Positions 1 through 64,000 of a DNA stretch of 64,000 nucleotides are shown piece by piece. The DNA comes from Rufibacter immobilis. GTDB taxonomy: Bacteria; Bacteroidota; Bacteroidia; Cytophagales; Hymenobacteraceae. Location of the stretch: assembly GCF_003721565.1 (NCBI RefSeq), contig NZ_RJJE01000009.1:496001-560000 (forward strand), given 5' to 3'. The translations under genes and the position numbers were made by a program. Numbering within the stretch: the first letter of the stretch is position 1; every line of letters starts with the position of its first letter. The notes under the pieces were generated by a model. It saw only the letters and a program-made list of their open reading frames with translations. It had not been told where the DNA came from and ran no database searches.

Positions 1-123
1 GCATTTGGTAATACGGTTGATTCAGCTTCCCTAAACGCAGGCCACGCCCAGAGGTTGAATTCCGGTGCTTGTTTCCCGTGTGCCAGGCACGTTTTCCCTT
101 GCAATTTCCTGCTAATACCACCG

Positions 124-164
124 CGCGTTTAGGGGCTGTTTTTCCAGAATTAGAGCAAAACCAG
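124..164 (+). repeat. CGTTTAG element, asymmetric form (copy 1)
   Basis: About 40 nt starting CGTTTAGGGGCTGTTTTTCC and ending in AGAGCAAAACCAG. The left half is shared with the palindromic copies of the family; the right half is the AGGCAAAACCAG-type tail seen in the other asymmetric copies. It lies downstream of the OmpA lipoprotein gene, beyond its terminator. Confidence 0.8.
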
Positions 165-194
165 CCTCAGTTTTCACAGCAGATTGAACATAAA

Positions 195-222
195 AAAAGG
201 CTAGCCTCACGGCTAGCCTTTT
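195..222 (-). terminator. Rho-independent terminator of the OmpA lipoprotein gene
   Basis: A perfect 12-bp stem (AAAAGGCTAGCC and its complement) with a TCAC loop. Read on the minus strand it is followed by a run of seven T, so it serves the leftward gene that ends at 249. Confidence 0.85.
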
Positions 223-248
223 GGTGGAGAGAAGCTACTCTCTAATGC

Positions 249-959
249 TTAAAGTTCACCACGCTCAGCGGCTTTCTTCAGTTCCTCGCTGGCGAAGATG
301 GCTACCTCTACCCGGCGGTTCTGCTGACGTCCGGCGGCAGTGGAGTTGTCGGCCACCGGCTGGGTAGAACCGTAACCACGGGTCTGGATGCGGTTAGGCT
401 CTACTCCTAAAGAGATGGCGTAATTGGCCACAGACTGGGCTCTGCGCTCAGAAAGGGGCTGGTTGATGGCGTCGTTACCGGTGTTATCGGCGTGGCCTTC
501 CACCAGCACGTTGGTACCGGGGTATTTCTTCAGCGTCTCGGCCAGTTTCTGGATATCTGCTCTGGAAGAAGCCTGCAAATCTGCGGAGTTGGTGGCAAAC
601 AGAAGACCGGCGTCAAAAGTTACTTTGATCCCCTCGCCCACGCGCTCCACCTGGGCGTTCTTCATTTCACGCTCCAGCTCAGCGGCCTGCTTGTCCATCC
701 GGCGACCGATCACCGCACCGGTGGCGCCTCCCACGGCTGCTCCAATGATAGCGCCGCGGGCAGTGTTACCAGTGGCTTTGCCAATGATACCGCCTAAAAC
801 CGCTCCACCGCCAGCTCCGAAGATACCGCCTTTGGCTGTTTTGCTCATTCCTTTTTTCTGGGTTGTATCGCTAGTGCTGGCCGTCTGGCTTGATTGGCAG
901 GAAGAGAAAAGCAAGCTTCCGGCTAACATGGCTGTCAATGTTCCTTTTAGAAATTTCAT
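249..959 (-). CDS. OmpA-family lipoprotein with glycine-zipper segment
   Basis: A 236-residue outer-membrane lipoprotein that probably tethers the outer membrane to peptidoglycan. The signal peptide ends in a lipobox with Cys21 (LFSSC). Residues about 43-84 are a glycine-rich, alternating GxxxG stretch of the glycine-zipper type, likely membrane-embedded. Residues about 110-225 form the OmpA peptidoglycan-binding domain, with VEGHADNTG, LSERRAQSV and the closing NRRVEV motif. This order (lipobox, glycine zipper, OmpA domain) is that of the YiaD-like family. It stands alone between two terminators and is transcribed leftward. The product class is sure; the specific role is inferred from the family. 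Confidence 0.9.
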   Translation of the reverse strand: MKFLKGTLTAMLAGSLLFSSCQSSQTASTSDTTQKKGMSKTAKGGIFGAGGGAVLGGIIGKATGNTARGAIIGAAVGGATGAVIGRRMDKQAAELEREMKNAQVERVGEGIKVTFDAGLLFATNSADLQASSRADIQKLAETLKKYPGTNVLVEGHADNTGNDAINQPLSERRAQSVANYAISLGVEPNRIQTRGYGSTQPVADNSTAAGRQQNRRVEVAIFASEELKKAAERGEL

Positions 960-1093
960 AGTTGTGTTTTTTGGTTAAAGTGTGCTTAAAAGGTTTAGTA
1001 ATTGGGGTTACATACTGATTTATACGCAAAATGTTCAGACATAGTCCTCAATCTATATTTACTGCAATAATAATCGTGCCAGAACAAAATTTA

Positions 1094-1124
1094 AAAGACC
1101 TGCTCTGGGTGAGAACAGGTCTTT
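1094..1124 (-). terminator. Rho-independent terminator of accD
   Basis: AAAGACCTG and CAGGTCTTT form a stem around a 13-nt loop. On the minus strand it runs into TTTTAAATTTT. It sits about 50 nt past the accD stop codon. Confidence 0.75.
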
Positions 1125-1175
1125 AACGGTTATTTCGCGCTACTTATCAATAGCTATAGGTTGGTTTCCTAAGCA

Positions 1176-2042
1176 CTAGGCATTAGCAACGGTTACCTCT
1201 GGGCGCAGCAGGTTGAGCAAATCTGCCAAACGCTGCTTCAGCTCTTTACGGTGCACAATGAAATCAAGGAAGCCGTGCTCCAGCACGAACTCGGCGCTCT
1301 GGAAGCCTTTGGGCAGGTCTTTGCCAATGGTTTCTTTGATCACGCGCGGTCCGGCAAAGCCGATGAGCGCCCCCGGTTCAGAAATATTAAAATCGCCCAG
1401 CATGGCGAAGGAAGCGGTCACGCCTCCGGTGGTTGGGTCTGTGAGCAAAGAGATGTACGGGATTTTCTCCTCGGCCAGCAGGGCCAGCTTGGCAGAGGTT
1501 TTGGCCATCTGCATTAGAGAGTAACCGGCTTCCATCATGCGCGCTCCCCCAGATTTGGAGATCATCAGGAACGGGATTTTGTGGGCGCGGCTGTAGTCAA
1601 TGGCACGGGCAATCTTCTCGCCTACCACAGAACCCATAGAACCGCCAATGAAGTTGAAGTCCATACAGGCCACTACCAGATCTACCCCGTTCATGGTGCC
1701 GTGGGCGGTGCGTACGGCGTCTTTCAGGTTGGTTTTGCGCTGCGTGGCTACAATACGGTCTGGGTACGGTTTGGTATCCACGAAGTGGAGCGGATCTGAA
1801 GACGAGAGGTTCTCATCCAGTTCCTGGAATTGGTTTCCGTCAAACAAGATCTCAAAGTACTCATGAGAGTTGATGCGGTCATGGTGGTCGCATTTAGGGC
1901 AGGTGTACAGCTGTTGCCGGTGTTCTGCCGTGCTAATGACGGTTTTACACTCCGGGCACTTGTGCCACAGGCCGTCTGGGGTTTCTTTTTTCTGCTCCGT
2001 TGGGGTGACGATCCCTTTTTCTACTCTTTTAAACCAAGCCAT
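1176..2042 (-). CDS. accD: Acetyl-CoA carboxylase carboxyltransferase subunit beta
   Basis: Carries out the carboxyltransferase half-reaction of acetyl-CoA carboxylase with AccA, making malonyl-CoA for fatty acid synthesis in the cytosol. The 288-residue length is normal for the family. An N-terminal zinc ribbon is visible with Cys29, Cys32, Cys48 and Cys51 (KCPEC and TCPKC). The crotonase-like core follows, with the [11 protein letters not shown] and SGGARMMEA segments typical of AccD. It is monocistronic here and has its own terminator. The neighbouring upstream gap to 2552 is shared with a divergently transcribed OmpA-domain gene. Confidence 0.97.
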
Positions 2043-2288
2043 ATGATGCTCTAAAGGTTTTTCAACAATTGAAGTCTCCAGCGGGAAAACCGCAAGCAGT
2101 TACTTTTGAACGTGCAAAGATAGAAAAGAAAAGGAAGCGCCCTAGCTTACCGCCTAAAACCCAATCTCTCCCCCTGCCAAAGCCTAGTACCGGTTTTGCG
2201 CGCCAATGGTTCTACAGACTTTCCTCAGTGGCACAGGCAAGGCTGTTGGCTTCTTTGGAGAGGGCTCACCCGGTGCAGCGGCCCTTTA

Positions 2289-2328
2289 CGTTTAGCGCCT
2301 GTTTTTGAAAAAAGAGCCCCTAAACGCA
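2289..2328. repeat. CGTTTAG element, near-palindromic form (copy 2)
   Basis: CGTTTAGCGCCTGTTTTT is followed after a short turn by AAAAAAGAGCCCCTAAACG. The arms pair with a few mismatches. This copy lies between divergent genes, so it cannot act as a simple 3'-end terminator for either. Confidence 0.8.
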
Positions 2329-2509
2329 AAAAGGCAATGCCAAGAAACGATCATTTATAATAAATACCCACTGAGCAAGCATTCAACTAACAATCAACGG
2401 TTTAAAAATTTTATGGGTTAATTTTAAGGCGCAGGGCAATTCTGGGGCCGCCTGTACCGTTTGCAGGGCAAGGTTTGCGCTTTAAGGACAAGCTTCTCAA
2501 ATGATCTGC

Positions 2510-2517
2510 TATCTTTG
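2510..2517 (+). promoter_or_regulatory. Candidate -7 promoter element (TATCTTTG)
   Basis: TATCTTTG matches the Bacteroidota TAnnTTTG -7 consensus and lies 35 nt before the start of the OmpA-domain gene at 2552. No TTG lies at the usual spacing, so the -33 element is missing or weak. Confidence 0.5.
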
Positions 2518-2551
2518 CCTCTACAAACAATAAAAAACAAATAAGCCACCT

Positions 2552-3262
2552 ATGAAGAAAACACGATTCGCCTCTTCCGCCGCCGCTATGATTCTGGGAG
2601 TAGCCGTTCTTGGTTCCTGTGTCTCGTCTAAGAAATACAAAGAACTGGAAGCAAGCAAAAATGCGCTGGAACAAGAGAAAACTGCTGCACAGCGCAGCCT
2701 GGAGCAAGCCAACGCCGATCTGCGTGACCGTGATGCCAAACTTGCGCAATACCAACAACAGATTGCCCAGAAAGAAAGAATCCTCAATGAGCTGAGAGCC
2801 TCTGTAAACGAAGCCCTGAAAGGGTTCCAGGAGCAGGGACTCACCGTATCCATCCGCGAAGGGAAAGTGTACGTGACCATGCCAGAGAAACTTCTTTTTG
2901 CCTCCGGCAGCACCAAAGTAAACCCTAACGGACAGTCGGCCCTGGGGAAACTGGCGAACGCCATCAAAACGCAGCGCGACACGGAAATTGTGATTGAAGG
3001 CCACACCGATGACGTAGCCGTGGCTTCGGCCAACATCACCTACAAAGACAACTGGGACCTGAGCGTACTGCGCGCCACAGAGATTACCCGTTTGCTCATC
3101 AACAACGGGGTGCCTCCGCAAATGGTGGTGCCGGCCGGTCGTGGCCAGTACACGCCGGTAGCCATGACCCGTACGCCGGAAGCTCGCCAGAGCAACCGCC
3201 GCACAGAGATCATCCTGGCTCCTAACTTTGACAAAATCCTGAAGCTGATTCAGACAAACTAA
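2552..3262 (+). CDS. OmpA-family lipoprotein with coiled coil (paralogue A)
   Basis: A 236-residue outer-membrane lipoprotein. The signal peptide ends in LGSC with Cys23 as the lipidation site. Residues about 30-88 are charged and heptad-like, a probable coiled-coil stalk reaching into the periplasm. Residues about 100-230 are an OmpA peptidoglycan-binding domain with VIEGHTDDV, NWDLSVLRATEITR and the terminal RRTEIIL motif. It resembles the next gene at 3544 closely in the OmpA part, including the NWDLSVLRATEITR segment, so the two are tandem paralogues. The role in anchoring or spacing the envelope is inferred from the family. Confidence 0.9.
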   Translation: MKKTRFASSAAAMILGVAVLGSCVSSKKYKELEASKNALEQEKTAAQRSLEQANADLRDRDAKLAQYQQQIAQKERILNELRASVNEALKGFQEQGLTVSIREGKVYVTMPEKLLFASGSTKVNPNGQSALGKLANAIKTQRDTEIVIEGHTDDVAVASANITYKDNWDLSVLRATEITRLLINNGVPPQMVVPAGRGQYTPVAMTRTPEARQSNRRTEIILAPNFDKILKLIQTN

Positions 3263-3320
3263 TTTCCTCTGCCCAGGCGCCAGTTCATTGGACAAGCCTC
3301 ACAGAGTTTAGTATTTATAC

Positions 3321-3349
3321 AAGAAGCCGGGCTTTTAGTCCGGCTTCTT
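3321..3349 (+). terminator. Rho-independent terminator after the first OmpA paralogue
   Basis: AAGAAGCCGG pairs perfectly with CCGGCTTCTT (10 bp) around a 9-nt loop. The following CCGTTTTT gives a short T tract. Confidence 0.8.
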
Positions 3350-3350
3350 C

Positions 3351-3390
3351 CGTTTTTAGCCTTATTTTGCGAAAAAGCTTCCTAAACAGA
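3351..3390 (-). repeat. CGTTTAG element, asymmetric form, minus orientation (copy 3)
   Basis: Read on the minus strand it begins CTGTTTAGGAAGCTTTTTC and ends AATAAGGCTAAAAACG, the same layout as the other asymmetric copies. It directly follows the terminator of the gene ending at 3262. Confidence 0.65.
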
Positions 3391-3543
3391 AAGGCTTGTT
3401 TGAGTCACACACCCACTGGCCCTGTCTTTGGGTACCTGTAGAGGCTCTGTCTCTGACACATTTAAACAGTAAGAAGCACTTAACCAAACCTGCAACAGAC
3501 TAAACCCTTAGAACAGCATAATTTAATTTTACGCAGCCCTGCC

Positions 3544-4539
3544 ATGTTAAAACAACCCTTTTTCCGGCTTGCCGGTGTAGCACTTTTAAGCACTTGCCTG
3601 CTGGGTTCCTGTACCACCACCAAGAAATACAACGCCCTCTTGGCCCAGAAAGTAAAACTGGAGCGGGACAAAGCCGATTGCCAGAGCGCACTCTCCAAAA
3701 ACAGAAAGGAGACCGCTGAACTGACCAAACAGGTAGCCGACCTCACTGAGTACCGCTCCCAGCTGGCCGCCGATACTACTCTGTTGGGTTCTACCCTCCG
3801 CAAAACCCAGGCGCTATACGCAGACCTGAGCGCCACCTATGACAAGCTCATCAAAAACCATGACCGCCTCATGGCCAACAGCGCGCTGGAGTCTTCCAAA
3901 CTGTCTAAAGACCTGGCCCGCCGCGATGACGAACTGAACAAACTCAACGAGGCCCTCACCAAGAACCGCTCCCAGGTAGACCAGCTGAGCAACGACCTGA
4001 AAGCCCGTGAAGCCCGCCTGAACGAGCTGGAGCGCATCTTAGCGGAGAAAGACAAAGCCGTGAACGCCCTGCGCGCCAAAGTAAGCAACGCTCTGCTAGG
4101 CTTCAACAGCAAAGACCTGTTTGTAGACGTGCGCAACGGCAAAGTGTATGTATCGCTTTCTGAGCAGCTGCTCTTCAAATCAGGTTCTACCAAGGTAGAC
4201 GCCAAAGGCCAGGACGCCCTGCGCAAACTGGCCACCGCCCTCAAAGACCAACAAGACGTGAACGTGCTGGTGGAAGGGCACACCGATGACGTGCCCGTGG
4301 CCCGCGGTACCGCCGGCATGCAAGATAACTGGGACCTGAGCGTGCTCCGTGCCACCGAAATCACCCGCATCCTGACCAACGCTGGGTTAGCCGGGCCTAA
4401 AATCACACCTTCCGGCCGGGCCCAGAACGTACCGCTAGATCCTGCCAAAACCGCCGAGGCCCGCCAGAAAAACCGCCGTACTGAGATCATCCTCACGCCT
4501 AAATTAGATGAGCTGTTCCAGATTCTGGAAGCTAATTAA
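3544..4539 (+). CDS. OmpA-family lipoprotein with long coiled coil (paralogue B)
   Basis: A 331-residue outer-membrane lipoprotein. The lipobox is LLGSC with Cys23. Residues about 30-185 are a long charged coiled coil, roughly 90 residues longer than in the paralogue at 2552. The C-terminal OmpA domain (about 195-325) contains VLVEGHTDDV, NWDLSVLRATEITR and RRTEIILTP. The shared C-terminus and the CTTTKKYN / CVSSKKYK start after the lipid Cys indicate duplication followed by stalk lengthening. Each gene has its own terminator, so they need not be co-transcribed. Peptidoglycan binding is a family property. Confidence 0.9.
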   Translation: MLKQPFFRLAGVALLSTCLLGSCTTTKKYNALLAQKVKLERDKADCQSALSKNRKETAELTKQVADLTEYRSQLAADTTLLGSTLRKTQALYADLSATYDKLIKNHDRLMANSALESSKLSKDLARRDDELNKLNEALTKNRSQVDQLSNDLKAREARLNELERILAEKDKAVNALRAKVSNALLGFNSKDLFVDVRNGKVYVSLSEQLLFKSGSTKVDAKGQDALRKLATALKDQQDVNVLVEGHTDDVPVARGTAGMQDNWDLSVLRATEITRILTNAGLAGPKITPSGRAQNVPLDPAKTAEARQKNRRTEIILTPKLDELFQILEAN

Positions 4540-4571
4540 TCTAACTCTATAGGCCAGTAGGAACAACTTTC

Positions 4572-4608
4572 CGTTTAGCGGCCGTTTTTTCAAAAACTGA
4601 GTAAAACC
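4572..4608 (+). repeat. CGTTTAG element, asymmetric form (copy 4)
   Basis: CGTTTAGCGGCCGTTTTTTC followed by the GAGTAAAACC tail. The end of the tail is shared with the left arm of the adjoining terminator. It lies about 30 nt after the stop codon of the OmpA gene. Confidence 0.8.
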
Positions 4609-4634
4609 GCCAGCCACACAGCTGGCGGTTTTTT
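4605..4634 (+). terminator. Rho-independent terminator after the second OmpA paralogue
   Basis: AACCGCCAGC, loop CACACA, GCTGGCGGTT: a perfect 10-bp stem followed by TTTTTA. Confidence 0.88.
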
Positions 4635-4842
4635 TATCGCGCTGGGTTGCAGTTTCGGAACGGATTAGCGAGTACACCTCTAGAATCAGATACGCATAAT
4701 CATGCTCAAAGCCGATTTTTTCTGATGTCCTGCTTATTTTTCTGGCACTATCTGCATTACCTTTCAGAAACAAGCCTTTACTTTGGCAGTTGAGCATCTA
4801 CGCCCGGTGCCCATCATTACCAGTTAAAGAGGACTTTACCCC

Positions 4843-5310
4843 ATGAGCAAGACCATTATCCGCAGTTTTGAAGAATTGCAACAATATGAAGGCAAAGAGA
4901 TAGGTGTTTCTGAGTACCATACCGTCACGCAAGAGCAGATCAACCTATTCGCCGACGCTACCTTAGACCACCAATGGATCCACCTGGATGCGGAGCGGGC
5001 CCAAACCGAATCGCCGTTCAAGAGCACCATCGCCCACGGCTACCTCACCGTCTCCCTGCTGCCCTATCTTTGGGGTCAGATCATCCACATGGAGAACCTT
5101 AAAATGCAGGTAAACTATGAGATTGAGAGTCTGCGGTTCAACCAGGCCGTAGCAGTCAACTCTGCGCTGCGCCTGCGCGTGAAACTGCTATCTGCTAAAG
5201 ACCTGCGCGGCGTGACCAAAGCCCGCCTGGAAGTAACCATGGAAATTGAGAACAGCAAAAAGCCGGCCTTCACTGGGGTCATCACGTTCTTGTACCATTT
5301 TAATCAATAG
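4843..5310 (+). CDS. MaoC-family (R)-specific enoyl hydratase-like protein
   Basis: A 155-residue single hot-dog-fold protein expected to hydrate enoyl-CoA-type thioesters in the cytosol. The hydratase motif is visible as FADATLDHQWIHLD, placing the catalytic pair at Asp42 and His47 with the five-residue spacing typical of (R)-hydratases. HGYLTVSLLP follows, the helix end and glycine common to MaoC proteins. Length fits the short, non-fused members such as NodN/MaoC-like proteins. Neighbours give no pathway, so the substrate is unknown. Confidence 0.85.
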   Translation: MSKTIIRSFEELQQYEGKEIGVSEYHTVTQEQINLFADATLDHQWIHLDAERAQTESPFKSTIAHGYLTVSLLPYLWGQIIHMENLKMQVNYEIESLRFNQAVAVNSALRLRVKLLSAKDLRGVTKARLEVTMEIENSKKPAFTGVITFLYHFNQ

Positions 5311-5377
5311 TCTTTGTTAAGGAAGTAAATTAGTATTATATTGTTTATATTAATTACATTATAAAACATGTTAACAG

Positions 5378-6073
5378 ATGAAATTTATTATAAATAAGGG
5401 AATCGGCATTTTACTTTTCTCCTTTGCTCTAAATTCCCAATTAAAAGCGCAGGGAGTAACCGTATCCACCGATCTACAAGATGTGCGTTATGTTGGCAAA
5501 ACTTATAATGGCTTAAAGGGCACTCCTTATCTTTTTGAAAATTGGGCTGATGGGAAAGTCAAACTGGAGAACGGTACTGTCTATGAAGGATTAAAACTAC
5601 AGTATGACCAACTGAAAGATGAATTAATCTTTAGTTTAGAAGATGCACGCCCTAAAGCTTTTATGTACCCTGTGAAAGAATTCTCTATCTGGGAGGCAGG
5701 GAATAAACAGGTCATCAATGAAAAGATTTTTAGAAATGGGTACGTTCCTGTTGACGGAGCTTCAGAAAAGTCGTTTTATGAAATTCTCACTGATGGGAAA
5801 GTCTCTCTCCTGAAAAGGACCACTAAGTCTATTGTTGAAGAACGGGCAGACGGCAACACTTACAAAACAAAACAAATCAGGTCTACCCAAAGATATTACC
5901 TAGCCAACGGCAACACACTTTCTAAAATCAAGAAAGACAAAAAATCAGTGTTAGAAGCTTTACAAGATAAAGCAAAAGTGACACAGTTAGAAACATATAT
6001 CTCCTCTAAAAAGATTAATCTGAAAGAAGACGCTGGCTTAGCCCAAGCCATTGTTTTCTACAATTCATTATAG
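5378..6073 (+). CDS. Exported protein of unknown function
   Basis: A 231-residue protein with a clear signal peptide ending near LKAQG at residues about 22-25, so it is exported. After that it is rich in charged residues and beta-prone stretches (ENWADGKVKLENGTVYEGL and similar). I recognise no catalytic motif. It looks like lineage-specific proteins common in Bacteroidota, but I cannot name a family. The gene and its flanks are visibly AT-richer than the genes either side, which may indicate transfer or just relaxed codon use. It is monocistronic and is followed by a 72-nt palindromic element. Confidence 0.75.
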   Translation: MKFIINKGIGILLFSFALNSQLKAQGVTVSTDLQDVRYVGKTYNGLKGTPYLFENWADGKVKLENGTVYEGLKLQYDQLKDELIFSLEDARPKAFMYPVKEFSIWEAGNKQVINEKIFRNGYVPVDGASEKSFYEILTDGKVSLLKRTTKSIVEERADGNTYKTKQIRSTQRYYLANGNTLSKIKKDKKSVLEALQDKAKVTQLETYISSKKINLKEDAGLAQAIVFYNSL

Positions 6074-6126
6074 AGAAACAAATTGCTTTCTAACCCTAGG
6101 CAGGTAACACTAGCAAAAATTTTCTA

Positions 6127-6198
6127 GCCTAACGCAGCACTTCCGTTTAGGGGCCGTTTTTGGAAAAACGACCCCTAAACGGAAGTGCTGCGTTAGGC
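6127..6198. repeat. CGTTTAG element, palindromic form with 17-bp private arms (copy 5)
   Basis: Two 35-nt arms with one mismatch around a 2-nt turn. The inner 18 nt of each arm are the family core; the outer 17 nt (GCCTAACGCAGCACTTC and complement) are found in no other copy here. It lies between two rightward genes. Confidence 0.92.
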
Positions 6199-6257
6199 CC
6201 TTTCAGAACCATTGCGCAGCGGAGGCAGTATGATAAGCTTTGGTTAACGCAAACACT

Positions 6258-7331
6258 ATGAGCACTCTCTTCACCCCTTTGCAAATCCGGGGCCTCCGGC
6301 TGAAAAACCGGATTGTAGTTTCACCTATGTGCCAATATTCAGCGCAGGACGGTTTTGCCAATGACTGGCATTTGGTGCATCTGGGGAGCCGGGCGGTGGG
6401 CGGTGCCGGGCTCATCATCTTTGAAGCCACCGCCGTTTCGCCGGAAGGCCGTATCACGCCAGACGATTTGGGCCTCTGGCAAGACGAGCACATGCCGTTT
6501 CTGCAGCGCATTGTCTCGTTTATAGAGAGCCAGGGATCAGTGGCGGGAATTCAGCTGGCGCACGCCGGACGCAAAGCCAGCCACCAGTCCCCCTGGAAAG
6601 GCGGAGCCGCCATTCCGCCAGATGCCGACGGCGGTTGGCAAACCGTGGCTCCCAGCGCCGTTCCCTTCCTGGAAAGCGAGTCCACGCCCCTGGCCCTGGA
6701 CCAAGCTGGCATAGACAAAGTGATCTCTGATTTCAGGGAGGCCGCCCGCCGGGCGCTGGAAGTAGGCTTCAAAGTGATTGAGCTGCACGGAGCGCACGGG
6801 TATCTGCTCCACGAGTTCCTGTCGCCGCTGAGCAACCACCGCACCGATGCCTACGGCGGCTCCTTCGAGAACCGAGCAAGGCTGCTGTTGGAAGTAACCA
6901 AAGCCGTGCGGGAAGTGTGGCCCGCGGAAAACCCCTTGTCCGTGCGCCTCTCCGCCACTGACTGGACCGAAGGCGGCTGGACGGAGGAAGACTCCATTAA
7001 ACTTGCCTCTCTCCTGAAAGAGCACGGGGTAGATTTGATTGACTGTTCCACCGGCGGTAACGTACCCAAAGCCCCTATTCCGGTGGGGCCGCTGTACCAG
7101 GTGCGCTTCGCGGAAAGCATCAAAAAGCAGGCGGGCATCATGACGGGTGCCGTGGGCATCATCACCACCCCTCAGGAAGCCGAAACCATTATTTCTACTG
7201 GCCAAGCCGATCTGGTACTCATCGCCCGGCAGTCGCTCCGCGATCCTAATTTCCCGTTGCGGGCGGCGCATGAACTACACGACGAGGTAGAGTGGCCGGT
7301 GCAGTATGAACGAGCTAAGTTCAGGTCCTAA
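6258..7331 (+). CDS. Old yellow enzyme family NADH:flavin oxidoreductase (YqjM type)
   Basis: An FMN-dependent ene-reductase of about 357 residues, a cytosolic TIM barrel that reduces activated C=C bonds using NAD(P)H. The start is taken at the ATG at 6258, because the longer frame would begin with TTG at 6240. The N-terminus reads FTPLQIRGLRLKNRIVVSPMCQYS, with Cys25 and Tyr27 at the positions characteristic of YqjM-type enzymes. HGAHGYLLHEFLSP and NHRTDAYGGS are the family's substrate and FMN-binding segments. The end region GQADLVLIARQSLRDPNFPLRAA binds FMN phosphate. The physiological substrate is unknown. Confidence 0.93.
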   Translation: MSTLFTPLQIRGLRLKNRIVVSPMCQYSAQDGFANDWHLVHLGSRAVGGAGLIIFEATAVSPEGRITPDDLGLWQDEHMPFLQRIVSFIESQGSVAGIQLAHAGRKASHQSPWKGGAAIPPDADGGWQTVAPSAVPFLESESTPLALDQAGIDKVISDFREAARRALEVGFKVIELHGAHGYLLHEFLSPLSNHRTDAYGGSFENRARLLLEVTKAVREVWPAENPLSVRLSATDWTEGGWTEEDSIKLASLLKEHGVDLIDCSTGGNVPKAPIPVGPLYQVRFAESIKKQAGIMTGAVGIITTPQEAETIISTGQADLVLIARQSLRDPNFPLRAAHELHDEVEWPVQYERAKFRS

Positions 7332-7347
7332 TTTTTAGGACTCTTAT

Positions 7348-7413
7348 CAACCCATAAAATGCGTTTAGGGGCTCTTTTTCTAAAAAGAGCCCCTAAACGC
7401 ATTTTATGGGTTG
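7348..7413. repeat. CGTTTAG element, perfect palindrome with 13-bp private arms (copy 6)
   Basis: Two perfectly complementary 32-nt arms around CT. The outer 13 nt (CAACCCATAAAAT and complement) are specific to this copy. It sits between convergent genes and could end transcription from both sides. Confidence 0.95.
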
Positions 7414-7447
7414 CACATCCATCAGCAAAAGTTTTAGAACAAGCACA

Positions 7448-10342
7448 CTAGAACTTCAGCATAAAATCCGTGAGGTTTTCGCTGCGGTCCAGGCAGAGGC
7501 GCTTCCTGAGGCGGTAACGGCTAATCTCCACCCCGCGCACGGAGATGTTGAGCAACTGGGCGATGTCTTTGGTGGTGAGGTTGAGGCGCAGATACGTACT
7601 GAGTTTGATTTCCTGCGGCGTGAGGTTAGGAAACCGGTCTTGTAACCGGTGAATAAAATCACCATGCACATGGTTAAAATGCAGCTCAAACTGCTTCCAA
7701 TCGGCCTCGCTGGTAATGTTGTGGTCAATGCTCCTGATGATCTTCTTCAGCTCTTCCTGAGGGGCTATGCTCCCGCCGTTTTTCAGGATTTCCTGTAGTT
7801 CCAGCTTTACGTTGTTGAGCAGCTCGTTTTTGTTGATGAGGTGAATGGTGGAATACGTCAGCTCCCGGTTTTTGTGGTCAAGCTCGGCTTGGAATTTCTC
7901 TCCGCGCAACCGGTCAATTTCCTGCTCGCTCTGGTTTGTGATCTGCCGGATCTCAATCTCCTTCTGCCCTAATTTGCGCTCTTTGTCTAAGAGAATGCGT
8001 CGTTTTTCGGTTTTAAACCGCTTGTCTACTTGGTAGAAAGCGGCTCCCAGCAGTAGAAAGCCTAGCAGCGTGTAAATGGTATATGCCCACTTACTGCGGT
8101 AAAAGGGTGGATTCACTACAAACTCAAAGCGCTTGGCTTCGCTGATGGTGCCGTAAATGTTGCGGGCCCGCACGTGGAACACATAGGTTCCCTCGGGCAG
8201 GTTGGTGTATTCCTTCTCGGTTTTGGTGGTCCAGTCTGACCAGCGGGTGTCAAAGTTCTTTAGGAAATACTGGTACTGTGTTTTCTCAGGTTTTTCAAAG
8301 AAAGAAGAAGCGTACACAAAACGCAGGGAATTGAAAGCGTAAGGCAACTCTGTGCCAGTGGCTTTGTCTAATTTCCGGCCCGACAGCAAAAGCGAATCTG
8401 CTTCATTGGAGATAGAGAGCACTTGGGCCAGGCGGGTATGGAACGGCAGCAGAGGTTTTGCCCTGGCGGCATTGTAATGGATAAATCCTTCCTTAGCCCC
8501 AAACAGCACATTGTTTACATCCAGCACTTGAATAAAACTGAGGTCATCGTTCAACTGTTCGCGCAGGTTCCGGAACAGATGGTCTTGCAGGGTGAGTTTC
8601 CCGAACCTATCTACAGTGATTCTGCCTACGCGCTGGTCAGAGATGAAGTAGATGTTACCCTGCACATCTTCCTCCATCTCAATGATGTGCTCATTTGGGG
8701 CAAACAATTTTGAGTATTCCTTGTCCTGGATAAACCTGTCTTTGCTTTTATCAAAACGATATACGCCGTACAAAGCCGGGAAAATCAACTCGCCCTTGAT
8801 CTTCTCCATGTTCACCAGTTGGTTAGAGGGCAGACCGTGTTTAGAATTATAGAATTTAATAGAGGTGATTTTCTCCAATTTGGGGTCAAACATAATCCTG
8901 AACAGGCCTTTGTAACCGTGTGCCATCCAGAGCTCCCCATTTTTGTCAAACTCCAGCACCCGCGAAGACTCTTCCAATCCCTTGAATTTGTGCAGGAAAT
9001 GCAGTCCGTCCTCAGAAGACGCCAGCAGGCTGATGCCTTTGTAGCTTCCCATGATCACCTTGTCGGGCTGGTTAGGTACGGGCACGAACTCCCAGGCGCC
9101 GTTCTCAGGGCTCATCAATCCAGCCTTGCCGTCTTTGATGAAATAAGGCCCGTTGTGGTGCCCCATGAAGATGTGCCCCTCCAATTGGTTGAGGTGGTAC
9201 ACTTGCCCGGTACTGTTGGGCACCAGCGAGAATCTCCGCTTTGGCGCCGTAAGATCTGTGACGAACAAGCCGCTGTTGGTGCCCAGGTAAAGCGTATTTC
9301 CTTTTTGATTGGCCGCGTACCCCGTACCAGATATACCCATGGTACCATCTATGCGACTAAACGGTGAGCTCAGTTCCACCATAGAGATACCGTTGTTAAG
9401 ACCCAGCCAGATATTTTCCTGGGTGTCTTGATAGAGCGTATGAATGGTGTTGTCCAGCAGCCCATCCTCTAATGTGGCGTTCAGGAGCAGTTGCCCTTCT
9501 GCGTTGAGGAGCACCAAACCTTTGTTTTGGGTAGCCAGCGCATAGTTTCCGTCTTTTAACAGCAGCGCCTGGTTAATAATCAGCTTCTCCTTGATTTGCC
9601 TTTGATCTATCTTGAAGGGAGTGACGCTGTGGCCATCATATAGAAAAACACCGTCATTGATGGTAAAGATAATCTTCTGGTTCTTGTCAAAAGGCAGAAT
9701 GGAGGCTATCTGCTTATAGGCGAAAAAATCACCTCCCGGCAAAAGCCTAAGCCGGTGGTTCTCCAACACAGACAACCCCTGCCCCCACACCAAGGAGTAT
9801 AGTTCCTTGTTGACCTGAAAAGAAAACTCTAAGGGGTTACCCGGCACAATCACTTCAATGGGTTTGCCCGGTTTATAGGAGTAAATGTTTTTGAACGTGA
9901 AGAAATAGATGCGGCCTCCCTGTTCATAGATTCGCCATACTTCGTCAAAATTCCGGTGTTTCTCCGGCAGGCTATCCACCAGGGAGAAATATTGAAGCGT
10001 ACCCTGTTCATCTGGTGCGAAGTACCCAAAATCAGCTTGGCTACCTATGTAGATTCTGCCATCTCCCCCCACGTAGACAGAGCGCACTTTCGTACCCTTT
10101 TTAGAAGAGTATAGATTCCAGGTAGCACCGTCAAACTCCAGCAACCCGAAGTTGTTGGCGATGTAGAGAATCTCCCGGTCATCCTGCACAATACCCCAAC
10201 TCTGGATACCTCCCTTGAATTCCTCGGGCTTGTAGTTCCGGATGATAGGGTTCCCGAAGAAGTAGTGTTGTGCCTGTGCTGTAGAGGCAATGACTCCCAG
10301 CAGCAGCACAACCAGACGCATCAGAACCTTTTCCCTGAGCAT
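7448..10342 (-). CDS. Membrane-anchored propeller sensor with LuxR-type DNA-binding domain (PUL regulator)
   Basis: A one-protein sensor and transcription factor of about 964 residues. After a signal peptide (AQAQ), residues up to about 670 are periplasmic two-component-regulator-type beta-propeller repeats (for example ENIWLGLNNGIS). A Y_Y_Y domain follows at about 675-745, then one membrane helix at about 749-768, a coiled coil, and a cytoplasmic LuxR-type helix-turn-helix with LTPQEIKLSTYLRLNLTTKDIAQLLNIS in pieces. There is no kinase domain, so signal passes straight to DNA. The ATG at 10342 is preferred over the GTG at 10360. It is divergent from susC, and phased repeats lie between them, so it very likely controls this beta-glucan locus. 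Confidence 0.9.
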   Translation of the reverse strand: MLREKVLMRLVVLLLGVIASTAQAQHYFFGNPIIRNYKPEEFKGGIQSWGIVQDDREILYIANNFGLLEFDGATWNLYSSKKGTKVRSVYVGGDGRIYIGSQADFGYFAPDEQGTLQYFSLVDSLPEKHRNFDEVWRIYEQGGRIYFFTFKNIYSYKPGKPIEVIVPGNPLEFSFQVNKELYSLVWGQGLSVLENHRLRLLPGGDFFAYKQIASILPFDKNQKIIFTINDGVFLYDGHSVTPFKIDQRQIKEKLIINQALLLKDGNYALATQNKGLVLLNAEGQLLLNATLEDGLLDNTIHTLYQDTQENIWLGLNNGISMVELSSPFSRIDGTMGISGTGYAANQKGNTLYLGTNSGLFVTDLTAPKRRFSLVPNSTGQVYHLNQLEGHIFMGHHNGPYFIKDGKAGLMSPENGAWEFVPVPNQPDKVIMGSYKGISLLASSEDGLHFLHKFKGLEESSRVLEFDKNGELWMAHGYKGLFRIMFDPKLEKITSIKFYNSKHGLPSNQLVNMEKIKGELIFPALYGVYRFDKSKDRFIQDKEYSKLFAPNEHIIEMEEDVQGNIYFISDQRVGRITVDRFGKLTLQDHLFRNLREQLNDDLSFIQVLDVNNVLFGAKEGFIHYNAARAKPLLPFHTRLAQVLSISNEADSLLLSGRKLDKATGTELPYAFNSLRFVYASSFFEKPEKTQYQYFLKNFDTRWSDWTTKTEKEYTNLPEGTYVFHVRARNIYGTISEAKRFEFVVNPPFYRSKWAYTIYTLLGFLLLGAAFYQVDKRFKTEKRRILLDKERKLGQKEIEIRQITNQSEQEIDRLRGEKFQAELDHKNRELTYSTIHLINKNELLNNVKLELQEILKNGGSIAPQEELKKIIRSIDHNITSEADWKQFELHFNHVHGDFIHRLQDRFPNLTPQEIKLSTYLRLNLTTKDIAQLLNISVRGVEISRYRLRKRLCLDRSENLTDFMLKF

Positions 10343-10464
10343 AATAAATATGACATTCACATAATACTATCTAAATGTAATGATGTAATTGCTAAAAGTT
10401 AATTTTATAGCTGTTTATTTTCAAAAACTTATCAAACCCTCTCAAAAACGGCTTTTTCACCAGT

Positions 10465-10518
10465 TGATGTAATGCTGATGTAGTGGTTAACTGCCCTTTG
10501 ATGTAGTAATGATGTAGT
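10465..10518 (+). promoter_or_regulatory. Phased TGATGTARTT-type direct repeats, candidate operator
   Basis: TGATGTAAT at 10465 and TGATGTAGT at 10476, 10499 and 10510. The spacings are 11, 23 and 11 nt, so all copies lie on nearly the same face of the helix. A further TGATGTAAT lies at 10381. The array ends about 32 nt before the candidate -7 element of susC, where an activator would bind. The divergent LuxR-type regulator is the natural candidate to bind it. Confidence 0.7.
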
Positions 10519-10549
10519 ACCTCATTAGCGGAAACGGGGACTTTCCTTC

Positions 10550-10557
10550 TACTTTTA
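10550..10557 (+). promoter_or_regulatory. Candidate -7 element of the susC operon (TACTTTTA)
   Basis: TACTTTTA differs from TAnnTTTG only in the last base and lies 45 nt before the susC start. No good -33 element is present, which fits an activator-dependent promoter next to the direct-repeat array. Confidence 0.4.
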
Positions 10558-10602
10558 GCACAGCTTCACCGCAAGCCATATGACCTATAACCAACCTAAC
10601 AC

Positions 10603-13600
10603 ATGAAGAAAAATCTACTAGTATTTCTGCTCTTCCACCTCTGTGGGATAGCTCTCGCCCAGACCACCATAAGGGGGCGTGTCACTTCGGCCAGAGGAGG
10701 CGAGCCCCTTCCCGGTGTGAGTGTGGTGGTAAAAGGAACCACGGCCGGTGCCTCTACAGACGTGGACGGAAATTTCCAGATACAGGCACCCACTTCCGCT
10801 ACAGCACTTGTTTTCTCTTATATAGGATTCATTTCTAAGGAAGAGCCTATCAATGGTAGAACTACCGTCAATGTCTCGTTACAGGAAGATGCCAGAGCTT
10901 TGGAAGAGGTGGTAGTAGTAGGCTACGGCACCCAATTGAGACGGGAAGTAACCACAGCTATTTCTTCTGTTACCCCAGAAGAAATTACCCAAACTCCTAT
11001 TACTAGGGTGGAACAAGCGTTGCAGGGACGTGTAGCAGGGGTACAAACCACTAACATATCTGGCCAGCCCGGCGATGCCCCTACCATAAGAATCAGAGGG
11101 ATTGGCTCTACAGGTATTTCCTCTCCTATTTATGTGGTAGATGGGTTCATTGTAGGAGGCATAGATTACCTCAACCCTGGCGACATTGAGAAAATAGATG
11201 TCCTTAAAGATGCCGCCGCCGCCGCTATCTACGGTGCTAGAGCTGGTAACGGAGTGGTCATGATTACAACTAAGCAAGGGGTACGGGACGGTGATATGCA
11301 TGTCTCCTATGACGGATATGCGGGAATTCAGAACCCATGGCGCAAACTGAAGCTATTAGATGCCCGTGAATACGCCATCATGATGAACGAGGGTGCTATG
11401 AATGCCGGCCAAGCCCCAAAATTTCCCGATGTCAATCAGTTTAGCGGCGGCACAGACTGGCAGGATGCCGTCTTTGAAAAAAATGCCCTGATCACTAACC
11501 ACCAACTCACTATTAGCGGCGGTACGGCCAAATCTGGCTATGCGGCAGCTTTCTCTTATTTTGACCAAGACGGCATTGTAGGCGGAGACAAATCTAATTT
11601 TAAACGCTATACAGCCCGCATCAATGCTGACAACCAAGTAAAAGAGTTTTTGAAGGTGGGTACTAATCTGTCTTACACTCATATTAACCGCAGATCGTTT
11701 GATGCTAACCAGGAGTTTGGGGGCATTTTAAGCAATGCAATCAATCTAGACCCTCTTACCCCAATCTACGAGACAGATCCCGATATTCTAAACAATGCCC
11801 CCTACTCTTCTAATCCGGTAGTGAGGGATGCGAATGGTGTCTTTGCTATTTCACGCAATGTGGCACAGGAAGTAGTGAACCCGCTGGCCCGTCTGCATCT
11901 CATGAATGGCGTAACCACAGTAGATAAATTTGTGGGTAATGGCTACGCTGAGATAAAAATCATAGAAGGCCTTAGCTTCCGCTCCAGTTTCTCTATTGAC
12001 CTGGCCTATGTGAATACAACTGGCTATAGCCCAATCTACTATTTAAATGAGGCGCAGAAGAATTCTACCTCCAGCGTCTCAAGAAGTACAGATCGCTATT
12101 ACACCTGGCAAAACGACAACTATTTCAGCTACAACAAAACCTTTGGCGACCACAAAGTAGAAGCAACCGTTGGGTCTACCTTCCTTCAAGGAAGAGACGA
12201 AGGGTTGTATGGCTCCAACACCGGCTTGGTAACCACAGATCCACGAAAAGCTTACCTCAACCTTGCCACAGACACTGAGAGTGCCCGAGCTACCGGGGGA
12301 GCCTCTGAAAGATCTTTGGTGGGGGTATTTGGAAGGGTAAACTATTCCTTCAAAGAGAAATACCAATTGTCTGCCAGCTTAAGGCGGGACGGTTCTTCAC
12401 GTGTAGGAAAAAACAACCCATATACCACTTATCCAGCAGTTTCAGTAGGCTGGATCTTGTCTGAAGAACCTTTCTTCCCACAAATTGCTTCAATTAACTT
12501 TTTCAAAATCAGAGCATCTTGGGGGCAGAATGGCAATGAAGAGCTCAATGGGGATTATCCTACGTCATCACCGGTTGGTGTAGGCAGAGGCTATACCTTC
12601 TATACCGAAAATGGTAGCGGCTACATCAGTGGTTCTTCCTTGATAAGAAATGAAAACCCAGACTTAAGATGGGAAACGGTGGAGCAGACCAACGTAGGGA
12701 TTGATCTTTCTTTCCTGAACAATGCCTTCACCTTCACCGCTGACTATTATGTAAAGACGACGAAAGACCTGCTCATTTTCGCACCCATCAGAGCCTCTGT
12801 AGGGCTTGATCCTTATGCCGCTAACGGTGGTGCCGTTAGGAACTCAGGTCTTGAGCTGGCCCTTACGTACCAAAATAAAGTTGGAGGCCTAGGCTATTCA
12901 CTTGGGCTAAATGGTAGCCTCAACAAGAATGAGGTTCTCTATATCAACAATGCCGAGCAACTACTGACTGGTGGCAGCTACTCCACATACGGAGTTATTT
13001 CCAGAGCGGAACCCGGTTACCCAATTGGTTACTTCTATGGCTATAAAACAGACGGCATCTTCCAGAACCAGTCAGAGGTTGAAGCCCACGCCAAAGAAGG
13101 AAGCTTGATCCAGCCACTCGCCCAGCCCGGCGATGCCAGATTTGTGGACTTAAACAATGATGGCACCATTGACGACAAAGACCGCACGAGCATAGGAAAC
13201 CCAACTCCTAAAGTGGTAGGTGGCTTCAATCTGGGTTTAGATTTTAAAAACTTTGACTTGAGTGCCTTCTTTTACGGTGCCTTTGGCCACCAGATTTTTA
13301 ACGGTACACGCCGGTATGATCTGCCTGACGCCAATATGCAAACCAGATTCCTTAACCGTTGGACCGGCGAGGGCACTACCAATGAATATCCCAGATTTAC
13401 AAGAAACGATACCAACGGCAACTACACCAGACCGTCTGATCTTTACATAGAGGACGGAGATTTCGTACGGCTGAAAACCCTGCAATTAGGCTACAACCTG
13501 CCGAGCTCTGTCCTCACCAAATTGCATATTCAGAAACTGCGGGTATATGTATCAGCAGACAACTTGCTCACCTTCACCAACTACAGCGGTTTTGATCCGG

Positions 13601-13695
13601 AGATTGGTGCCAGAGGGTCAATTGACATTGGTGTAGACAGAGGTGTGTATCCACAGTCTAAAACCTTCAGATTTGGTTTCAATGTTACTTTCTAA
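10603..13695 (+). CDS. susC: SusC/RagA-family TonB-linked outer membrane transporter
   Basis: Imports oligosaccharides through the outer membrane, powered by TonB and capped by its SusD partner. The 1030-residue length is typical. A signal peptide ends at about residue 20. A carboxypeptidase-regulatory-like beta-sandwich (about 22-100, GRVTSARGGEPLPGVSV) precedes LEEVVVVGYG, the hallmark lead into the plug domain. The plug contains NPGDIEKIDVLKDAAAAAIY and ends in GVVMITTKQG. The remaining part is the 22-strand barrel, closing with an aromatic-rich beta strand ending in Phe. susD follows 10 nt downstream. The locus partners (GH16, GH3) point to beta-1,3-glucan or mixed-linkage glucan as substrate. 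Confidence 0.95.
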   Translation: MKKNLLVFLLFHLCGIALAQTTIRGRVTSARGGEPLPGVSVVVKGTTAGASTDVDGNFQIQAPTSATALVFSYIGFISKEEPINGRTTVNVSLQEDARALEEVVVVGYGTQLRREVTTAISSVTPEEITQTPITRVEQALQGRVAGVQTTNISGQPGDAPTIRIRGIGSTGISSPIYVVDGFIVGGIDYLNPGDIEKIDVLKDAAAAAIYGARAGNGVVMITTKQGVRDGDMHVSYDGYAGIQNPWRKLKLLDAREYAIMMNEGAMNAGQAPKFPDVNQFSGGTDWQDAVFEKNALITNHQLTISGGTAKSGYAAAFSYFDQDGIVGGDKSNFKRYTARINADNQVKEFLKVGTNLSYTHINRRSFDANQEFGGILSNAINLDPLTPIYETDPDILNNAPYSSNPVVRDANGVFAISRNVAQEVVNPLARLHLMNGVTTVDKFVGNGYAEIKIIEGLSFRSSFSIDLAYVNTTGYSPIYYLNEAQKNSTSSVSRSTDRYYTWQNDNYFSYNKTFGDHKVEATVGSTFLQGRDEGLYGSNTGLVTTDPRKAYLNLATDTESARATGGASERSLVGVFGRVNYSFKEKYQLSASLRRDGSSRVGKNNPYTTYPAVSVGWILSEEPFFPQIASINFFKIRASWGQNGNEELNGDYPTSSPVGVGRGYTFYTENGSGYISGSSLIRNENPDLRWETVEQTNVGIDLSFLNNAFTFTADYYVKTTKDLLIFAPIRASVGLDPYAANGGAVRNSGLELALTYQNKVGGLGYSLGLNGSLNKNEVLYINNAEQLLTGGSYSTYGVISRAEPGYPIGYFYGYKTDGIFQNQSEVEAHAKEGSLIQPLAQPGDARFVDLNNDGTIDDKDRTSIGNPTPKVVGGFNLGLDFKNFDLSAFFYGAFGHQIFNGTRRYDLPDANMQTRFLNRWTGEGTTNEYPRFTRNDTNGNYTRPSDLYIEDGDFVRLKTLQLGYNLPSSVLTKLHIQKLRVYVSADNLLTFTNYSGFDPEIGARGSIDIGVDRGVYPQSKTFRFGFNVTF

Positions 13696-13705
13696 TGTGA
13701 ATTCC

Positions 13706-15283
13706 ATGAAAAATATAGCCATAAAAACTTCCAGATTCCTACTAATGGGGCTGCTCACCTACGGCACCTTGAGCTGTGAGGATTTTCTAGACAAAGAGCC
13801 CCTGGCAGACTTAACTGAAAATAACTTCTTCAAAACACAGGCCCAGGCCACAGAAGCATTGATTGGTACATATGATGTACTGCAATGGAACACTGTGAGC
13901 GGCTATCATACAACTCCATTGGTATTGGACATTCTATCTGATGACTCCTACTCTGGCGGGCAGCCAAGCTCAGAACCTTCTCTTCTAGAGATGGACCGCC
14001 ACCGGGTACTCACTACCAATGGTGAAGTATGGGGCCTGTATAAAAAACACTACGTAGGGATTAGCCGGGCAAATGCCCTACTCTCAAACATTGACGCTAT
14101 TGAAGCCCCAGAAGATTTCAAGAAGAGGACCAAAGCCGAAGCCAAATTCCTGAGAGCCCACTTCTATTTAGATTTAGTGCGCTTCTATGAAAATGTACCA
14201 TTGATCCTGGAACCGCTGGCGCCTAGTGAGTATAACCAGCCTGCCGCTACCCCTAAAGAAGTCTATAACCAGATTGCCAAAGACTTAGTGGAAGCCATGG
14301 CAGATCTGCCTTCTTCTAATTTGCGAGCCAGCGGCGGACGAGCCACCAGATGGGCCGCGAAAGCTCTGCTAGCAAGAGCCTATCTTTTCTATAAAGGTGT
14401 CTACAACCAAGAAATGCAGGCTGGTGATGTTACGGTAGACGCTCAGTACGCCCGCCAACAATTAGAAGAAGTTATTACCCAGAGTGGCCATGCCCTGCTG
14501 GATAACTACGCAGACAATTTCACTAGAGCCAATGAGTTCAGTATTGAGTCTGTGTGGGAAATTTCATATTCAGACGAAAATCCTTGGTGGGACTGGGGCT
14601 ATATCCATGGCGGCGAAGGTAACATGCAACCGCAGCAACAAGGGCCACGCATTAGAGAAGCCACTGGTTTAAATTATGTGGCAGGTTGGAGTACGGCTAC
14701 TCCTACCCAAGAGCTGTATAACGCTTTTTCAAATGATGACCCAAGACGCGAAGCCACTATTTTAACCGAAGAGGAAGTAGGCGGACGGAGCAACTTGAAT
14801 TTAGGCTACCAACACACCGGCTATTTCAGCAAAAAATATACTACTTCTGTAGAATACCTCAGGGAGGATGGCCAGCTAGAACTAAACTGGGGTAACAATT
14901 ACCGTTCTATCCGATTCTCAGACGTACTGCTCATGGCTGCTGAATTAAGTGTCCTGACTGGCACAGATGGCCAAGATTACCTTGACAGGGTAAGAAGAAG
15001 AGTAGACCTGGACCCAGTGCTCGCCACTCTGGAGAACATTAGACAAGAACGCAGGCTGGAGCTCGCACTAGAGGGAATACGCTACTGGGATCTGCTCCGC
15101 TATGGCTTGAACGACGCCAATGCCGCAATTACTGTTAACAGGTCTTCATTACCTGCTAACTATGTTGGTTCTCTCAGTGACTTCAACATCCAATTCAACA
15201 CTGCCCGGAAAGGATTCCTGCCTATTCCGCAAAGCGAAATTGATTTGTCTGCTGGTACATTAACTCAAAATTCAGGCTACTAA
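13706..15283 (+). CDS. susD: SusD/RagB-family outer membrane glycan-binding lipoprotein
   Basis: A 525-residue surface lipoprotein that lids the SusC barrel and binds the glycan. I start at the ATG at 13706, which gives a clean lipoprotein signal with GTLSC and Cys24; a longer frame overlaps susC and lacks a signal. The N-terminal CEDFLDKEPLADLTENNFF and the helical TPR-like core (AEAKFLRAHFYLDLVRFY) are standard for the family, as is the C-terminal RQERRLELALEGIRYWDLLRYG. It follows susC after 10 nt and precedes the surface binding protein, so the three are co-transcribed. Confidence 0.95.
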   Translation: MKNIAIKTSRFLLMGLLTYGTLSCEDFLDKEPLADLTENNFFKTQAQATEALIGTYDVLQWNTVSGYHTTPLVLDILSDDSYSGGQPSSEPSLLEMDRHRVLTTNGEVWGLYKKHYVGISRANALLSNIDAIEAPEDFKKRTKAEAKFLRAHFYLDLVRFYENVPLILEPLAPSEYNQPAATPKEVYNQIAKDLVEAMADLPSSNLRASGGRATRWAAKALLARAYLFYKGVYNQEMQAGDVTVDAQYARQQLEEVITQSGHALLDNYADNFTRANEFSIESVWEISYSDENPWWDWGYIHGGEGNMQPQQQGPRIREATGLNYVAGWSTATPTQELYNAFSNDDPRREATILTEEEVGGRSNLNLGYQHTGYFSKKYTTSVEYLREDGQLELNWGNNYRSIRFSDVLLMAAELSVLTGTDGQDYLDRVRRRVDLDPVLATLENIRQERRLELALEGIRYWDLLRYGLNDANAAITVNRSSLPANYVGSLSDFNIQFNTARKGFLPIPQSEIDLSAGTLTQNSGY

Positions 15284-15309
15284 TTCACCAATTAACTGAC
15301 ACTTTAACC

Positions 15310-16719
15310 ATGAGAAAATATATAAGCTATATAACAGCCCTCTGTTTGCTTACCTTTAGTTGGGCAGGGTGCGAAATGGATGATCCAGAGCTAGATCCTG
15401 TCCCTACCGCTGACCAGATAAATTTCACAGTTACCCCAGATCCGGAGAACTCTAATATTCTTCACTTCAGGTCTACCTCAACAGGTATTGCCATGTGGGA
15501 CTTTGGCAATGGTGCAGAGGGCAAAGGCACTGAGGTTCAGGCCGCCTACCCTATTGCCAATGAGTACACCGTTACCCTTACCCTCCTAACCAACGGCGGG
15601 GTAGTTACTAAATCACAGAAAGTAACCATTGCCACTACCAACCCGCTTATGCTGGAAGGACCAATCTACACCATGTTAACCGGCGGCCCCAACCAATTGG
15701 AAGGAAAAACCTGGATAGTAGACAGAAACACCTACGGGCACATGGGAGTTGGCCCAGTTGGCGGCACTACACCAGAATGGTGGCAAGCGCCTCCCAATGA
15801 CAAAGCCAGTGAAGGTCTTTATGATGATGAAATGACCTTTAAACTAGCAGGCTTCAGCTATATCTACAATAATAATGGGAAAAGCTTCTCTAACGGTGCC
15901 AATGCACCTGGCTTAGGAGGAACAGCCGGCGATGACGTAACTTTAGACTATACCCCTCCTGCCAATATGAACTGGAGTCTGGTAGAAGGGGCTAAGAACC
16001 AGATCGTGATCAGTAAAGGAGGATTTATGGGTTTTTATACCGGCACCTCTACATATGAGATTCTGAGCATTACCAATGATGAACTATACGTACGCCATTT
16101 AGACGCGGCAACCCCCGCCAATGCTTGGTATCAACGTTTCATTAGAAAAGGCTACCAGCGGCCAGTTACCCCAAAACCAATCAAGTCTGTCAATATCAAT
16201 GACAACTTTGATGACAACGGCAATGTCACCTGGAACCTAGAGAACATTTTATTGAATGAGAGCTATGACAACCCGGCTCCAACAGGCATTAATACCTCTA
16301 AGAAAGTGGCCTTGTATACCCGCCAAGGCGGACAGGCCAATCAGTATGGAAATGCTTACATCCAATATACCCATAAGCTAGACTTGTCGCAACGCCATGT
16401 ATTCAAGATAAAAGTTTTGGTTCCCAGCTATAATGACTATACTACTATGGGCGGAGCAGAATCTTGGTCACCAGTAAAGACCTTACAGAAACAGCTCTCT
16501 GTCAAATTGCAGAACTCTGAGTTGGGAGGTAATGCCTATACCACCCAAACAGAAGTGATTCAGCAGGTTACTCAGTTGGGCGAATGGGTAGAGCTTACCT
16601 TTGATTTTGGTGCCGCAGCCACCCGCCAGGATTATGACCGGATTGTCATTCAGTTTGGTGGGGAAGCACACTGGAACCCCGGCATTTTCTTTTTGGATGA
16701 CTTTAGACTAGAGCCATAA
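15310..16719 (+). CDS. Surface glycan-binding lipoprotein with PKD-like domain
   Basis: A 469-residue lipoprotein (Cys21 in SWAGC) directly after susD, the usual place of a SusE-type or other surface glycan-binding protein. Residues about 35-115 look like a PKD domain (WDFGNGAEGKGTEVQ...YPIANEYTVTLTL). A central region rich in Trp and Gly follows (GTTPEWWQAP). The C-terminal about 160 residues look like a carbohydrate-binding beta sandwich, with VFKIKVLVPS and FFLDDFRL near the end. No catalytic residues are evident. A role in holding beta-glucan at the surface is inferred from position and domain types. Confidence 0.8.
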   Translation: MRKYISYITALCLLTFSWAGCEMDDPELDPVPTADQINFTVTPDPENSNILHFRSTSTGIAMWDFGNGAEGKGTEVQAAYPIANEYTVTLTLLTNGGVVTKSQKVTIATTNPLMLEGPIYTMLTGGPNQLEGKTWIVDRNTYGHMGVGPVGGTTPEWWQAPPNDKASEGLYDDEMTFKLAGFSYIYNNNGKSFSNGANAPGLGGTAGDDVTLDYTPPANMNWSLVEGAKNQIVISKGGFMGFYTGTSTYEILSITNDELYVRHLDAATPANAWYQRFIRKGYQRPVTPKPIKSVNINDNFDDNGNVTWNLENILLNESYDNPAPTGINTSKKVALYTRQGGQANQYGNAYIQYTHKLDLSQRHVFKIKVLVPSYNDYTTMGGAESWSPVKTLQKQLSVKLQNSELGGNAYTTQTEVIQQVTQLGEWVELTFDFGAAATRQDYDRIVIQFGGEAHWNPGIFFLDDFRLEP

Positions 16720-16732
16720 TATTTCAAAAGGG

Positions 16733-16768
16733 AATAGCCCCAAGACATGCTGTTTAGGGCTATTTTTC
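16733..16768 (+). terminator. Hairpin with T tract between the surface binding protein and GH16
   Basis: AATAGCCC pairs with GGGCTATT around a 16-nt loop, followed by TTTCC. The right arm contains TGTTTAGGGCTATTTTTCC, so this may be a decayed CGTTTAG element. It may attenuate rather than fully stop read-through into the GH16 gene 17 nt downstream. Confidence 0.55.
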
Positions 16769-16784
16769 CTAAATCTCCTTTAAA

Positions 16785-18896
16785 ATGCAAAAAGTAAAAT
16801 ATCTGGCATTCATGTGCCTTAGCCTTCTAGTGTCCTTTGGCACACTGGCGCAGAATGGCAAGTTCAATGAACTGGTCTGGAGCGATGAGTTTAACGGGAA
16901 CGGCGCCATTGACCCACAGTGGTGGGGCTTTGACCTAGGCACCGGCGACAATGGTTGGGGCAACAGAGAGTTGCAAACGTATACTAACCAGCAGGCGAAT
17001 GTGCGCCAATCTAACGGCAATCTGATCATTGAAGCCCTCAAACAAAACGGAAGCTGGACCTCGGCACGTGTGAAAACACAGGGCAAATTCAACTTCACTT
17101 ATGGGCGGGTAGAGTTCAGAGCAAAACTTGCCCCGGGCGTTGGCACCTGGCCCGCTCTATGGATGCTGGGCGAAAGTATCACCACCAAAGGCTGGCCTGC
17201 CTGCGGCGAAGTAGACGTAATGGAATACATAGACCGGCTGCCGGGTAAGGTACAGGCTGCCCTGCACACTCCTTCCAGTTATGGGAACACCCAGAATGTA
17301 GGTTCCACCCAGGTACCAGACGCCACTACCGCGTTCCACGTGTACGCGGCAGAGTGGACAGACAAGGACATTAAGTTCTATGTAGACAACACGCTTTACT
17401 ACACTTACGCCCCAGCCGTTAGAGACGCCAGAACCTGGCCTTTTACGGAAGACCAATTCCTTATCATGAACATTGCCGTGGGGGGTAACATGGGCAGCGA
17501 ACCCACTCTGGAGACCAATGGCCAGAAGAACGGGGTTGATCCGTCGCTTACCAATACCCGAATGGAAGTAGACTATGTGCGGGTGTATCAGCAGTTCCAG
17601 GACCTGAAGCTCACAGGCCCCACGCTGGTGAAACCGTTGGCTCAGAACCTCACGTTTAAAGCCAGCCGCCTGGCCAACGCCACCTACACCTGGACCTTAC
17701 CAGCGGGCGCTACCGTGGTAGACGGCCATAATTCCCCTGAGGTAATCATTAACTGGGGCTCCAACTCTGGGCAGGTAAAGGTAGAGATGCAGCACAACGG
17801 CCAAACGTACAGCAAAACCATGGAGGTGAAAACCAAAGCGGTGCCATCTGGCTCTTCTTATCTTATTGAAGGGTTTTCCCCGTTCCCGGCAGATCGTCTC
17901 ACCCCCACTGGCGGCACCTTTGACATGAGTCAGGCGCAGGATGCACTTAGAATAAAGTACAACATCACAGCCCCTGCCAATTTGCCCAATATTGTCTATA
18001 CCCTGGAAAACCCATTGGACATGACGGAGTACCCTGTGTTGGCGGCCGCTGTGAAAACCCTGAACAGAAGCAAAACCGTAGCCTTACGATTAGACCTATT
18101 AGATGCCGCCGGTAACCTCACCGGCGGCAATCAGGTGTTCACTCTGTCGCCGTTAATAGATGATGGGGAGTTTTACACCTACTACTTTGATTTCAAAGAG
18201 GCCTTTGGAACCGGAGCCGGAAAAGTAGACCCGGCATCTATCAATAAGATCAGGATACTCATCAATTATGGCCTGTTTGGGAAACCGGGTCAGGACTCTC
18301 TTTGGCTGGACCACCTGAGTGTACTCAAGGCCATACCGGCCACTCCCAACAGAGCCTCCCATGCCGCCGCCTCCATGGCGGCTTCTGGCGTTAAAATAGA
18401 CTGGCAAGACCGCTCCGGCAATGAAGAAGGCTTTAAAGTTTTCCGGAGTTCTCAATTCAAGGGCACCTATGTAGAAATCGCTGCTTTACCAGCCAATGCT
18501 ATCACCTTTACAGATGTAGCGGGTACCCGCGAAAGCTTCTACAAAGTGCAGAGCTATAATGCAGCTGGCGTTTCTGACTACTCCAATAGCGCCACTGTTG
18601 CGGGCGTTCTGAGCGCAGCGCAGGAAGAATGGCTGGAACGACAGTTTTTAGTGTATCCAAACCCGGCCCAGCAAAAGTTCACCGTTTCCTACCCGGCACA
18701 ATACAAGGTAAAATCACTGCGCCTGTTCAGTACAACCGGGCAGGAAGTGCCGCTGCTGGTTTCTTTTCAGAAGGTGGCAAAGAACACCGCTGAAGTGCAA
18801 CCAGCCGTCGCATTAGCGGAAGGGCTTTACTTTTGCCACATCCAGACGGAAGACGCTCTGCTGGTAAAACGGATCTTCTTGCAACGCCTCCCTTAG
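16785..18896 (+). CDS. GH16 endo-beta-glucanase (laminarinase-like) with T9SS sorting domain
   Basis: Cleaves internal beta-1,3 (or mixed beta-1,3/1,4) glucan linkages outside the cell. After the signal peptide (to about 22), residues about 25-265 are the GH16 domain with the catalytic GEVDVMEYI motif: Glu142 nucleophile, Asp144 and Glu147 acid/base, with the beta-bulge spacing of laminarinases. A PKD-like domain (about 270-350), a carbohydrate-binding-like sandwich (about 355-510) and a fibronectin-III-like domain (about 515-605) follow. The last about 75 residues, from FLVYPNPAQQKFTV, are a type IX secretion C-terminal sorting domain, so it is exported to the surface or medium. It is part of the susCD locus. 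Confidence 0.93.
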   Translation: MQKVKYLAFMCLSLLVSFGTLAQNGKFNELVWSDEFNGNGAIDPQWWGFDLGTGDNGWGNRELQTYTNQQANVRQSNGNLIIEALKQNGSWTSARVKTQGKFNFTYGRVEFRAKLAPGVGTWPALWMLGESITTKGWPACGEVDVMEYIDRLPGKVQAALHTPSSYGNTQNVGSTQVPDATTAFHVYAAEWTDKDIKFYVDNTLYYTYAPAVRDARTWPFTEDQFLIMNIAVGGNMGSEPTLETNGQKNGVDPSLTNTRMEVDYVRVYQQFQDLKLTGPTLVKPLAQNLTFKASRLANATYTWTLPAGATVVDGHNSPEVIINWGSNSGQVKVEMQHNGQTYSKTMEVKTKAVPSGSSYLIEGFSPFPADRLTPTGGTFDMSQAQDALRIKYNITAPANLPNIVYTLENPLDMTEYPVLAAAVKTLNRSKTVALRLDLLDAAGNLTGGNQVFTLSPLIDDGEFYTYYFDFKEAFGTGAGKVDPASINKIRILINYGLFGKPGQDSLWLDHLSVLKAIPATPNRASHAAASMAASGVKIDWQDRSGNEEGFKVFRSSQFKGTYVEIAALPANAITFTDVAGTRESFYKVQSYNAAGVSDYSNSATVAGVLSAAQEEWLERQFLVYPNPAQQKFTVSYPAQYKVKSLRLFSTTGQEVPLLVSFQKVAKNTAEVQPAVALAEGLYFCHIQTEDALLVKRIFLQRLP

Positions 18897-18984
18897 TCAC
18901 TAGAACCCTTGCCCTCTCCTACTCTTTCTCCTTTGCGGGAGAAACAGGGATAGTATTTTCATCTATGTACCAAATGTCAACCTC

Positions 18985-21258
18985 ATGAAAAGATTTACCG
19001 TCACCCTTTCAGTACTTGCGTTTACCCTTTTCTTTTTTACCTCCTTCACCAATCCTCCCTCTAAGCCAATCCAGAAAGTACCCATAGAAAAACGCATTGA
19101 AGACCTGCTGGCCAAAATGACCCTGGAGGAAAAAGTGGGCCAGCTCAACTTTGTGGTGGGCGATCTGTTCAACACCGGTCCCACCGTACGCACGTCGCAG
19201 TCAGACAAGTTCAACGAGGGCATCAAGAAAGGCCAGATCACGGGCATCTTCAACATCCACGGGGCCGAGTACATTGGCAAACTGCAGAGACTGGCCGTGA
19301 AAGAGTCAAGGTTGGGGATTCCGCTCTTGATTGGCGCTGATATCATCCACGGGTTCAAAACGGTGTTCCCCATTCCCTTGGGCGAATCTGCCAGCTGGGA
19401 CTTGGCGGCTATTGAGAACGGATCACGGGTGGCGGCCATTGAATCTACAGCCGGCGGCATCAACCTTACCTTCGCGCCCATGGTAGATATTAGCCGTGAT
19501 TCGCGCTGGGGCCGTACCGCCGAGGGCGCCGGTGAAGACACCTACTTGGGTTCTTTGATTGCGGCTGCCCGCGTGAAAGGTTTTCAGGGCAAAGACTTAG
19601 CTGATCCCAGAACCATGGCGGCTTGCGTAAAGCACTTTGTAGCCTACGGCGCTGCCGAAGCCGGGCGTGATTACAATACCACTGATATGTCTGAGTACCT
19701 GCTCCGCGATGTCTATCTGCCGCCGTTCAAAGCAGCCTTAGATGCGGGTTCTGCTACTTTGATGTCGGCGTTTAATGAACTGAACGGCGTTCCAGCCACG
19801 GGCAACATGTTCACCATGCAGCAGATCCTGAGAAAAGAATGGGGCTTTACCGGGGCCGTGATCTCAGACTGGCAGAACATCACCGAGATGGTGAACCACG
19901 GCTACTCCAAAGACCACGCCCAAGCCGCCGAACAAGCCTTGCGCGCGGGAACCGATGTGGACATGATGGGCGAGGCTTACCTCAAATTTGTGCCGGAACT
20001 GGTGCGTAGCGGGAAGCTGGACCAGAAAATCCTGGATGAATCGGTGCGGCGGGTGCTGTGGCTCAAGTTCAAGCTGGGCCTGTTTGACAACCCGTACCTG
20101 TACTCAGACACCAAGCGCGAGAAAAAAGAGATCAGAAGCAAAGAGAACCTGGCCGCCGCCTTTGACATGGCGCGCAAATCTATTGTGTTGCTCAAAAACC
20201 AGGGCAACGTGTTACCGCTTACGTCGGGCACCAAGAAGATTGCTGTGATTGGTCCGCTGGGCAACAGTAAAGCAGACATGAACGGTACCTGGTCGTTCTT
20301 CGGGGAGGAGCAGCACCCGGTGTCTTTTCTGGAGGGCATTCAGAAATACGCCAAAGGCGCCCAGGTGACTTATGCCCAGGGCTGCGAACTCTACAGCAAC
20401 TCTACCGCGCTGTTCGCGGAGGCCGTAGCCGCCGCCCGCAACGCCGATGTGGTGATCATGGCCATTGGCGAAAGCGCCGTGATGAACGGGGAAGGCGCCT
20501 CCCGCGCCGACATAGGCCTGCCCGGTGTGCAGCTGGATCTGGTAAAGGAAATCCATAAAACAGGCAAACCCATTGTAGCCCTAGTGAGCAGCGGCCGCGC
20601 CTTGGAATTAACCTGGCTGGACCAGAACATCCCCACTATTCTGGCCACCTGGTCTTTGGGTTCTGAGGCGGGCAACGCCGTGGCCAGCGTATTGTTTGGC
20701 GAGTACAACCCCGCCGGCAAACTGCCGCTTTCGTTCCCGCGCCACGTGGGGCAGCTGCCCCTGTATTACAACATCAAAAACACCGGCCGCATGTATGAAG
20801 GCGATCATTCTGAACCGGGCAGCGAGCGCGTGTACAAGTCGCGGTACCGCGATGTGCCCAATACCGCGTTGTATCCCTTTGGCTACGGTTTGAGCTACAC
20901 CACCTTCGCCTACGGCAAACCCACCTTGAACAAGAGCAACATCACGGGCAATGAGAACCTGACGGTAACGGTAGAAGTAACCAACACGGGCAAAGTAGCT
21001 GGCGAGGAAGTGGTGCAGCTGTACATCCAGGATTTAGTGGGCAGCACCGCCCGCCCCATGAAACAACTCAAGAAGTTCCAGAAGCTCTCCTTCGCCCCTG
21101 GCGAGAAGAAAACCGTGACCTTCACCCTGAACAAGGAAGATCTTTCTTTCTGGCGCCAGGACATGACCTTCGGGGCAGAGCCGGGAGATTTTAAAGTGAT
21201 GGTGGGCGGCAATTCACGTGATGTGCAAACGCTGCCTTTCACCCTTACTTCTATTTAG
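18985..21258 (+). CDS. bglX: GH3 beta-glucosidase (BglX-like)
   Basis: A 757-residue exported, probably periplasmic beta-glucosidase that finishes oligosaccharides released by the GH16 enzyme. The N-terminus is hydrophobic (signal peptide or anchor). The GH3 N-domain holds LIGADIIHGF and the nucleophile Asp295 in GAVISDWQNI. The alpha/beta sandwich domain and a C-terminal fibronectin-III-like domain (YGLSYTTFAY, then VTVEVTNTGKVAGEEVVQLY) follow, the standard BglX layout. It lies 88 nt after GH16 on the same strand and closes the beta-glucan locus. Confidence 0.94.
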   Translation: MKRFTVTLSVLAFTLFFFTSFTNPPSKPIQKVPIEKRIEDLLAKMTLEEKVGQLNFVVGDLFNTGPTVRTSQSDKFNEGIKKGQITGIFNIHGAEYIGKLQRLAVKESRLGIPLLIGADIIHGFKTVFPIPLGESASWDLAAIENGSRVAAIESTAGGINLTFAPMVDISRDSRWGRTAEGAGEDTYLGSLIAAARVKGFQGKDLADPRTMAACVKHFVAYGAAEAGRDYNTTDMSEYLLRDVYLPPFKAALDAGSATLMSAFNELNGVPATGNMFTMQQILRKEWGFTGAVISDWQNITEMVNHGYSKDHAQAAEQALRAGTDVDMMGEAYLKFVPELVRSGKLDQKILDESVRRVLWLKFKLGLFDNPYLYSDTKREKKEIRSKENLAAAFDMARKSIVLLKNQGNVLPLTSGTKKIAVIGPLGNSKADMNGTWSFFGEEQHPVSFLEGIQKYAKGAQVTYAQGCELYSNSTALFAEAVAAARNADVVIMAIGESAVMNGEGASRADIGLPGVQLDLVKEIHKTGKPIVALVSSGRALELTWLDQNIPTILATWSLGSEAGNAVASVLFGEYNPAGKLPLSFPRHVGQLPLYYNIKNTGRMYEGDHSEPGSERVYKSRYRDVPNTALYPFGYGLSYTTFAYGKPTLNKSNITGNENLTVTVEVTNTGKVAGEEVVQLYIQDLVGSTARPMKQLKKFQKLSFAPGEKKTVTFTLNKEDLSFWRQDMTFGAEPGDFKVMVGGNSRDVQTLPFTLTSI

Positions 21259-21280
21259 AAAAACGGGAAACAACCTCTTG

Positions 21281-21351
21281 CGTTTAGAGGCTCTTTTTGG
21301 TAAAATCGGCCCTAAACGCCGGCAGCTTGAGTGGGTATTTAGGGCCGATTT
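21281..21351. repeat. CGTTTAG element, diverged, with a second hairpin (copy 7)
   Basis: CGTTTAGAGGCTCTTTTTGG is followed by a decayed right arm ending CCCTAAACGCC. That right arm (AAATCGGCCCTAAA, 21303-21316) also pairs perfectly with TTTAGGGCCGATTT at 21338-21351, giving an alternative hairpin. It lies between convergent genes and may terminate both. Confidence 0.75.
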
Positions 21352-21369
21352 CTTACATCTCATTAAATT

Positions 21370-21807
21370 CTACAGCTTATACGCCTGCCGGGCCAGTAAT
21401 TTCCATTGGCCGCGCTGTTTCTGCCACACCAGTAGAATTCCCAGTTTCACTGTGCCGGGGTTGCCGTTGTCATTGGTGGTGCCGGAGAGTTGGTGCCGCA
21501 CGAGGGCGGTCTTGCCAGTGACTTGTATGGTCTGGTGCGTGAGGTCAATGCTCACAAAATCAGACTTCCCGCTGACCAAGGTTTTTATGAACGTAGCTTT
21601 GTCCTCCACTTTTCCGCTGGAATGCCCATAGCTTAGCCCGTCTGCCACTATGGCTTCCAGCGCTTTCCGCTCACCGGAGATAAGTGCGTTCTTAAATGTT
21701 TCTACCGCGGCGGCCACCTGGGCCTCGGGTTTGCTTTGGGCGTTCACCCCTCTTGTAAGCGTTAGCAAGAGCAGGCAAATGATAAAAAAGGAACGGCGTT
21801 GCATCAT
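21370..21807 (-). CDS. Exported NTF2-like (DUF4440-type) protein
   Basis: A 145-residue protein with a signal peptide ending at GVNAQ. The rest fits a single SnoaL/NTF2-like cone: AAVETFKNALISGERKALEAIVADGLSYGHSSG in pieces, then LVRHQLSGT and WQKQRGQWKLLARQAYKL. This family binds small ligands or acts as a minor enzyme; no catalytic residue can be named. Two ATG codons are adjacent (21807 and 21804) and cannot be told apart. It is transcribed leftward, convergent with the GH3 gene. Confidence 0.82.
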   Translation of the reverse strand: MMQRRSFFIICLLLLTLTRGVNAQSKPEAQVAAAVETFKNALISGERKALEAIVADGLSYGHSSGKVEDKATFIKTLVSGKSDFVSIDLTHQTIQVTGKTALVRHQLSGTTNDNGNPGTVKLGILLVWQKQRGQWKLLARQAYKL

Positions 21808-21911
21808 GAAGGTTAAAGATTAGTGCAGAAACTTACTCCTGCTAAATCTACTGTTTCTGTCTTAATCTTCTTCCTAGAATTTCCCAAAACATCTATTCGT
21901 TCTGTCATTCC

Positions 21912-21949
21912 CGTTTAGGGGCTCTTTTTCTGAAATCCAGGCAAAACCA
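21912..21949 (+). repeat. CGTTTAG element, asymmetric form (copy 8)
   Basis: CGTTTAGGGGCTCTTTTTC, then TGAAATCCAGGCAAAACCAA. The tail ends 6 nt from the stop codon of the leftward gene at 21956, so on that transcript the element starts right after the stop. Confidence 0.88.
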
Positions 21950-21955
21950 AACCGG

Positions 21956-22642
21956 CTATAGCGAGAACGGCGGCGCGTCATTGGGTTTCCAGACGGTTTG
22001 GGCCAGCTCGTTCAGGGCCAGGCGGGCATCCCGGAAACCTTCGGCCAATTGACCGTACACTTGCGCCAGTTCCAACTGGTAAGCCAGCTTGTGCGTGGCC
22101 GCCGTCCGGAAGCTGGATTTGCCTACCTGTTCATAGAACGAAGAATCCGGCGCGCCCCGCTGCTGCCGGCGCTCAATCCAGGCGTGGAACATGCCGGAGA
22201 GGAACAAAGCGTAATTGCCAATGTGCACCCTGATGAGGAAAGCCTCCGCGGCCGAGGCCGATGACAGCGCCGCCAGCATGTCTGCGATGTACTGAAACCG
22301 GTGCGGCAGTTTCTCATGCGGCGACTGCATGCGCTGGGTGGTGGAGAATTGCCAGAGCAGGGCGGCTATATAGTCGGCTAGCTCGCGGTCTTCTATGCCC
22401 TGCCGGCGCAGCACCGTACGGGTAAGCACATAGAAATAAAGCTGCTGCGATACTGCCACCTGCCCTTCACGGGAGAGCAGCGCCTGGGGCAGGGCCTCGT
22501 GGTCCAGCATCTCGTCGCGGCACTCGGGGTCACTGAGCAGCTCTATCAGGCTTATGTGCTGGTTGGCCTGTTTTGACAGTACGTTCGCCACAAAATCAAA
22601 GTCGGTGGCGGTGAATTGGGCACGGCAATTGGCTAATACCAT
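21956..22642 (-). CDS. Conserved hypothetical cytosolic protein, alpha-helical
   Basis: A 228-residue, Ala/Leu/Gln-rich protein without signal peptide or membrane segment; helix is expected throughout. I do not recognise a family or catalytic motif. Recognisable features are the stretch LHSREG-like loop near residue 57, a helical core (DYIAALLWQFSTTQRMQ) and a C-terminal LNELAQTVWKPNDAP. It stands alone with an ATG start. Codon use resembles that of its neighbours, so it looks like a genuine core gene of unknown role. Confidence 0.7.
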   Translation of the reverse strand: MVLANCRAQFTATDFDFVANVLSKQANQHISLIELLSDPECRDEMLDHEALPQALLSREGQVAVSQQLYFYVLTRTVLRRQGIEDRELADYIAALLWQFSTTQRMQSPHEKLPHRFQYIADMLAALSSASAAEAFLIRVHIGNYALFLSGMFHAWIERRQQRGAPDSSFYEQVGKSSFRTAATHKLAYQLELAQVYGQLAEGFRDARLALNELAQTVWKPNDAPPFSL

Positions 22643-22778
22643 AATACAGTTCGCTCCTTTCCATTCGCTATTTCTTCAAGGCACAGATTGAATTCTGAGA
22701 AGGCAAGAACTCATTCTCTGCTTCAAGTATAGAAACGAAGTAGTATTTTAGAAGGTTATCTGGTGCTTATAAGAAATG

Positions 22779-22817
22779 CGTTTTGGAGGAGTTTTTGGAA
22801 AAAGAGCCGCTAAACGG
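22779..22817 (-). repeat. CGTTTAG element, asymmetric form, minus orientation (copy 9)
   Basis: On the minus strand CCGTTTAGCGGCTCTTTTTC is followed by a diverged tail ending CCAAAACGC. Confidence 0.7.
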
Positions 22818-23084
22818 AGTGTAGAAGGTTTGCCTTTGGCTGATGCCTTGGAATAACCGCTTGCCGCGTGGTTCATAAACTTTACTATTCCATCTTTTCT
22901 GGTAAGCGCTCACGGCCGCGGGGCCCCGTCTTCCCCTCTCGCACTGCCCTTGTGGCCAAGCCGATGCCGTTTTCTCTTAGCTACTGCTTTACTTTGGCCA
23001 CAAGCGAGGCGCTCTAGGGAAAGACTGGAATAGGTGCGTTTAATAGAAGTAGTTGCAGGTTGAGCCGGAAGTTCAGCAGGAGTA

Positions 23085-23118
23085 AACCCACCCCTACCCC
23101 ACCAAGGAGGGGAATTCC
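23085..23118 (-). repeat. GC-rich repeat, left arm of an inverted pair
   Basis: AACCCACCCCTACCCC followed by ACCAAGGAGGGGAATTCC. It is the near-complement of the copy at 23228-23259, about 110 bp away. Repeats of this TCCTTGGAGGGG type occur between genes in several Bacteroidota. Confidence 0.75.
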
Positions 23119-23227
23119 GATTAAACGCGGAGGATGCGGCAATGATGGGAAGTGATATAGGCGTAGAGTCGGCAGAAGATTTACTGCTTGCACGGGCTTC
23201 TTAAGCAATTCCACCACTCTAGCAGAT

Positions 23228-23259
23228 AATTCCCCTCCTTGGAGGGGTAGGGGTGGGTT
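23228..23259 (+). repeat. GC-rich repeat, right arm of an inverted pair
   Basis: AATTCCCCTCCTTGGAGGGG then TAGGGGTGGGTT. It contains its own small palindrome (CCCCTCCTTGGAGGGG) and pairs with 23085-23118. Confidence 0.78.
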
Positions 23260-23263
23260 CTAC

Positions 23264-23299
23264 TGTTTAGGGCCTCTTTTTCCCAAATTAAGCCAAAAC
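23264..23299 (+). repeat. CGTTTAG element, asymmetric form (copy 10)
   Basis: TGTTTAGGGCCTCTTTTTCC, then AAATTAAGCCAAAACT, 4 nt after the GC-rich repeat. Confidence 0.8.
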
Positions 23300-23350
23300 T
23301 ATACTCTAGACTCAGGACTTGCTTTAACCTTCGACCGCTTGCACCAACGT

Positions 23351-23390
23351 GCGTTTAGCGGCTCTTTTTCCGGAATACAGAAAAAACCAG
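23351..23390 (+). repeat. CGTTTAG element, asymmetric form (copy 11)
   Basis: GCGTTTAGCGGCTCTTTTTC, then a GGAATACAGAAAAAACCAG tail of the family type. Confidence 0.88.
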
Positions 23391-23439
23391 ACTACCCGCC
23401 GTTCTAGGTGTAGCCGCAGCATATAAGGCAATTGCCAAA

Positions 23440-23483
23440 TTGCGTTTAGGGGCTGTTTCCCGAAAAACAGCCCCTAAACGCAA
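23440..23483. repeat. CGTTTAG element, palindromic form (copy 12)
   Basis: TTGCGTTTAGGGGCTGTTT pairs with AAACAGCCCCTAAACGCAA around a short turn. It lies downstream of the leftward trans-sulfuration gene and may terminate it. Confidence 0.9.
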
Positions 23484-23544
23484 ACTCCCTCCCGGCGTGG
23501 TGCCGGCAGGGAGTTGAATAATGGTGATTAGCAATAGCCGAAGG

Positions 23545-24684
23545 TTATCCTATCGCTTGTTCCAGATCAGCGATGAGGTCTTCCACGTCTTCAATGCCCA
23601 CACTCAAACGGATCAAGGAATCAGACAGGCCGCCTTTCAAGCGCTCTACCTGCGGAATGCTGGCGTGGGTCATGGTGGCGGGGTGTCCGCAGAGGGATTC
23701 CACGCCCCCCAGCGACTCAGCCAATGCGAAATACTTCAGTTTCTCCAGCACCTGAATAGCGTCTTCCTGCTTGTCGCCTTTCAGTACGAAGGAAATCATG
23801 CCGCCAAAATCGCGCATCTGCTCTTGGGCGATCTGGTGGTTGGGATGACTCTCGAAGCCCGGCCAGAACACTTTCTCCACTTTGGGGTGCTGGCGCAGGT
23901 ATTCAGCCACGGCCTTGCCGTTCTCGCAGTGGCGCTGCATTCTAATGTGCAGGGTCTTAATGCCGCGCAGCACCAGAAAGCAGTCCTGCGGACCCGGGGT
24001 TCCGCCGCAGGCATTCTGGAGGAACGCCAGCTGGTCGGCCAATTCCTGGTCTTTCACTACAATGGCACCCATGACCACGTCTGAGTGACCGGCCATGTAC
24101 TTGGTGAGCGAGTGCATGACAATATCGGCCCCCAGATCAAGCGGGGTCTGCAGATACGGTGTGGAGAAGGTGTTGTCCACCACCAGCAGCAGGTTGCGGC
24201 GTTTGCAAATCTCGGCGGCGCCTTTGATGTCAATGATGTTGAGCAGCGGGTTGGTGGGCGTCTCTACCCACACCATTTTGGTGTTCTCCGTCACATACTG
24301 CTCAATGCTGCTGATATCACCCATGGGCACAAACTGGAACTTGATGCCGTAGTTCTGGAACACCTTGGTGAAGATGCGGTAGGTGCCGCCGTACAGGTCA
24401 TTGGTGGCAATGACCTCATCGCCGGGCTTCAGCATTTTGATGATGCAGTCGGTGGCGGCCATGCCGGAGGCGAAGCATAGGCCGTGGTTCCCGTTCTCCA
24501 GCGCGGCCAGGGCATTCTGCAAGGCGGTGCGGGTGGGGTTGTGGGTGCGGGAATATTCATAACCTTTGTGGTCGCCGGGCGAGCGCTGCACATAGGTGGA
24601 GGTCTGGTAGATAGGCGTCATGATGGCGCCCGTGGTAGGGTCTGGCTCTACCCCTGCGTGTATGGTTTTGGTTCCGAATTTCAT
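23545..24684 (-). CDS. metB: Cystathionine gamma-synthase/lyase family PLP enzyme
   Basis: A 379-residue cytosolic enzyme of the Cys/Met-metabolism PLP family. The PLP-binding lysine is Lys195 in HSLTKYMAGHSDVVMG. Other family marks are YEYSRTHNPTRTALQ near residue 43, the cofactor loop FASGMAATDC and ETPTNPLLNI. N- and C-terminal lengths are typical. Sequence alone does not separate cystathionine gamma-synthase (cystathionine formation for methionine) from cystathionine gamma-lyase (cysteine formation), so the symbol is provisional. It is monocistronic, with a palindromic element just past its stop codon. Confidence 0.9.
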   Translation of the reverse strand: MKFGTKTIHAGVEPDPTTGAIMTPIYQTSTYVQRSPGDHKGYEYSRTHNPTRTALQNALAALENGNHGLCFASGMAATDCIIKMLKPGDEVIATNDLYGGTYRIFTKVFQNYGIKFQFVPMGDISSIEQYVTENTKMVWVETPTNPLLNIIDIKGAAEICKRRNLLLVVDNTFSTPYLQTPLDLGADIVMHSLTKYMAGHSDVVMGAIVVKDQELADQLAFLQNACGGTPGPQDCFLVLRGIKTLHIRMQRHCENGKAVAEYLRQHPKVEKVFWPGFESHPNHQIAQEQMRDFGGMISFVLKGDKQEDAIQVLEKLKYFALAESLGGVESLCGHPATMTHASIPQVERLKGGLSDSLIRLSVGIEDVEDLIADLEQAIG

Positions 24685-24811
24685 AGTGTCTTATACGGTA
24701 GTAGGCGTGCAAGTTAGAGAAATTGGCCTCAAGTTTCCAACCAACGGAACGGCAGCCTTTCCGCCCGTTTAGCCGTAAATCTGTAAAAATACCCGATATT
24801 GGCCCCTCGCT

Positions 24812-25507
24812 ATGTGGAAAAAACTGCTGCAACAGAACTCCGGAACGCTTTTATACTCGCTTTTACTGGTGGTGGTGCCCGTGCTGGCGAGCTCGGGGCT
24901 GGCGTTCTGGCTCTATCAAAACCAAGGGTTCCTGCAATCGCTCACGGTGGGCGGCATGGTGCTGTATTTTGTGGTAGTCTCGCTCACCATGGCCTTCGCG
25001 CTCACGCCCACCACCTTTGTGGCGCTGGCCACCGGCTTTCTGTTTGGTTGGGTGGCTTTTCCGGGGGTGGTGGCTTCTTACGGGGTGGCGGCATTAATTG
25101 GCTACGCGGTGGCCCGCCTTATTGACCACGGCAAGATGACCAACTTCCTGCACCAGTTCCCCAAGGCCGAGGGCGTGATAGATGAATTGCGGGAACACAG
25201 TTGGAGCCTGATTGTGCTCACGCGCATCTCACCGGTGCTGCCCTTCGCGTTCATGACCTTCGTGCTGTCTTTGGTGCGGGTGCCCCGAGGACGTTTTCTG
25301 GTTGCCAGTATGGTGGGCATGCTGCCGCGCACGCTCTTCTTCTTTGGGGTAGGCACCCAAGCGCAGGATCTGCTGGCACTTCTGCAAGACCCTAACGCGG
25401 GTACTTCCGGCAAACTTCTCTTGGGCGCTTTGGTGGTGATTTCACTGGGCGGACTGTACGTACTCCTGAACCGCGCCATCAAAAAAGCCTTGCACCGCAG
25501 CAAATAA
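24812..25507 (+). CDS. TVP38/TMEM64-family (VTT domain) inner membrane protein
   Basis: A 231-residue membrane protein with about five hydrophobic segments (near residues 11-33, 45-65, 68-92, 150-180 and 205-224). The VTT domain is seen in ALATGFLFGW, VASYGVAALIGYAVARL and the re-entrant LIVLTRISPVLPFAFMTFVLS. Members of this family have been linked to lipid scrambling or transport; the role here is inferred only from the family. It is divergent from the PLP enzyme across 127 bp. There is a basic C-terminus (KKALHRSK) that should stay in the cytosol. Confidence 0.87.
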   Translation: MWKKLLQQNSGTLLYSLLLVVVPVLASSGLAFWLYQNQGFLQSLTVGGMVLYFVVVSLTMAFALTPTTFVALATGFLFGWVAFPGVVASYGVAALIGYAVARLIDHGKMTNFLHQFPKAEGVIDELREHSWSLIVLTRISPVLPFAFMTFVLSLVRVPRGRFLVASMVGMLPRTLFFFGVGTQAQDLLALLQDPNAGTSGKLLLGALVVISLGGLYVLLNRAIKKALHRSK

Positions 25508-26731
<1,224 letters not shown>

Positions 26732-26815
26732 TGTCAGCCTTTCAGGAGGCAGGTGGAAGTTTTTTGCCTCTCTAAGACAAAGATTTTTATCTGGTGATTG
26801 CTCTCCATGTAGAAC

Positions 26816-26857
26816 TGTGTTTAGGGCCCTTTTTCTGAAAAACAGCCCCTAAACACA
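26816..26857. repeat. CGTTTAG element, palindromic form (copy 13)
   Basis: TGTGTTTAGGGCCCTTTTT pairs with AAAAACAGCCCCTAAACACA apart from one or two positions. It separates the esterase and xylanase genes, both rightward. Confidence 0.88.
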
Positions 26858-26902
26858 AGCTATAATAGCGCCCAAAGCAACTGAATAAAACTAACAAAGG
26901 AA

Positions 26903-28045
26903 ATGAATAAGAAACCGATGTATAGCTTGGTAAGGGGCGCCTTTCTTGGAGTTGTGCTTTTGAGTGCAGCCTGTAGAACTGCCCAACCCGATACCAGCGA
27001 GTTGACGCTGAAAGAGGCGTTCAAAGGTAAATTCCATATTGGCACGGCACTCAACGCGCAGCAGATTACGGGGAAAGATGCGGCGGCGGTGCAGGTGGTG
27101 AAAACGCACTTCAACGCCATTGTGGCCGAGAATTGTATGAAAAGCGGGCTGGTCCAGCCCCGTGAGGGGCAGTTCAACTTTGACCTGCCCGACCAATTCG
27201 TCAGGTTTGGGGAGGAGAACAACATGCTCATCAACGGGCACACGCTCATCTGGCACTCGCAGGCACCCCGGTGGTTCTTCACCGACAGCCTGGGCAGGGA
27301 CGTGTCGCGGGAGGTATTAATCCAGCGCATGAAAACCCACATCTACACGGTGGTAGGCCGGTACAAAGGCCGGGTGCATACCTGGGATATGGTGAACGAA
27401 GCCATTCTGGACGACGGCACCTGGCGCAAAAGCAAGTTCTACCAAATCATAGGGAAAGATTTCATCAAGTTGGCTTTCCAGTTTGCGCGCGAGGCTGACC
27501 CCAAGGCAGAGTTGTACTACAATGATTACTCCATGTCCATGCCCAAGAAAAGAGCGGGCGTGGTGGAAATGGTGAAAGAACTGCAGCAACAGGGAGTTAA
27601 GATTGACGGAATTGGCATGCAGGGCCACATCGGGTTGACGTACCCCACCTTAGAAGATTTTGAGAACAGCATCCTGGCTTTTTCTGGTCTGGGCGTCAAA
27701 GTGATGGTCACGGAACTGGACCTGACGGTATTGCCTTCGCCCGGCGGAAACATAGGCGCCGAGGTATCGGCTAATTTCGAGTACCAGCAGAAGATGAACC
27801 CTTACCCGAACGGGTTGCCAGATTCGGTGAGCCAGGCTTTCAATGTGCGGTACTTAGATTTCTTCAAGCTCTTTTTGAAGCATCAGGACAAAATTTCCCG
27901 CGTGACTTTGTGGGGCGTGAGCGATAAAGACTCCTGGCGCAACGGCTGGCCAGTACGCGGCCGAACCGATTATCCGTTGCTTTTTGACCGAGAATACAAG
28001 CCCAAGGCCGTGGTGAAGTCCATCATTCAGGCTGCCCAACAATAA
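26903..28045 (+). CDS. GH10 endo-1,4-beta-xylanase, lipoprotein
   Basis: A 380-residue retaining xylanase that cuts the xylan backbone. The lipobox is LLSAAC with Cys24, so it is membrane-anchored, probably at the outer membrane. The GH10 barrel shows [15 protein letters not shown], the acid/base Glu166 in TWDMVNEAI, and the nucleophile Glu271 in [18 protein letters not shown] near the end is the usual last barrel strand. The GH97 gene starts 4 nt after its stop, so the two are co-transcribed. Confidence 0.95.
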
Positions 28046-28049
28046 GCTT

Positions 28050-30011
28050 ATGCGTTTCAAAAAAATGAAAAGTACATTTCCGCTATTCCTTTATTTATTG
28101 ATGTGCATTCCCTTCTTAACGCAGGCGCAAAACACTACCGTGCAGAGTCCAGACGGTCGGCTTCAGGTAGAGGTACTTTTGCAGAACGGCCAACCGCAGT
28201 ACCGGGTCAGCTACGCCGGGGAATCCATTCTGGAGAACTCGCCGCTGGGCTTGAAAACCAATCTGATTGATTTTTCCAGTAACCTGACGCTGGAAGGCAG
28301 CAAGCAAAGCAAGATTGACCAGACCTATAGCCAGGAGAAAATCAAACGGTCGCAGGTGCACTACCAGGCCAATGAGCTGGAATGTACGTTTGTGAACAAA
28401 GACAAAAAGGTGCTGCAGGTAGTGTTCAGGGTAAGCAACAATGACATCGCCTTCCGGTACCAACTCCCCGAACAAGGCGACCCTCGGGCGCTGGTGGTGG
28501 AGCAGGAAATGACTGGTTTCAATTTCCCGCAACAGGCCAAAGGCTTTTTAACGCCGCAGTCTAAATCCATGGTTGGTTTTGCCAGAACCAAACCCAGCTA
28601 TGAGGAGGGCTATCAGGTAGAGCAGGACATCGCCGCCAAATCGGCGCACGGGTTGGGGTACACGTTTCCGGGGCTTTTCAGAGTTGGCTCGCATTGGGCG
28701 CTTATCTCCGAGACTGGCGTGAGAGGCCTTTACTGCGGTTCCCACCTCAATGATCCCACGGCAGACGGTACGTACACCATCGCGTTCCCAGATATCACGG
28801 AGAACAACGGATTTGGCAGCACCGGGGCCGCCATCGGCGTGCCGGGCACAACGCCGTGGCGCACCATTACAGTAGGCAAGGGCCTGAAGCCCATTGTGGA
28901 GACTACCATCCCTTATGATGTAGTAGAGCCGCTGTATGAACCTTCCATCAAATACGCCTACGGCAAAGGAACCTGGAGCTGGATCATGTGGCAGGACCAA
29001 AGCATGAAATACGAGGATCAGGTCACGTATATTGATCTGGCGGCGCAGCTAGGCTACCAGTTTATTCTCATTGACGCGCTTTGGGATAAGAATATTGGGT
29101 ACCCGCGCATGGAGGAGCTTATCAGGTACGCGGCCTCTAAAAATGTAGGCGTCTTTTTGTGGTACAACTCCAACGGAACCGTCAATGACGCCCCCCAGAC
29201 GCCCTTGAACAAAATGAATACCGCCATTGCCCGCAAAAAGGAAATGCAGTGGATGAAACAGAACGGGGTGAAAGGCATTAAAGTCGATTTCTTTGGCGGA
29301 GACAAGCAGGAAACCATGCGGCTCTATGAAGACATCCTCTCGGATGCGAATGATTATGGGTTGATGGTGGTTTTCCACGGGGCCACGCTGCCCAGAGGCT
29401 GGGAGCGCATGTTCCCCAATTACGTGGGCAGTGAAGCCGTACTGGCTTCTGAGAACCTGATGTTCAGCCAGCATTCTAACGACCGGGAGGCCTTCAGTGC
29501 CACCTTACACCCTTTCATCCGGAACGCCGTGGGTAGCATGGAGTTTGGCGGCGTGGTCTTGAACAAGCGCTACAACCGCACCAACAATGGCGGAAATTAC
29601 CGCAAAACCACCGATGCGTTCCAATTGGCGACCTCGGTACTGTTCCAGAACCCGGTGCAGTTTTTCGCGCTCGCGCCCAACAACCTGCAAGACGCTCCCG
29701 CCTTCGCGATTGATTTCATGAAACAGGTACCCACTACCTGGGACGATACCCGCTTTCTGGATGGCTATCCCGGCAAGTACAGTGTACTGGCCCGGCAGCA
29801 CGGAGCCAACTGGTACGTGGCCGGCGTCAATGCCCAGGCGGAGCCCGTGAACCTGAAACTAAGTTTGCCTATGTTTTCCGGGAAAGAGGTCATTTTCTAC
29901 GGCGATAACCAAGACGGCAGCAGCTACACAAAAAAAGTGAAAGTAGCCAAAAACGGCGAGCTTAAAGTCACCATTCAGCCGCAGGGAGGCATTGTGGTAG
30001 TGGGCAAGTAA
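28050..30011 (+). CDS. GH97 glycoside hydrolase, probably alpha-galactosidase type
   Basis: A 653-residue exported enzyme (signal peptide ending FLTQAQ; a second ATG at 28065 would give a neater signal). It has the three-part GH97 layout: N-terminal beta-sandwich (to about 280), central barrel (YAYGKGTWSWIMWQ onwards) and C-terminal sheet ending GGIVVV. Barrel segment GVKGIKVDFFGGDKQ carries an Asp at the position of the nucleophile in retaining GH97 alpha-galactosidases; inverting SusB-type enzymes lack it. It could trim galactose from xylan or galactomannan side chains. Family sure, specificity inferred. Confidence 0.9.
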   Translation: MRFKKMKSTFPLFLYLLMCIPFLTQAQNTTVQSPDGRLQVEVLLQNGQPQYRVSYAGESILENSPLGLKTNLIDFSSNLTLEGSKQSKIDQTYSQEKIKRSQVHYQANELECTFVNKDKKVLQVVFRVSNNDIAFRYQLPEQGDPRALVVEQEMTGFNFPQQAKGFLTPQSKSMVGFARTKPSYEEGYQVEQDIAAKSAHGLGYTFPGLFRVGSHWALISETGVRGLYCGSHLNDPTADGTYTIAFPDITENNGFGSTGAAIGVPGTTPWRTITVGKGLKPIVETTIPYDVVEPLYEPSIKYAYGKGTWSWIMWQDQSMKYEDQVTYIDLAAQLGYQFILIDALWDKNIGYPRMEELIRYAASKNVGVFLWYNSNGTVNDAPQTPLNKMNTAIARKKEMQWMKQNGVKGIKVDFFGGDKQETMRLYEDILSDANDYGLMVVFHGATLPRGWERMFPNYVGSEAVLASENLMFSQHSNDREAFSATLHPFIRNAVGSMEFGGVVLNKRYNRTNNGGNYRKTTDAFQLATSVLFQNPVQFFALAPNNLQDAPAFAIDFMKQVPTTWDDTRFLDGYPGKYSVLARQHGANWYVAGVNAQAEPVNLKLSLPMFSGKEVIFYGDNQDGSSYTKKVKVAKNGELKVTIQPQGGIVVVGK

Positions 30012-30028
30012 TAGAAAAATTTGCTTTG

Positions 30029-30066
30029 CGTTTAGGGCCTGTTTTTCTGAAAACGGCCTTAAAACA
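30029..30066. repeat. CGTTTAG element, decayed palindromic form (copy 14)
   Basis: CGTTTAGGGCCTGTTTTTCT is followed by GAAAACGGCCTTAAAACA. It follows the GH97 stop codon by 18 nt. Confidence 0.75.
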
Positions 30067-30139
30067 GACTAGGTTTGGGGTAAGTTTTAAATTACTGTGA
30101 GGCAGTATTCCAAACTTTGGAGAGACATTATTTGATTGA

Positions 30140-31009
<870 letters not shown>

Positions 31010-31162
31010 CAAAACCGGTTAAAAAGGAAGGTAGCAGCCCCTATTATAACGAATGCCAGAGCAACAGAATAGCGGCTGGATTTAGTAAAAACGAAGAAGC
31101 GTCTGCACCCAACGGGGTAAGCTACTGGCTGCTCTATCTTCTTAAAAGAGAACGTGGATTTT

Positions 31163-32740
31163 ATGATGAAGAACCTTTCCCAACTAGGTTTCCTTGCCCT
31201 GGTTTATCTCTGCCTGGCGTTGCCTGCAGTCGGCCAAGGGGCCAAGAACCCCATCATTCACGCCGATGTGCCTGACATCGCCATCATACGGGTTGGTGAC
31301 ACCTATTACATGAGCAGCACCACCATGCACATGAGCCCGGGCGTGCCCATCATGAAGTCAAAAGACCTGGTAAACTGGAAGCTGGTTAACTACGCCTATG
31401 ACACGCTGGCAAATGTAGATGAATTAACGTTCACCAACGGGAAAAGCACCTACGGAAGAGGCTCATGGGCCAGCAGCCTGAGGCACCACAACGGCACTTT
31501 CTACGTGACCACCTTTGCACAAACCACTGGCAAAACGCATGTGTACACCACCAAAGACATTGAGAAAGGCCCCTGGAAAGCAATTTCCTTTCCTCCTTCC
31601 TACCATGACCATACCTTGTTCTTTGAGGAAGACGGACGGGTGTACCTGATTTACGGTGCCGGCAAGTTGAGAATGGTGGAATTACAAACAGACCTTTCCG
31701 GCCCAAAGCCAGGCACGGACCGGGTGCTGATTGAGAACGCGAGTGCGCCTGCCGGGTCTACTATCAACCTGCAAGCCGAGGGTTCCCAGCTTTTCAAGGT
31801 GAACGGCAAGTATTACCTCTTCAACATCACATGGCCCAAAGACGGCATGCGGACGGTGGTTGTGAACCGCGCAGACAAAATCACGGGTCCCTATGAAGGC
31901 CGCTTGGCTTTGCAGGACAAAGGCGTGGCGCAGGGCGGCTTGATTGACACTCCCAATGGTGACTGGTACGCCTACCTGTTCCGGGACTATGGCGCGGTTG
32001 GGCGCATCCCATACCTGGTGCCGGTGAAATGGGAAGACGGCTGGCCCGTTTTAGGGATTGACGGTAAAGTGCCCGATAAGCTGAACCTGCCCGCCAGCAA
32101 AGGCCTCATGCCGGGTATTGTGGCGTCAGATGAGTTCACCCGCAAGAAGGGCGAGGCGGCCTTGCCTTTGGTGTGGCAGTGGAACCATAATCCAGATAAC
32201 CAACTCTGGTCTGTGACGGAACGGAAAGGCTTCCTGCGGCTGACCACCGGCAGAGTGGATACATCCTTCCTGCTGGCTCGGAACACGCTTACCCAACGCA
32301 CCATCGGGCCGGAGAGCGCCGGCGCCACGCTCCTGGATGTGTCCAGGATGAAGGACGGTGATTTTGCCGGCCTGGCCTTGTTGCAGCAACGGTATGGTTT
32401 AGTGGGGGTGAAATTTGAAAACGGGGCCAAATTCATTGTCATGGTCAATGCTCAATCCGGAAGACCGGAGGAAGTGGGGCGCATTCCTCTGCAACAAAAC
32501 AATGTGTATTTAAAGGCGGAATGTGATTTCAAGGAGCGGAAAGACGAGGCGAATTTCTTCTACAGCTTGGACGGAAAGACTTGGAAGAAAATCGGCTCAC
32601 CGCTGAAAATGGTTTATACCCTCCCGCACTTTATGGGCTACCGTTTCGGGTTGTTCAACTACGCCACCAAAACGCCGGGCGGTCAGGTAGATTTCGATTA
32701 CTTCCGGATAGAGGACCGAATCACCGCCCCGGGTAATTAA
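31163..32740 (+). CDS. GH43 beta-xylosidase-like enzyme with C-terminal concanavalin-type domain
   Basis: An exported enzyme of about 525 residues (the ATG pair at 31163/31166 is preferred over GTG at 31154). The five-bladed propeller shows the first catalytic Asp in [19 protein letters not shown] and [21 protein letters not shown], with the acid Glu in [18 protein letters not shown]. From about residue 330 a beta-sandwich follows ([13 protein letters not shown] and [13 protein letters not shown]), as in xylosidases with the C-terminal concanavalin-A-like domain. It is 18 nt from the next GH43, so both are in one unit. Likely acts on xylo-oligosaccharides. Confidence 0.91.
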
Positions 32741-32757
32741 TTTTTCAAGCTGATAAT

Positions 32758-34131
32758 ATGAAAATATTCAACCGCATGGTCAAGTTTACAGGTTGCTTTC
32801 TTCTGCTGATGTGGTTTGCATCTTCAGAAATGCAGGCACAAAACCCAATTGTCCAGACCGCCTACACCGCTGACCCGGCACCTATGGTGTATAAAGATAA
32901 ACTGTACCTGTATACCAGCCACGATGAAGACGAGTCTACCTGGTTTACCATGAATGACTGGAAGTTGTATACCACTGAGGACATGGTGAACTGGACTGAT
33001 CACGGCACCATTCTGTCCTACTCAGATTTCAGTTGGGCCAAAATAAATGCGTGGGCCCCGCAATGCATTGAGCGGGGAGGTAAATTCTACATGTATGTTC
33101 CCGTCACCACCAAGGATAACAAAGGAGCCATTGGGGTAGCGGTTGCCAACAGTCCGTACGGGCCGTTTACAGATCCTTTGGACAAGCCCTTGGTCCAAAG
33201 CGGTGTGGGTGACATTGACCCTAATGTGTTCATAGATGACGATGGGCAGGCCTATCTGTACTGGGGCAACCCTAACTGCTACTACGTCAAACTGAACGAG
33301 GACATGATTTCTTACCAGGGAGAAGTCGTGAAGGTGCCCAACACGGTAGAATCGTTTGGCAAGCGCGAAGGCAACCCAGAGAGGCCCACCACCTACGAGG
33401 AAGGCCCCTGGCTCTACAAACGCAAAGGATTGTATTATCTGCTATTCGCCGCAGGCCCCATTCCAGAGCACATTGGCTATTCCACCAGTTCCAGCCCTAC
33501 CGGCCCCTGGAAATACCAGGGTGTGTTAATGCCAACCGAAGGCGGCAGTTTTACCAATCACCCGGGCATCATTGACTTCAAAGGGAAGACTTATTTCTTC
33601 TATCACAACGGAGCCTTGCCGGGCGGCGGCGGTTTTACCCGCTCCGTTGCGGTGGAAGAAGTGGCCTTCAAAAAAGACGGCACCATACAACCCCTGAAAA
33701 TGACGAAGGGCATTACCAAAGGTCTAGCCCCAATAAATCCATTTGTGAAGAACGAGGCAGAGACCATGGCCTGGTCTGAAGGGGTGAAATCTGGGCAGAA
33801 TGAAAAGGTTGGCGTATTCGTGACAGCCCAGCGGAATGGGGCTTACACCAAAGTAAAAGACGTGGACTTCAGGAAAACCGGAGCCTCCAAATTGACGGCC
33901 CGGCTTGGTACCACCCACAATGGCAATGTGACCATGGAAATCAGGTTGGGAAGTGTGGAAGGCGAGTTGATAGGTACCTTGAACGTGCCGCTCACCGGCG
34001 GGAATGACAGATGGGCTTTGGTATCAACCGATGTTAAAAAAGTCACCGGCGTCCACGATGTCTATTTTGTCTTCAAAGGAAAAGCAGCCAGCAACATCCT
34101 GTTTTTCGACTACTGGAGATTTTCAGAATAA
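32758..34131 (+). CDS. GH43 arabinofuranosidase-like enzyme with CBM6-type domain
   Basis: A 457-residue exported enzyme (signal peptide to EMQAQ, about 28). [19 protein letters not shown] holds the catalytic base Asp, [20 protein letters not shown] the pKa-modulating Asp, and [18 protein letters not shown] the acid Glu, all with GH43 spacing. Residues about 330-457 form a CBM6-like sandwich (KNEAETMAW at its start, FFDYWRF at its end), which would bind xylan. This combination is common among arabinofuranosidases that debranch arabinoxylan. Exact linkage specificity is not resolvable. Confidence 0.91.
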
Positions 34132-34227
34132 TCATTATTGAACAGGGCATCTAAATAAACTCCCAGCGCTTCTGATTCAGGAGAAGTAGCGGGACTCAAA
34201 CAGCAAATAAACAGCTAATATTTTAAG

Positions 34228-35988
34228 ATGAAGAAATCAAAATTTGGATTTGCTCCCTGGAGAAACAGGCGGGCGGCAGTACTCAGCGTTTTTATGGCCT
34301 TTTTTTCATTTTTGACTCTAACTGGAAACAGCCAGAATTTGAAAAAAGGTGCTAAAAACGCGCCAGTGTTTTCCAATTCTGTCTATGAAGGAAGCGACAA
34401 GGTGTACAAAGACCATCCGTTAAAGGAGGGTGAATTCTATAATCCCATTTTGCAGGGGGCCTATCCAGATCCCGCTATCACCCGCAAAGGCAATGATTAC
34501 TACCTGGTAGCTTCCACTTTCGCTATTTTCCCTGGGGTACCTGTTTTCCATTCTAAAGATTTGGTGAACTGGACGCAGATTGGGCACGCGTTAGAACGCG
34601 TTTCGCAGCTGGATGTGCATGACACGCCTATCAGCGCCGGTGTGTATGCCCCAGACATAGAGTACAATCCCAACAATGACACGTTCTACATGATTGTGAC
34701 GGCCTTTGCCGGAGGAGCAGGGAACATTGTGGTGAAATCCAAGGACCCGGCCAAAGGCTGGAGTGAGCCCTACAAGCTGAATTTCAGCGGAATAGATCCT
34801 TCTATGTTCTTTGATGATAACGGGAAAGCCTATGTGGTCCACAACGATGCCCCAGACAAAGGCAAAGAACTGTACGAAGGGCACCGCGTGATCAAGGTAT
34901 GGGAATATGATCTTGCCAAGGACCAGGTCATTGCCGGAACCGACAAGATTATAGTAAACGGCGGAGTGGACCTCGCGAAAAAACCTATCTGGATTGAAGC
35001 CCCCCATATCTACAAGAAAAACGGACGCTATTACCTGATGTGTGCCGAGGGTGGCACGGGTGGAAATCACAGCGAAGTAGTGTTCGTAAGCGATTCTCCT
35101 ATGGGGCCCTTTACTCCGGCTCCTAATAACCCTATCCTGTCGCAAAGAAGTTTGAACCCCAACCGGGCAAACAAAGTAGACTGGGCCGGCCACGCCGATT
35201 TAGTGCTAGGTCCTGATAACAAATACTATGGCGTGTTCCTAGCCATCCGTCCAAATGAAAATAACAGGGTAAACATTGGGCGTGAGACTTTTATCTTGCC
35301 GGTTGATTGGTCTGGTGAGTTTCCTATTTTCATTAATGGACTAGTGCCTATGGAGCCGAAGCTGCAAATGCCCAAAGGTGTGGTAAACAAAACCGGGAAA
35401 GACGGCTTCTTCCCCAATGGCAACTTCACCTTCAGGGATAACTTTACTTCTAAAAAGCTTGACTACCGGTGGGTAGGGTTAAGAGGCCCGCGTGAGGCGT
35501 TTATTTCTACAACCAAGAAAGGTTTACAGATTAATCCGTTTCCGGCAAACATCAAGGAGCTTAAGCCTACTTCAACGCTCTTCCTCCGTCAGCAGCACAA
35601 CAGTTTCTCTTATACCACCACGCTTGATTACAAGCCGGCATCAGAAAAGGATTTGGCGGGTATTACGTTAGTACAAAGCGAGAAATTCAACTACGTTTTT
35701 GGCCTAACCCTAAAAGGCAAAGATGCCTATCTGGTGCTGGAAAAGACCGAGAAAGGAGCCTCCAAAGTGATCGCCAGCCAAAAGGTAGAGGTTAAGAAGC
35801 CAATTCAACTTCGGGTTAAGGCCGAAGGAGATGCCTACCAGTTTAGCTATTCAACAAACGGGAAAGACTTTGTAGATCTGGGCGGTCCTGTTTCGGGAGA
35901 TATTCTCTCCACCAACGTAGCAGGAGGTTTCACGGGCACCTTAATTGGGCTGTACGCCACTTCGGCAAACGATGCGTTGCCCCAATAA
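34228..35988 (+). CDS. GH43 xylosidase/arabinofuranosidase with beta-sandwich domain
   Basis: A 586-residue exported enzyme. The N-terminus is a signal peptide ending near NSQ at about residue 36. FYNPILQGAYPDPAITRKGNDYYLV holds the catalytic base Asp in pieces, FSGIDPSMFFDDNGKAYVV the second Asp, and KPIWIEAPHIYKKNGRYYLM the acid Glu. From about residue 400 a concanavalin-like domain follows (FTFRDNFTSKKLDYRWVG). It is a second, longer xylosidase-type GH43 and is not a close copy of the one at 31163. It forms part of the rightward xylan cluster, 96 nt after the CBM6-bearing gene. Confidence 0.91.
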   Translation: MKKSKFGFAPWRNRRAAVLSVFMAFFSFLTLTGNSQNLKKGAKNAPVFSNSVYEGSDKVYKDHPLKEGEFYNPILQGAYPDPAITRKGNDYYLVASTFAIFPGVPVFHSKDLVNWTQIGHALERVSQLDVHDTPISAGVYAPDIEYNPNNDTFYMIVTAFAGGAGNIVVKSKDPAKGWSEPYKLNFSGIDPSMFFDDNGKAYVVHNDAPDKGKELYEGHRVIKVWEYDLAKDQVIAGTDKIIVNGGVDLAKKPIWIEAPHIYKKNGRYYLMCAEGGTGGNHSEVVFVSDSPMGPFTPAPNNPILSQRSLNPNRANKVDWAGHADLVLGPDNKYYGVFLAIRPNENNRVNIGRETFILPVDWSGEFPIFINGLVPMEPKLQMPKGVVNKTGKDGFFPNGNFTFRDNFTSKKLDYRWVGLRGPREAFISTTKKGLQINPFPANIKELKPTSTLFLRQQHNSFSYTTTLDYKPASEKDLAGITLVQSEKFNYVFGLTLKGKDAYLVLEKTEKGASKVIASQKVEVKKPIQLRVKAEGDAYQFSYSTNGKDFVDLGGPVSGDILSTNVAGGFTGTLIGLYATSANDALPQ

Positions 35989-36138
35989 AGCTCCTAACTG
36001 GCTCCTATAACCACTTCCACGGTGATAAGGCTCTTGGCAATTGTCAGCTGTCAGGAATATAGGCGGAACTCCTTTGTTCGCATATCAGAAATTGCATAAA
36101 TGTATTAAATAGTTAACCCTTACCTATCCATCATTTAT

Positions 36139-37089
36139 ATGACTTATATACCAATCAACGTAGCTAAAGCCTGGCTTTTTGCCTGCTTCCTTATTTTTGC
36201 TGCCCCAGTACTGGCACAAGATGGCACCATCTATCCGCTCAAAGCCCCAGCCGAGCCCAAAGCCATTCCTCTTGGTACGGGCGGGGTAGATGGCCAGAAG
36301 GCCCCGGAAACCTGGTTCCGACAGTGGGGTGATCCTATGGCCCGAAATATCTCTTCTGCAACCCTCACCCCTTTTTTGCCTGCCCCGGGTAAGGCGAATG
36401 GCACTGCCGTGATTGTGGCGCCGGGTGGCGGATTCCGGTGGCTCTCCATGGACAACGAGGGCTGGGAGGTTGCGAAGGCCCTTGCAGACCAGGGCATCGC
36501 CGCTTTTGTGTTAAAGTACCGCCTCCATCCCACCCCGGAGTCACTTGACGACTTCAAGGCATGGATGGAGCAACCCCGGACTTCCCCAGCTGCCTCGTCC
36601 AACACAACGCAAAGCACCACTCCGCCCCGACCGCCTCAATTGGATCTTTCAAACCAGTTGGAGGATGCAGAGGCTGCTTATGCCCTGATCCTTAAGAGAG
36701 CGAAGGAATGGGGAGTAGATACGGGCAGAATAGGCATGATTGGTTTCTCGGCTGGAGCAGGCCTGACCATGCATGCAACCCTCAACTCCAAGACTATGAA
36801 ACTGGCTTTTATTGGACCTATCTATGGAGGTATGGGCCCGGTGGAAGTACCGAAGAACGCCCCACCCATGTTCAACGTCATCGCCACCGATGACTTTCTC
36901 TTCCGTGGTCAGTTTGGAGTGATTGATTCCTGGTATAAGGCGGGTATCCCGGTGGAGTTTCATCTCTACCAGAACGGCGGCCACGGTTTCGGCCTCGGCA
37001 ACCCTGACAGAACCAGCAACCGTTGGTTTGATGCTTTCATGCACTGGTTGAACGTGAACAAATTTGTCACCCCCAAGTCTGGCAAGTAG
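36139..37089 (+). CDS. Exported alpha/beta hydrolase, probable xylan esterase
   Basis: A 316-residue alpha/beta hydrolase with signal peptide (to VLAQ at about 27). VIVAPGGGFRWLS is the oxyanion segment, GMIGFSAGAGLTMH holds the nucleophile serine, and NGGHGFGLG the catalytic His. An insert of about 30 residues rich in Pro, Ser and Thr (near residue 145-170) is low-complexity, perhaps a lid or linker. It ends the xylan cluster and is followed by a 20-bp-stem terminator. Resembles acetylxylan-esterase-type BD-FAE/dienelactone-hydrolase-like enzymes; substrate inferred from context. Confidence 0.84.
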   Translation: MTYIPINVAKAWLFACFLIFAAPVLAQDGTIYPLKAPAEPKAIPLGTGGVDGQKAPETWFRQWGDPMARNISSATLTPFLPAPGKANGTAVIVAPGGGFRWLSMDNEGWEVAKALADQGIAAFVLKYRLHPTPESLDDFKAWMEQPRTSPAASSNTTQSTTPPRPPQLDLSNQLEDAEAAYALILKRAKEWGVDTGRIGMIGFSAGAGLTMHATLNSKTMKLAFIGPIYGGMGPVEVPKNAPPMFNVIATDDFLFRGQFGVIDSWYKAGIPVEFHLYQNGGHGFGLGNPDRTSNRWFDAFMHWLNVNKFVTPKSGK

Positions 37090-37153
37090 CTAGAGGGTAT
37101 CTGATTTAAAAGTACAACTTTGAGTGAACGGAAAATCAGTTCATTGATTTTAA

Positions 37154-37197
37154 AAAGTAAGAAGGGCTATTCTCTTAAGAATAGCCCTTCTTACTTT
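37154..37197. terminator. Strong terminator at the end of the xylan cluster
   Basis: A perfect 20-bp stem (left arm AAAGTAAGAAGGGCTATTCT) with a CTTA loop. A- and T-rich flanks on both sides would let it work in both directions. Confidence 0.9.
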
Positions 37198-37434
37198 AAC
37201 GCTCAGGTTTTAGTTTAGATCAAACGAATCTACCGTTTGATGAACCAAGAATGGGGTTCTTCTTGAATACTTGATCTTATAATAGATAAATATATTCATG
37301 AAATACCGTTGTTGCCGGTGCTTTTGGCAATCAGAGACGATATCAGTTTAAGCATCCCCTTTAATCAAGGAGTAAATAAATAGCGTTGCTTCTGTTCAGG
37401 ATTGGCAGGGATGCACCTATTGGCTTTAAAAACA

Positions 37435-37467
37435 AAAACGGCTTCTACATGTTGTAGAAGCCGTTTT
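37435..37467 (-). terminator. Terminator of tRNA-Arg
   Basis: AAAACGGCTTCTAC and GTAGAAGCCGTTTT form a 14-bp perfect stem. On the minus strand it directly follows the tRNA 3' end and runs into GTTTTTG. Confidence 0.85.
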
Positions 37468-37470
37468 GTG

Positions 37471-37544
37471 TGGTCGCGTAGGGAGTCGAACCCCAAACCT
37501 TCTGATTCGTAGTCAGATGCTCTATCCAGTTGAGCTACGTGACC
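37471..37544 (-). tRNA. tRNA-Arg (anticodon ACG)
   Basis: On the minus strand a 74-nt cloverleaf is seen: acceptor GGTCACG / CGCGACC, D stem GCTC/GAGC, anticodon stem TCTGA/TCAGA around CTACGAA (anticodon ACG, read as ICG after deamination), and T stem TGGGG/CCCTA around TTCGACT. Acceptor pair 5:68 is an A-C mismatch. The 3' CCA is not encoded. Confidence 0.95.
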
Positions 37545-37563
37545 GTTGTTTGATTTAGTGTTG

Positions 37564-37594
37564 CAAAGGTAGATACTTCATTCTTTATACGCAA
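37564..37594 (-). promoter_or_regulatory. Promoter of tRNA-Arg
   Basis: On the minus strand TTG (37592-37594), 20 nt, then TACCTTTG (37564-37571). This matches the Bacteroidota -33/-7 pattern and lies 19 nt before the tRNA. Confidence 0.8.
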
Positions 37595-37773
37595 GTACCT
37601 CTGCAAAGATTTTTAACAAAAAAGCACACACCAACTCTTACCACCTTAACATCAGGTAGTTAATTTTACACTTTGTGCGTCACCACACACGGCATCCTCT
37701 ATATAATACATCGATCTGCTTCATTTTTTAGCTGGATCTGGATGTGATTCTCAACTTGCCTCACTTCTAAAAC

Positions 37774-38500
37774 TTTTTTGGCAGTGGTTTACAATGTATG
37801 ATGCTTTGTTTTTTGGTTGTTCCGATAGTTGAACATTAGGATCGAGCTCGCATCATGGATTTCCTTCTTATTGGAGAAGCAGGTTGTTTTCCTGACCAGC
37901 CTCCTGTTCCTGGCTCTCAAATAGGTATTTACTCCCTCTATATCTTTTGCATAAGCCTTGCACACCCTGTGCCTCCCTGCTGGTATCATCTGGGCGAAGG
38001 CTTCCCAATGGTCGGCGCAGTACTCTCCGATTTCCACTCCCTCCAGCTTTCTGAGCAGTAGGCATACAAAAGCCAGTACTTCCCTTTCCTGCGCCTGCCC
38101 AAGAAGCTCCAGACCTCGTCTATCTGCACCGAATTGTAGTACCGCCGCGCTGGTGCTATGCTAAGTTAGCCACCTTGCCGGCACAAGTTGTCCTGCTGCA
38201 CTTCCTGCTTACCCCCAGCGGCGTCTCGATGTCCCTGACGCCGTTGTTCCGCCCCAAAAGCCGCAATATAAGCTGCTTGGTGGCCGGGTTTAGCGCCTCT
38301 GTACTGGTAAGTGGCCTGGAACTGCTTCCTGCAGCAGTGGAATAGCAGGCTCTGAGCACCGTTCCTTCCCGTCTTTTACTACCTTACTGCTCTGGCAGTG
38401 GGGACAGTTTATTTTGATGAGGACTTCGAACATTCCATCATCTTGAACACTCTGCTGCCAACTTTTATCCCATCATACTTTCTAAACCACTACCAAAAAA
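37774..38500 (-). mobile_element. Decayed IS1-family insertion sequence
   Basis: About 727 bp bounded by inverted repeats TTTTTTGGCAGTGGTTTA (37774-37791) and TAAACCACTACCAAAAAA (38483-38500), matching at 17 of 18 positions. Inside is a frameshifted IS1 transposase. Size and ends fit IS1-family elements. I find no clear target duplication. The right end lies one base from the stop codon of the acyltransferase gene. Confidence 0.88.
37789..38433 (-). pseudogene. IS1-family transposase, multiply frameshifted
   Basis: Reading leftward from the ATG at 38433, the InsA-like zinc motif NCPHCQSSKVVKDGK is seen, then frame changes to FQATYQYRG, then to PATKQLILRLLGRNNGVRDI, VQIDEVWSFLG and finally the long C-terminal frame with IEGVNTYLRARNRRLVRKTT up to 37789. 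These are successive blocks of one IS1-type (InsAB') transposase in different frames, so at least three frameshifts have accumulated, more than the single programmed shift of the family. The gene is dead. Confidence 0.88.
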
Positions 38501-38501
38501 T

Positions 38502-40406
38502 TTAATAAAAAAATTCTTGAGCGACAGTATTCTGCATAATTTTTTCTACCAATAGGTCAGCTCCATATTTGGTCACATGGTCTTCATCATACATATATGG
38601 TACCCCAGCAGATGATAGGGGTGGAAAGTGCGTAGTATTGATGACTTTTACGTAGTTTGGGCCAATGTTCTTACTCAGGTACTCATCCACTTGAAAAGGA
38701 TATTTATCTAAATAGTTAGGAGCTTGCTGAGTACCTTGCTCAAAATCCCTAGCAGCTATCATAGTATATGGCATTCTATAACTCTCCGTTTGCCCAATTA
38801 TGATATATTTCACCTCGTATTGCTTTAAGTATTCCATTATCTCCTCCAGCCCAAGTAATAAATTATTAGGATTAGTTTTGCTATTCCTAGCCCAATGAGC
38901 TGAAACAATTACACCGTCTATTTTTTTTGCGTTTTTTGGAATGAAATCAAGAAATGTATAATCCATCAGTTTCCTGAGCTCTATTTTTTTACCCTCATAA
39001 GACTTCAGGGTAGGCAAAGTAGCTGAAGCTGTGGCTTGCATCAGATTGATATTATCATCTGCCAGCTCCTCCTTTAGGGACTGAGACAGCTGAGCCATGT
39101 GGCTATCGCCAATCATCAAAATGTTCTTCTTCCCTTCTACTAGACAAAGGCATTGATCTTTATTGAAGTCTTCTATCTTAGAGATGTGGCATTCTTCTCT
39201 GTTAAATTGTTTTATCTGTTCCTTCTTATGTGTCTTCTTGTAATTTTGGATTGCTAATGTTGTATCCTTGAACAGGAAATGGTTTGTATCCATATAACTA
39301 AGGAAGGCCGTAGCAACAAACAGAGATACCCCACCTACAGCAATGGTTCCACTGCTTCTGAAGTTGCCACTCTCTATATATAAATAAGAAAGATATCCCA
39401 TTACGAAGGATGTCAGCGTGAAGAGCAATACCGCGCCCATATTTATCCCTACCCCATAGTATTGTCCAACCACATAGATAGGCCAATGCCACAGGTAAAG
39501 AGAATAAGATATCTTCCCTATAAATTGTATACTATAATGGTTTACAGCCTTGAAACCATCGTGGTTAGCGACAATTACCAAAAAAGTGGCAACAACTGGA
39601 ATAGCAGTATATGGTCCTGGCCACGGAAGTGCTTCGTCTAGAAACAGAAAACAACCAAGTATGGCGCCGTAGCCTAACGCGGCTAAAACTTTCCGTACTC
39701 TTTCATTTGAGATGAGTCCTTCAGAAAAAAAGGCGATCCCGCCGAAAAGCATTTCCCAAGCTCTGGTAGGCAACAGATAGAAAGAGGCAGTTGGATCTAT
39801 CACAGTAAAGATCATAGATCCAACTACGAGCACAAAAGTCATACTTACAAAATGAAAAACATATATCTTCTTGTTCACTATCCTGTTAAGCAAAACTAAG
39901 AAGAGAGGGTAAAGAAGGTAAAACTGCCACTCAACAGAAAGAGACCAAGTATGGAGAAAAATATTAGTATCTGAGGATGGGTCAAAATAACCTGAATTTT
40001 GCCAATAAAGAATATTAGACAAAAAAAGAACACTAGCTGCGGCATTTTTTTGATTTAACTTGAAGTCTTCTGGAAAATACAAGAAAAAACCAACCAAAGA
40101 AACGGTTAACACAAGCGACAGCAGCGCAGGGACAATTCTTTTTATCCTTTTACTTAGGTAGTCCCAATAGGAGAACTCCCCTCGTTTGATGGCACTAACT
40201 ACAATTTTACTCATCAGATACCCAGAGATTACGAAGAAAACATCTACTCCGGCAAATCCTCCCTTTAGCCATCCTACTTTGAAGTGAAAGAAGAGTACTC
40301 CACTAATAGCCAAAGCTCTCAAGGCATTGATATCTGACCTAAACTTTGAAGAAGGTTTCTTAATGTGCGGGTGGTTATTTAACCTAGTAGAATTTTTTGC
40401 AATCAT
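38502..40406 (-). CDS. Acyltransferase-3 family protein with C-terminal SGNH domain (OafA/YrhL-like)
   Basis: A 634-residue inner membrane protein that transfers acyl groups onto a surface polysaccharide, lipid or peptidoglycan sugar. Start taken at the ATG at 40406; the codon before it is GTG. FRSDINALRALAISGVLFFHF and FAGVDVFFVISGYLMS are the acyltransferase-3 motifs with the catalytic His. About ten membrane helices follow to about residue 375. The C-terminal periplasmic SGNH domain has ILMIGDSHMAQ (nucleophile Ser) and a late DEDHVTKYG (Asp/His). The gene is clearly AT-richer than its surroundings, suggesting transfer. An IS1 relic abuts its stop codon. The acceptor is unknown. Confidence 0.92.
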   Translation of the reverse strand: MIAKNSTRLNNHPHIKKPSSKFRSDINALRALAISGVLFFHFKVGWLKGGFAGVDVFFVISGYLMSKIVVSAIKRGEFSYWDYLSKRIKRIVPALLSLVLTVSLVGFFLYFPEDFKLNQKNAAASVLFLSNILYWQNSGYFDPSSDTNIFLHTWSLSVEWQFYLLYPLFLVLLNRIVNKKIYVFHFVSMTFVLVVGSMIFTVIDPTASFYLLPTRAWEMLFGGIAFFSEGLISNERVRKVLAALGYGAILGCFLFLDEALPWPGPYTAIPVVATFLVIVANHDGFKAVNHYSIQFIGKISYSLYLWHWPIYVVGQYYGVGINMGAVLLFTLTSFVMGYLSYLYIESGNFRSSGTIAVGGVSLFVATAFLSYMDTNHFLFKDTTLAIQNYKKTHKKEQIKQFNREECHISKIEDFNKDQCLCLVEGKKNILMIGDSHMAQLSQSLKEELADDNINLMQATASATLPTLKSYEGKKIELRKLMDYTFLDFIPKNAKKIDGVIVSAHWARNSKTNPNNLLLGLEEIMEYLKQYEVKYIIIGQTESYRMPYTMIAARDFEQGTQQAPNYLDKYPFQVDEYLSKNIGPNYVKVINTTHFPPLSSAGVPYMYDEDHVTKYGADLLVEKIMQNTVAQEFFY

Positions 40407-41653
40407 CACTATAGCAATCCTGAAAACTCTCGCAATATATAATAATTATATAAATATTTAAACAAAAGCTACTCTAGCAAACACACCCTAATAACAATGA
40501 AATAATACAATCCCTCAACAAACAGACACTCCACTTGAAAGCTCCTATAGTTAAAGTTAAACCAAATAATGAACCTCTTTAAGCAGATAACTCCACACTT
40601 TGGATCATAAACAGCTTTGTGCTCGGCTGCATATTGTTCACCACATCAAAACTTATTTTAAGGTCAACTTTTCTTTTCTGAAACAGGAATCGATAAGTAT
40701 TGCCTTAATTTTCCTCACACCTTAGCAGATCTTAGTACTTAGCAATGAGAATTTAAATGTTATTTTTTTGTAAAGCCCTGAAATTACCTTAAAACAACTC
40801 ATAAAGCCTTTCGATATTAAACCATCAGATTTCACTCCTATATACTTTATTTATCTACCTATTTAAAAAGTCATAATACTTATTTTATAATTCAACTAAT
40901 AAATACAATAAAAATCGTATTTATCCCCGCATAGCTCACTATCTAGTTTGTTGAACCGGCACTCATTGTAAATGCACCAACTGCAAGCCAAGCATATTTT
41001 CCTATAAAGGAAACTGATCAAATCTCTAACCCCTTCAACCGTCAATTATACCGCTTCTGTGACAGATATTTTCTTAAAAAGGATTGAATGGAACAAGCAT
41101 TTAAAAAAGACTTATCATAGAAAATTAACCCAGTTAGACAATTAGAAATTAGCGAGCAATAAAACTGGATGACTTGAGAACCTAAAAACAAATCTGAGGA
41201 GAGGATCTAATTCTGGCTTCGTTCTCTAAAACTTTTCTAATTTCTACTTATCGATAGAGAAATTTCCTGCTTATGTATATTTTGTATCATCATCAATATA
41301 CCTTTCTCCAACATACAGGTTTTTGGAGAACTGATGATGCATTTAATTATTCACGAAAGTATATCTCACCTTTATGAAGTACTTGCTGAATGTAGAAGTA
41401 AAATAACTCAGACTTTTCTCAAGCAGTAAGCTGAACACCACTATTATAACCGATAGCTGTGGCTGGAGTTTCTGCTATTTCTCATACCTGAAGCACATAA
41501 CTCGCTGATGTTGGGGATAGCTCTATTCTCTTTCATTCTTCTTCTCGCATGTATGGCAGAGGGAAGAACGGCATGAGAACTGAAATATGTTTAGGGGCTG
41601 ATTTTTCAAAAAGTTGCCCCAAACAAGAAATTACATCAAATTGATAGAACAGT
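40407..41653. other. AT-rich intergenic region, 1.25 kb
   Basis: No credible gene on either strand and no tRNA. The DNA is strongly AT-rich with many short stops. The only structured item is a CGTTTAG element at 41588-41625. The region probably contains the promoter of the acyltransferase gene and remnants of lost genes, but I cannot identify any. Confidence 0.6.
41588..41625. repeat. CGTTTAG element, decayed palindromic form (copy 15)
   Basis: TGTTTAGGGGCTGATTTTTC is followed by AAAAAGTTGCCCCAAACA. It lies about 30 nt before the remnant start codon of the VOC pseudogene. Confidence 0.75.
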
Positions 41654-41987
41654 ATGCAGAAGTCAACGTTTCTGGGTTTAAGAACCACCATTTATCAAGC
41701 AGGAGAAATGCAGAAGGCTAAAGACTGGTATTCAGCCATTTTATGTGGGATTCAACACTGCCAGCTATGAACTTGGCCTGTAACCTGAAGAGAAGCCTAC
41801 AACAGATAAGCCGGAAAGCGTGGTGACCTACTGGGGAGTGGAAGACATCCAAAGCACCTATGGCGAACTGATTCAGTTAGGGGCCACGGAAAATGAGAAG
41901 CCCTACAACGTGGGCGGCGAGTTAATGACCTCCACCGTGAAAGATCCCTGGGGCAACCTGATCGGGATCATTTACAATCCAGAATTC
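41654..41987 (+). pseudogene. VOC/glyoxalase-family protein, degraded
   Basis: The frame from the ATG at 41654 reads MQKSTFLGLRTTIYQAGEMQ and KAKDWYSAIL, the usual first half-module of a VOC protein. An internal deletion and a frameshift follow. The homologous frame resumes as FYVGFNTASYELGL, hits a TAA, and continues PEEKPTTDKPESVVTYW and VEDIQSTYGELIQLGATENE up to GIIYNPEF at 41987. The order and content fit a single-domain glyoxalase/bleomycin-resistance-like protein of about 125 residues that has lost about a dozen codons. The original stop is missing, so the frame runs on into the next gene's leader. Confidence 0.85.
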
Positions 41988-42002
41988 ACCTTAAATCAAC
42001 TA

Positions 42003-42039
42003 TGTTTAGGGGCTACTTTTCCAAGAATAGCCCTAAACA
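42003..42039. repeat. CGTTTAG element, palindromic form with mismatches (copy 16)
   Basis: TGTTTAGGGGCTACTTTTCC and AAGAATAGCCCTAAACA. It lies between the VOC pseudogene and the small gene at 42075. Confidence 0.78.
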
Positions 42040-42074
42040 GCTCTCAACAATCACTCCAACCAACTCTTTGCAAC

Positions 42075-42332
42075 ATGAAAAACCAGATAGACATCAAATC
42101 ACTTCTGATTGGCTTTTTAAGCGCGGCCTTGATCATCATGGCTTTCAGTTTCAAAAACAGCACTACCGGACAGGGAGGCAGATTTCAGGCAGAGACCAGT
42201 GAAACCGGGGTGATCGTGCTGGATGTTGAAACGGGGGCCTACATCATCAACACCGACATGACTAATAACAAATGGCGCAAAGGTGATTTCCAGACCACCC
42301 ATAAAGTAAGCAAAGACAATTTGCAGGAGTAA
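42075..42332 (+). CDS. Small membrane-anchored protein of unknown function
   Basis: An 85-residue protein starting at the ATG at 42075 (MKNQIDIKSLL). Residues about 9-27 are one hydrophobic helix (LLIGFLSAALIIMAFSF), so it is a single-pass membrane or exported protein. The rest is a short polar domain (TGVIVLDVETGAYIINTD). The sequence pattern with MKNQIDIKSLLIG near the start is, in my experience, common in Bacteroidota small proteins of unknown role. The longer frame starting at 41820 is rejected because it fuses this gene to the VOC remnant through a repeat. Confidence 0.72.
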   Translation: MKNQIDIKSLLIGFLSAALIIMAFSFKNSTTGQGGRFQAETSETGVIVLDVETGAYIINTDMTNNKWRKGDFQTTHKVSKDNLQE

Positions 42333-42440
42333 ATCCGGCTTCTGAACTAGAGCTACCAGCAAACGAAGCAACGTCTGTAGGACAGTTCTTTTGGAACAGA
42401 TACTGACTGCGAGGGAGGAGCCACTAAAAGTATAAAGATT

Positions 42441-42492
42441 CAAATTGCGTTTAGGGGCTATTTTTGAAAAAATAGCCCCTAAACGCAATTTG
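42441..42492. repeat. CGTTTAG element, perfect palindrome (copy 17)
   Basis: Two perfect 25-nt arms around GA; the outer CAAATTG and its complement are copy-specific. It lies between convergent genes, 6 nt before the histidine kinase stop codon. Confidence 0.95.
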
Positions 42493-42498
42493 GTATCA

Positions 42499-45114
42499 TT
42501 ACTCTACTACTTGCGCATGGCTTTCGCCGTCATGCCCGTTGCCCGGCCTGAGGTGGATCTGGAATTGAGTACCCACGCCTATGGTGCTGGAAACTTTTAT
42601 CTCGCCGCCCATGGCGTCTATCTGGGTTTTCACCAGGAACAGCCCCAGCCCACGACCTTCAATATCGCGGTGGAAACGCTGGTAGAGCCTGAAGATTTTG
42701 TCGCCCACCTTCTCCTCGTCAAAGCCTAAGCCGTTGTCTGAGAAAATCACCGACACCCACTGCTGGTTGGTGGTGGTTTTGACGGTGATTTCCGGCCTCC
42801 GCTCCGGCGAGCGGTACTTGATGGCGTTAGACATAAGGTTATAGACAATACTGAAAAGATACGCCCGGTTGCCGTACACAAAGGTATTAGGGGCAATTTC
42901 TGTCCTTACCTTAATGCCGTTCGCCCCAATGGATTCATGGAGGCTCTCCACGGCCTCGCGGCAGATCTGCCCAAAATCAACGTTTCCCTGGCTCAGGGTG
43001 CCTTTGTTGAACCCAATGGATAGAATGGCGTTCAGGTCCTTTAAGATGGTGTCCAGCGCGGCCATGCTCTTGTCCAGGTTCAGGAGCGCGGTATCAAAGT
43101 TGGGCGAGGTTCTGTCTAGAATGTTGAGGAGATGGGCCAGGCCCATGGCGTTGGCCACCGGGGCCCGCAGGTTATGCGAGACAATGTAGGTAAACTGCTG
43201 TAGGTCGCGATTTTGCTGGGTAAGGTCGCGGGTGAGTTGGGCCTGGCTTTCATCGGCGGCTTTCTGGGCGGTGATGTCGGTCTGCACTGAGATAAACCGT
43301 ACTATTTTGCCGTCATTGTCCCGCACCGGGGTTACCTCAAACCTCACCCAAAAAATTTCACCGGTTTTCTTATAGTTGAGAACCTCCTCAGAGAAAGGCT
43401 CACCGGCCTCATACTTCTCAAAGATGCGCTGTGCCGCTTCGCTGTCGGTTTTAGGTCCCTGCAGGAAATCACTGGGACGCTTCCCGAACACTTCGTTCAA
43501 AGTGTAGCCGTTCAGGTTGGTGAAGCCTTCGTTCACCCACTGGATTTCTCCCTGGGCGTTCATGATCACGATGCCGTTGGTCGTTTTACTGGCTACCAGT
43601 GAAAGCATTTTGAGCTCGTTCTCGTACTTCACCCGCTGGGTGATGTCTACCAGATACACAGAGAGGCCGTCTTCCAGCGGGTAAAACTTCACGCCCAGCC
43701 AGATCATCTTCCTTTTGAGAGACGTCTCAAAAGAAGCGGCTTTCTTGGTGGCTTGCACCTGCTGGTAGTAGTCATTGAACATGCCACCCACTTCATCGGG
43801 AAACACCTCCCAGATGCTGCGGCCCAGACTCTTGTGGCGGTCAATGTCCAGCAGGCGCTCGGCCTCGCTGTTCAGGAAGGTGAATCTCAGGTTGTGGTCC
43901 AGGGTGAAAAAAGCGTCGGTGATGCTTTCTAAAATGGTGTTCAGCTTCTGTGCCTGCTGCTGAATGGTTTCATAGGAGCGCACAATGGCGGTAATGTCTT
44001 TGGCAATGGTTTCTATGCCCATCACAGAACCCTGCACCGTTAACGGATACATGGTGAGGTCCAGGATTTTGCGGTCGCCGCTTTGCGAAGCCAATTCCAG
44101 GTCAAACCGCATGGTGCTGCCCAGCAGAGCCTGCTCAAAGTACCTGGAACACAGCGCGGCACTCTCCTCAGACATAAACGCCGAGACGGGTTTCCCGATG
44201 ATCTTGTCTTGCCCAAACCCCAGCAGCTGGTTAAACGCATCATTCACCTCGGCCACCGTACCGTCTGGGTGCTGCAGAAACACCGCGTCTGGGTTCTTCT
44301 CAAACAGGTTGCGGTACCGCTGCTCGTTTTCCAGCAGGCGGGTGCGGCTTTGCATCTGCTCCGTCATGTCGCGGGAGCTCACCACCAAAGACTGGATGCT
44401 CTTGTTCTTGAGTTGGTTGCTGAGGGCCGTGTCTACCCAACGCCAGTCGCCGGCGGCGGCTTTGAACCGGAACCGCTGCAGCTTCACGTAGTCGTTCTGC
44501 TGGAGCAAGCTTATAAAGCTGCCTTCTACCAAGTGCCTATCATCTGGGTGGATGAAGTCAAATACGCGTTTGCCTACCAATTGCGGGGGAGTGTACCCCA
44601 GAATGCGCTCAGTGGAACCGCCTACATAGGTATAGATACCTTCCTCATTGAGCAGGGCCAGCATGTCTGCCCCGTACTCCACCAGTGCCTCATGCAATTC
44701 TTCTTTCTCTTTCACTTTGCGTCGCACGGCCCACTTCTCCGTGGCGTCGCGCCCAACGCAGTAGAATTCCTCTTCTTGGCCAGACCAGGTCACCGACCAG
44801 GCCATGGGTACTTCATGCCCGCTCTTATGATGAAAACAAGTATCTATGGTTGTGGCCTGCTGCTCATGGGGCAGCTGTTCTAACGCACGCTGGGTGCGCT
44901 CAACGTCTTTAGACCGGAGAAAAGCGGTGAAGGCATGACCCGTGAGTTCCTCAGGGGCATAGCCTAACAGCGAGGCCGAGGCATCGCTTACATACTCAAA
45001 AATCCCAGAACGGTTCAGCACGCAGTGCAGGAGCGAAGAATGCCTCACCAATTTCTCAAAGACATTCTGATTCTTGTCTGCACCCATATGGGGTTTATCT
45101 ATTTGGTTTAACAT
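42499..45114 (-). CDS. Multi-PAS sensor histidine kinase
   Basis: An 871-residue soluble histidine kinase without membrane segments. Five PAS domains in a row are visible (about 15-130, 140-255, 265-385, 390-500 and 505-625), with landmarks GYTPPQLVGKRVFDFIHPDD and GYTLNEVFGKRPSDFLQGPKTD in pieces; the latter resembles the flavin-binding LOV loop region but lacks the NCRFL Cys. HisKA follows with His647 in FTYIVSHNLRAPV. The HATPase domain has NLMSNAIKY, FSDNGLGF and GRGLGLFLVKTQ. No response regulator gene is adjacent, so the partner is unknown. It is monocistronic. Confidence 0.93.
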   Translation of the reverse strand: MLNQIDKPHMGADKNQNVFEKLVRHSSLLHCVLNRSGIFEYVSDASASLLGYAPEELTGHAFTAFLRSKDVERTQRALEQLPHEQQATTIDTCFHHKSGHEVPMAWSVTWSGQEEEFYCVGRDATEKWAVRRKVKEKEELHEALVEYGADMLALLNEEGIYTYVGGSTERILGYTPPQLVGKRVFDFIHPDDRHLVEGSFISLLQQNDYVKLQRFRFKAAAGDWRWVDTALSNQLKNKSIQSLVVSSRDMTEQMQSRTRLLENEQRYRNLFEKNPDAVFLQHPDGTVAEVNDAFNQLLGFGQDKIIGKPVSAFMSEESAALCSRYFEQALLGSTMRFDLELASQSGDRKILDLTMYPLTVQGSVMGIETIAKDITAIVRSYETIQQQAQKLNTILESITDAFFTLDHNLRFTFLNSEAERLLDIDRHKSLGRSIWEVFPDEVGGMFNDYYQQVQATKKAASFETSLKRKMIWLGVKFYPLEDGLSVYLVDITQRVKYENELKMLSLVASKTTNGIVIMNAQGEIQWVNEGFTNLNGYTLNEVFGKRPSDFLQGPKTDSEAAQRIFEKYEAGEPFSEEVLNYKKTGEIFWVRFEVTPVRDNDGKIVRFISVQTDITAQKAADESQAQLTRDLTQQNRDLQQFTYIVSHNLRAPVANAMGLAHLLNILDRTSPNFDTALLNLDKSMAALDTILKDLNAILSIGFNKGTLSQGNVDFGQICREAVESLHESIGANGIKVRTEIAPNTFVYGNRAYLFSIVYNLMSNAIKYRSPERRPEITVKTTTNQQWVSVIFSDNGLGFDEEKVGDKIFRLYQRFHRDIEGRGLGLFLVKTQIDAMGGEIKVSSTIGVGTQFQIHLRPGNGHDGESHAQVVE

Positions 45115-45438
45115 GGGGGGTGTTATACCTATCAGAAAATTAAAAACACTAAATGAAATTGAAGTTAGGTATTATAAACAGGGATACAACAGCATTTCAT
45201 AGCTTTATATGTATGTACTTATGAAAAAATTAAAAAGATCAAATATATCTGGCAATTATCATAGATACCAGACCACTTCTTTTCCTCCTGCCTATGGCGA
45301 AGACTGATAACAGCGAAACTTATATGTAAGAATTCCTTCCCGTTAACTAAATAGATGCAGCCGGAGATGTTTACTGCTCTGTTTCTGCTGCTGGCAACTT
45401 TGCTTTCTTTACTACGGAAAGGATGGGCAAACAGGAAG

Positions 45439-45478
45439 GCGTTTAGGAAGCGTTTTTCAGAAAACAGCCCCTAAACGG
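45439..45478. repeat. CGTTTAG element, near-palindromic form (copy 18)
   Basis: GCGTTTAGGAAGCGTTTTTC and AGAAAACAGCCCCTAAACGG, pairing with several mismatches in the left arm. Confidence 0.82.
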
Positions 45479-45580
45479 CTTACCTTCTCTTATGGAAACT
45501 TTTATCCTACTCCCTCTAGCTGCCGTTAGGTTAGGGGCAGCCAGGAAAAATCTTTAGGCGTAATTCACCGCCACCCGAAA

Positions 45581-45620
45581 CGTTTAGCGGCTCTTTTTTC
45601 AAAAAGAAGACAAAACCAGA
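45581..45620 (+). repeat. CGTTTAG element, asymmetric form (copy 19)
   Basis: CGTTTAGCGGCTCTTTTTTC, then AAAAAGAAGACAAAACCAGA. As at copy 8, exactly 6 nt separate the tail from the stop codon of the leftward gene, here at 45627. Confidence 0.88.
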
Positions 45621-45626
45621 AGTCGC

Positions 45627-45887
45627 TCAGGCGGCATGACTGTTGCGCCTCACGCGGGCCAACCCCATTCTGGTGAGATACAACAGGGGTGGCTCCCCAA
45701 TGAAACTGCACTGCACAAAGCCTTCTTCCCGCAACGGCGGTAACAATTGCAATACCTCCTCCAACGGCAGGTTGGCGAACAAACTCACAGATGCCACCGA
45801 AACCGGATGATCTGTGGGGTCTACCTGAGCACCTACCTGACTATAGATAGCCGCCAGCACTTTATCTAACTCCCTAATAGTCTCCAT
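45627..45887 (-). CDS. Small protein of unknown function, possibly winged-helix
   Basis: An 86-residue cytosolic protein. The pattern of short helices with LPLEEVLQLLPPLREEGFVQ followed by a basic C-terminus (RMGLARVRRNSHAA) would fit a small winged-helix-like fold, but no family is recognised. It has an ATG start and natural codon use. Divergent from the phosphate operon, with the Pho-box region (46004-46031) between them. It could be co-regulated with that operon, but its own upstream region shows no clear signal. Confidence 0.6.
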   Translation of the reverse strand: METIRELDKVLAAIYSQVGAQVDPTDHPVSVASVSLFANLPLEEVLQLLPPLREEGFVQCSFIGEPPLLYLTRMGLARVRRNSHAA

Positions 45888-46003
45888 ACCGCACCTGAAA
45901 CAACTACCATTCCAAAATGTTTAACCAGCTCGCTTATAGGATAAAAGGAGCAAACTTTCAGTATTTCACGCAGTTACCTCCGGGACCACACGCCGCTGCT
46001 TTA

Positions 46004-46031
46004 TTAACAATTCCTTAATACAGCATTAATA
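46004..46031 (+). promoter_or_regulatory. Candidate Pho box: three TTAAYA repeats at 11-nt spacing
   Basis: TTAACA at 46004, TTAATA at 46015 and TTAATA at 46026, exactly 11 nt apart. PhoB/PhoP-type regulators bind tandem direct repeats with this period, and TTAACA is the repeat unit known for Bacillus PhoP. The last repeat starts 26 nt before the -7 element TAGTTTTG, so it overlaps the -33 region, and the operon that follows is for phosphate uptake. Confidence 0.72.
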
Positions 46032-46051
46032 TTCAGGCAATACTGCCGCTC

Positions 46052-46059
46052 TAGTTTTG
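46052..46059 (+). promoter_or_regulatory. -7 element of the phosphate operon (TAGTTTTG)
   Basis: TAGTTTTG is an exact match to TAnnTTTG. No TTG lies at -33; the Pho-box repeats take its place, as at activator-dependent promoters. Confidence 0.65.
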
Positions 46060-46235
46060 CATTAGAAAAAGAGCAGCGCCTAAGAACTGCTGACTACGGT
46101 TCGGAAAGTAGCTGCTCTTGCATGTTCACCATTACCTATGACCCATTAAATAAAACCAAGCGCAGCACCGGCATCCTGACTAAATGCTCCCGCCGCGCCC
46201 ACTTTACTTACTTTTTCTACATCTCATTTTGGCTT

Positions 46236-47507
46236 ATGTTCTCACCCATAAACAAAAGAGTAGCAAGAACTTTTTTGATCCAATTAAGTGCTATTGCTGC
46301 ATTTCTATTTTCCGCTACCATGGCACAGGCGCAAGGCACTGTCACTTCTGCCCAGGATTCTGTTATAGCCCAGCCCAAGCCTCCGCAAGCCGCCAAATCT
46401 CATTGGTATGATAAGATATCGCTGCGCGGATATGTGCAAATCCGGTACAACCGCCTGCTGGAAACCAACCCGCAACTGAAGACGGAGTACGACCGGTCTG
46501 TGGGCGACAAAGGTGGCTTCCTTATTAGGCGGGCGCGTCTGGTGTTCAGCGGCAACGTGCATGACCGGGTTTTCATCTACATCCAGCCAGACCTGGCCTC
46601 TACTCCTTCCGGCAGCTCTTCCCTGCATTTCGTGCAGCTCCGCGATGCTTATTTCGATATTTCCTTAGACAAGAAAAAGGAATACCGCCTGCGGGTGGGC
46701 CAGAGCAAAGTACCCTACGGCTTTGAGAACATGCAGTCTAGCCAGAACCGCCTTACCCTGGACCGCAACGATGCCCTGAACAGCGCCCTGCCCAACGAAC
46801 GCGACCTGGGTCTCATGTTCTACTGGGCTCCGGAGCACATCAGAAAAAGATTCAGCGAACTGGCTAACTCCCGCCTGAAAGGCTCCGGCGACTACGGCGT
46901 GTTCGGGTTGGGAATCTACAATGGGCAGACCGCCAACCGCCCAGAGGCCAACAACAACCAGCACCTGGTGGCCCGCCTCTCCTACCCCTTCGCGTTTAAA
47001 AACGGGCAAATTGTGGAGCCCGGCCTACAAGCCTATACCGGTCTGTACACCGTTACCTCAGACCAATTGAGCAGCACAGAAATTAAAGGCGGCAATTTCA
47101 CAGACAGACGCGTAGCCGCCAGTGTGGTTGTATACCCGCAACCCTTTGGTTTCCAAGCCGAATACAATATAGGAAAAGGGCCAGAATTTGACCCCGCCAC
47201 CAAAACCATCCAGAGCAAGTCTTTGAAAGGCGGCTACGCCCAGGCCATGTACGCCTTCAAACTTGGGGACCAGAACTTCATTCCCTTCGTGAAAACCCAG
47301 TTCTACGAAGGAGGCAAGAAAGCCGAGACAGACGCCCGCTACAGCAAAGTATATGAAACCGAGATTGGCGTGGAGTGGCAACCCCTCCCCAACTTTGAGT
47401 TAGCCACCCAATACACCATCACAGACCGCACCACCAAAGACGGCAAAAACCTTGACAACCGGCAACACGGCCAGCTTCTGCGGGTACAGGCACAGTTCAA
47501 CTTCTAA
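46236..47507 (+). CDS. Phosphate-selective porin O/P family outer membrane protein
   Basis: A 423-residue outer-membrane beta-barrel for phosphate or polyphosphate entry. The start is placed at the ATG at 46236, which opens directly into a signal peptide (FLIQLSAIAAFLFSATMAQAQG); the frame is open upstream to 46122 but that part lacks signal character. SLRGYVQIRYNRLLE, GFLIRRARLVFSGNVHDRV and RLRVGQSKVPYGFENMQSSQ are characteristic of the OprO/OprP family, and the chain ends in a strand closing with F (RVQAQFNF). It is first in the operon with pstSCAB-phoU, preceded by the Pho box. Confidence 0.92.
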   Translation: MFSPINKRVARTFLIQLSAIAAFLFSATMAQAQGTVTSAQDSVIAQPKPPQAAKSHWYDKISLRGYVQIRYNRLLETNPQLKTEYDRSVGDKGGFLIRRARLVFSGNVHDRVFIYIQPDLASTPSGSSSLHFVQLRDAYFDISLDKKKEYRLRVGQSKVPYGFENMQSSQNRLTLDRNDALNSALPNERDLGLMFYWAPEHIRKRFSELANSRLKGSGDYGVFGLGIYNGQTANRPEANNNQHLVARLSYPFAFKNGQIVEPGLQAYTGLYTVTSDQLSSTEIKGGNFTDRRVAASVVVYPQPFGFQAEYNIGKGPEFDPATKTIQSKSLKGGYAQAMYAFKLGDQNFIPFVKTQFYEGGKKAETDARYSKVYETEIGVEWQPLPNFELATQYTITDRTTKDGKNLDNRQHGQLLRVQAQFNF

Positions 47508-47537
47508 TTTCTCCAGACAAAGAAAGACTCTAATAAC

Positions 47538-48440
47538 ATGAAACCCAATACCATGAAATTGATCAAGACACAGGTAAGCAGCTTATTGGTAGCCACTTTA
47601 TTACTAGGTGCCTGCGGCAAAGGCGGCGATGCCCAGAAAGAGAACATTGAAGGCGATAAATCTGCCAACGCAGCTACCACCATCACCATCAAAGGGAGTG
47701 ACACGGTGCTGCCCCTGGCTCAGCAGGAAGCCGAAAAATTCATGGCTAAGCACAGCGGCGCTTCCATTACCGTGGTAGGCGGGGGTACCGGGGTAGGTCT
47801 GTCTGCCTTGCAGGAGGGTACCACAGACATTGCCATGGCCTCACGCGGCCTCAAGACCGAGGAGAAACTGAAACTGAAAGGCGCCAAGAAAAACGTCACA
47901 GAAGTACTCATCGCCTATGATGCCCTTTCTGTGGTGGTACACCCCAGCAACAAAGTAAATCAGCTTACCCGTGAGCAGCTGGAGGGCATTTTCACCGGCA
48001 AAATCACCAACTGGCAAGAAGTGGGCGGCGCCAATGTGAAGATTGTAGCTTACTCCCGCGAGACCAGTTCTGGCACCTATGAGTTCTTCAAGGAGCACGT
48101 GATGGACAAAAAGAACTACGCCAACGGAATTCTCATGATGCCCGCCACCGGTTCCATTGTACAGTCGGTGAGCCAGACGGCGGGGGCCATTGGCTATATT
48201 GGCCTGGCCTATGAAACCAAAGACGTGAAATCGCTGGCGGTGTCTTATGACCAGGGCAAAACCTTTGTTGCCCCTAGCGTAGAGGCGGCCAAAGACAAGA
48301 CCTATCCAATTTCGCGCCCGCTGTTCTTCTTCCATGACGCCACGGCCGAAGCCAAAGTGAAGCCTTTTGTAGACTACGTGCTTTCTGAGGAAGGCCAACA
48401 GATAGTACAGGAGACCGGCTACATTCCCTTGAGCAAATAG
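47538..48440 (+). CDS. pstS: Phosphate-binding lipoprotein of the Pst transporter
   Basis: Binds inorganic phosphate in the periplasm and delivers it to PstCA. Signal peptide with lipobox LLLGAC and Cys26, so it is anchored. TITIKGSDTVLPLAQQEAEKF is the start of the PBP fold in pieces; GGGTGVGLSALQEGTTDIAMASR contacts phosphate; LEGIFTGKITNWQEVGG and SRETSSGTYEFF are standard PstS segments. 300 residues is normal for the short type. It lies 30 nt after the porin gene and 22 nt before pstC. A second ATG at 47553 is also possible. Confidence 0.96.
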   Translation: MKPNTMKLIKTQVSSLLVATLLLGACGKGGDAQKENIEGDKSANAATTITIKGSDTVLPLAQQEAEKFMAKHSGASITVVGGGTGVGLSALQEGTTDIAMASRGLKTEEKLKLKGAKKNVTEVLIAYDALSVVVHPSNKVNQLTREQLEGIFTGKITNWQEVGGANVKIVAYSRETSSGTYEFFKEHVMDKKNYANGILMMPATGSIVQSVSQTAGAIGYIGLAYETKDVKSLAVSYDQGKTFVAPSVEAAKDKTYPISRPLFFFHDATAEAKVKPFVDYVLSEEGQQIVQETGYIPLSK

Positions 48441-48462
48441 TTTCTGATTTAACCTCACATCC

Positions 48463-49668
48463 ATGAAACGGTACTTCCACAACCTGGGCGAAAAAATCAT
48501 TGAAGGCCTGATCACCATCAGCGGCACCGTGACCAGTATCACCGTGCTCCTGATTGTCTTCTACCTGTTCAAAGAAGGTCTGGGTGTGTTCAGCCAGACG
48601 CCGGTGGCGGAAGGGGCCGTACTTGCCATTCATCCGCAGAACCCGGTAAAAGAACTTTCGGCCGCCGAGGTGAAGGAGATTTTTGACCAGAACATCACCA
48701 ACTGGAACCAAGTGGGTGGCCCTAATGCTCCCATTAAACTTTTTGAGGTAGATGACATCACCGACTACTACACCGAGGAACAAATTGGCCCCGACTTTGA
48801 ATACCTGCCCCAGCGCATCAACGAGCTGGTCAGCAAAGACCCTAACATTCTCGCCTTCTTCCCAGACGAATACCTGGCCAAAGACTTTGCGGGAAAGCGG
48901 CTGGAGCTGGACAACATCTCTGTAAGTCAATTCTTGGGCGGGCGCCAGTGGTACCCCACTATTCAGCCGGCGGTGCAGATGGGAGTGCTCTCGCTTATCC
49001 TGGGCACGTTGTGGGTGAGCTTGGGGGCCATTGCCATCGCGCTTCCGCTGGGTCTGGCCACGTCTATTTATTTGGCAGAAATTGCCAACCCCAAACTGCG
49101 GAACTTCCTGAAGCCCGTCATAGAACTGCTGGCAGGTATTCCTTCCGTAGTCTATGGGTTCTTCGGGCTGGTGGTGGTGGTGCCTCTTATCCAAGATGTC
49201 TTCGGCTTGCCTGTGGGTGAGACAGCGCTAGCCGGTAGCATCATTCTGGGTATTATGGCACTACCCACCATCATCTCGGTTTCAGAAGACGCGCTGCGCA
49301 CTACGCCCCGGGCCATGAAAGAAGCGAGCCTGGCCTTGGGAGCCTCCAAATGGCAGACCATTTACAAAGTGATGATCCCGTATTCCATCTCAGGCATCTC
49401 CACGGCCGCCATCCTGGGCATCGGTCGGGCCATTGGCGAAACCATGGCTGTCCTGATGGTGACCGGAAACGCCTCTGTCATTCCCAGCACGTTCCTGGAG
49501 CCGGTGAGAACCATCCCGGCCACCATTGCCGCCGAGCTGGGTGAGGCGCCCCAGGGCGGCATCCACTACCAGGCGCTTTTCGCGCTGGGTTGCATTTTGT
49601 TCCTCATGACGCTGGCCATTAACCTGACGGTGGACATGGTTTCGGCTAAAAAGAAAGCAAACAGATAA
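48463..49668 (+). CDS. pstC: Phosphate ABC transporter permease with PstS-like periplasmic insertion
   Basis: Inner-membrane permease that, with PstA, forms the phosphate channel. At 401 residues it is longer than the usual about 300-320. TM1 lies at about 16-38. Residues about 55-150 form a periplasmic insert with LAIHPQNPVKELSAAEVKEI then FDQNITNWNQVGGPNAPI, closely resembling the middle of the neighbouring PstS (VHPSNKVNQLTREQLEGIF and ITNWQEVGG). From about 168 the normal permease core follows, with the EAA loop (REASLALGASKWQTIYKVMIP, here KEASLALGASKWQ). The insert may bind phosphate, dock PstS or be a decayed duplicate of PstS. Confidence 0.95.
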   Translation: MKRYFHNLGEKIIEGLITISGTVTSITVLLIVFYLFKEGLGVFSQTPVAEGAVLAIHPQNPVKELSAAEVKEIFDQNITNWNQVGGPNAPIKLFEVDDITDYYTEEQIGPDFEYLPQRINELVSKDPNILAFFPDEYLAKDFAGKRLELDNISVSQFLGGRQWYPTIQPAVQMGVLSLILGTLWVSLGAIAIALPLGLATSIYLAEIANPKLRNFLKPVIELLAGIPSVVYGFFGLVVVVPLIQDVFGLPVGETALAGSIILGIMALPTIISVSEDALRTTPRAMKEASLALGASKWQTIYKVMIPYSISGISTAAILGIGRAIGETMAVLMVTGNASVIPSTFLEPVRTIPATIAAELGEAPQGGIHYQALFALGCILFLMTLAINLTVDMVSAKKKANR

Positions 49669-49671
49669 ACC

Positions 49672-50556
49672 ATGGCTTTTGCAAACAACACTTCTACCCA
49701 GAACTCCAAACGGCTGTCGCAGAACGTGGCTTTCTGGATCTTCCGGCTGCTGAGCTTCTCGGTGGTGGCCATCCTGGTGATTATTCTGGGCTTTATCATT
49801 GTGCGGGGCATCTCCGTGATCAGCTGGGAATTCTTAACCCAGATGCCCCGCGAAGGCATGACCGCCGGCGGCATTTATCCTGCCATTATAGGTACGTTGT
49901 GTCTGGTGGTGGGCAGCATGCTGTTCGCTTTCCCCATTGGTATTCTCTCGGGCATTTACATCAATGAGTACGCCAAAGACAGCTGGTTTAAGCGTTTCGT
50001 GAAGATGATGACCAATAACCTGGCGGGTATTCCGTCCATTGTGTTCGGGTTGTTTGGGATGGCCTTGTTCGTGAACCAGTTCGGGTTCGGGGATTCCATT
50101 CTGGCCGGCTCGCTCACCTTGGGTTTGCTGGCTTTGCCGGTGGTCATTAGAACCACCGAGGAATCGCTCAAAGCCATTGACAACTCCTTCAGGATAGGCA
50201 GCCTGGCGCTTGGGGCCACCAAATGGCAGACTACCAGCCGGGTGGTGCTGCCCATGGCGTTCCCCAACATCATTACCGGGCTTATCCTGTCCATAGGCCG
50301 GGTTTCTGGCGAAACGGCGCCCATTCTCTTTACCGTGGCCGCTTATTTTCTGCCCAAGCTACCCAACAGCATCTTTGACCAGGTCATGGCGCTGCCTTAC
50401 CATTTGTACGTCATCTCTACCAGCGGCACCAACATTGAAGCCTCGCGGGCTATGGCCTACGGCACCGCCTTTGTATTGATCATGATTGTGCTGCTGGTGA
50501 ACCTGCTGGCCAACTGGCTGCGCCGATATTTCAGCAGAAAAGTAAAAATGAACTAA
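49672..50556 (+). CDS. pstA: Phosphate ABC transporter permease PstA
   Basis: A 294-residue inner-membrane permease, partner of PstC. Six hydrophobic segments are visible, the first at about 22-42. The EAA motif that contacts the ATPase reads NSFRIGSLALGATKWQTTSR. INEYAKDSWFKRFVKMMTNNLAGIPSIVFGLFG in pieces is typical for PstA. The start codon is only 3 nt after the pstC stop, so translation is probably coupled. A CGTTTAG palindrome separates it from pstB. Confidence 0.96.
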   Translation: MAFANNTSTQNSKRLSQNVAFWIFRLLSFSVVAILVIILGFIIVRGISVISWEFLTQMPREGMTAGGIYPAIIGTLCLVVGSMLFAFPIGILSGIYINEYAKDSWFKRFVKMMTNNLAGIPSIVFGLFGMALFVNQFGFGDSILAGSLTLGLLALPVVIRTTEESLKAIDNSFRIGSLALGATKWQTTSRVVLPMAFPNIITGLILSIGRVSGETAPILFTVAAYFLPKLPNSIFDQVMALPYHLYVISTSGTNIEASRAMAYGTAFVLIMIVLLVNLLANWLRRYFSRKVKMN

Positions 50557-50560
50557 ACTG

Positions 50561-50600
50561 GCGTTTAGGAGCCGTTTTTCCAAAAAGAGCCCCTAGACGC
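50561..50600. repeat. CGTTTAG element, palindromic form inside the pst operon (copy 20)
   Basis: GCGTTTAGGAGCCGTTTTTC and CAAAAAGAGCCCCTAGACGC. It begins 4 nt after the pstA stop, between co-directional operon genes. Confidence 0.9.
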
Positions 50601-50635
50601 AATACAAACCAGCAAAGGCCTTCCTTCCATTGAAT

Positions 50636-51388
50636 ATGAATAGTGTAGAAACCAAAGACCTTCACCTCTATTACGGCGATTTCCATGCGCTCAAAGGCAT
50701 TACCATGGGCATGAAGAAAAACCAGGTGACAGCCTTCATCGGGCCCTCGGGGTGCGGGAAATCTACGTACCTGCGGTGCTTCAACCGCATGAACGACCTC
50801 ATTGACGGCGTTAAGATTGAGGGCGAAATCATGATTGACGGCGTAGACATTTACCAGAAAAACATACAGGTAGATGACTTGCGCAAGCACGTGGGTATGG
50901 TGTTCCAGAAGCCTAACCCCTTCCCCAAGTCCATTTTTGAGAACGTGGCGTACGGCCTGCGCGTGAACGGCACCAAAGACAAGAAATTCATAGAGGAGCG
51001 CGTGGAGCGTTCTTTGAAACAGGCCGCCCTTTGGGACGAAGTCAAAGATAAGCTGAAGAAATCTGCCTTTGAGTTGTCTGGCGGGCAGCAGCAGCGCCTC
51101 TGCATTGCCCGGGCGCTGGCCATTGAGCCGTCTGTTTTGCTCATGGATGAACCCACCTCGGCCCTGGACCCGCTTTCCACGGCCAAAACCGAAGAGCTCA
51201 TCCACGAGTTGAAGGAGAACTACACCATTGTGATTGTGACGCACAACATGCAGCAGGCTGGCCGCGTGAGCGACTACACCGCGTTCTTTTACCTGGGCGA
51301 GCTGGTGGAATACGGCAAAACCAAAACCATTTTCACCAACCCCAAAGACCAGCGCACCCAGAACTACATTACCGGCCGCTTCGGTTGA
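50636..51388 (+). CDS. pstB: Phosphate ABC transporter ATP-binding protein
   Basis: A 250-residue ATPase that powers phosphate import. The start is placed at the ATG at 50636; the frame also opens at a TTG 6 nt upstream. Walker A is GPSGCGKST (residues 36-44), the signature is [15 protein letters not shown], Walker B is [13 protein letters not shown], and the switch His is in [11 protein letters not shown]. It also carries the PstB-type FNRMNDLI and [16 protein letters not shown] segments. Hairpin elements flank the gene on both sides (50561-50600, 51393-51440), unlike the tight pstC-pstA junction. Confidence 0.97.
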
Positions 51389-51392
51389 TTCC

Positions 51393-51440
51393 GTTGGCGT
51401 TTAGGGGCTCTTTTTGGAAAAACAGCCCCTAAACGCCAAC
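51393..51440. repeat. CGTTTAG element, palindromic form inside the pst operon (copy 21)
   Basis: Two 23-nt arms with one mismatch around GG; the outer GTTG and its complement are copy-specific. It begins 5 nt after the pstB stop. Confidence 0.93.
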
Positions 51441-51518
51441 TCCGGCTGCGCGCTTTTGGGCAGACAGCATATCTCTATTGATTTTAGGCAGCGCCTTCGC
51501 CTTCAACAGAAACATAAT

Positions 51519-52205
51519 ATGAACCAACTAGATAAAGAACTTCTCAGGATCAAGAGCAAAGTAGAGGAGATGTGGACCCTGGTGGATTTCCAGGTGCAGG
51601 CCGGCCGCGAGGGCTTGGTTTCCCCAGATGAGGAACTGGCCAAGAAGGTGAGCAAAAGCGGCAAGAAGGTGAACTCCTATGACATCAAGATTGACCGCAT
51701 GTGCGAGAACATCTTCGCGCTGTACAACCCGGTGGCGGTGGATTTGCGCTGGTTGCTGGCCATTCTCAAGATTAACTCCAACCTGGAACGCATAGGAGAC
51801 TACGCCGAAAGCATCGCCCACATGCTCAAAGAAGCCAATCCGCCCATTGAGCCTACGTTGCTGGCCCAGAGCCGGGTACTGGAGATGTATGACGCCACCC
51901 AGACCATGCTGCAACAGGTTAGGCAGGCATTCTTTGAGGAAAACACTGAACTGGCCCGCCAGGTGATCAAGCGCGACAAGATCCTGAACAAGATCCACGG
52001 CAAGACAGACAAGATGCTGCTCAAGTACTTTCAGACGCACCCGCACAACATTCACCAGAGCCTCAAGGTATCGGGGATTATCCGGAAGTTGGAGCGCATC
52101 GGGGACCACACCACCAACATAGCCGAAGAAATTGTTTTCTATGTAGATGCCAAGGTGGTGAAGCACAAACAGAAAAAGAAGAAAAAAGACAAAGGCGAAG
52201 AATAA
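51519..52205 (+). CDS. phoU: Phosphate transport system regulatory protein PhoU
   Basis: A 228-residue cytosolic protein of two three-helix bundles that restrains phosphate uptake and signalling. The start is placed at the ATG at 51519 (MNQLDKELLRIKSKVEEM), since the longer frame begins inside the upstream hairpin element. Metal-binding-type motifs are seen as ALYNPVAVDLRWLLAILKINSNLERIGDYAE in pieces, and again as HQSLKVSGIIRKLERIGDHTTNIAE. The C-terminus is a lysine-rich tail. It is the last gene of the operon and is followed by a terminator. No phoB/phoR homologue is near. Confidence 0.95.
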   Translation: MNQLDKELLRIKSKVEEMWTLVDFQVQAGREGLVSPDEELAKKVSKSGKKVNSYDIKIDRMCENIFALYNPVAVDLRWLLAILKINSNLERIGDYAESIAHMLKEANPPIEPTLLAQSRVLEMYDATQTMLQQVRQAFFEENTELARQVIKRDKILNKIHGKTDKMLLKYFQTHPHNIHQSLKVSGIIRKLERIGDHTTNIAEEIVFYVDAKVVKHKQKKKKKDKGEE

Positions 52206-52232
52206 GCCCGCTTACTTTCCTGTACATCTTCC

Positions 52233-52260
52233 AAAGCCTGAGAATGCCTTCTCAGGCTTT
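52233..52260 (+). terminator. Rho-independent terminator of the phosphate operon
   Basis: AAAGCCTGAGAA, loop TGCC, TTCTCAGGCTTT: a perfect 12-bp stem followed by GCTTTTTC. Confidence 0.9.
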
Positions 52261-52300
52261 GCTTTTTCTCAGCATTGCCTCCTACCCTACTTATGGTTCG

Positions 52301-52340
52301 CGTTTAGGGGGCCTTTTTCCAAAATCAGGCTAAAACCAGA
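52301..52340 (+). repeat. CGTTTAG element, asymmetric form (copy 22)
   Basis: CGTTTAGGGGGCCTTTTTCC, then AAAATCAGGCTAAAACCAGA. A clear example of the asymmetric tail. Confidence 0.9.
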
Positions 52341-52614
52341 GGGGCGGGGTGGGCAAGGCTACAAGTGCCCGCAAACGGAAGAACACTCCTAAAGTTTATG
52401 GGCCTGTGCCCCGCATTTCTTCTCTGGCAAAGTGATTTGCCCTCTAGCTATAAAAACAGAAAGGACGTCTCTCCCCCTTGAGACGCCCCTCTGCTTCATC
52501 TGCCCCATATACTTTAGCGACAGACGTATGACTATAACATGATTTTATCTAATTATTTCTAAATACAAAGCAAAGCTATTACAAATAGAACTATACAACT
52601 ATATTATATTCTAT

Positions 52615-52794
52615 TTACACGTAGCCCAGCTGCTTGCGGTACAATGCCTTCAAAGCAATAAGACGGGCCATAGATAAAATGGCAAGCTGCTCGCCTGTCA
52701 TGAATCCGCTTGCATCTATCTTTAAAGCGTCTTCCTGTTGCAAAACATCTGCCTCAACGCCTTGTACTAGTTCGGTATTTTCCTGGTATAGCAT
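52615..52794 (-). CDS. Small protein of unknown function (59 residues)
   Basis: A short leftward frame from the ATG at 52794 to TAA at 52615. It reads MLYQENTELVQGVEADVLQQ at the start and ends in MARLIALKALYRKQLGYV. The composition is natural and amphipathic: an acidic N-terminal half and a basic C-terminal helix (GEQLAILSMARLIALKALYRK). No signal peptide or known motif. The opposite strand also has an open frame here (52634-52915), but it is rich in Ser, Cys and Ile with no supporting features, as expected of a shadow. Function unknown. Confidence 0.5.
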   Translation of the reverse strand: MLYQENTELVQGVEADVLQQEDALKIDASGFMTGEQLAILSMARLIALKALYRKQLGYV

Positions 52795-53001
52795 AGCTTC
52801 TTGTATTAGATTTCTGATTCAAAACTACACACAATTGTTATCCGCAATTGGGATTTTAGCCATATCCCCTTCTTCACCCGCTGAATCTACCCAAATGCCT
52901 GACGAATTAATTTAGTACAATTAAACAAGCACCTAGAGGCTCTATTCTTGCCTTCCTGTCTATTAAGTGTTAATTTTGAGGTGTCTCAAGTCTTCTTCCC
53001 A

Positions 53002-53964
53002 ATGCCTTTACTTCTCAGTCCAGATTACAAGCCGCCGCGTTACATGATGAATGGTCACTTTCAGACCATTCTCCCTAGCACCTTGAGGCGCCCACCGGCG
53101 TTGAGCTATAAAAGAGAGCGCATCCAGACCCCAGACAAAGATTTCCTGGATGTAGACTGGTCGGTGGTGGGCTCTAAGACGCTGGTGGTACTTTCCCATG
53201 GGTTGGAGGGCGACACAAACCGTCCCTATATGACGGGCATGGTCCATGCCATGAACAAAGCCGGCTGGGATGCCCTTGCCTGGAACTTCAGAAGCTGTAG
53301 CGGCGAACCCAACCACCTGCTGCGCTCTTACCACATGGGGGCCGTGGAAGACTTGGACCTGGTGGTGCGCCACGCCCTGCAAACCGGTAAATATGAGACC
53401 GTTTATCTGGTAGGCTTTAGTATGGGCGGCAACCTCACCTTAAATTATCTGGCCCAGTGGGCCGATAAAGTGCGCGCGCAAGTGGCCCGCGCCGCCGTTT
53501 TCTCCGTGCCCTGCCACATGAAAAGTGCCTGCACCCAATTGGCCAAACCCGCCAACCGCATCTACATGAAACGTTTCCTGAAATCGCTGCACCGGAAGCT
53601 CCTGGAAAAATCCCAGCGGTTTGAGGTGGACCTCACAGACTACCAGCAGATCACATCCTTTGAGCAGTTTGACGACCGCTACACGGCTCCCATGCACGGC
53701 TTCAAAAACGCCGATGACTACTATGAGCGCTGCAGCTCAGTCGGTCATCTGCACCGCATCCAGATTCCTACCCTGCTGGTGAATGCCCAAAATGACCCGT
53801 TCCTTTCCAAAGAGTGCTTTCCCGTGGAACAAGCTCGCCAAAACCCCAATTTTTACCTGGAGATGCCCCGGCAAGGCGGGCACGTGGGTTTCTCAGAAAA
53901 CTTCCGGAAAGGCCTTTATTATTCTGAGCGCCGGGCGGTGACTTTCCTGCGGGGACAAGGCTAA
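53002..53964 (+). CDS. YheT-family alpha/beta hydrolase
   Basis: A 320-residue hydrolase related to E. coli YheT and ABHD1/3-type proteins. The start is placed at the ATG at 53002; the longer frame would begin with TTG at 52948. KPPRYMMNGHFQTILPSTLRR is a family signature near the N-terminus (in pieces). VVLSHGLEGDTNRPYM forms the oxyanion hole, VYLVGFSMGGNLTLNY carries the nucleophile serine, and GGHVGFSE the catalytic His, with the Asp in NAQNDPFLS. Substrate unknown; esterase activity is a family inference. No signal peptide, so cytosolic. Confidence 0.9.
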   Translation: MPLLLSPDYKPPRYMMNGHFQTILPSTLRRPPALSYKRERIQTPDKDFLDVDWSVVGSKTLVVLSHGLEGDTNRPYMTGMVHAMNKAGWDALAWNFRSCSGEPNHLLRSYHMGAVEDLDLVVRHALQTGKYETVYLVGFSMGGNLTLNYLAQWADKVRAQVARAAVFSVPCHMKSACTQLAKPANRIYMKRFLKSLHRKLLEKSQRFEVDLTDYQQITSFEQFDDRYTAPMHGFKNADDYYERCSSVGHLHRIQIPTLLVNAQNDPFLSKECFPVEQARQNPNFYLEMPRQGGHVGFSENFRKGLYYSERRAVTFLRGQG

Positions 53965-53965
53965 C

Positions 53966-54005
53966 CTGTTTTAGCCTTATTTTCAGAAAAACGGCCCCTA
54001 AACGG
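53966..54005 (-). repeat. CGTTTAG element, asymmetric form, minus orientation (copy 23)
   Basis: On the minus strand CCGTTTAGGGGCCGTTTTTC is followed by TGAAAATAAGGCTAAAACAG. The tail starts 1 nt past the hydrolase stop codon, so the element forms the start of its 3' untranslated region. Confidence 0.88.
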
Positions 54006-54149
54006 TTTTCCAGAATGAGTTTATTTGCACAAACGACACGTTGCTGTCTGCTTATACTAATAAGGAGTGCGCGCCGTTTTCTGACTGGTATTCAACCAAG
54101 AAAATGCCGTTGGCGGGAAAAATCATTTTATTAGAATTAGGGAATGGCG

Positions 54150-54157
54150 TATCTTTG
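54150..54157 (+). promoter_or_regulatory. Candidate -7 element of the NlpC/P60 gene (TATCTTTG)
   Basis: An exact TAnnTTTG match, 33 nt before the start codon. No TTG at the expected -33 spacing. Confidence 0.5.
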
Positions 54158-54189
54158 CCTTTGTTAGAACTCTCCACTAAGAGATAGCT

Positions 54190-54858
54190 TTGAACCACTT
54201 ACCAAAAACTTCCTGTCTGTTGCTCCTGAGCCTTCTTGTGCTCCTAGGTTCCTGCGGAAAGTCTTCTTATTCCACGTTCAGCAAGCCTAACGAAGAGTAC
54301 CGTTCTGCCCGCGAGATAGCCGAGCTGAAACGGAAAGAAAGACTGGAGCGAAAGCGCTCCGGCTTTAAGGGCAATTCGCCCAAGGAAATCCGGATATCCA
54401 GCAGAGACAAGAAAAAGTCGCCGCGTTCCATTCGTATTTCCTCCTCCAACAACAACAAAGCCGTTAGCAGAGACATTCAGACGGTCATCTCCACGGCCCG
54501 CTCTTACCGGGGCACTCCCTATAAGTTTGGCGGCACCAGTCGTGTGGGCATGGATTGCTCGGGCTTGCTTTGCACCTCCTTTCAGGCCATTGACGTCAAT
54601 TTGCCCCGTACCTCCACGGAGCAAAGTCAGTTTGGCCCGGCCATAGCCCCTCATCAACTGAGGGCCGGCGATCTGGTTTTCTTCAGCTCAAGCAACAGCG
54701 CGTATAATATTACGCACGTAGGAATGGTCACAGAGGTGAAAAGCGAGAACGAGATTTGGTTTATTCACGCGTCTACCTCATTAGGCGTGACCGAAGACAA
54801 CCTGTTTGCGCCGTATTACCAGAAAATATTTGTAAAAGCCGTACGCCCCAGCATCTGA
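54190..54858 (+). CDS. NlpC/P60-family peptidoglycan endopeptidase lipoprotein (TTG start)
   Basis: A 222-residue lipoprotein hydrolase that should cut peptide cross-links in peptidoglycan. The signal peptide ends in LVLLGSC with Cys22. Residues about 35-95 are a basic, Ser/Lys-rich linker containing two related pieces (EIRISSRDKKK and SIRISSSNNNK). The C-terminal NlpC/P60 domain has the catalytic Cys123 in GMDCSGLLC, His176 in ITHVGMV and a third polar residue His193 in WFIHAS. The start must be TTG at 54190, because the frame has a TAA 12 nt upstream and no early ATG, while the signal peptide begins right after it. Confidence 0.92.
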   Translation: MNHLPKTSCLLLLSLLVLLGSCGKSSYSTFSKPNEEYRSAREIAELKRKERLERKRSGFKGNSPKEIRISSRDKKKSPRSIRISSSNNNKAVSRDIQTVISTARSYRGTPYKFGGTSRVGMDCSGLLCTSFQAIDVNLPRTSTEQSQFGPAIAPHQLRAGDLVFFSSSNSAYNITHVGMVTEVKSENEIWFIHASTSLGVTEDNLFAPYYQKIFVKAVRPSI

Positions 54859-54866
54859 TGGGGCGT
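54843..54866 (+). terminator. Hairpin overlapping the NlpC/P60 stop codon
   Basis: ACGCCCCA pairs with TGGGGCGT (8 bp), followed by TATTGTTT. The TGA stop lies in the loop side. A weak but plausible terminator. Confidence 0.5.
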
Positions 54867-55020
54867 TATTGTTTACAGACATCTATTGTAAAAATAGCCA
54901 ATACTTACTGTTAAAATTAACAATACAATAACCAAGACACAGATAGAATAAGTGCTAATTAAAAACTTCGAAAAAGTGTTAGCAAAACATTAACTTAAGA
55001 GAGGTAAGTAAATTAAACTC

Positions 55021-55037
55021 TTAACATTATGTTCATA
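55021..55037 (+). promoter_or_regulatory. Possible Pho-box-like pair (TTAACA / TTCATA)
   Basis: TTAACA at 55021 and TTCATA at 55032 are 11 nt apart. They lie 48 and 37 nt before the -7 element, the same positions as the first two repeats of the phosphate-operon box. Only one of the two units is a good match and the region is AT-rich, so chance is possible. Confidence 0.3.
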
Positions 55038-55043
55038 AAATAC

Positions 55044-55076
55044 TTGCGAATAAAAAGATTTTAGTCTCTATCTTTG
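55044..55076 (+). promoter_or_regulatory. Promoter of the Oar-like receptor gene
   Basis: TTG at 55044, 22 nt, TATCTTTG at 55069. It fits the Bacteroidota -33/-7 pattern and implies a leader of about 150 nt. Confidence 0.65.
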
Positions 55077-55234
55077 TCATGTCAATTTACTGACCGCAAA
55101 AAATGTCCTCCTACTACAGGAACCCTGCATTTTCTCTCCTTCGCCGCTCTGTTAACATCCTCTATGTTAACTTAACCATAGCTTACCGCTTTTTCTATTT
55201 ACCTATTTTATTTTTTGTTCAAAAAAAACCCTTT

Positions 55235-58200
55235 ATGAAAAACCTATTTACCCGATTGATGCTCATCGTGGTGATGTGTTTGCCAGTACACCTTAGTTGG
55301 GGTCAGGGTATCACTACATCTTCCATGAATGGCTTAATTACTGACCAAAGCAGTGAGGGGCTGATTGGTGCAACCGTAGTGGCTACGCATACCCCTACTG
55401 GCACCCGTTATGCTGTAGCTACAGGCGTAGACGGTCGGTTCACTATCCCAAACATGCGCGTTGGCGGTCCATACACCGTAGAAGTTAGCTATGTTGGCTT
55501 TCAAACTCAGAGAACTGAAAACATTGTTTTAAAACTTGCCGAGCCTTTTTCATTTAATACTAAACTGTCCCAATCCGGCACAGAGTTACAGGAAGTAGTT
55601 GTTACTGGTACGGATAGCAGGTCTGTGTTAAATGCTGAAAGAAGCGGTTCTGTGACCAACATCAGCAACCAAGAGATTCAGGCACTCCCTACAATTAGCC
55701 GCAGCATCAATGACTTCACTCGTTTGACACCACAGTCAAATGGCACTTCTATCGGCGGTGGCAACTATCGTCAGAACAACATCACCATTGACGGTTCTGA
55801 GTTTAACAACAACTTCGGTATTGGAACTAATTTACCGGGTGGTTCTGCCCAACCAATTTCACTGGACGCTATTGAAGAAATTTCTGTAAACGTAACGCCA
55901 TATGACGTTCGCCAATCTGGTTTCATTGGTAGTGCCGTTAACGCTGTAACTCGTTCAGGTACTAATGATTTCTCTGGATCAGTGTATACTTTCTTCCGGA
56001 ACCAGAACCAGCAAGGAAGTAAAGTAGGACCTGATGAAGTAATATTGCAAGACATGGATTATAAGCAATATGGCTTCAGGGTTGGTGGTCCTATCATTAA
56101 AAATAAGCTTTTCTTCTTCTTAAATGGAGAGATGGAGAAAACTATAAGACCAGGTCAAACACGTTTTGCCTCCACGTTAGATACTCCTTTTGGAACTAAC
56201 CCTAATGCATCTCGTCCTACTGCTACTGAGCTGGACAACATCAGCAACTTCCTGAGAGAGAAATATGGTTATGAGACAGGCCCGTACCAAGGGTATGACT
56301 TTGAGAGCGAAAGCAAAAAGTTCTTGGTTAGATTAGACTGGAACATCACAGACAACCATAGATTCACGGTACGTTACAATCAACTGGAGAGCAGCACACC
56401 TAGCTTTATCAACGGCACATCTGCCCCTGGAGCGGCAGGTAACTTTAATGGCTCTAACAGCCGTACCACTATCAATGCTTTAGCCTTCAGCAACTCTAAC
56501 TATTTCCAAGATGCTAACTTCTACTCATTAGCAGCAGAGTTGAACTCTAATTTCTTTGGAGGCAAGCTTTCAAACACCTTCCGTGGATCTTACACCAATC
56601 AGAATGACCCACGGACATCACAGAGCTCTTTATTCCCATTCGTGGATATCTTGAAAGACAATACTCCTTTTACATCTTTCGGATATGAACTATTTACCTA
56701 TGGCAACTTAAGAGATGTTGAATCTTACTCTTTTGTAGATAATATTACCTGGTTTGCTGGAAAACATACTGTGACCGGCGGATTTCAATTAGATCTACAT
56801 GAGACCAAAAATGGTTTTCAGCGCTATGGCACTAGCTACTACAAATTCAATTCATGGGATGATTTCGTAAATGGAGCCAGACCATCTGTTTACGCCCTGA
56901 CCTACTCTCTTGCACCAGGTTTTGCCCAGGCATTCCCTAGCTTTAAGTTCAGACAGTATTCAGGATATCTTCAGGATGAAATCTCTTTAACTGATAACCT
57001 GAGACTGACCGTTGGTCTTCGCGTAGATTTACCAACCTATCCAGAGAAATTAGCTGAGCACCCAATTATTGCTAATCTCACATTTGATGCAGACCGTACT
57101 ACTCCTGGTGGAGAAGAGAAATTCAGTACTGCTACTTTACCAAAGTCATCTCTCCTTTGGTCTCCTAGACTTGGATTCAATTGGGATGTGAAAGGTGACC
57201 GTTCCGTGCAAGTTCGTGGTGGTAGCGGTATCTTCACTGGCCGTGTACCTTTTGTGTGGATTGTATCACAAGCAAGTGATGCAGGTATGCTGCAAATTAC
57301 GCAGACATTGGAAGGTGCTGATGCCCCACTTTTTGATCCAGACCCTAATGCCCACCGCCCAGCAGTTCAACCAGCGGCAGGAACTTTACTTGGCAGCAAT
57401 ATGACCTTTATTGCCAATGATTTCAAAATGCCCCAAACCTGGAAAAGCAACCTGGGAGTTGATGCGCAATTGCCATTTGGCATTGTAGGTACTTTAGAAG
57501 GGATCTATAACAAAGACCTGAACACTGCTATCTTTAGAAATGTCAATTTGGTAGCACCAACAGCTTTGAACTATGTATCTAAAGACGCTAATGGAAACGA
57601 CGTTCTGTACCCAGACACAAGATTGTTCTATCCAAACGGAGTAGGCGCCAGACAACAATACTCACTGAATAGAAGCTCTGTAATTGAGAGTGGCGCTACA
57701 GGCAATTTCCAACCAGTAGTTCTTGACAATGCCTCAAAAGGATACTATTGGTCAGTAACTGCTAAATTGGACAAACGCTTTAGCAATGGATTGGCTGCCT
57801 CTGTGGCCTACGTGAGAAGTGAAGCTAAGACTCTATTTGACGGTAGCGGTGACCAAGCAGGATCTGCCTGGAGTGGTACTGCTACAGTAAATGGACCAAA
57901 TACCCCTGAGTTAAGCTATGCCAGCTACGTTGTTCCAGACAGATTTGTAGCTTCCTTTTCTTATCGTAAAGAGTACTTAAAGTACTTTGGCACTAGTGTT
58001 TCATTGTTCTATGAAGGCTCAAGAGGTGGTAGATTCTCTTATACTTACTCTTCTGACTTCAACAGAGATGGCGTTAATAGCGATTTGATCTACATCCCAA
58101 GAGATGCCTCTGAAATCACCTTCGTTCCATTGACAGTAGGTACAGGCGCAAACGCCGTTACTTATACACCGCAACAGCAAAGTGACATGTTCTTCCGTTA

Positions 58201-58585
58201 CATTGAACAGGATGAATATTTACGTGCTAACAAGGGTAAATATGCTGAGCGTAATGGCGCATTATTACCTTGGAGAAACCAATTCGACTTCAGATTACTA
58301 CAAGATATCTTTGTGAATGTTGGAGGCAAGCGTAATACGCTCCAGTTTAGCTGGGATATCTTCAATGTAGGCAACTTCCTGAACAGCGATTGGGGTATCT
58401 TCCAGAATATCAACCAAAGAAACATTCTGACACCTGCTAACGCTTCTTCTGTAAGCAACACCGTCAAACCAACTTTCAGATTGAATACTGACAGAGGTTT
58501 GCCAGCCACTACTACATTCAGAAATGATATTTCAATCAGTTCTACTTACTACATGCAGTTTGGCTTACGCTACATCTTCAACTAA
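55235..58585 (+). CDS. Oar-like TonB-dependent outer membrane receptor
   Basis: A 1116-residue outer-membrane receptor. The start is placed at the ATG at 55235 (MKNLFTRLMLIVVM), which gives a signal peptide cleaved after WGQ. A carboxypeptidase-regulatory-like domain (about 27-115, ITDQSSEGLIGATVVATHT) is followed by ELQEVVVTG and a divergent plug containing NITIDGSEFNNNFGIG and LDAIEEISVNVTPYDVRQSG, marks of the Oar-like branch rather than SusC. The barrel fills the rest and ends in an aromatic strand (YMQFGLRYIFN). No SusD partner follows. Ligand unknown. It has its own promoter and terminator. Confidence 0.9.
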   Translation: MKNLFTRLMLIVVMCLPVHLSWGQGITTSSMNGLITDQSSEGLIGATVVATHTPTGTRYAVATGVDGRFTIPNMRVGGPYTVEVSYVGFQTQRTENIVLKLAEPFSFNTKLSQSGTELQEVVVTGTDSRSVLNAERSGSVTNISNQEIQALPTISRSINDFTRLTPQSNGTSIGGGNYRQNNITIDGSEFNNNFGIGTNLPGGSAQPISLDAIEEISVNVTPYDVRQSGFIGSAVNAVTRSGTNDFSGSVYTFFRNQNQQGSKVGPDEVILQDMDYKQYGFRVGGPIIKNKLFFFLNGEMEKTIRPGQTRFASTLDTPFGTNPNASRPTATELDNISNFLREKYGYETGPYQGYDFESESKKFLVRLDWNITDNHRFTVRYNQLESSTPSFINGTSAPGAAGNFNGSNSRTTINALAFSNSNYFQDANFYSLAAELNSNFFGGKLSNTFRGSYTNQNDPRTSQSSLFPFVDILKDNTPFTSFGYELFTYGNLRDVESYSFVDNITWFAGKHTVTGGFQLDLHETKNGFQRYGTSYYKFNSWDDFVNGARPSVYALTYSLAPGFAQAFPSFKFRQYSGYLQDEISLTDNLRLTVGLRVDLPTYPEKLAEHPIIANLTFDADRTTPGGEEKFSTATLPKSSLLWSPRLGFNWDVKGDRSVQVRGGSGIFTGRVPFVWIVSQASDAGMLQITQTLEGADAPLFDPDPNAHRPAVQPAAGTLLGSNMTFIANDFKMPQTWKSNLGVDAQLPFGIVGTLEGIYNKDLNTAIFRNVNLVAPTALNYVSKDANGNDVLYPDTRLFYPNGVGARQQYSLNRSSVIESGATGNFQPVVLDNASKGYYWSVTAKLDKRFSNGLAASVAYVRSEAKTLFDGSGDQAGSAWSGTATVNGPNTPELSYASYVVPDRFVASFSYRKEYLKYFGTSVSLFYEGSRGGRFSYTYSSDFNRDGVNSDLIYIPRDASEITFVPLTVGTGANAVTYTPQQQSDMFFRYIEQDEYLRANKGKYAERNGALLPWRNQFDFRLLQDIFVNVGGKRNTLQFSWDIFNVGNFLNSDWGIFQNINQRNILTPANASSVSNTVKPTFRLNTDRGLPATTTFRNDISISSTYYMQFGLRYIFN

Positions 58586-58605
58586 CCTGAGAATCTAGAG
58601 TATTG

Positions 58606-58640
58606 AAAAAAGGCCAGAGTTTTTCTCTGGCCTTTTTTTT
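58606..58640 (+). terminator. Rho-independent terminator of the Oar-like receptor gene
   Basis: AAAAAAGGCCAGAG, a 5-nt T loop, CTCTGGCCTTTTTT: a long perfect stem with an eight-T tail. Confidence 0.93.
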
Positions 58641-58683
58641 CTCAAAAAGCTAGAGGAAAACTACAGAATATTCTTCTAAAAAA

Positions 58684-58715
58684 TTTGGCAGTTACCAAAA
58701 CCTGTACTACTTTTG
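58684..58715 (+). promoter_or_regulatory. Promoter of tRNA-Ala
   Basis: TTTG (58684-58687), 20 nt, TACTTTTG (58708-58715), 12 nt before the tRNA. The same layout as at tRNA-Arg. Confidence 0.85.
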
Positions 58716-58727
58716 CATCATCAAAAC

Positions 58728-58801
<74 letters not shown>

Positions 58802-58812
58802 CACTGATTATC

Positions 58813-58849
58813 AAGCACTTACAGCGTAAAAACTGTAAGTGCTTTTTTT
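58813..58849 (+). terminator. Terminator after tRNA-Ala
   Basis: AAGCACTTACAG and CTGTAAGTGCTT form a perfect 12-bp stem around an 8-nt loop, with seven T after it. Confidence 0.9.
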
Positions 58850-58853
58850 GTTT

Positions 58854-58873
58854 TACATACAAAGTACATACAA
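58854..58873 (+). repeat. Tandem TACATACAA direct repeats at 11-nt spacing
   Basis: TACATACAA occurs at 58854-58862 and at 58865-58873, one helical turn apart, just inside the putative element end. They could be arm-type sites of a tyrosine recombinase; this is an inference from position only. Confidence 0.5.
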
Positions 58874-58932
58874 CTACACTGGATCTTAGTTTAAAGTCCT
58901 TATATTGATGTATTCTTAAATGAAAAGTCAGT

Positions 58933-59616
58933 ATGTCACCAGATGAAATAAATAACCTCTACAGAAGTAATGATATACAGAGGTGGCAGAACTCAGAATG
59001 GGTTCTAGGCTATGAAGTAAGACTTTCCAATACCCCGAAACTTCAGTTAGATATTTGTAAAGAACTTGCAGGAGTTTACCCTAAGTGGTTCAGGTTCTCA
59101 AGTTGGAGAAATGGGTGTGGCTGTTATATTGTGCCAGTTTTACCCTCAATGGCAGAATTCAAAGAATACAATAAAGCCCTTCTCGAAGGCAAGAAAGGCT
59201 TTCAATTCAAAGGCATCGTAAAAGATGTGCCACTTAATTTCAAAAAGTGGGTATTTAATAATCAGAATGTAAACCCAGTTCCTCAGTTTGTCAAAGATAA
59301 CTTTATTAAGGGGAACATAAAGTTAGGTTTAAAATATCCTTATAAAGAAAGACTTGTAGTTCAGTATCAGAACTTACTAGACGAATCAATTTCCGATACT
59401 GAACTACGCGATTTAAATCAAATTGCCTTCTTTCAGGCTAATAGAATTGAAAAGCACCTTAAAGGCTTAGCGTGTAAACAACATCCTACTATTGTGTCTT
59501 CTCTTATAGTGACACCTACAAAAGAAAGAAACTTAAATTTCACTGAAAGCTTTTGTTGTGAGGATTTTTGGTACCAAATTGTTGAAGAAGTAAAAACTAT
59601 TCTACAAGTCGATTAA
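58933..59616 (+). CDS. Stand-alone protein resembling the C-terminal part of phage SPP1 gp7/MuF head proteins
   Basis: A 227-residue protein with no signal peptide. Residues about 20-125 follow the conserved C-terminal layout of phage minor head (SPP1 gp7/MuF-type) proteins: GYEVRLSNTPKLQLDICKEL, AGVYPKWFRFSSWRNGCGCY, IVPVLPSMAEF, KDVPLNFKKWVFNN and PQFVKDN. In those proteins the centre usually reads FTGWHPQCRCY; here the His is replaced (SWRNGCGC). The N-terminal head-binding part is absent. Residues 125-227 are not recognised. It is the only rightward gene of this region and overlaps the stop codon of its convergent neighbour by 4 nt. Function unknown; interference with or use of a phage capsid is a guess. 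Confidence 0.65.
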   Translation: MSPDEINNLYRSNDIQRWQNSEWVLGYEVRLSNTPKLQLDICKELAGVYPKWFRFSSWRNGCGCYIVPVLPSMAEFKEYNKALLEGKKGFQFKGIVKDVPLNFKKWVFNNQNVNPVPQFVKDNFIKGNIKLGLKYPYKERLVVQYQNLLDESISDTELRDLNQIAFFQANRIEKHLKGLACKQHPTIVSSLIVTPTKERNLNFTESFCCEDFWYQIVEEVKTILQVD

Positions 59617-59858
59617 GAATTTTTCCACTCAATAATATAAACCTGCCCGTACTTAGTCCTTTCCTGAAATTGTGCCTCTGTAAGTCCTTCCTCCATGTCA
59701 TTTAGCTTGAATTTCCCCGCCTCTCCGATTGAGTAAGTACCGTCTACCTCTTTGAAGGCAATAATAGGAGGGCTTGCCCCCCGTAGGGCTTCGGCTGCCT
59801 CCTGCGGGTTGATTGCACCGCTTAGGATTTGCTTCAGTATTGATCTGCTGTCTTTCAT
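59613..59858 (-). CDS. Small mobile-element protein (paralogue of the next gene)
   Basis: An 81-residue protein. SRSILKQILSGAINPQEAAE near the N-terminus and EVDGTYSIGEAGKF in the middle match the 96-residue protein at 59855 (REILKQLLNGRLNPKTAISE; EGSDGLYSIGKTKG), so the two are tandem duplicates. No known domain is recognised; a short helical N-terminus and a small beta sheet are likely. Its ATG overlaps the stop of the upstream gene (ATGA type), so translation is probably coupled. It ends the leftward operon. Confidence 0.7.
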   Translation of the reverse strand: MKDSRSILKQILSGAINPQEAAEALRGASPPIIAFKEVDGTYSIGEAGKFKLNDMEEGLTEAQFQERTKYGQVYIIEWKNS

Positions 59859-60145
59859 TTGCTGTTGTCGGTTAGATTGGTTTCGTCCATAGGAGCAGGC
59901 TCCGCATCACCTAGCAATGCGCATTCCTCATCAAGTATCACATGCACCCTGTTATTTACTTTGGCCTGCATTCTCTCTTCTGCCAATCCCTTCGTTTTTC
60001 CTATGCTGTACAGACCGTCAGAGCCTTCAATTACTATAGTGATACTGTTACTGCCTATTGATTTTTGAAGCTCTGAAATAGCTGTTTTAGGGTTTAACCT
60101 GCCATTAAGTAACTGCTTCAATATTTCCCGTTTATTTTCCTGCAT
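59855..60145 (-). CDS. Small mobile-element protein (paralogue of the previous gene)
   Basis: A 96-residue protein related to the one at 59613 by ILKQLLNGRLNP and DGLYSIG blocks at matching spacing, plus a later VNNRVHVILDEE versus YGQVYIIEW. It carries an extra acidic, Pro-containing C-terminus of about 20 residues. Start and stop are 2 and 4 nt from its neighbours, so it sits in a tight four-gene unit (60731 to 59613). No function recognised. Confidence 0.7.
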   Translation of the reverse strand: MQENKREILKQLLNGRLNPKTAISELQKSIGSNSITIVIEGSDGLYSIGKTKGLAEERMQAKVNNRVHVILDEECALLGDAEPAPMDETNLTDNSK

Positions 60146-60147
60146 AC

Positions 60148-60426
60148 CTAGTACTCCTTTTCTAAAGTTTCGCTTATCTCATCATACTCCTGTTTGCTGA
60201 TCCGTAGTACCTTCAGGCTCTTGAAAGGATGCTGCTCCTTTACTTTGCTTATTATAGTATCTACCTGGTCATTGGGAACATTCCCGTACTTTTCATTCAC
60301 CATTACCAGTGAATGCTTTTCGGTGTAGCCCTCAACAATGAATACCTCCAATGAAGGGAATACTCTGTCAATTGGCTCGCCTTCCAGAACTTTGCGCAAT
60401 GCGTTTATTTTATCCTGCTTGTTCAT
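60148..60426 (-). CDS. Small mobile-element protein of unknown function
   Basis: A 92-residue protein rich in charged residues. The start (KINALRKVLEGEPIDRVFPS) faintly echoes the ILKQLLNGxxNP start of the two downstream paralogues, but the rest does not align by eye. Overlaps the upstream stop codon by 4 nt and precedes the next start by 2 nt, so it is translationally coupled in the unit. No domain recognised. Confidence 0.65.
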   Translation of the reverse strand: MNKQDKINALRKVLEGEPIDRVFPSLEVFIVEGYTEKHSLVMVNEKYGNVPNDQVDTIISKVKEQHPFKSLKVLRISKQEYDEISETLEKEY

Positions 60427-60731
60427 TGCTCTAACTCGTTAAGTAGTTTGGTTATTAATTCATTCAACTGCGTTTCTGTCAACCCGTCCAGCCTGCTCTG
60501 TACCTCTCCTGTATGCTCTACCGCTTTAAGAGTGGGTAAACCAAATGAAAGAAGCTTTGTGTAGAAGAGCAGCTTATCCTTCGGCTCAAGCTTTTTGAAG
60601 TCTTCCTGCACTATATCAAAGTTCTCATCTAGGAAGGCATTAACGCGCTCCCTCATGCCCGTTGTCACCTTATTAGGTACTCCCGGCTTCCTGCCGTTCG
60701 GGTTGTTGGTCATACCTTTTTTTAGCCCCAT
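60423..60731 (-). CDS. Terminase-small-subunit-like / NPNGRKPG-motif protein
   Basis: A 102-residue protein. The N-terminus KGMTNNPNGRKPGVPNKVTT is a motif common at the start of small phage and mobile-element proteins often annotated as terminase-small-subunit-like (DUF5681-type). It is followed by a helical body (RERVNAFLDENFDIVQEDFKK) with LLSFGLPTLKAVE and a Leu/Glu-rich C-terminal helix. DNA binding is plausible from the basic start. It heads the four-gene coupled unit. Confidence 0.65.
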   Translation of the reverse strand: MGLKKGMTNNPNGRKPGVPNKVTTGMRERVNAFLDENFDIVQEDFKKLEPKDKLLFYTKLLSFGLPTLKAVEHTGEVQSRLDGLTETQLNELITKLLNELEQ

Positions 60732-60804
60732 GTTTTGTAGTTATTTGTTATTTTCAAATCAAGTAAGCTAAGGGGTGCCACTATTGGCGTAGCACCCCCA
60801 GCAA

Positions 60805-61497
60805 CTATAGCTTTCTCTTGTGCGCCTGAACTGCCCAGCCCACGAAGTCAGGATTTACTGAGAACTCCCCATCCTTCGCCTGTAACGCGCTCTTCAGCAC
60901 CTCAAAGACCGGGGAAGAGCCTAAGACAGTGGGCAGAGGGTAGCGGTTGCCTTGCAGCTCCCTCAGCAGGTCTGAGCAGGTTCCGGCCACTGCCTGCAAC
61001 TTCGCGTGCAGGCTCACCTCTTCGGGTGTGCGTAGGTAAACCCTGCAATAATCCTCCCTTATCCGCTCTTTGGCTTCCTCCTTTATCTCCGGCTCCCCCT
61101 CCCCGTTGATGCTGATGAAGGAAAGCGGCAACCGGGGCTCGCCCATTGAGGAAACGTTTGCCTGCGTCCGAAGGGCTGCCACGGCGCGTTTAAGCTCCTC
61201 CACGAGCCTGTAGGCATCTGCCAGTATCTCATTCTTCATGGTTTCGCTACGTAGGTTCAGGGCTTCGTACCGTTCGGTCACGTCCGTGATAAGCCTCTCC
61301 TCCGCGCTGGCTGTGCCCCCTGAGATAAGGCCGGTGAACACCTCATTGCTGAACTCGCCCATTTTCATGTTCAGGTAAGCTTCCTTCACCTTCCTTATGA
61401 GCGGGAATAGTTTTCTGCCGTTGGTAAGCATTGTGTTGTATAATCCCTCTTTCTCGCTGATGAGAATGGGCTGCTGTGCCTGGATAATGTTTTCCAT
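60805..61497 (-). CDS. Mobile-element protein of unknown function
   Basis: A 230-residue, mostly helical cytosolic protein. No motif is recognised; it has regular heptad-like stretches (ERLITDVTERYEALNLRSET) and a C-terminal basic tail (VQAHKRKL). It is GC-richer than the genes upstream of it, unusual within this region. It lies 74 nt before the four-gene unit and about 12 nt after the stop of the small gene at 61510. It may be a structural or DNA-associated protein, but nothing supports a choice. Confidence 0.65.
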   Translation of the reverse strand: MENIIQAQQPILISEKEGLYNTMLTNGRKLFPLIRKVKEAYLNMKMGEFSNEVFTGLISGGTASAEERLITDVTERYEALNLRSETMKNEILADAYRLVEELKRAVAALRTQANVSSMGEPRLPLSFISINGEGEPEIKEEAKERIREDYCRVYLRTPEEVSLHAKLQAVAGTCSDLLRELQGNRYPLPTVLGSSPVFEVLKSALQAKDGEFSVNPDFVGWAVQAHKRKL

Positions 61498-61509
61498 TTT
61501 ATTAATCGT

Positions 61510-61680
61510 TTAAAGGTTTACTGCGTCAATTTCCTCCTGTGTGGCTTCGCTCACGCTGGCTAAAGCTATGATGTCCTCCTTTGTGATTTCAATGTTCAAG
61601 GAGGTGCCGTATTTGCCCTTCAGTAGTTCCACTACTTCCATTGCTACCTGCTGCTGCTTGGCAGGAGTCAGGGTACTCAT
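61510..61680 (-). CDS. Small mobile-element protein of unknown function
   Basis: A 56-residue protein (MSTLTPAKQQQVAMEVVELL, ending EATQEEIDAVNL). Start placed at the ATG at 61680; a second ATG lies at 61695, and the longest frame (61755) overlaps the upstream gene and adds a hydrophobic run that looks untranslated. Acidic, helical, with no known domain. It lies just before the 230-residue gene on the same strand. Confidence 0.55.
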   Translation of the reverse strand: MSTLTPAKQQQVAMEVVELLKGKYGTSLNIEITKEDIIALASVSEATQEEIDAVNL

Positions 61681-61744
61681 AATTGAATGTGTCATAATTA
61701 TTATTGTTAAGATGAATGATGTTCTAAATTGAAAAGGGCGTTTA

Positions 61745-62704
61745 CTACTTTTCATAGGAGTAATCAGAGATGAAGCGATTCAGATAAGTATGGAATGTAT
61801 CAAAGTCCTTAGTTTCAGGTTTCCTTGATAAGAAGTAAGGGATCAATTTCCCCACTGTAATTTCACCTTTCAGAAAGTCGTCTACATAGGCAATAAAGCT
61901 GTTCTCTATTTCCTCAACCCCTTGAGTTTGACTTAATTCAAAAAGTGCCTCTTGGTTACGCTTCAGAAAACTCAGATTGCAAGTACTCTTTGCACGCTGT
62001 CCTTTTTTTTGTTTCTTATTGTACATCTCAATCCGTTCGGCATAGATCCTATTGAGTAAGTTCTCCAGTCGATTGATCTTATTGAGTTTGGCAGTCTCAG
62101 CTTCTTGTGCCTCTCTTTTGGCTTTGCGTTCTGCTGCCTCTTTAGCTTTTTGTGTTTTAGTATCTATTGGTTCATTAGTACCATCAGAAGAAAAAGAAGA
62201 ACTAACTGTAGGTGTGTCAACACCTACCATATTCTTTTCTTTTCTTAAGTTGCTTATAGGTTCCTTATTAGGTTCCTTATAAGTTCCTTTATGCTTACTG
62301 ATTTCGGGTAAAAGTTTACTGAAATAAGACAATAGTTTACCGTTATCAGTTAATAGTTTTCCGTTTTCAGCAAACTGGTAAATCTGAGGAATTAGGGCTA
62401 ATACACTTTCTTTATTAACACAGAAGTAAGAGCATTTAGGCATACCTTTACGTTCAACTTTTATTATTCCAAGCATTTCAAATTTCTTAATGATGGTAGA
62501 TAGTTGAGCTTTCCTTATTTTGGTTTCTTCAGCAATCCTTCTTATCGAATAGTAAAACTCAACTAGGTTTTTAAAGGAGCTTGCTTTTACCATAAGCCAT
62601 TCAAAGAGGACAACTTCAGATAGGTCAAAAAAGTCTGTATAATTCTGTAACCTAAGAATATTGATGGCGAGGGGGTTAAACTCTTTATCTTTAGGTGCAC
62701 TCAT
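61745..62704 (-). CDS. Winged-helix protein resembling plasmid replication initiators
   Basis: A 319-residue protein. The N-terminal about 115 residues look like a winged-helix domain: DLSEVVLFEWLMVKASSFK, FYYSIRRIAEETKIRKAQLS and KKFEMLGIIKVERKG, the recognition helix and wing pattern of replication-initiator-like or DnaD-N-like proteins. A linker rich in Ser and Thr follows (about 155-185), then a long charged helix (KEAAERKAKREAQEAETAKL) and a C-terminal helical domain. Such architecture occurs in mobile-element replication proteins, but the assignment is by pattern only. Its start overlaps the upstream HTH gene by 14 nt. Confidence 0.6.
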   Translation of the reverse strand: MSAPKDKEFNPLAINILRLQNYTDFFDLSEVVLFEWLMVKASSFKNLVEFYYSIRRIAEETKIRKAQLSTIIKKFEMLGIIKVERKGMPKCSYFCVNKESVLALIPQIYQFAENGKLLTDNGKLLSYFSKLLPEISKHKGTYKEPNKEPISNLRKEKNMVGVDTPTVSSSFSSDGTNEPIDTKTQKAKEAAERKAKREAQEAETAKLNKINRLENLLNRIYAERIEMYNKKQKKGQRAKSTCNLSFLKRNQEALFELSQTQGVEEIENSFIAYVDDFLKGEITVGKLIPYFLSRKPETKDFDTFHTYLNRFISDYSYEK

Positions 62705-63002
62705 CTAACCCTCCTTTTTCAATTTCTGCCATGTTGGTGGTGTAGAATCCGGCTCGGAAATGGGTAATAGGACAAAAGCCTTTCCATACCAGAGCGATTG
62801 CTCCGGCTTTCCGTAAAGTGGCTACATAGCGGCAAATTGATGCTCTTTCTATGCCCGTCTTATGGGCAATCATTAGCATGGTGGCGGGAGTTTGATAAAA
62901 GGCAGCTCTTATTAAACTAAGTTGTTTTTGGCCTTTATCTGTATTATCTTTGCTTCTGTCAAATTGCAAAGAATCTTTAGGAGGAGTTAAATGTTTAGGC
63001 AT
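62691..63002 (-). CDS. Small winged-helix DNA-binding protein
   Basis: A 103-residue protein. Residues about 25-75 form an HTH: AFYQTPATMLMIAHKTGIERASICRYVATLRKAGAI in pieces, with CRYV as the recognition helix, then a wing ending in CPITHFRAGFYTTN. This type of small HTH protein with the CPIT..RAGFYTTN ending is frequent in Bacteroidota mobile elements. The gene overlaps its neighbours at both ends by 8-14 nt. Probably a regulator of element replication or excision genes. Confidence 0.75.
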   Translation of the reverse strand: MPKHLTPPKDSLQFDRSKDNTDKGQKQLSLIRAAFYQTPATMLMIAHKTGIERASICRYVATLRKAGAIALVWKGFCPITHFRAGFYTTNMAEIEKGGLDECT

Positions 63003-63357
63003 TAGCTCCTCCTTTCTTTTTACGTCTTGAACTTCTGGCTAAGGTTAGCTCAATTTCGCCTGTATTCCTTTTATCAACTGTTTGGGAATCTAGCCAAACA
63101 AGCAACTCCTTACGGCTAAAAATTAGCTGCCTCCCAAATGTTTTAAAGGGTATCTCTTTAGCAGCTGTCTTTTTGTATAGCTGTGATTCACTTATTTTGC
63201 AACCCTGGTCATTGAGAAATTTTAGAGCCTGCTCTTTGTTGCAGCGGTCAGGATGGCTTTGCTTACCATCATTTTTCAATAATTTAAGAAGCTCTTCTAG
63301 GAGAAACTCTTGCCGGTTAAACCGTCTTTCAATTACTGCAAATGGATTATCTATCAT
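62995..63357 (-). CDS. Excisionase-like helix-turn-helix (HTH_17-type) protein
   Basis: A 120-residue protein. The region NKEQALKFLNDQGCKISESQ and LYKKTAAKEIPFKTFGRQLI then FSRKELLVWLDSQTV is the excisionase/MerR-like HTH_17 pattern, in which a short HTH is followed by a beta turn and a helix ending in WL. A coiled N-terminus (EFLLEELLKLL) may dimerise, and the C-terminus is basic. Such proteins act as recombination directionality factors or repressors in tRNA-integrated elements. A TAAGTTTG -7 element and GTTGC/GCAAC repeats lie upstream. Confidence 0.78.
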   Translation of the reverse strand: MIDNPFAVIERRFNRQEFLLEELLKLLKNDGKQSHPDRCNKEQALKFLNDQGCKISESQLYKKTAAKEIPFKTFGRQLIFSRKELLVWLDSQTVDKRNTGEIELTLARSSRRKKKGGANA

Positions 63358-63380
63358 GGTCTTTACGTTAATGTATAGAC

Positions 63381-63446
63381 CAAACTTACGAGGATTAGTA
63401 GTTGCTATTTTTGCTTAGAAGTTGCTGCAACTAATTAGCAACTTCT
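63381..63446 (-). promoter_or_regulatory. Promoter and candidate operator of the HTH operon
   Basis: On the minus strand TAAGTTTG (63381-63388) is a -7 match. Upstream of it GTTGC occurs at 63401 and 63421 and its complement GCAAC at 63427 and 63438 (plus-strand positions). AGTTGCTGCAACT (63420-63432) is a perfect 13-bp palindrome, and AGAAGTTGCT / AGCAACTTCT (63417-63446) a wider inverted repeat that could also end the upstream gene. Confidence 0.5.
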
Positions 63447-64000
63447 AGGTTGTCGGAAAATTTTTGTAGCTGTTCTTTTATCGACTGCACTTCTGCACTC
63501 TCTGAGGCCGACAAACCTTTCTTGTCTTTGTTATTTATATTCTTGTTTAAAGCTTGCCTTTTTCCAATGTTCCCAAAACTAGTAGTTAAAGCTTTCCAAA
63601 TGGCAGTTTGGTTTATACTAATTGAGTTCTGATTTAATGATTCTACAACCAGTTTTAAGTCTATAAGTGCGTATAACAGATATAAAATTCTTCGAGGCTT
63701 AACATTGGCAAAATGGACTTTCATTTGAGGGTATAACTTTTTCCCATCTTCATTTAAGTAATTTTTAAAAGAGATAAAATCCGAATCAAAAGTATGATTT
63801 GGGCTATTATCAGATGTAAGACAATTCTCTACATCATCACTTCTAATGCCTTCTAAAAAGTCTTGATAAGTTAGCTCTTGAGAAGCACAAGTTAAAGCAA
63901 TCTTAAAAAGTTTATCTTGATTAAATCCATAATAATCTAAAACTTCCCATTCCCTTCTTTCTTGCAACTTTATACCAACTTTATTTTGTATTGAAGGGAA
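63431..64000 (-). CDS. Mobile-element protein, 5' end beyond the window (possibly RteC-like)
   Basis: A leftward frame open from the right edge to TAG at 63431. An in-window TTG at 63967 could be a start, but the frame continues upstream (ending FPSIQNKVGIKLQERREWEV from the edge inward), so it is treated as partial. Segment RILYLLYALIDLKLVVESLN followed by IWKALTTSFGN resembles the C-terminal pattern of RteC-type regulators of conjugative transposons, but the match is weak. The end (LNKNINNKDKKG) is basic. Position next to an excisionase-like gene fits a regulator or accessory gene close to an integrase that would lie further right. Confidence 0.55.
   Translation of the reverse strand, partial: FPSIQNKVGIKLQERREWEVLDYYGFNQDKLFKIALTCASQELTYQDFLEGIRSDDVENCLTSDNSPNHTFDSDFISFKNYLNEDGKKLYPQMKVHFANVKPRRILYLLYALIDLKLVVESLNQNSISINQTAIWKALTTSFGNIGKRQALNKNINNKDKKGLSASESAEVQSIKEQLQKFSDNLEVAN

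Follow-up and report, generated by a model that had tools for sequence, protein, structure and literature searches.

A genus-wide family of 36-bp two-armed elements with species dialects at gene ends in Rufibacter

A dispersed 36-bp element built of two inverted arms is found throughout the genus Rufibacter. Its copies share one architecture, lie at gene ends, keep their positions between species, are spelled differently from species to species, and have arms that vary almost independently of one another. Our best reading, tentative and given rather less than an even chance, is that the elements are sites of a putative DNA-binding protein at the ends of transcription units; they resemble REPs in form, but carry no GTAG tag and have no RAYT link. 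The genus-wide spread, the conserved positions, the species dialects and the near-independence of the arms are new here. The initial annotation of this DNA knew of no published description of the family, and the literature that we searched held none.

The usual explanations for dispersed palindromes in bacteria are mobile REPs and RNA hairpins. In the family described here, the positions look ancestral, pairing is not mainly what is kept, and the spelling appears to have changed genome-wide in place. Together, these features make it testable how a thousand sites could change jointly, and whether or not gene ends in Rufibacter are marked by a novel protein.

Anatomy of the element and its copies in the window

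The window, a 64,000-nt stretch of the Rufibacter immobilis genome (G000; C1:496001-560000), contains 29 matches to CGTTTAGGGGCTSTTTTTC at up to three mismatches, versus a mean of 0.05 over 100 shuffles. When arm matches at up to two mismatches were combined with a dialect-free detector, the window proved to hold 23 elements of one 36-bp, two-armed type. This confirms the dispersed family of at least 22 copies that had been claimed; the nine asymmetric examples named in the initial annotation are all among the 23, the one at 3351 being weak. An Rfam scan of the window at the gathering score returned two tRNAs only, with no match to the element.

The unit runs from GTTT to AAAC over 36 bp, or 38 bp when the outer C/G is included. 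The palindromic form had been described as a core followed after 1-3 nt by its own complement; the form itself stands, and the gap is 2 nt in 283 of the 288 palindromic copies found in 1.26 Mb of C1. Of all 754 arms analyzed, 683 fitted best in the 36-nt register and 64 in the 35-nt one. Likewise, intergenic GTTT..AAAC pairs peak at a spacing of 36 nt (440 pairs), with 109 pairs at 35 nt and 9-67 pairs at each of the other spacings from 28 to 47 nt. The flanks TTSC and GSAA are conserved in part around palindromic copies, and the position profile of both forms ends in TTSC-CGTTT and AAAC-CAG/GSAA.

Asymmetric copies that match CGTTTAGGGGCTSTTTTTC lie at 127..162 (plus strand, 8/16 positions paired), 21913..21948 (plus, 7/16), 22780..22815 (minus, 10/16), 30030..30065 (plus, 11/16), 45582..45617 (plus, 9/16) and 52302..52337 (plus, 7/16), and a further match at 41589..41624 (plus, 10/16) is asymmetric or degenerate. 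Two intermediate copies (21282..21317, plus, and 45441..45476, minus; both 12/16) and two palindromic ones with no strand assigned (2290..2325 and 26819..26854; both 13/16) match it as well. The copy at 3352..3387 (minus, 8/16), weak and asymmetric, was seen by the detector only. A terminator-like hairpin immediately follows the asymmetric copy at 4573..4608 (plus, 9/16), while the flanks of the unstranded palindromic copies at 6145..6180 (15/16) and, in a convergent gap, at 7363..7398 (16/16) lengthen the inverted repeat by 17 and 14 bp, respectively; at 42449..42484 (palindromic, unstranded, 16/16) the flank inverted repeat is short. The copy at 42004..42038 (plus) is one base shorter at its end and falls in the 35-nt register. 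Other copies sit close to genes: an asymmetric one at 53968..54003 (minus, 9/16) lies 3 bp off the called end of the preceding gene, one at 50563..50598 (unstranded, 12/16) stands between two phosphate-transport genes, 6 bp past the stop codon of the first, and a palindromic one at 51399..51434 (unstranded, 15/16) occupies the following gap of the phosphate-transport operon.

Two local features of the window concern the arrangement of copies. Three elements form a triplet at about 90-bp spacing (23265-23479), the first two asymmetric (23265..23300, plus, 9/16; 23353..23388, plus, 5/16) and the third palindromic (23444..23479, unstranded, 15/16); they are spaced 88 and 91 bp apart, and the spacers look unrelated by eye. 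The 11.5 kb from 30066 to 41588, which contain a GH43-CBM6 protein, carry no element; this stretch sits in a part without a syntenic gene pair in the relatives read and is perhaps a later acquisition.

The asymmetric form had been described as the same left half joined to a constant, non-complementary tail. The tail does in fact show complementarity: at least 8 of 16 positions are paired in 742 of the 754 arms, scored as the best of three registers, where random sequence scored in one register gave a mean of 4.0 and reached 8 in 3%. The claim of two alternative right halves holds insofar as there are two classes, marked by base 31: among rows from the 754 arms, 488 of 494 well-paired ones carry T there, and at least 179 of 208 poorly paired ones carry A. 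The two forms also differ in C/G preference at positions 6 and 11. However, the classes overlap, and the number of paired positions over the 754 arms (each palindrome counted twice) is widely spread, peaking near 9-10 and 13-16 with no more than a shallow dip in between. Among the 12 arms with fewer than 8 paired positions, most still have the asymmetric tail by eye, and no clearly lone arm was seen among the 754, except perhaps two. The second right-half class is spelled much like the elements of other Rufibacter species, and asymmetric copies may therefore be sites that are weaker or have been converted in part.

Spread through the genus and location at gene ends

The G000 genome (4.77 Mb) contains 2,542 arm matches at up to one mismatch (1,264 forward and 1,278 reverse), versus none for a reversed-pattern control. 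At up to two mismatches, a 1.26-Mb part of C1 yielded 288 palindromic and 267 single-arm elements, which extrapolates to about 2,100 elements per genome; Rufibacter copy number is of the order of a thousand or more per genome. A covariance-model scan of the genome and its relatives, as proposed in the initial annotation, found the family in 16 of 16 Rufibacter genomes, with at least about 150 candidates of model R1 in each. In a family-wide sample of 120 genomes, all 16 Rufibacter genomes reached 54-55 of the first 55 candidates scored, and 12 of the 104 non-Rufibacter genomes of the taxonomic family gave at least 1-6 hits among the first candidates scored. The dialect-free detector counted 17-50 elements per 100 kb in 13 Rufibacter relatives, from samples of 20-180 kb each (20 kb for five species), and 33 in G000; G007 and G015 were covered by the arm pattern and the model. 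Arms of the G000 type number 1-269 in the other 15 Rufibacter genomes and 0-7 in 43 non-Rufibacter genomes, the latter similar to their controls (0-11). In a pattern scan of named genomes, 13 of 18 stretches among the matches listed were from Rufibacter and five came singly from elsewhere.

The elements are intergenic and lie mostly at gene 3' ends. According to a simple homemade gene finder, 2 of the 288 palindromic and 14 of the 267 single-arm elements are inside genes, and 7 arms at up to one mismatch fall in called coding sequence versus 747 elsewhere. In the regions sampled, the dialect-free detector returned 2 elements in 291 kb of coding and 452 in 189 kb of intergenic DNA, and none after shuffling. 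Convergent gaps longer than 80 bp hold an element in 106 of 122 cases (84-91% by length class), while occupancy is 42-72% in tandem and 25-58% in divergent gaps.

Some palindromic copies look like the tips of intrinsic terminators. Of 260 palindromic copies in convergent or tandem gaps, 48 have flanks that lengthen the inverted repeat by at least 8 bp. The corresponding figures are 1 of 27 for divergent copies and 0 of 186 for asymmetric ones; the 27 tandem extended cases are T-rich on the sense side (4.6 of 10, versus 2.4 on the other side). Arm-to-arm copying was set aside as the source of these flank repeats, as the flanks have A/T tails like those of terminators and are biased towards T on the sense strand. 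A G+C stem followed by a sense-strand T tract is seen in a minority of elements with extended flanks. Some palindromic copies resemble intrinsic terminators in that they make up the top of a stem that carries a T-rich tail, but most copies lack the tail, independent terminators are also present, and it is mainly sequence, not pairing, that the element keeps. Gene ends that bear an element do not, as a rule, have fewer separate terminators: with and without an element, respectively, terminators were found in 26/93 and 2/39 tandem gaps of 250-600 bp, 16/119 and 6/65 of 120-250 bp, and 2/29 and 7/83 of 60-120 bp, and in 22/74 and 3/20 convergent gaps of 60-120 bp and 36/94 and 6/12 of 120-250 bp. 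Among 50 terminator stems placed relative to the element, 16 start 35-44 nt from its start, that is, just past it. The suggestion that the family is something other than plain terminators or decayed IS ends is supported, save that some palindromic copies tip terminator-like stems.

Conserved positions, species dialects and independent arms

We compared orthologous gaps in one chromosome region (40-80 kb per species). Element presence agreed in 86 of 102 comparisons, drawn from 35 G000 gaps and six species and not independent of one another; an element was present in both genomes in 39, in neither in 47, and in one only in 8 and 8, after exclusion of 4 of 106 syntenic pairs in which both gaps were shorter than 20 nt. 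Gap type partly explains this agreement, with 2 both and 20 neither among 23 divergent comparisons, 11 both among 12 convergent, and 26 both and 27 neither among 67 tandem ones. The distance to the flanking gene differed by a median of 6 bp in 26 single-copy pairs, versus 16.5 bp when permuted within gap type, and only 1 of 2,000 permutations was as low as the value observed. On these comparisons, element positions look ancestral.

Individual sites and one close pair of genomes gave the following picture. At 50563..50598, an element-like sequence is visible by eye in 8 of 8 readable relatives (a count that leaves out loci L124, L127 and L130), and the detector found it in 2 of 3; at 51399..51434, several relatives have an element, and G006 and G013 have none. 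G006 and G013 are about 80-87% identical over their main blocks. Across seven aligned blocks, each of 12 G006 elements matches a G013 element in register, G013 having 16 there; six further G006 elements lie outside the aligned blocks. At two sites where G006 seemed to have lost the element, a degraded copy is visible by eye. Palindromicity per site was not conserved between species (rho 0.15, n=26, p=0.46). Some species have extra local copies. In G012, the gap after a pstA-like gene (L128) contains a pair of elements 84 bp apart; the sequences that follow them are similar, apparently through local duplication.

At common sites, the spelling differs by species. At position 4, 62-85% of G000 arms carry A, but all arms of G012 (18), G013 (28) and G006 (12) carry T, as do 79% in G010 and 56% in G002; 72% of G012 arms carry A at position 12. 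Between G006 and G013, the 24 arms of the 12 aligned pairs agree at positions 4, 7 and 10 in 24, 22 and 22 cases, respectively; agreement is 47 of 96 at positions 8, 11, 12 and 17 and 266 of 403 in the flanks. The detector favors palindromes and builds in some conservation, which accounts in part for the higher values at positions 0-3 and 13-14.

Each arm varies almost independently of the other, and hence pairing is not the main thing conserved. In 283 two-armed G000 copies, the test being confined to copies whose arms both fit the motif, pairing was 0.64 versus 0.62 with shuffled arms at position 10 and 0.45 versus 0.46 at position 11; the exception was position 6 (0.76 versus 0.67, highest shuffle 0.71). 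Independence was similar in G012 (76 copies), G013 (68) and G005 (34), the exceptions being positions 5 and 11 in G012 and 4 in G005. Where G006 and G013 differ by a change in one arm, the pair is present in G013 alone in 18 cases and in G006 alone in 15. Covariation was present in a set of 50 sequences (19 of the 69 available were left out), but we rejected it as evidence of hairpin selection, since the detector asks for pairing and several dialects are mixed, and little covariation remains once arms are chosen separately. On the sense strand, G-U mismatches exceed A-C (169 versus 132), and in tandem gaps 89 single-arm elements run along the gene direction and 64 against it.

Candidate explanations

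We hypothesize that the element would be a fixed-length DNA site, in which a 2-bp centre separates two inverted half-sites of 17-18 bp, read at transcription-unit ends by a sequence-specific protein acting as a dimer or higher oligomer. Such a protein might serve as a nucleoid-associated, insulating or roadblock factor. A drift of its specificity within a lineage would have led to re-spelling of the sites in place, and the asymmetric form would combine one strong half-site with a weak, older-type one; where intrinsic termination is also needed, the site could form the tip of the terminator hairpin or stand just before the hairpin. In favor of such a site are the fixed length and copy number, the spread through the genus, the kept positions, the dialects at common sites, the constraint on sequence and the gene-end location. 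Near-independent arms are expected of two separately read half-sites rather than of a hairpin kept for pairing. Several observations count against a protein site: the covariation at position 6 in G000, 5 and 11 in G012 and 4 in G005, the excess of G-U over A-C, and palindromicity that is not conserved per site; the 89 to 64 orientation bias of single-arm elements speaks against a symmetric DNA site. Moreover, 36 bp is large for the site of a known bacterial regulator, re-spelling a thousand sites would be hard for site-by-site selection, the 3' location could be merely where insertions are tolerated, and the agreement in presence is in part a matter of gap type. Extending the protein-site reading, we suggest, more hesitantly, that most transcription-unit ends in Rufibacter are punctuated by at least a thousand ancient putative protein-binding sites whose whole set was re-spelled in place more than once during species divergence, a genome-wide, position-stable code with species dialects outside DNA uptake.

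Close behind, and possibly combinable with a protein site, comes an origin as REP-like, formerly mobile palindromes that spread in the Rufibacter ancestor by a lost or as yet unfound enzyme and were later homogenized by copying or conversion, which we consider possible but on balance unlikely. REPs are imperfect palindromes of 20-40 bp, extragenic and present in more than 100 copies, according to PMC3733652 and PMC8049555, and the element is likewise a short, extragenic, imperfect palindrome with more than 100 copies and a 3' bias. The comparison with REP/BIME families proposed in the initial annotation thus holds for form and copy number and fails for the GTAG tag and the RAYT link. The extra local copies in some species and the apparent duplication in G012 fit former mobility, and conversion would explain new spelling at old sites; on the other hand, positions are kept across species while the spelling shifts, and the arms are nearly independent. 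No consistent direct repeat borders the 283 palindromic copies examined, where only small excesses of 2-mers and of one 4-mer at one boundary were seen, so the target-site duplication of a MITE was not found either. The position profile of both forms has no conserved GTAG at the ends, and CGTC is absent in favor of CGTT (third base T in 99-100%). This separates the element from the CGTC REPs, which PMC3733652 describes as short extragenic palindromes that also occur in Bacteroidetes and lack a dedicated transposase, and which it otherwise resembles. Among the 12 least-paired arms, no two lie 0.3-4 kb apart, as would bound a parent element.

Nor was a link to the expected enzyme found. PF01797 occurs in 15 of 16 Rufibacter genomes; the search of G006 gave no hit, yet G006 carries elements. 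The only RAYT-like gene of G000 (L116:1432-1977; C1:452655-453200) is adjoined by TTCCGGATT hairpins, and this gene and the RAYT-like genes at L112 and L120 have TTCCGGATT or TTTCGGATT hairpins alongside, unlike the element studied here. On these grounds, with the gene resolved by a motif search in 5 of 12 loci, mobilization by RAYT was rejected. The link to a RAYT-like gene raised in the initial annotation is not supported, its interpretation overall being partly supported. In the five neighborhoods resolved, two elements flank the RAYT-like frame at L116, one 214 bp ahead of it and the other 263 bp beyond it, the nearest at L112 is 1238 bp away, and none is near the gene at L115, L117 or L120. 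The G000 gene carries the motifs NHLH, WQ and YIHQNP, resembling subclass 2.6 of PMC6006769.

Two further explanations fit less well than a protein site or a REP-like origin. That the element acts in 3' untranslated regions as an RNA hairpin, stabilizing, ending or trimming transcripts, appears improbable: such a hairpin would account for the 3' location, for the 48 of 260 convergent or tandem palindromic copies that run into terminator-like stems with a T-rich sense side, and for the excess of G-U over A-C, and covariation across dialects would favor it had the set not been chosen by a pairing-seeking detector, but arms vary almost independently within species and divergent gaps hold elements too. 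More improbable still is a DNA uptake signal of the DUS/USS kind, enriched by biased uptake and with dialects that track a receptor. Intragenic DUS are common, whereas the arms studied here are nearly absent from coding sequence (7 versus 747) and form a fixed 36-bp pair. The likeness lies in copy number, dialects and inverted pairs at terminators, as PMC3630211 reports for the DUS of Neisseriaceae, with thousands of copies.

Beyond Rufibacter, a different abundant dispersed element of about 29 nt, near AAAACGSTATSSTTTNAGGCNTRAAAACT, was observed in a sister genus (G016; L173-L176), with 61 matches at up to three mismatches in 80 kb; other genera of the taxonomic family may each have a dispersed element of their own. 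In G034 (L189-L190), GTTTATACTT-like 9-mers are enriched (39 versus 7 expected in 40 kb) and are possibly promoters.
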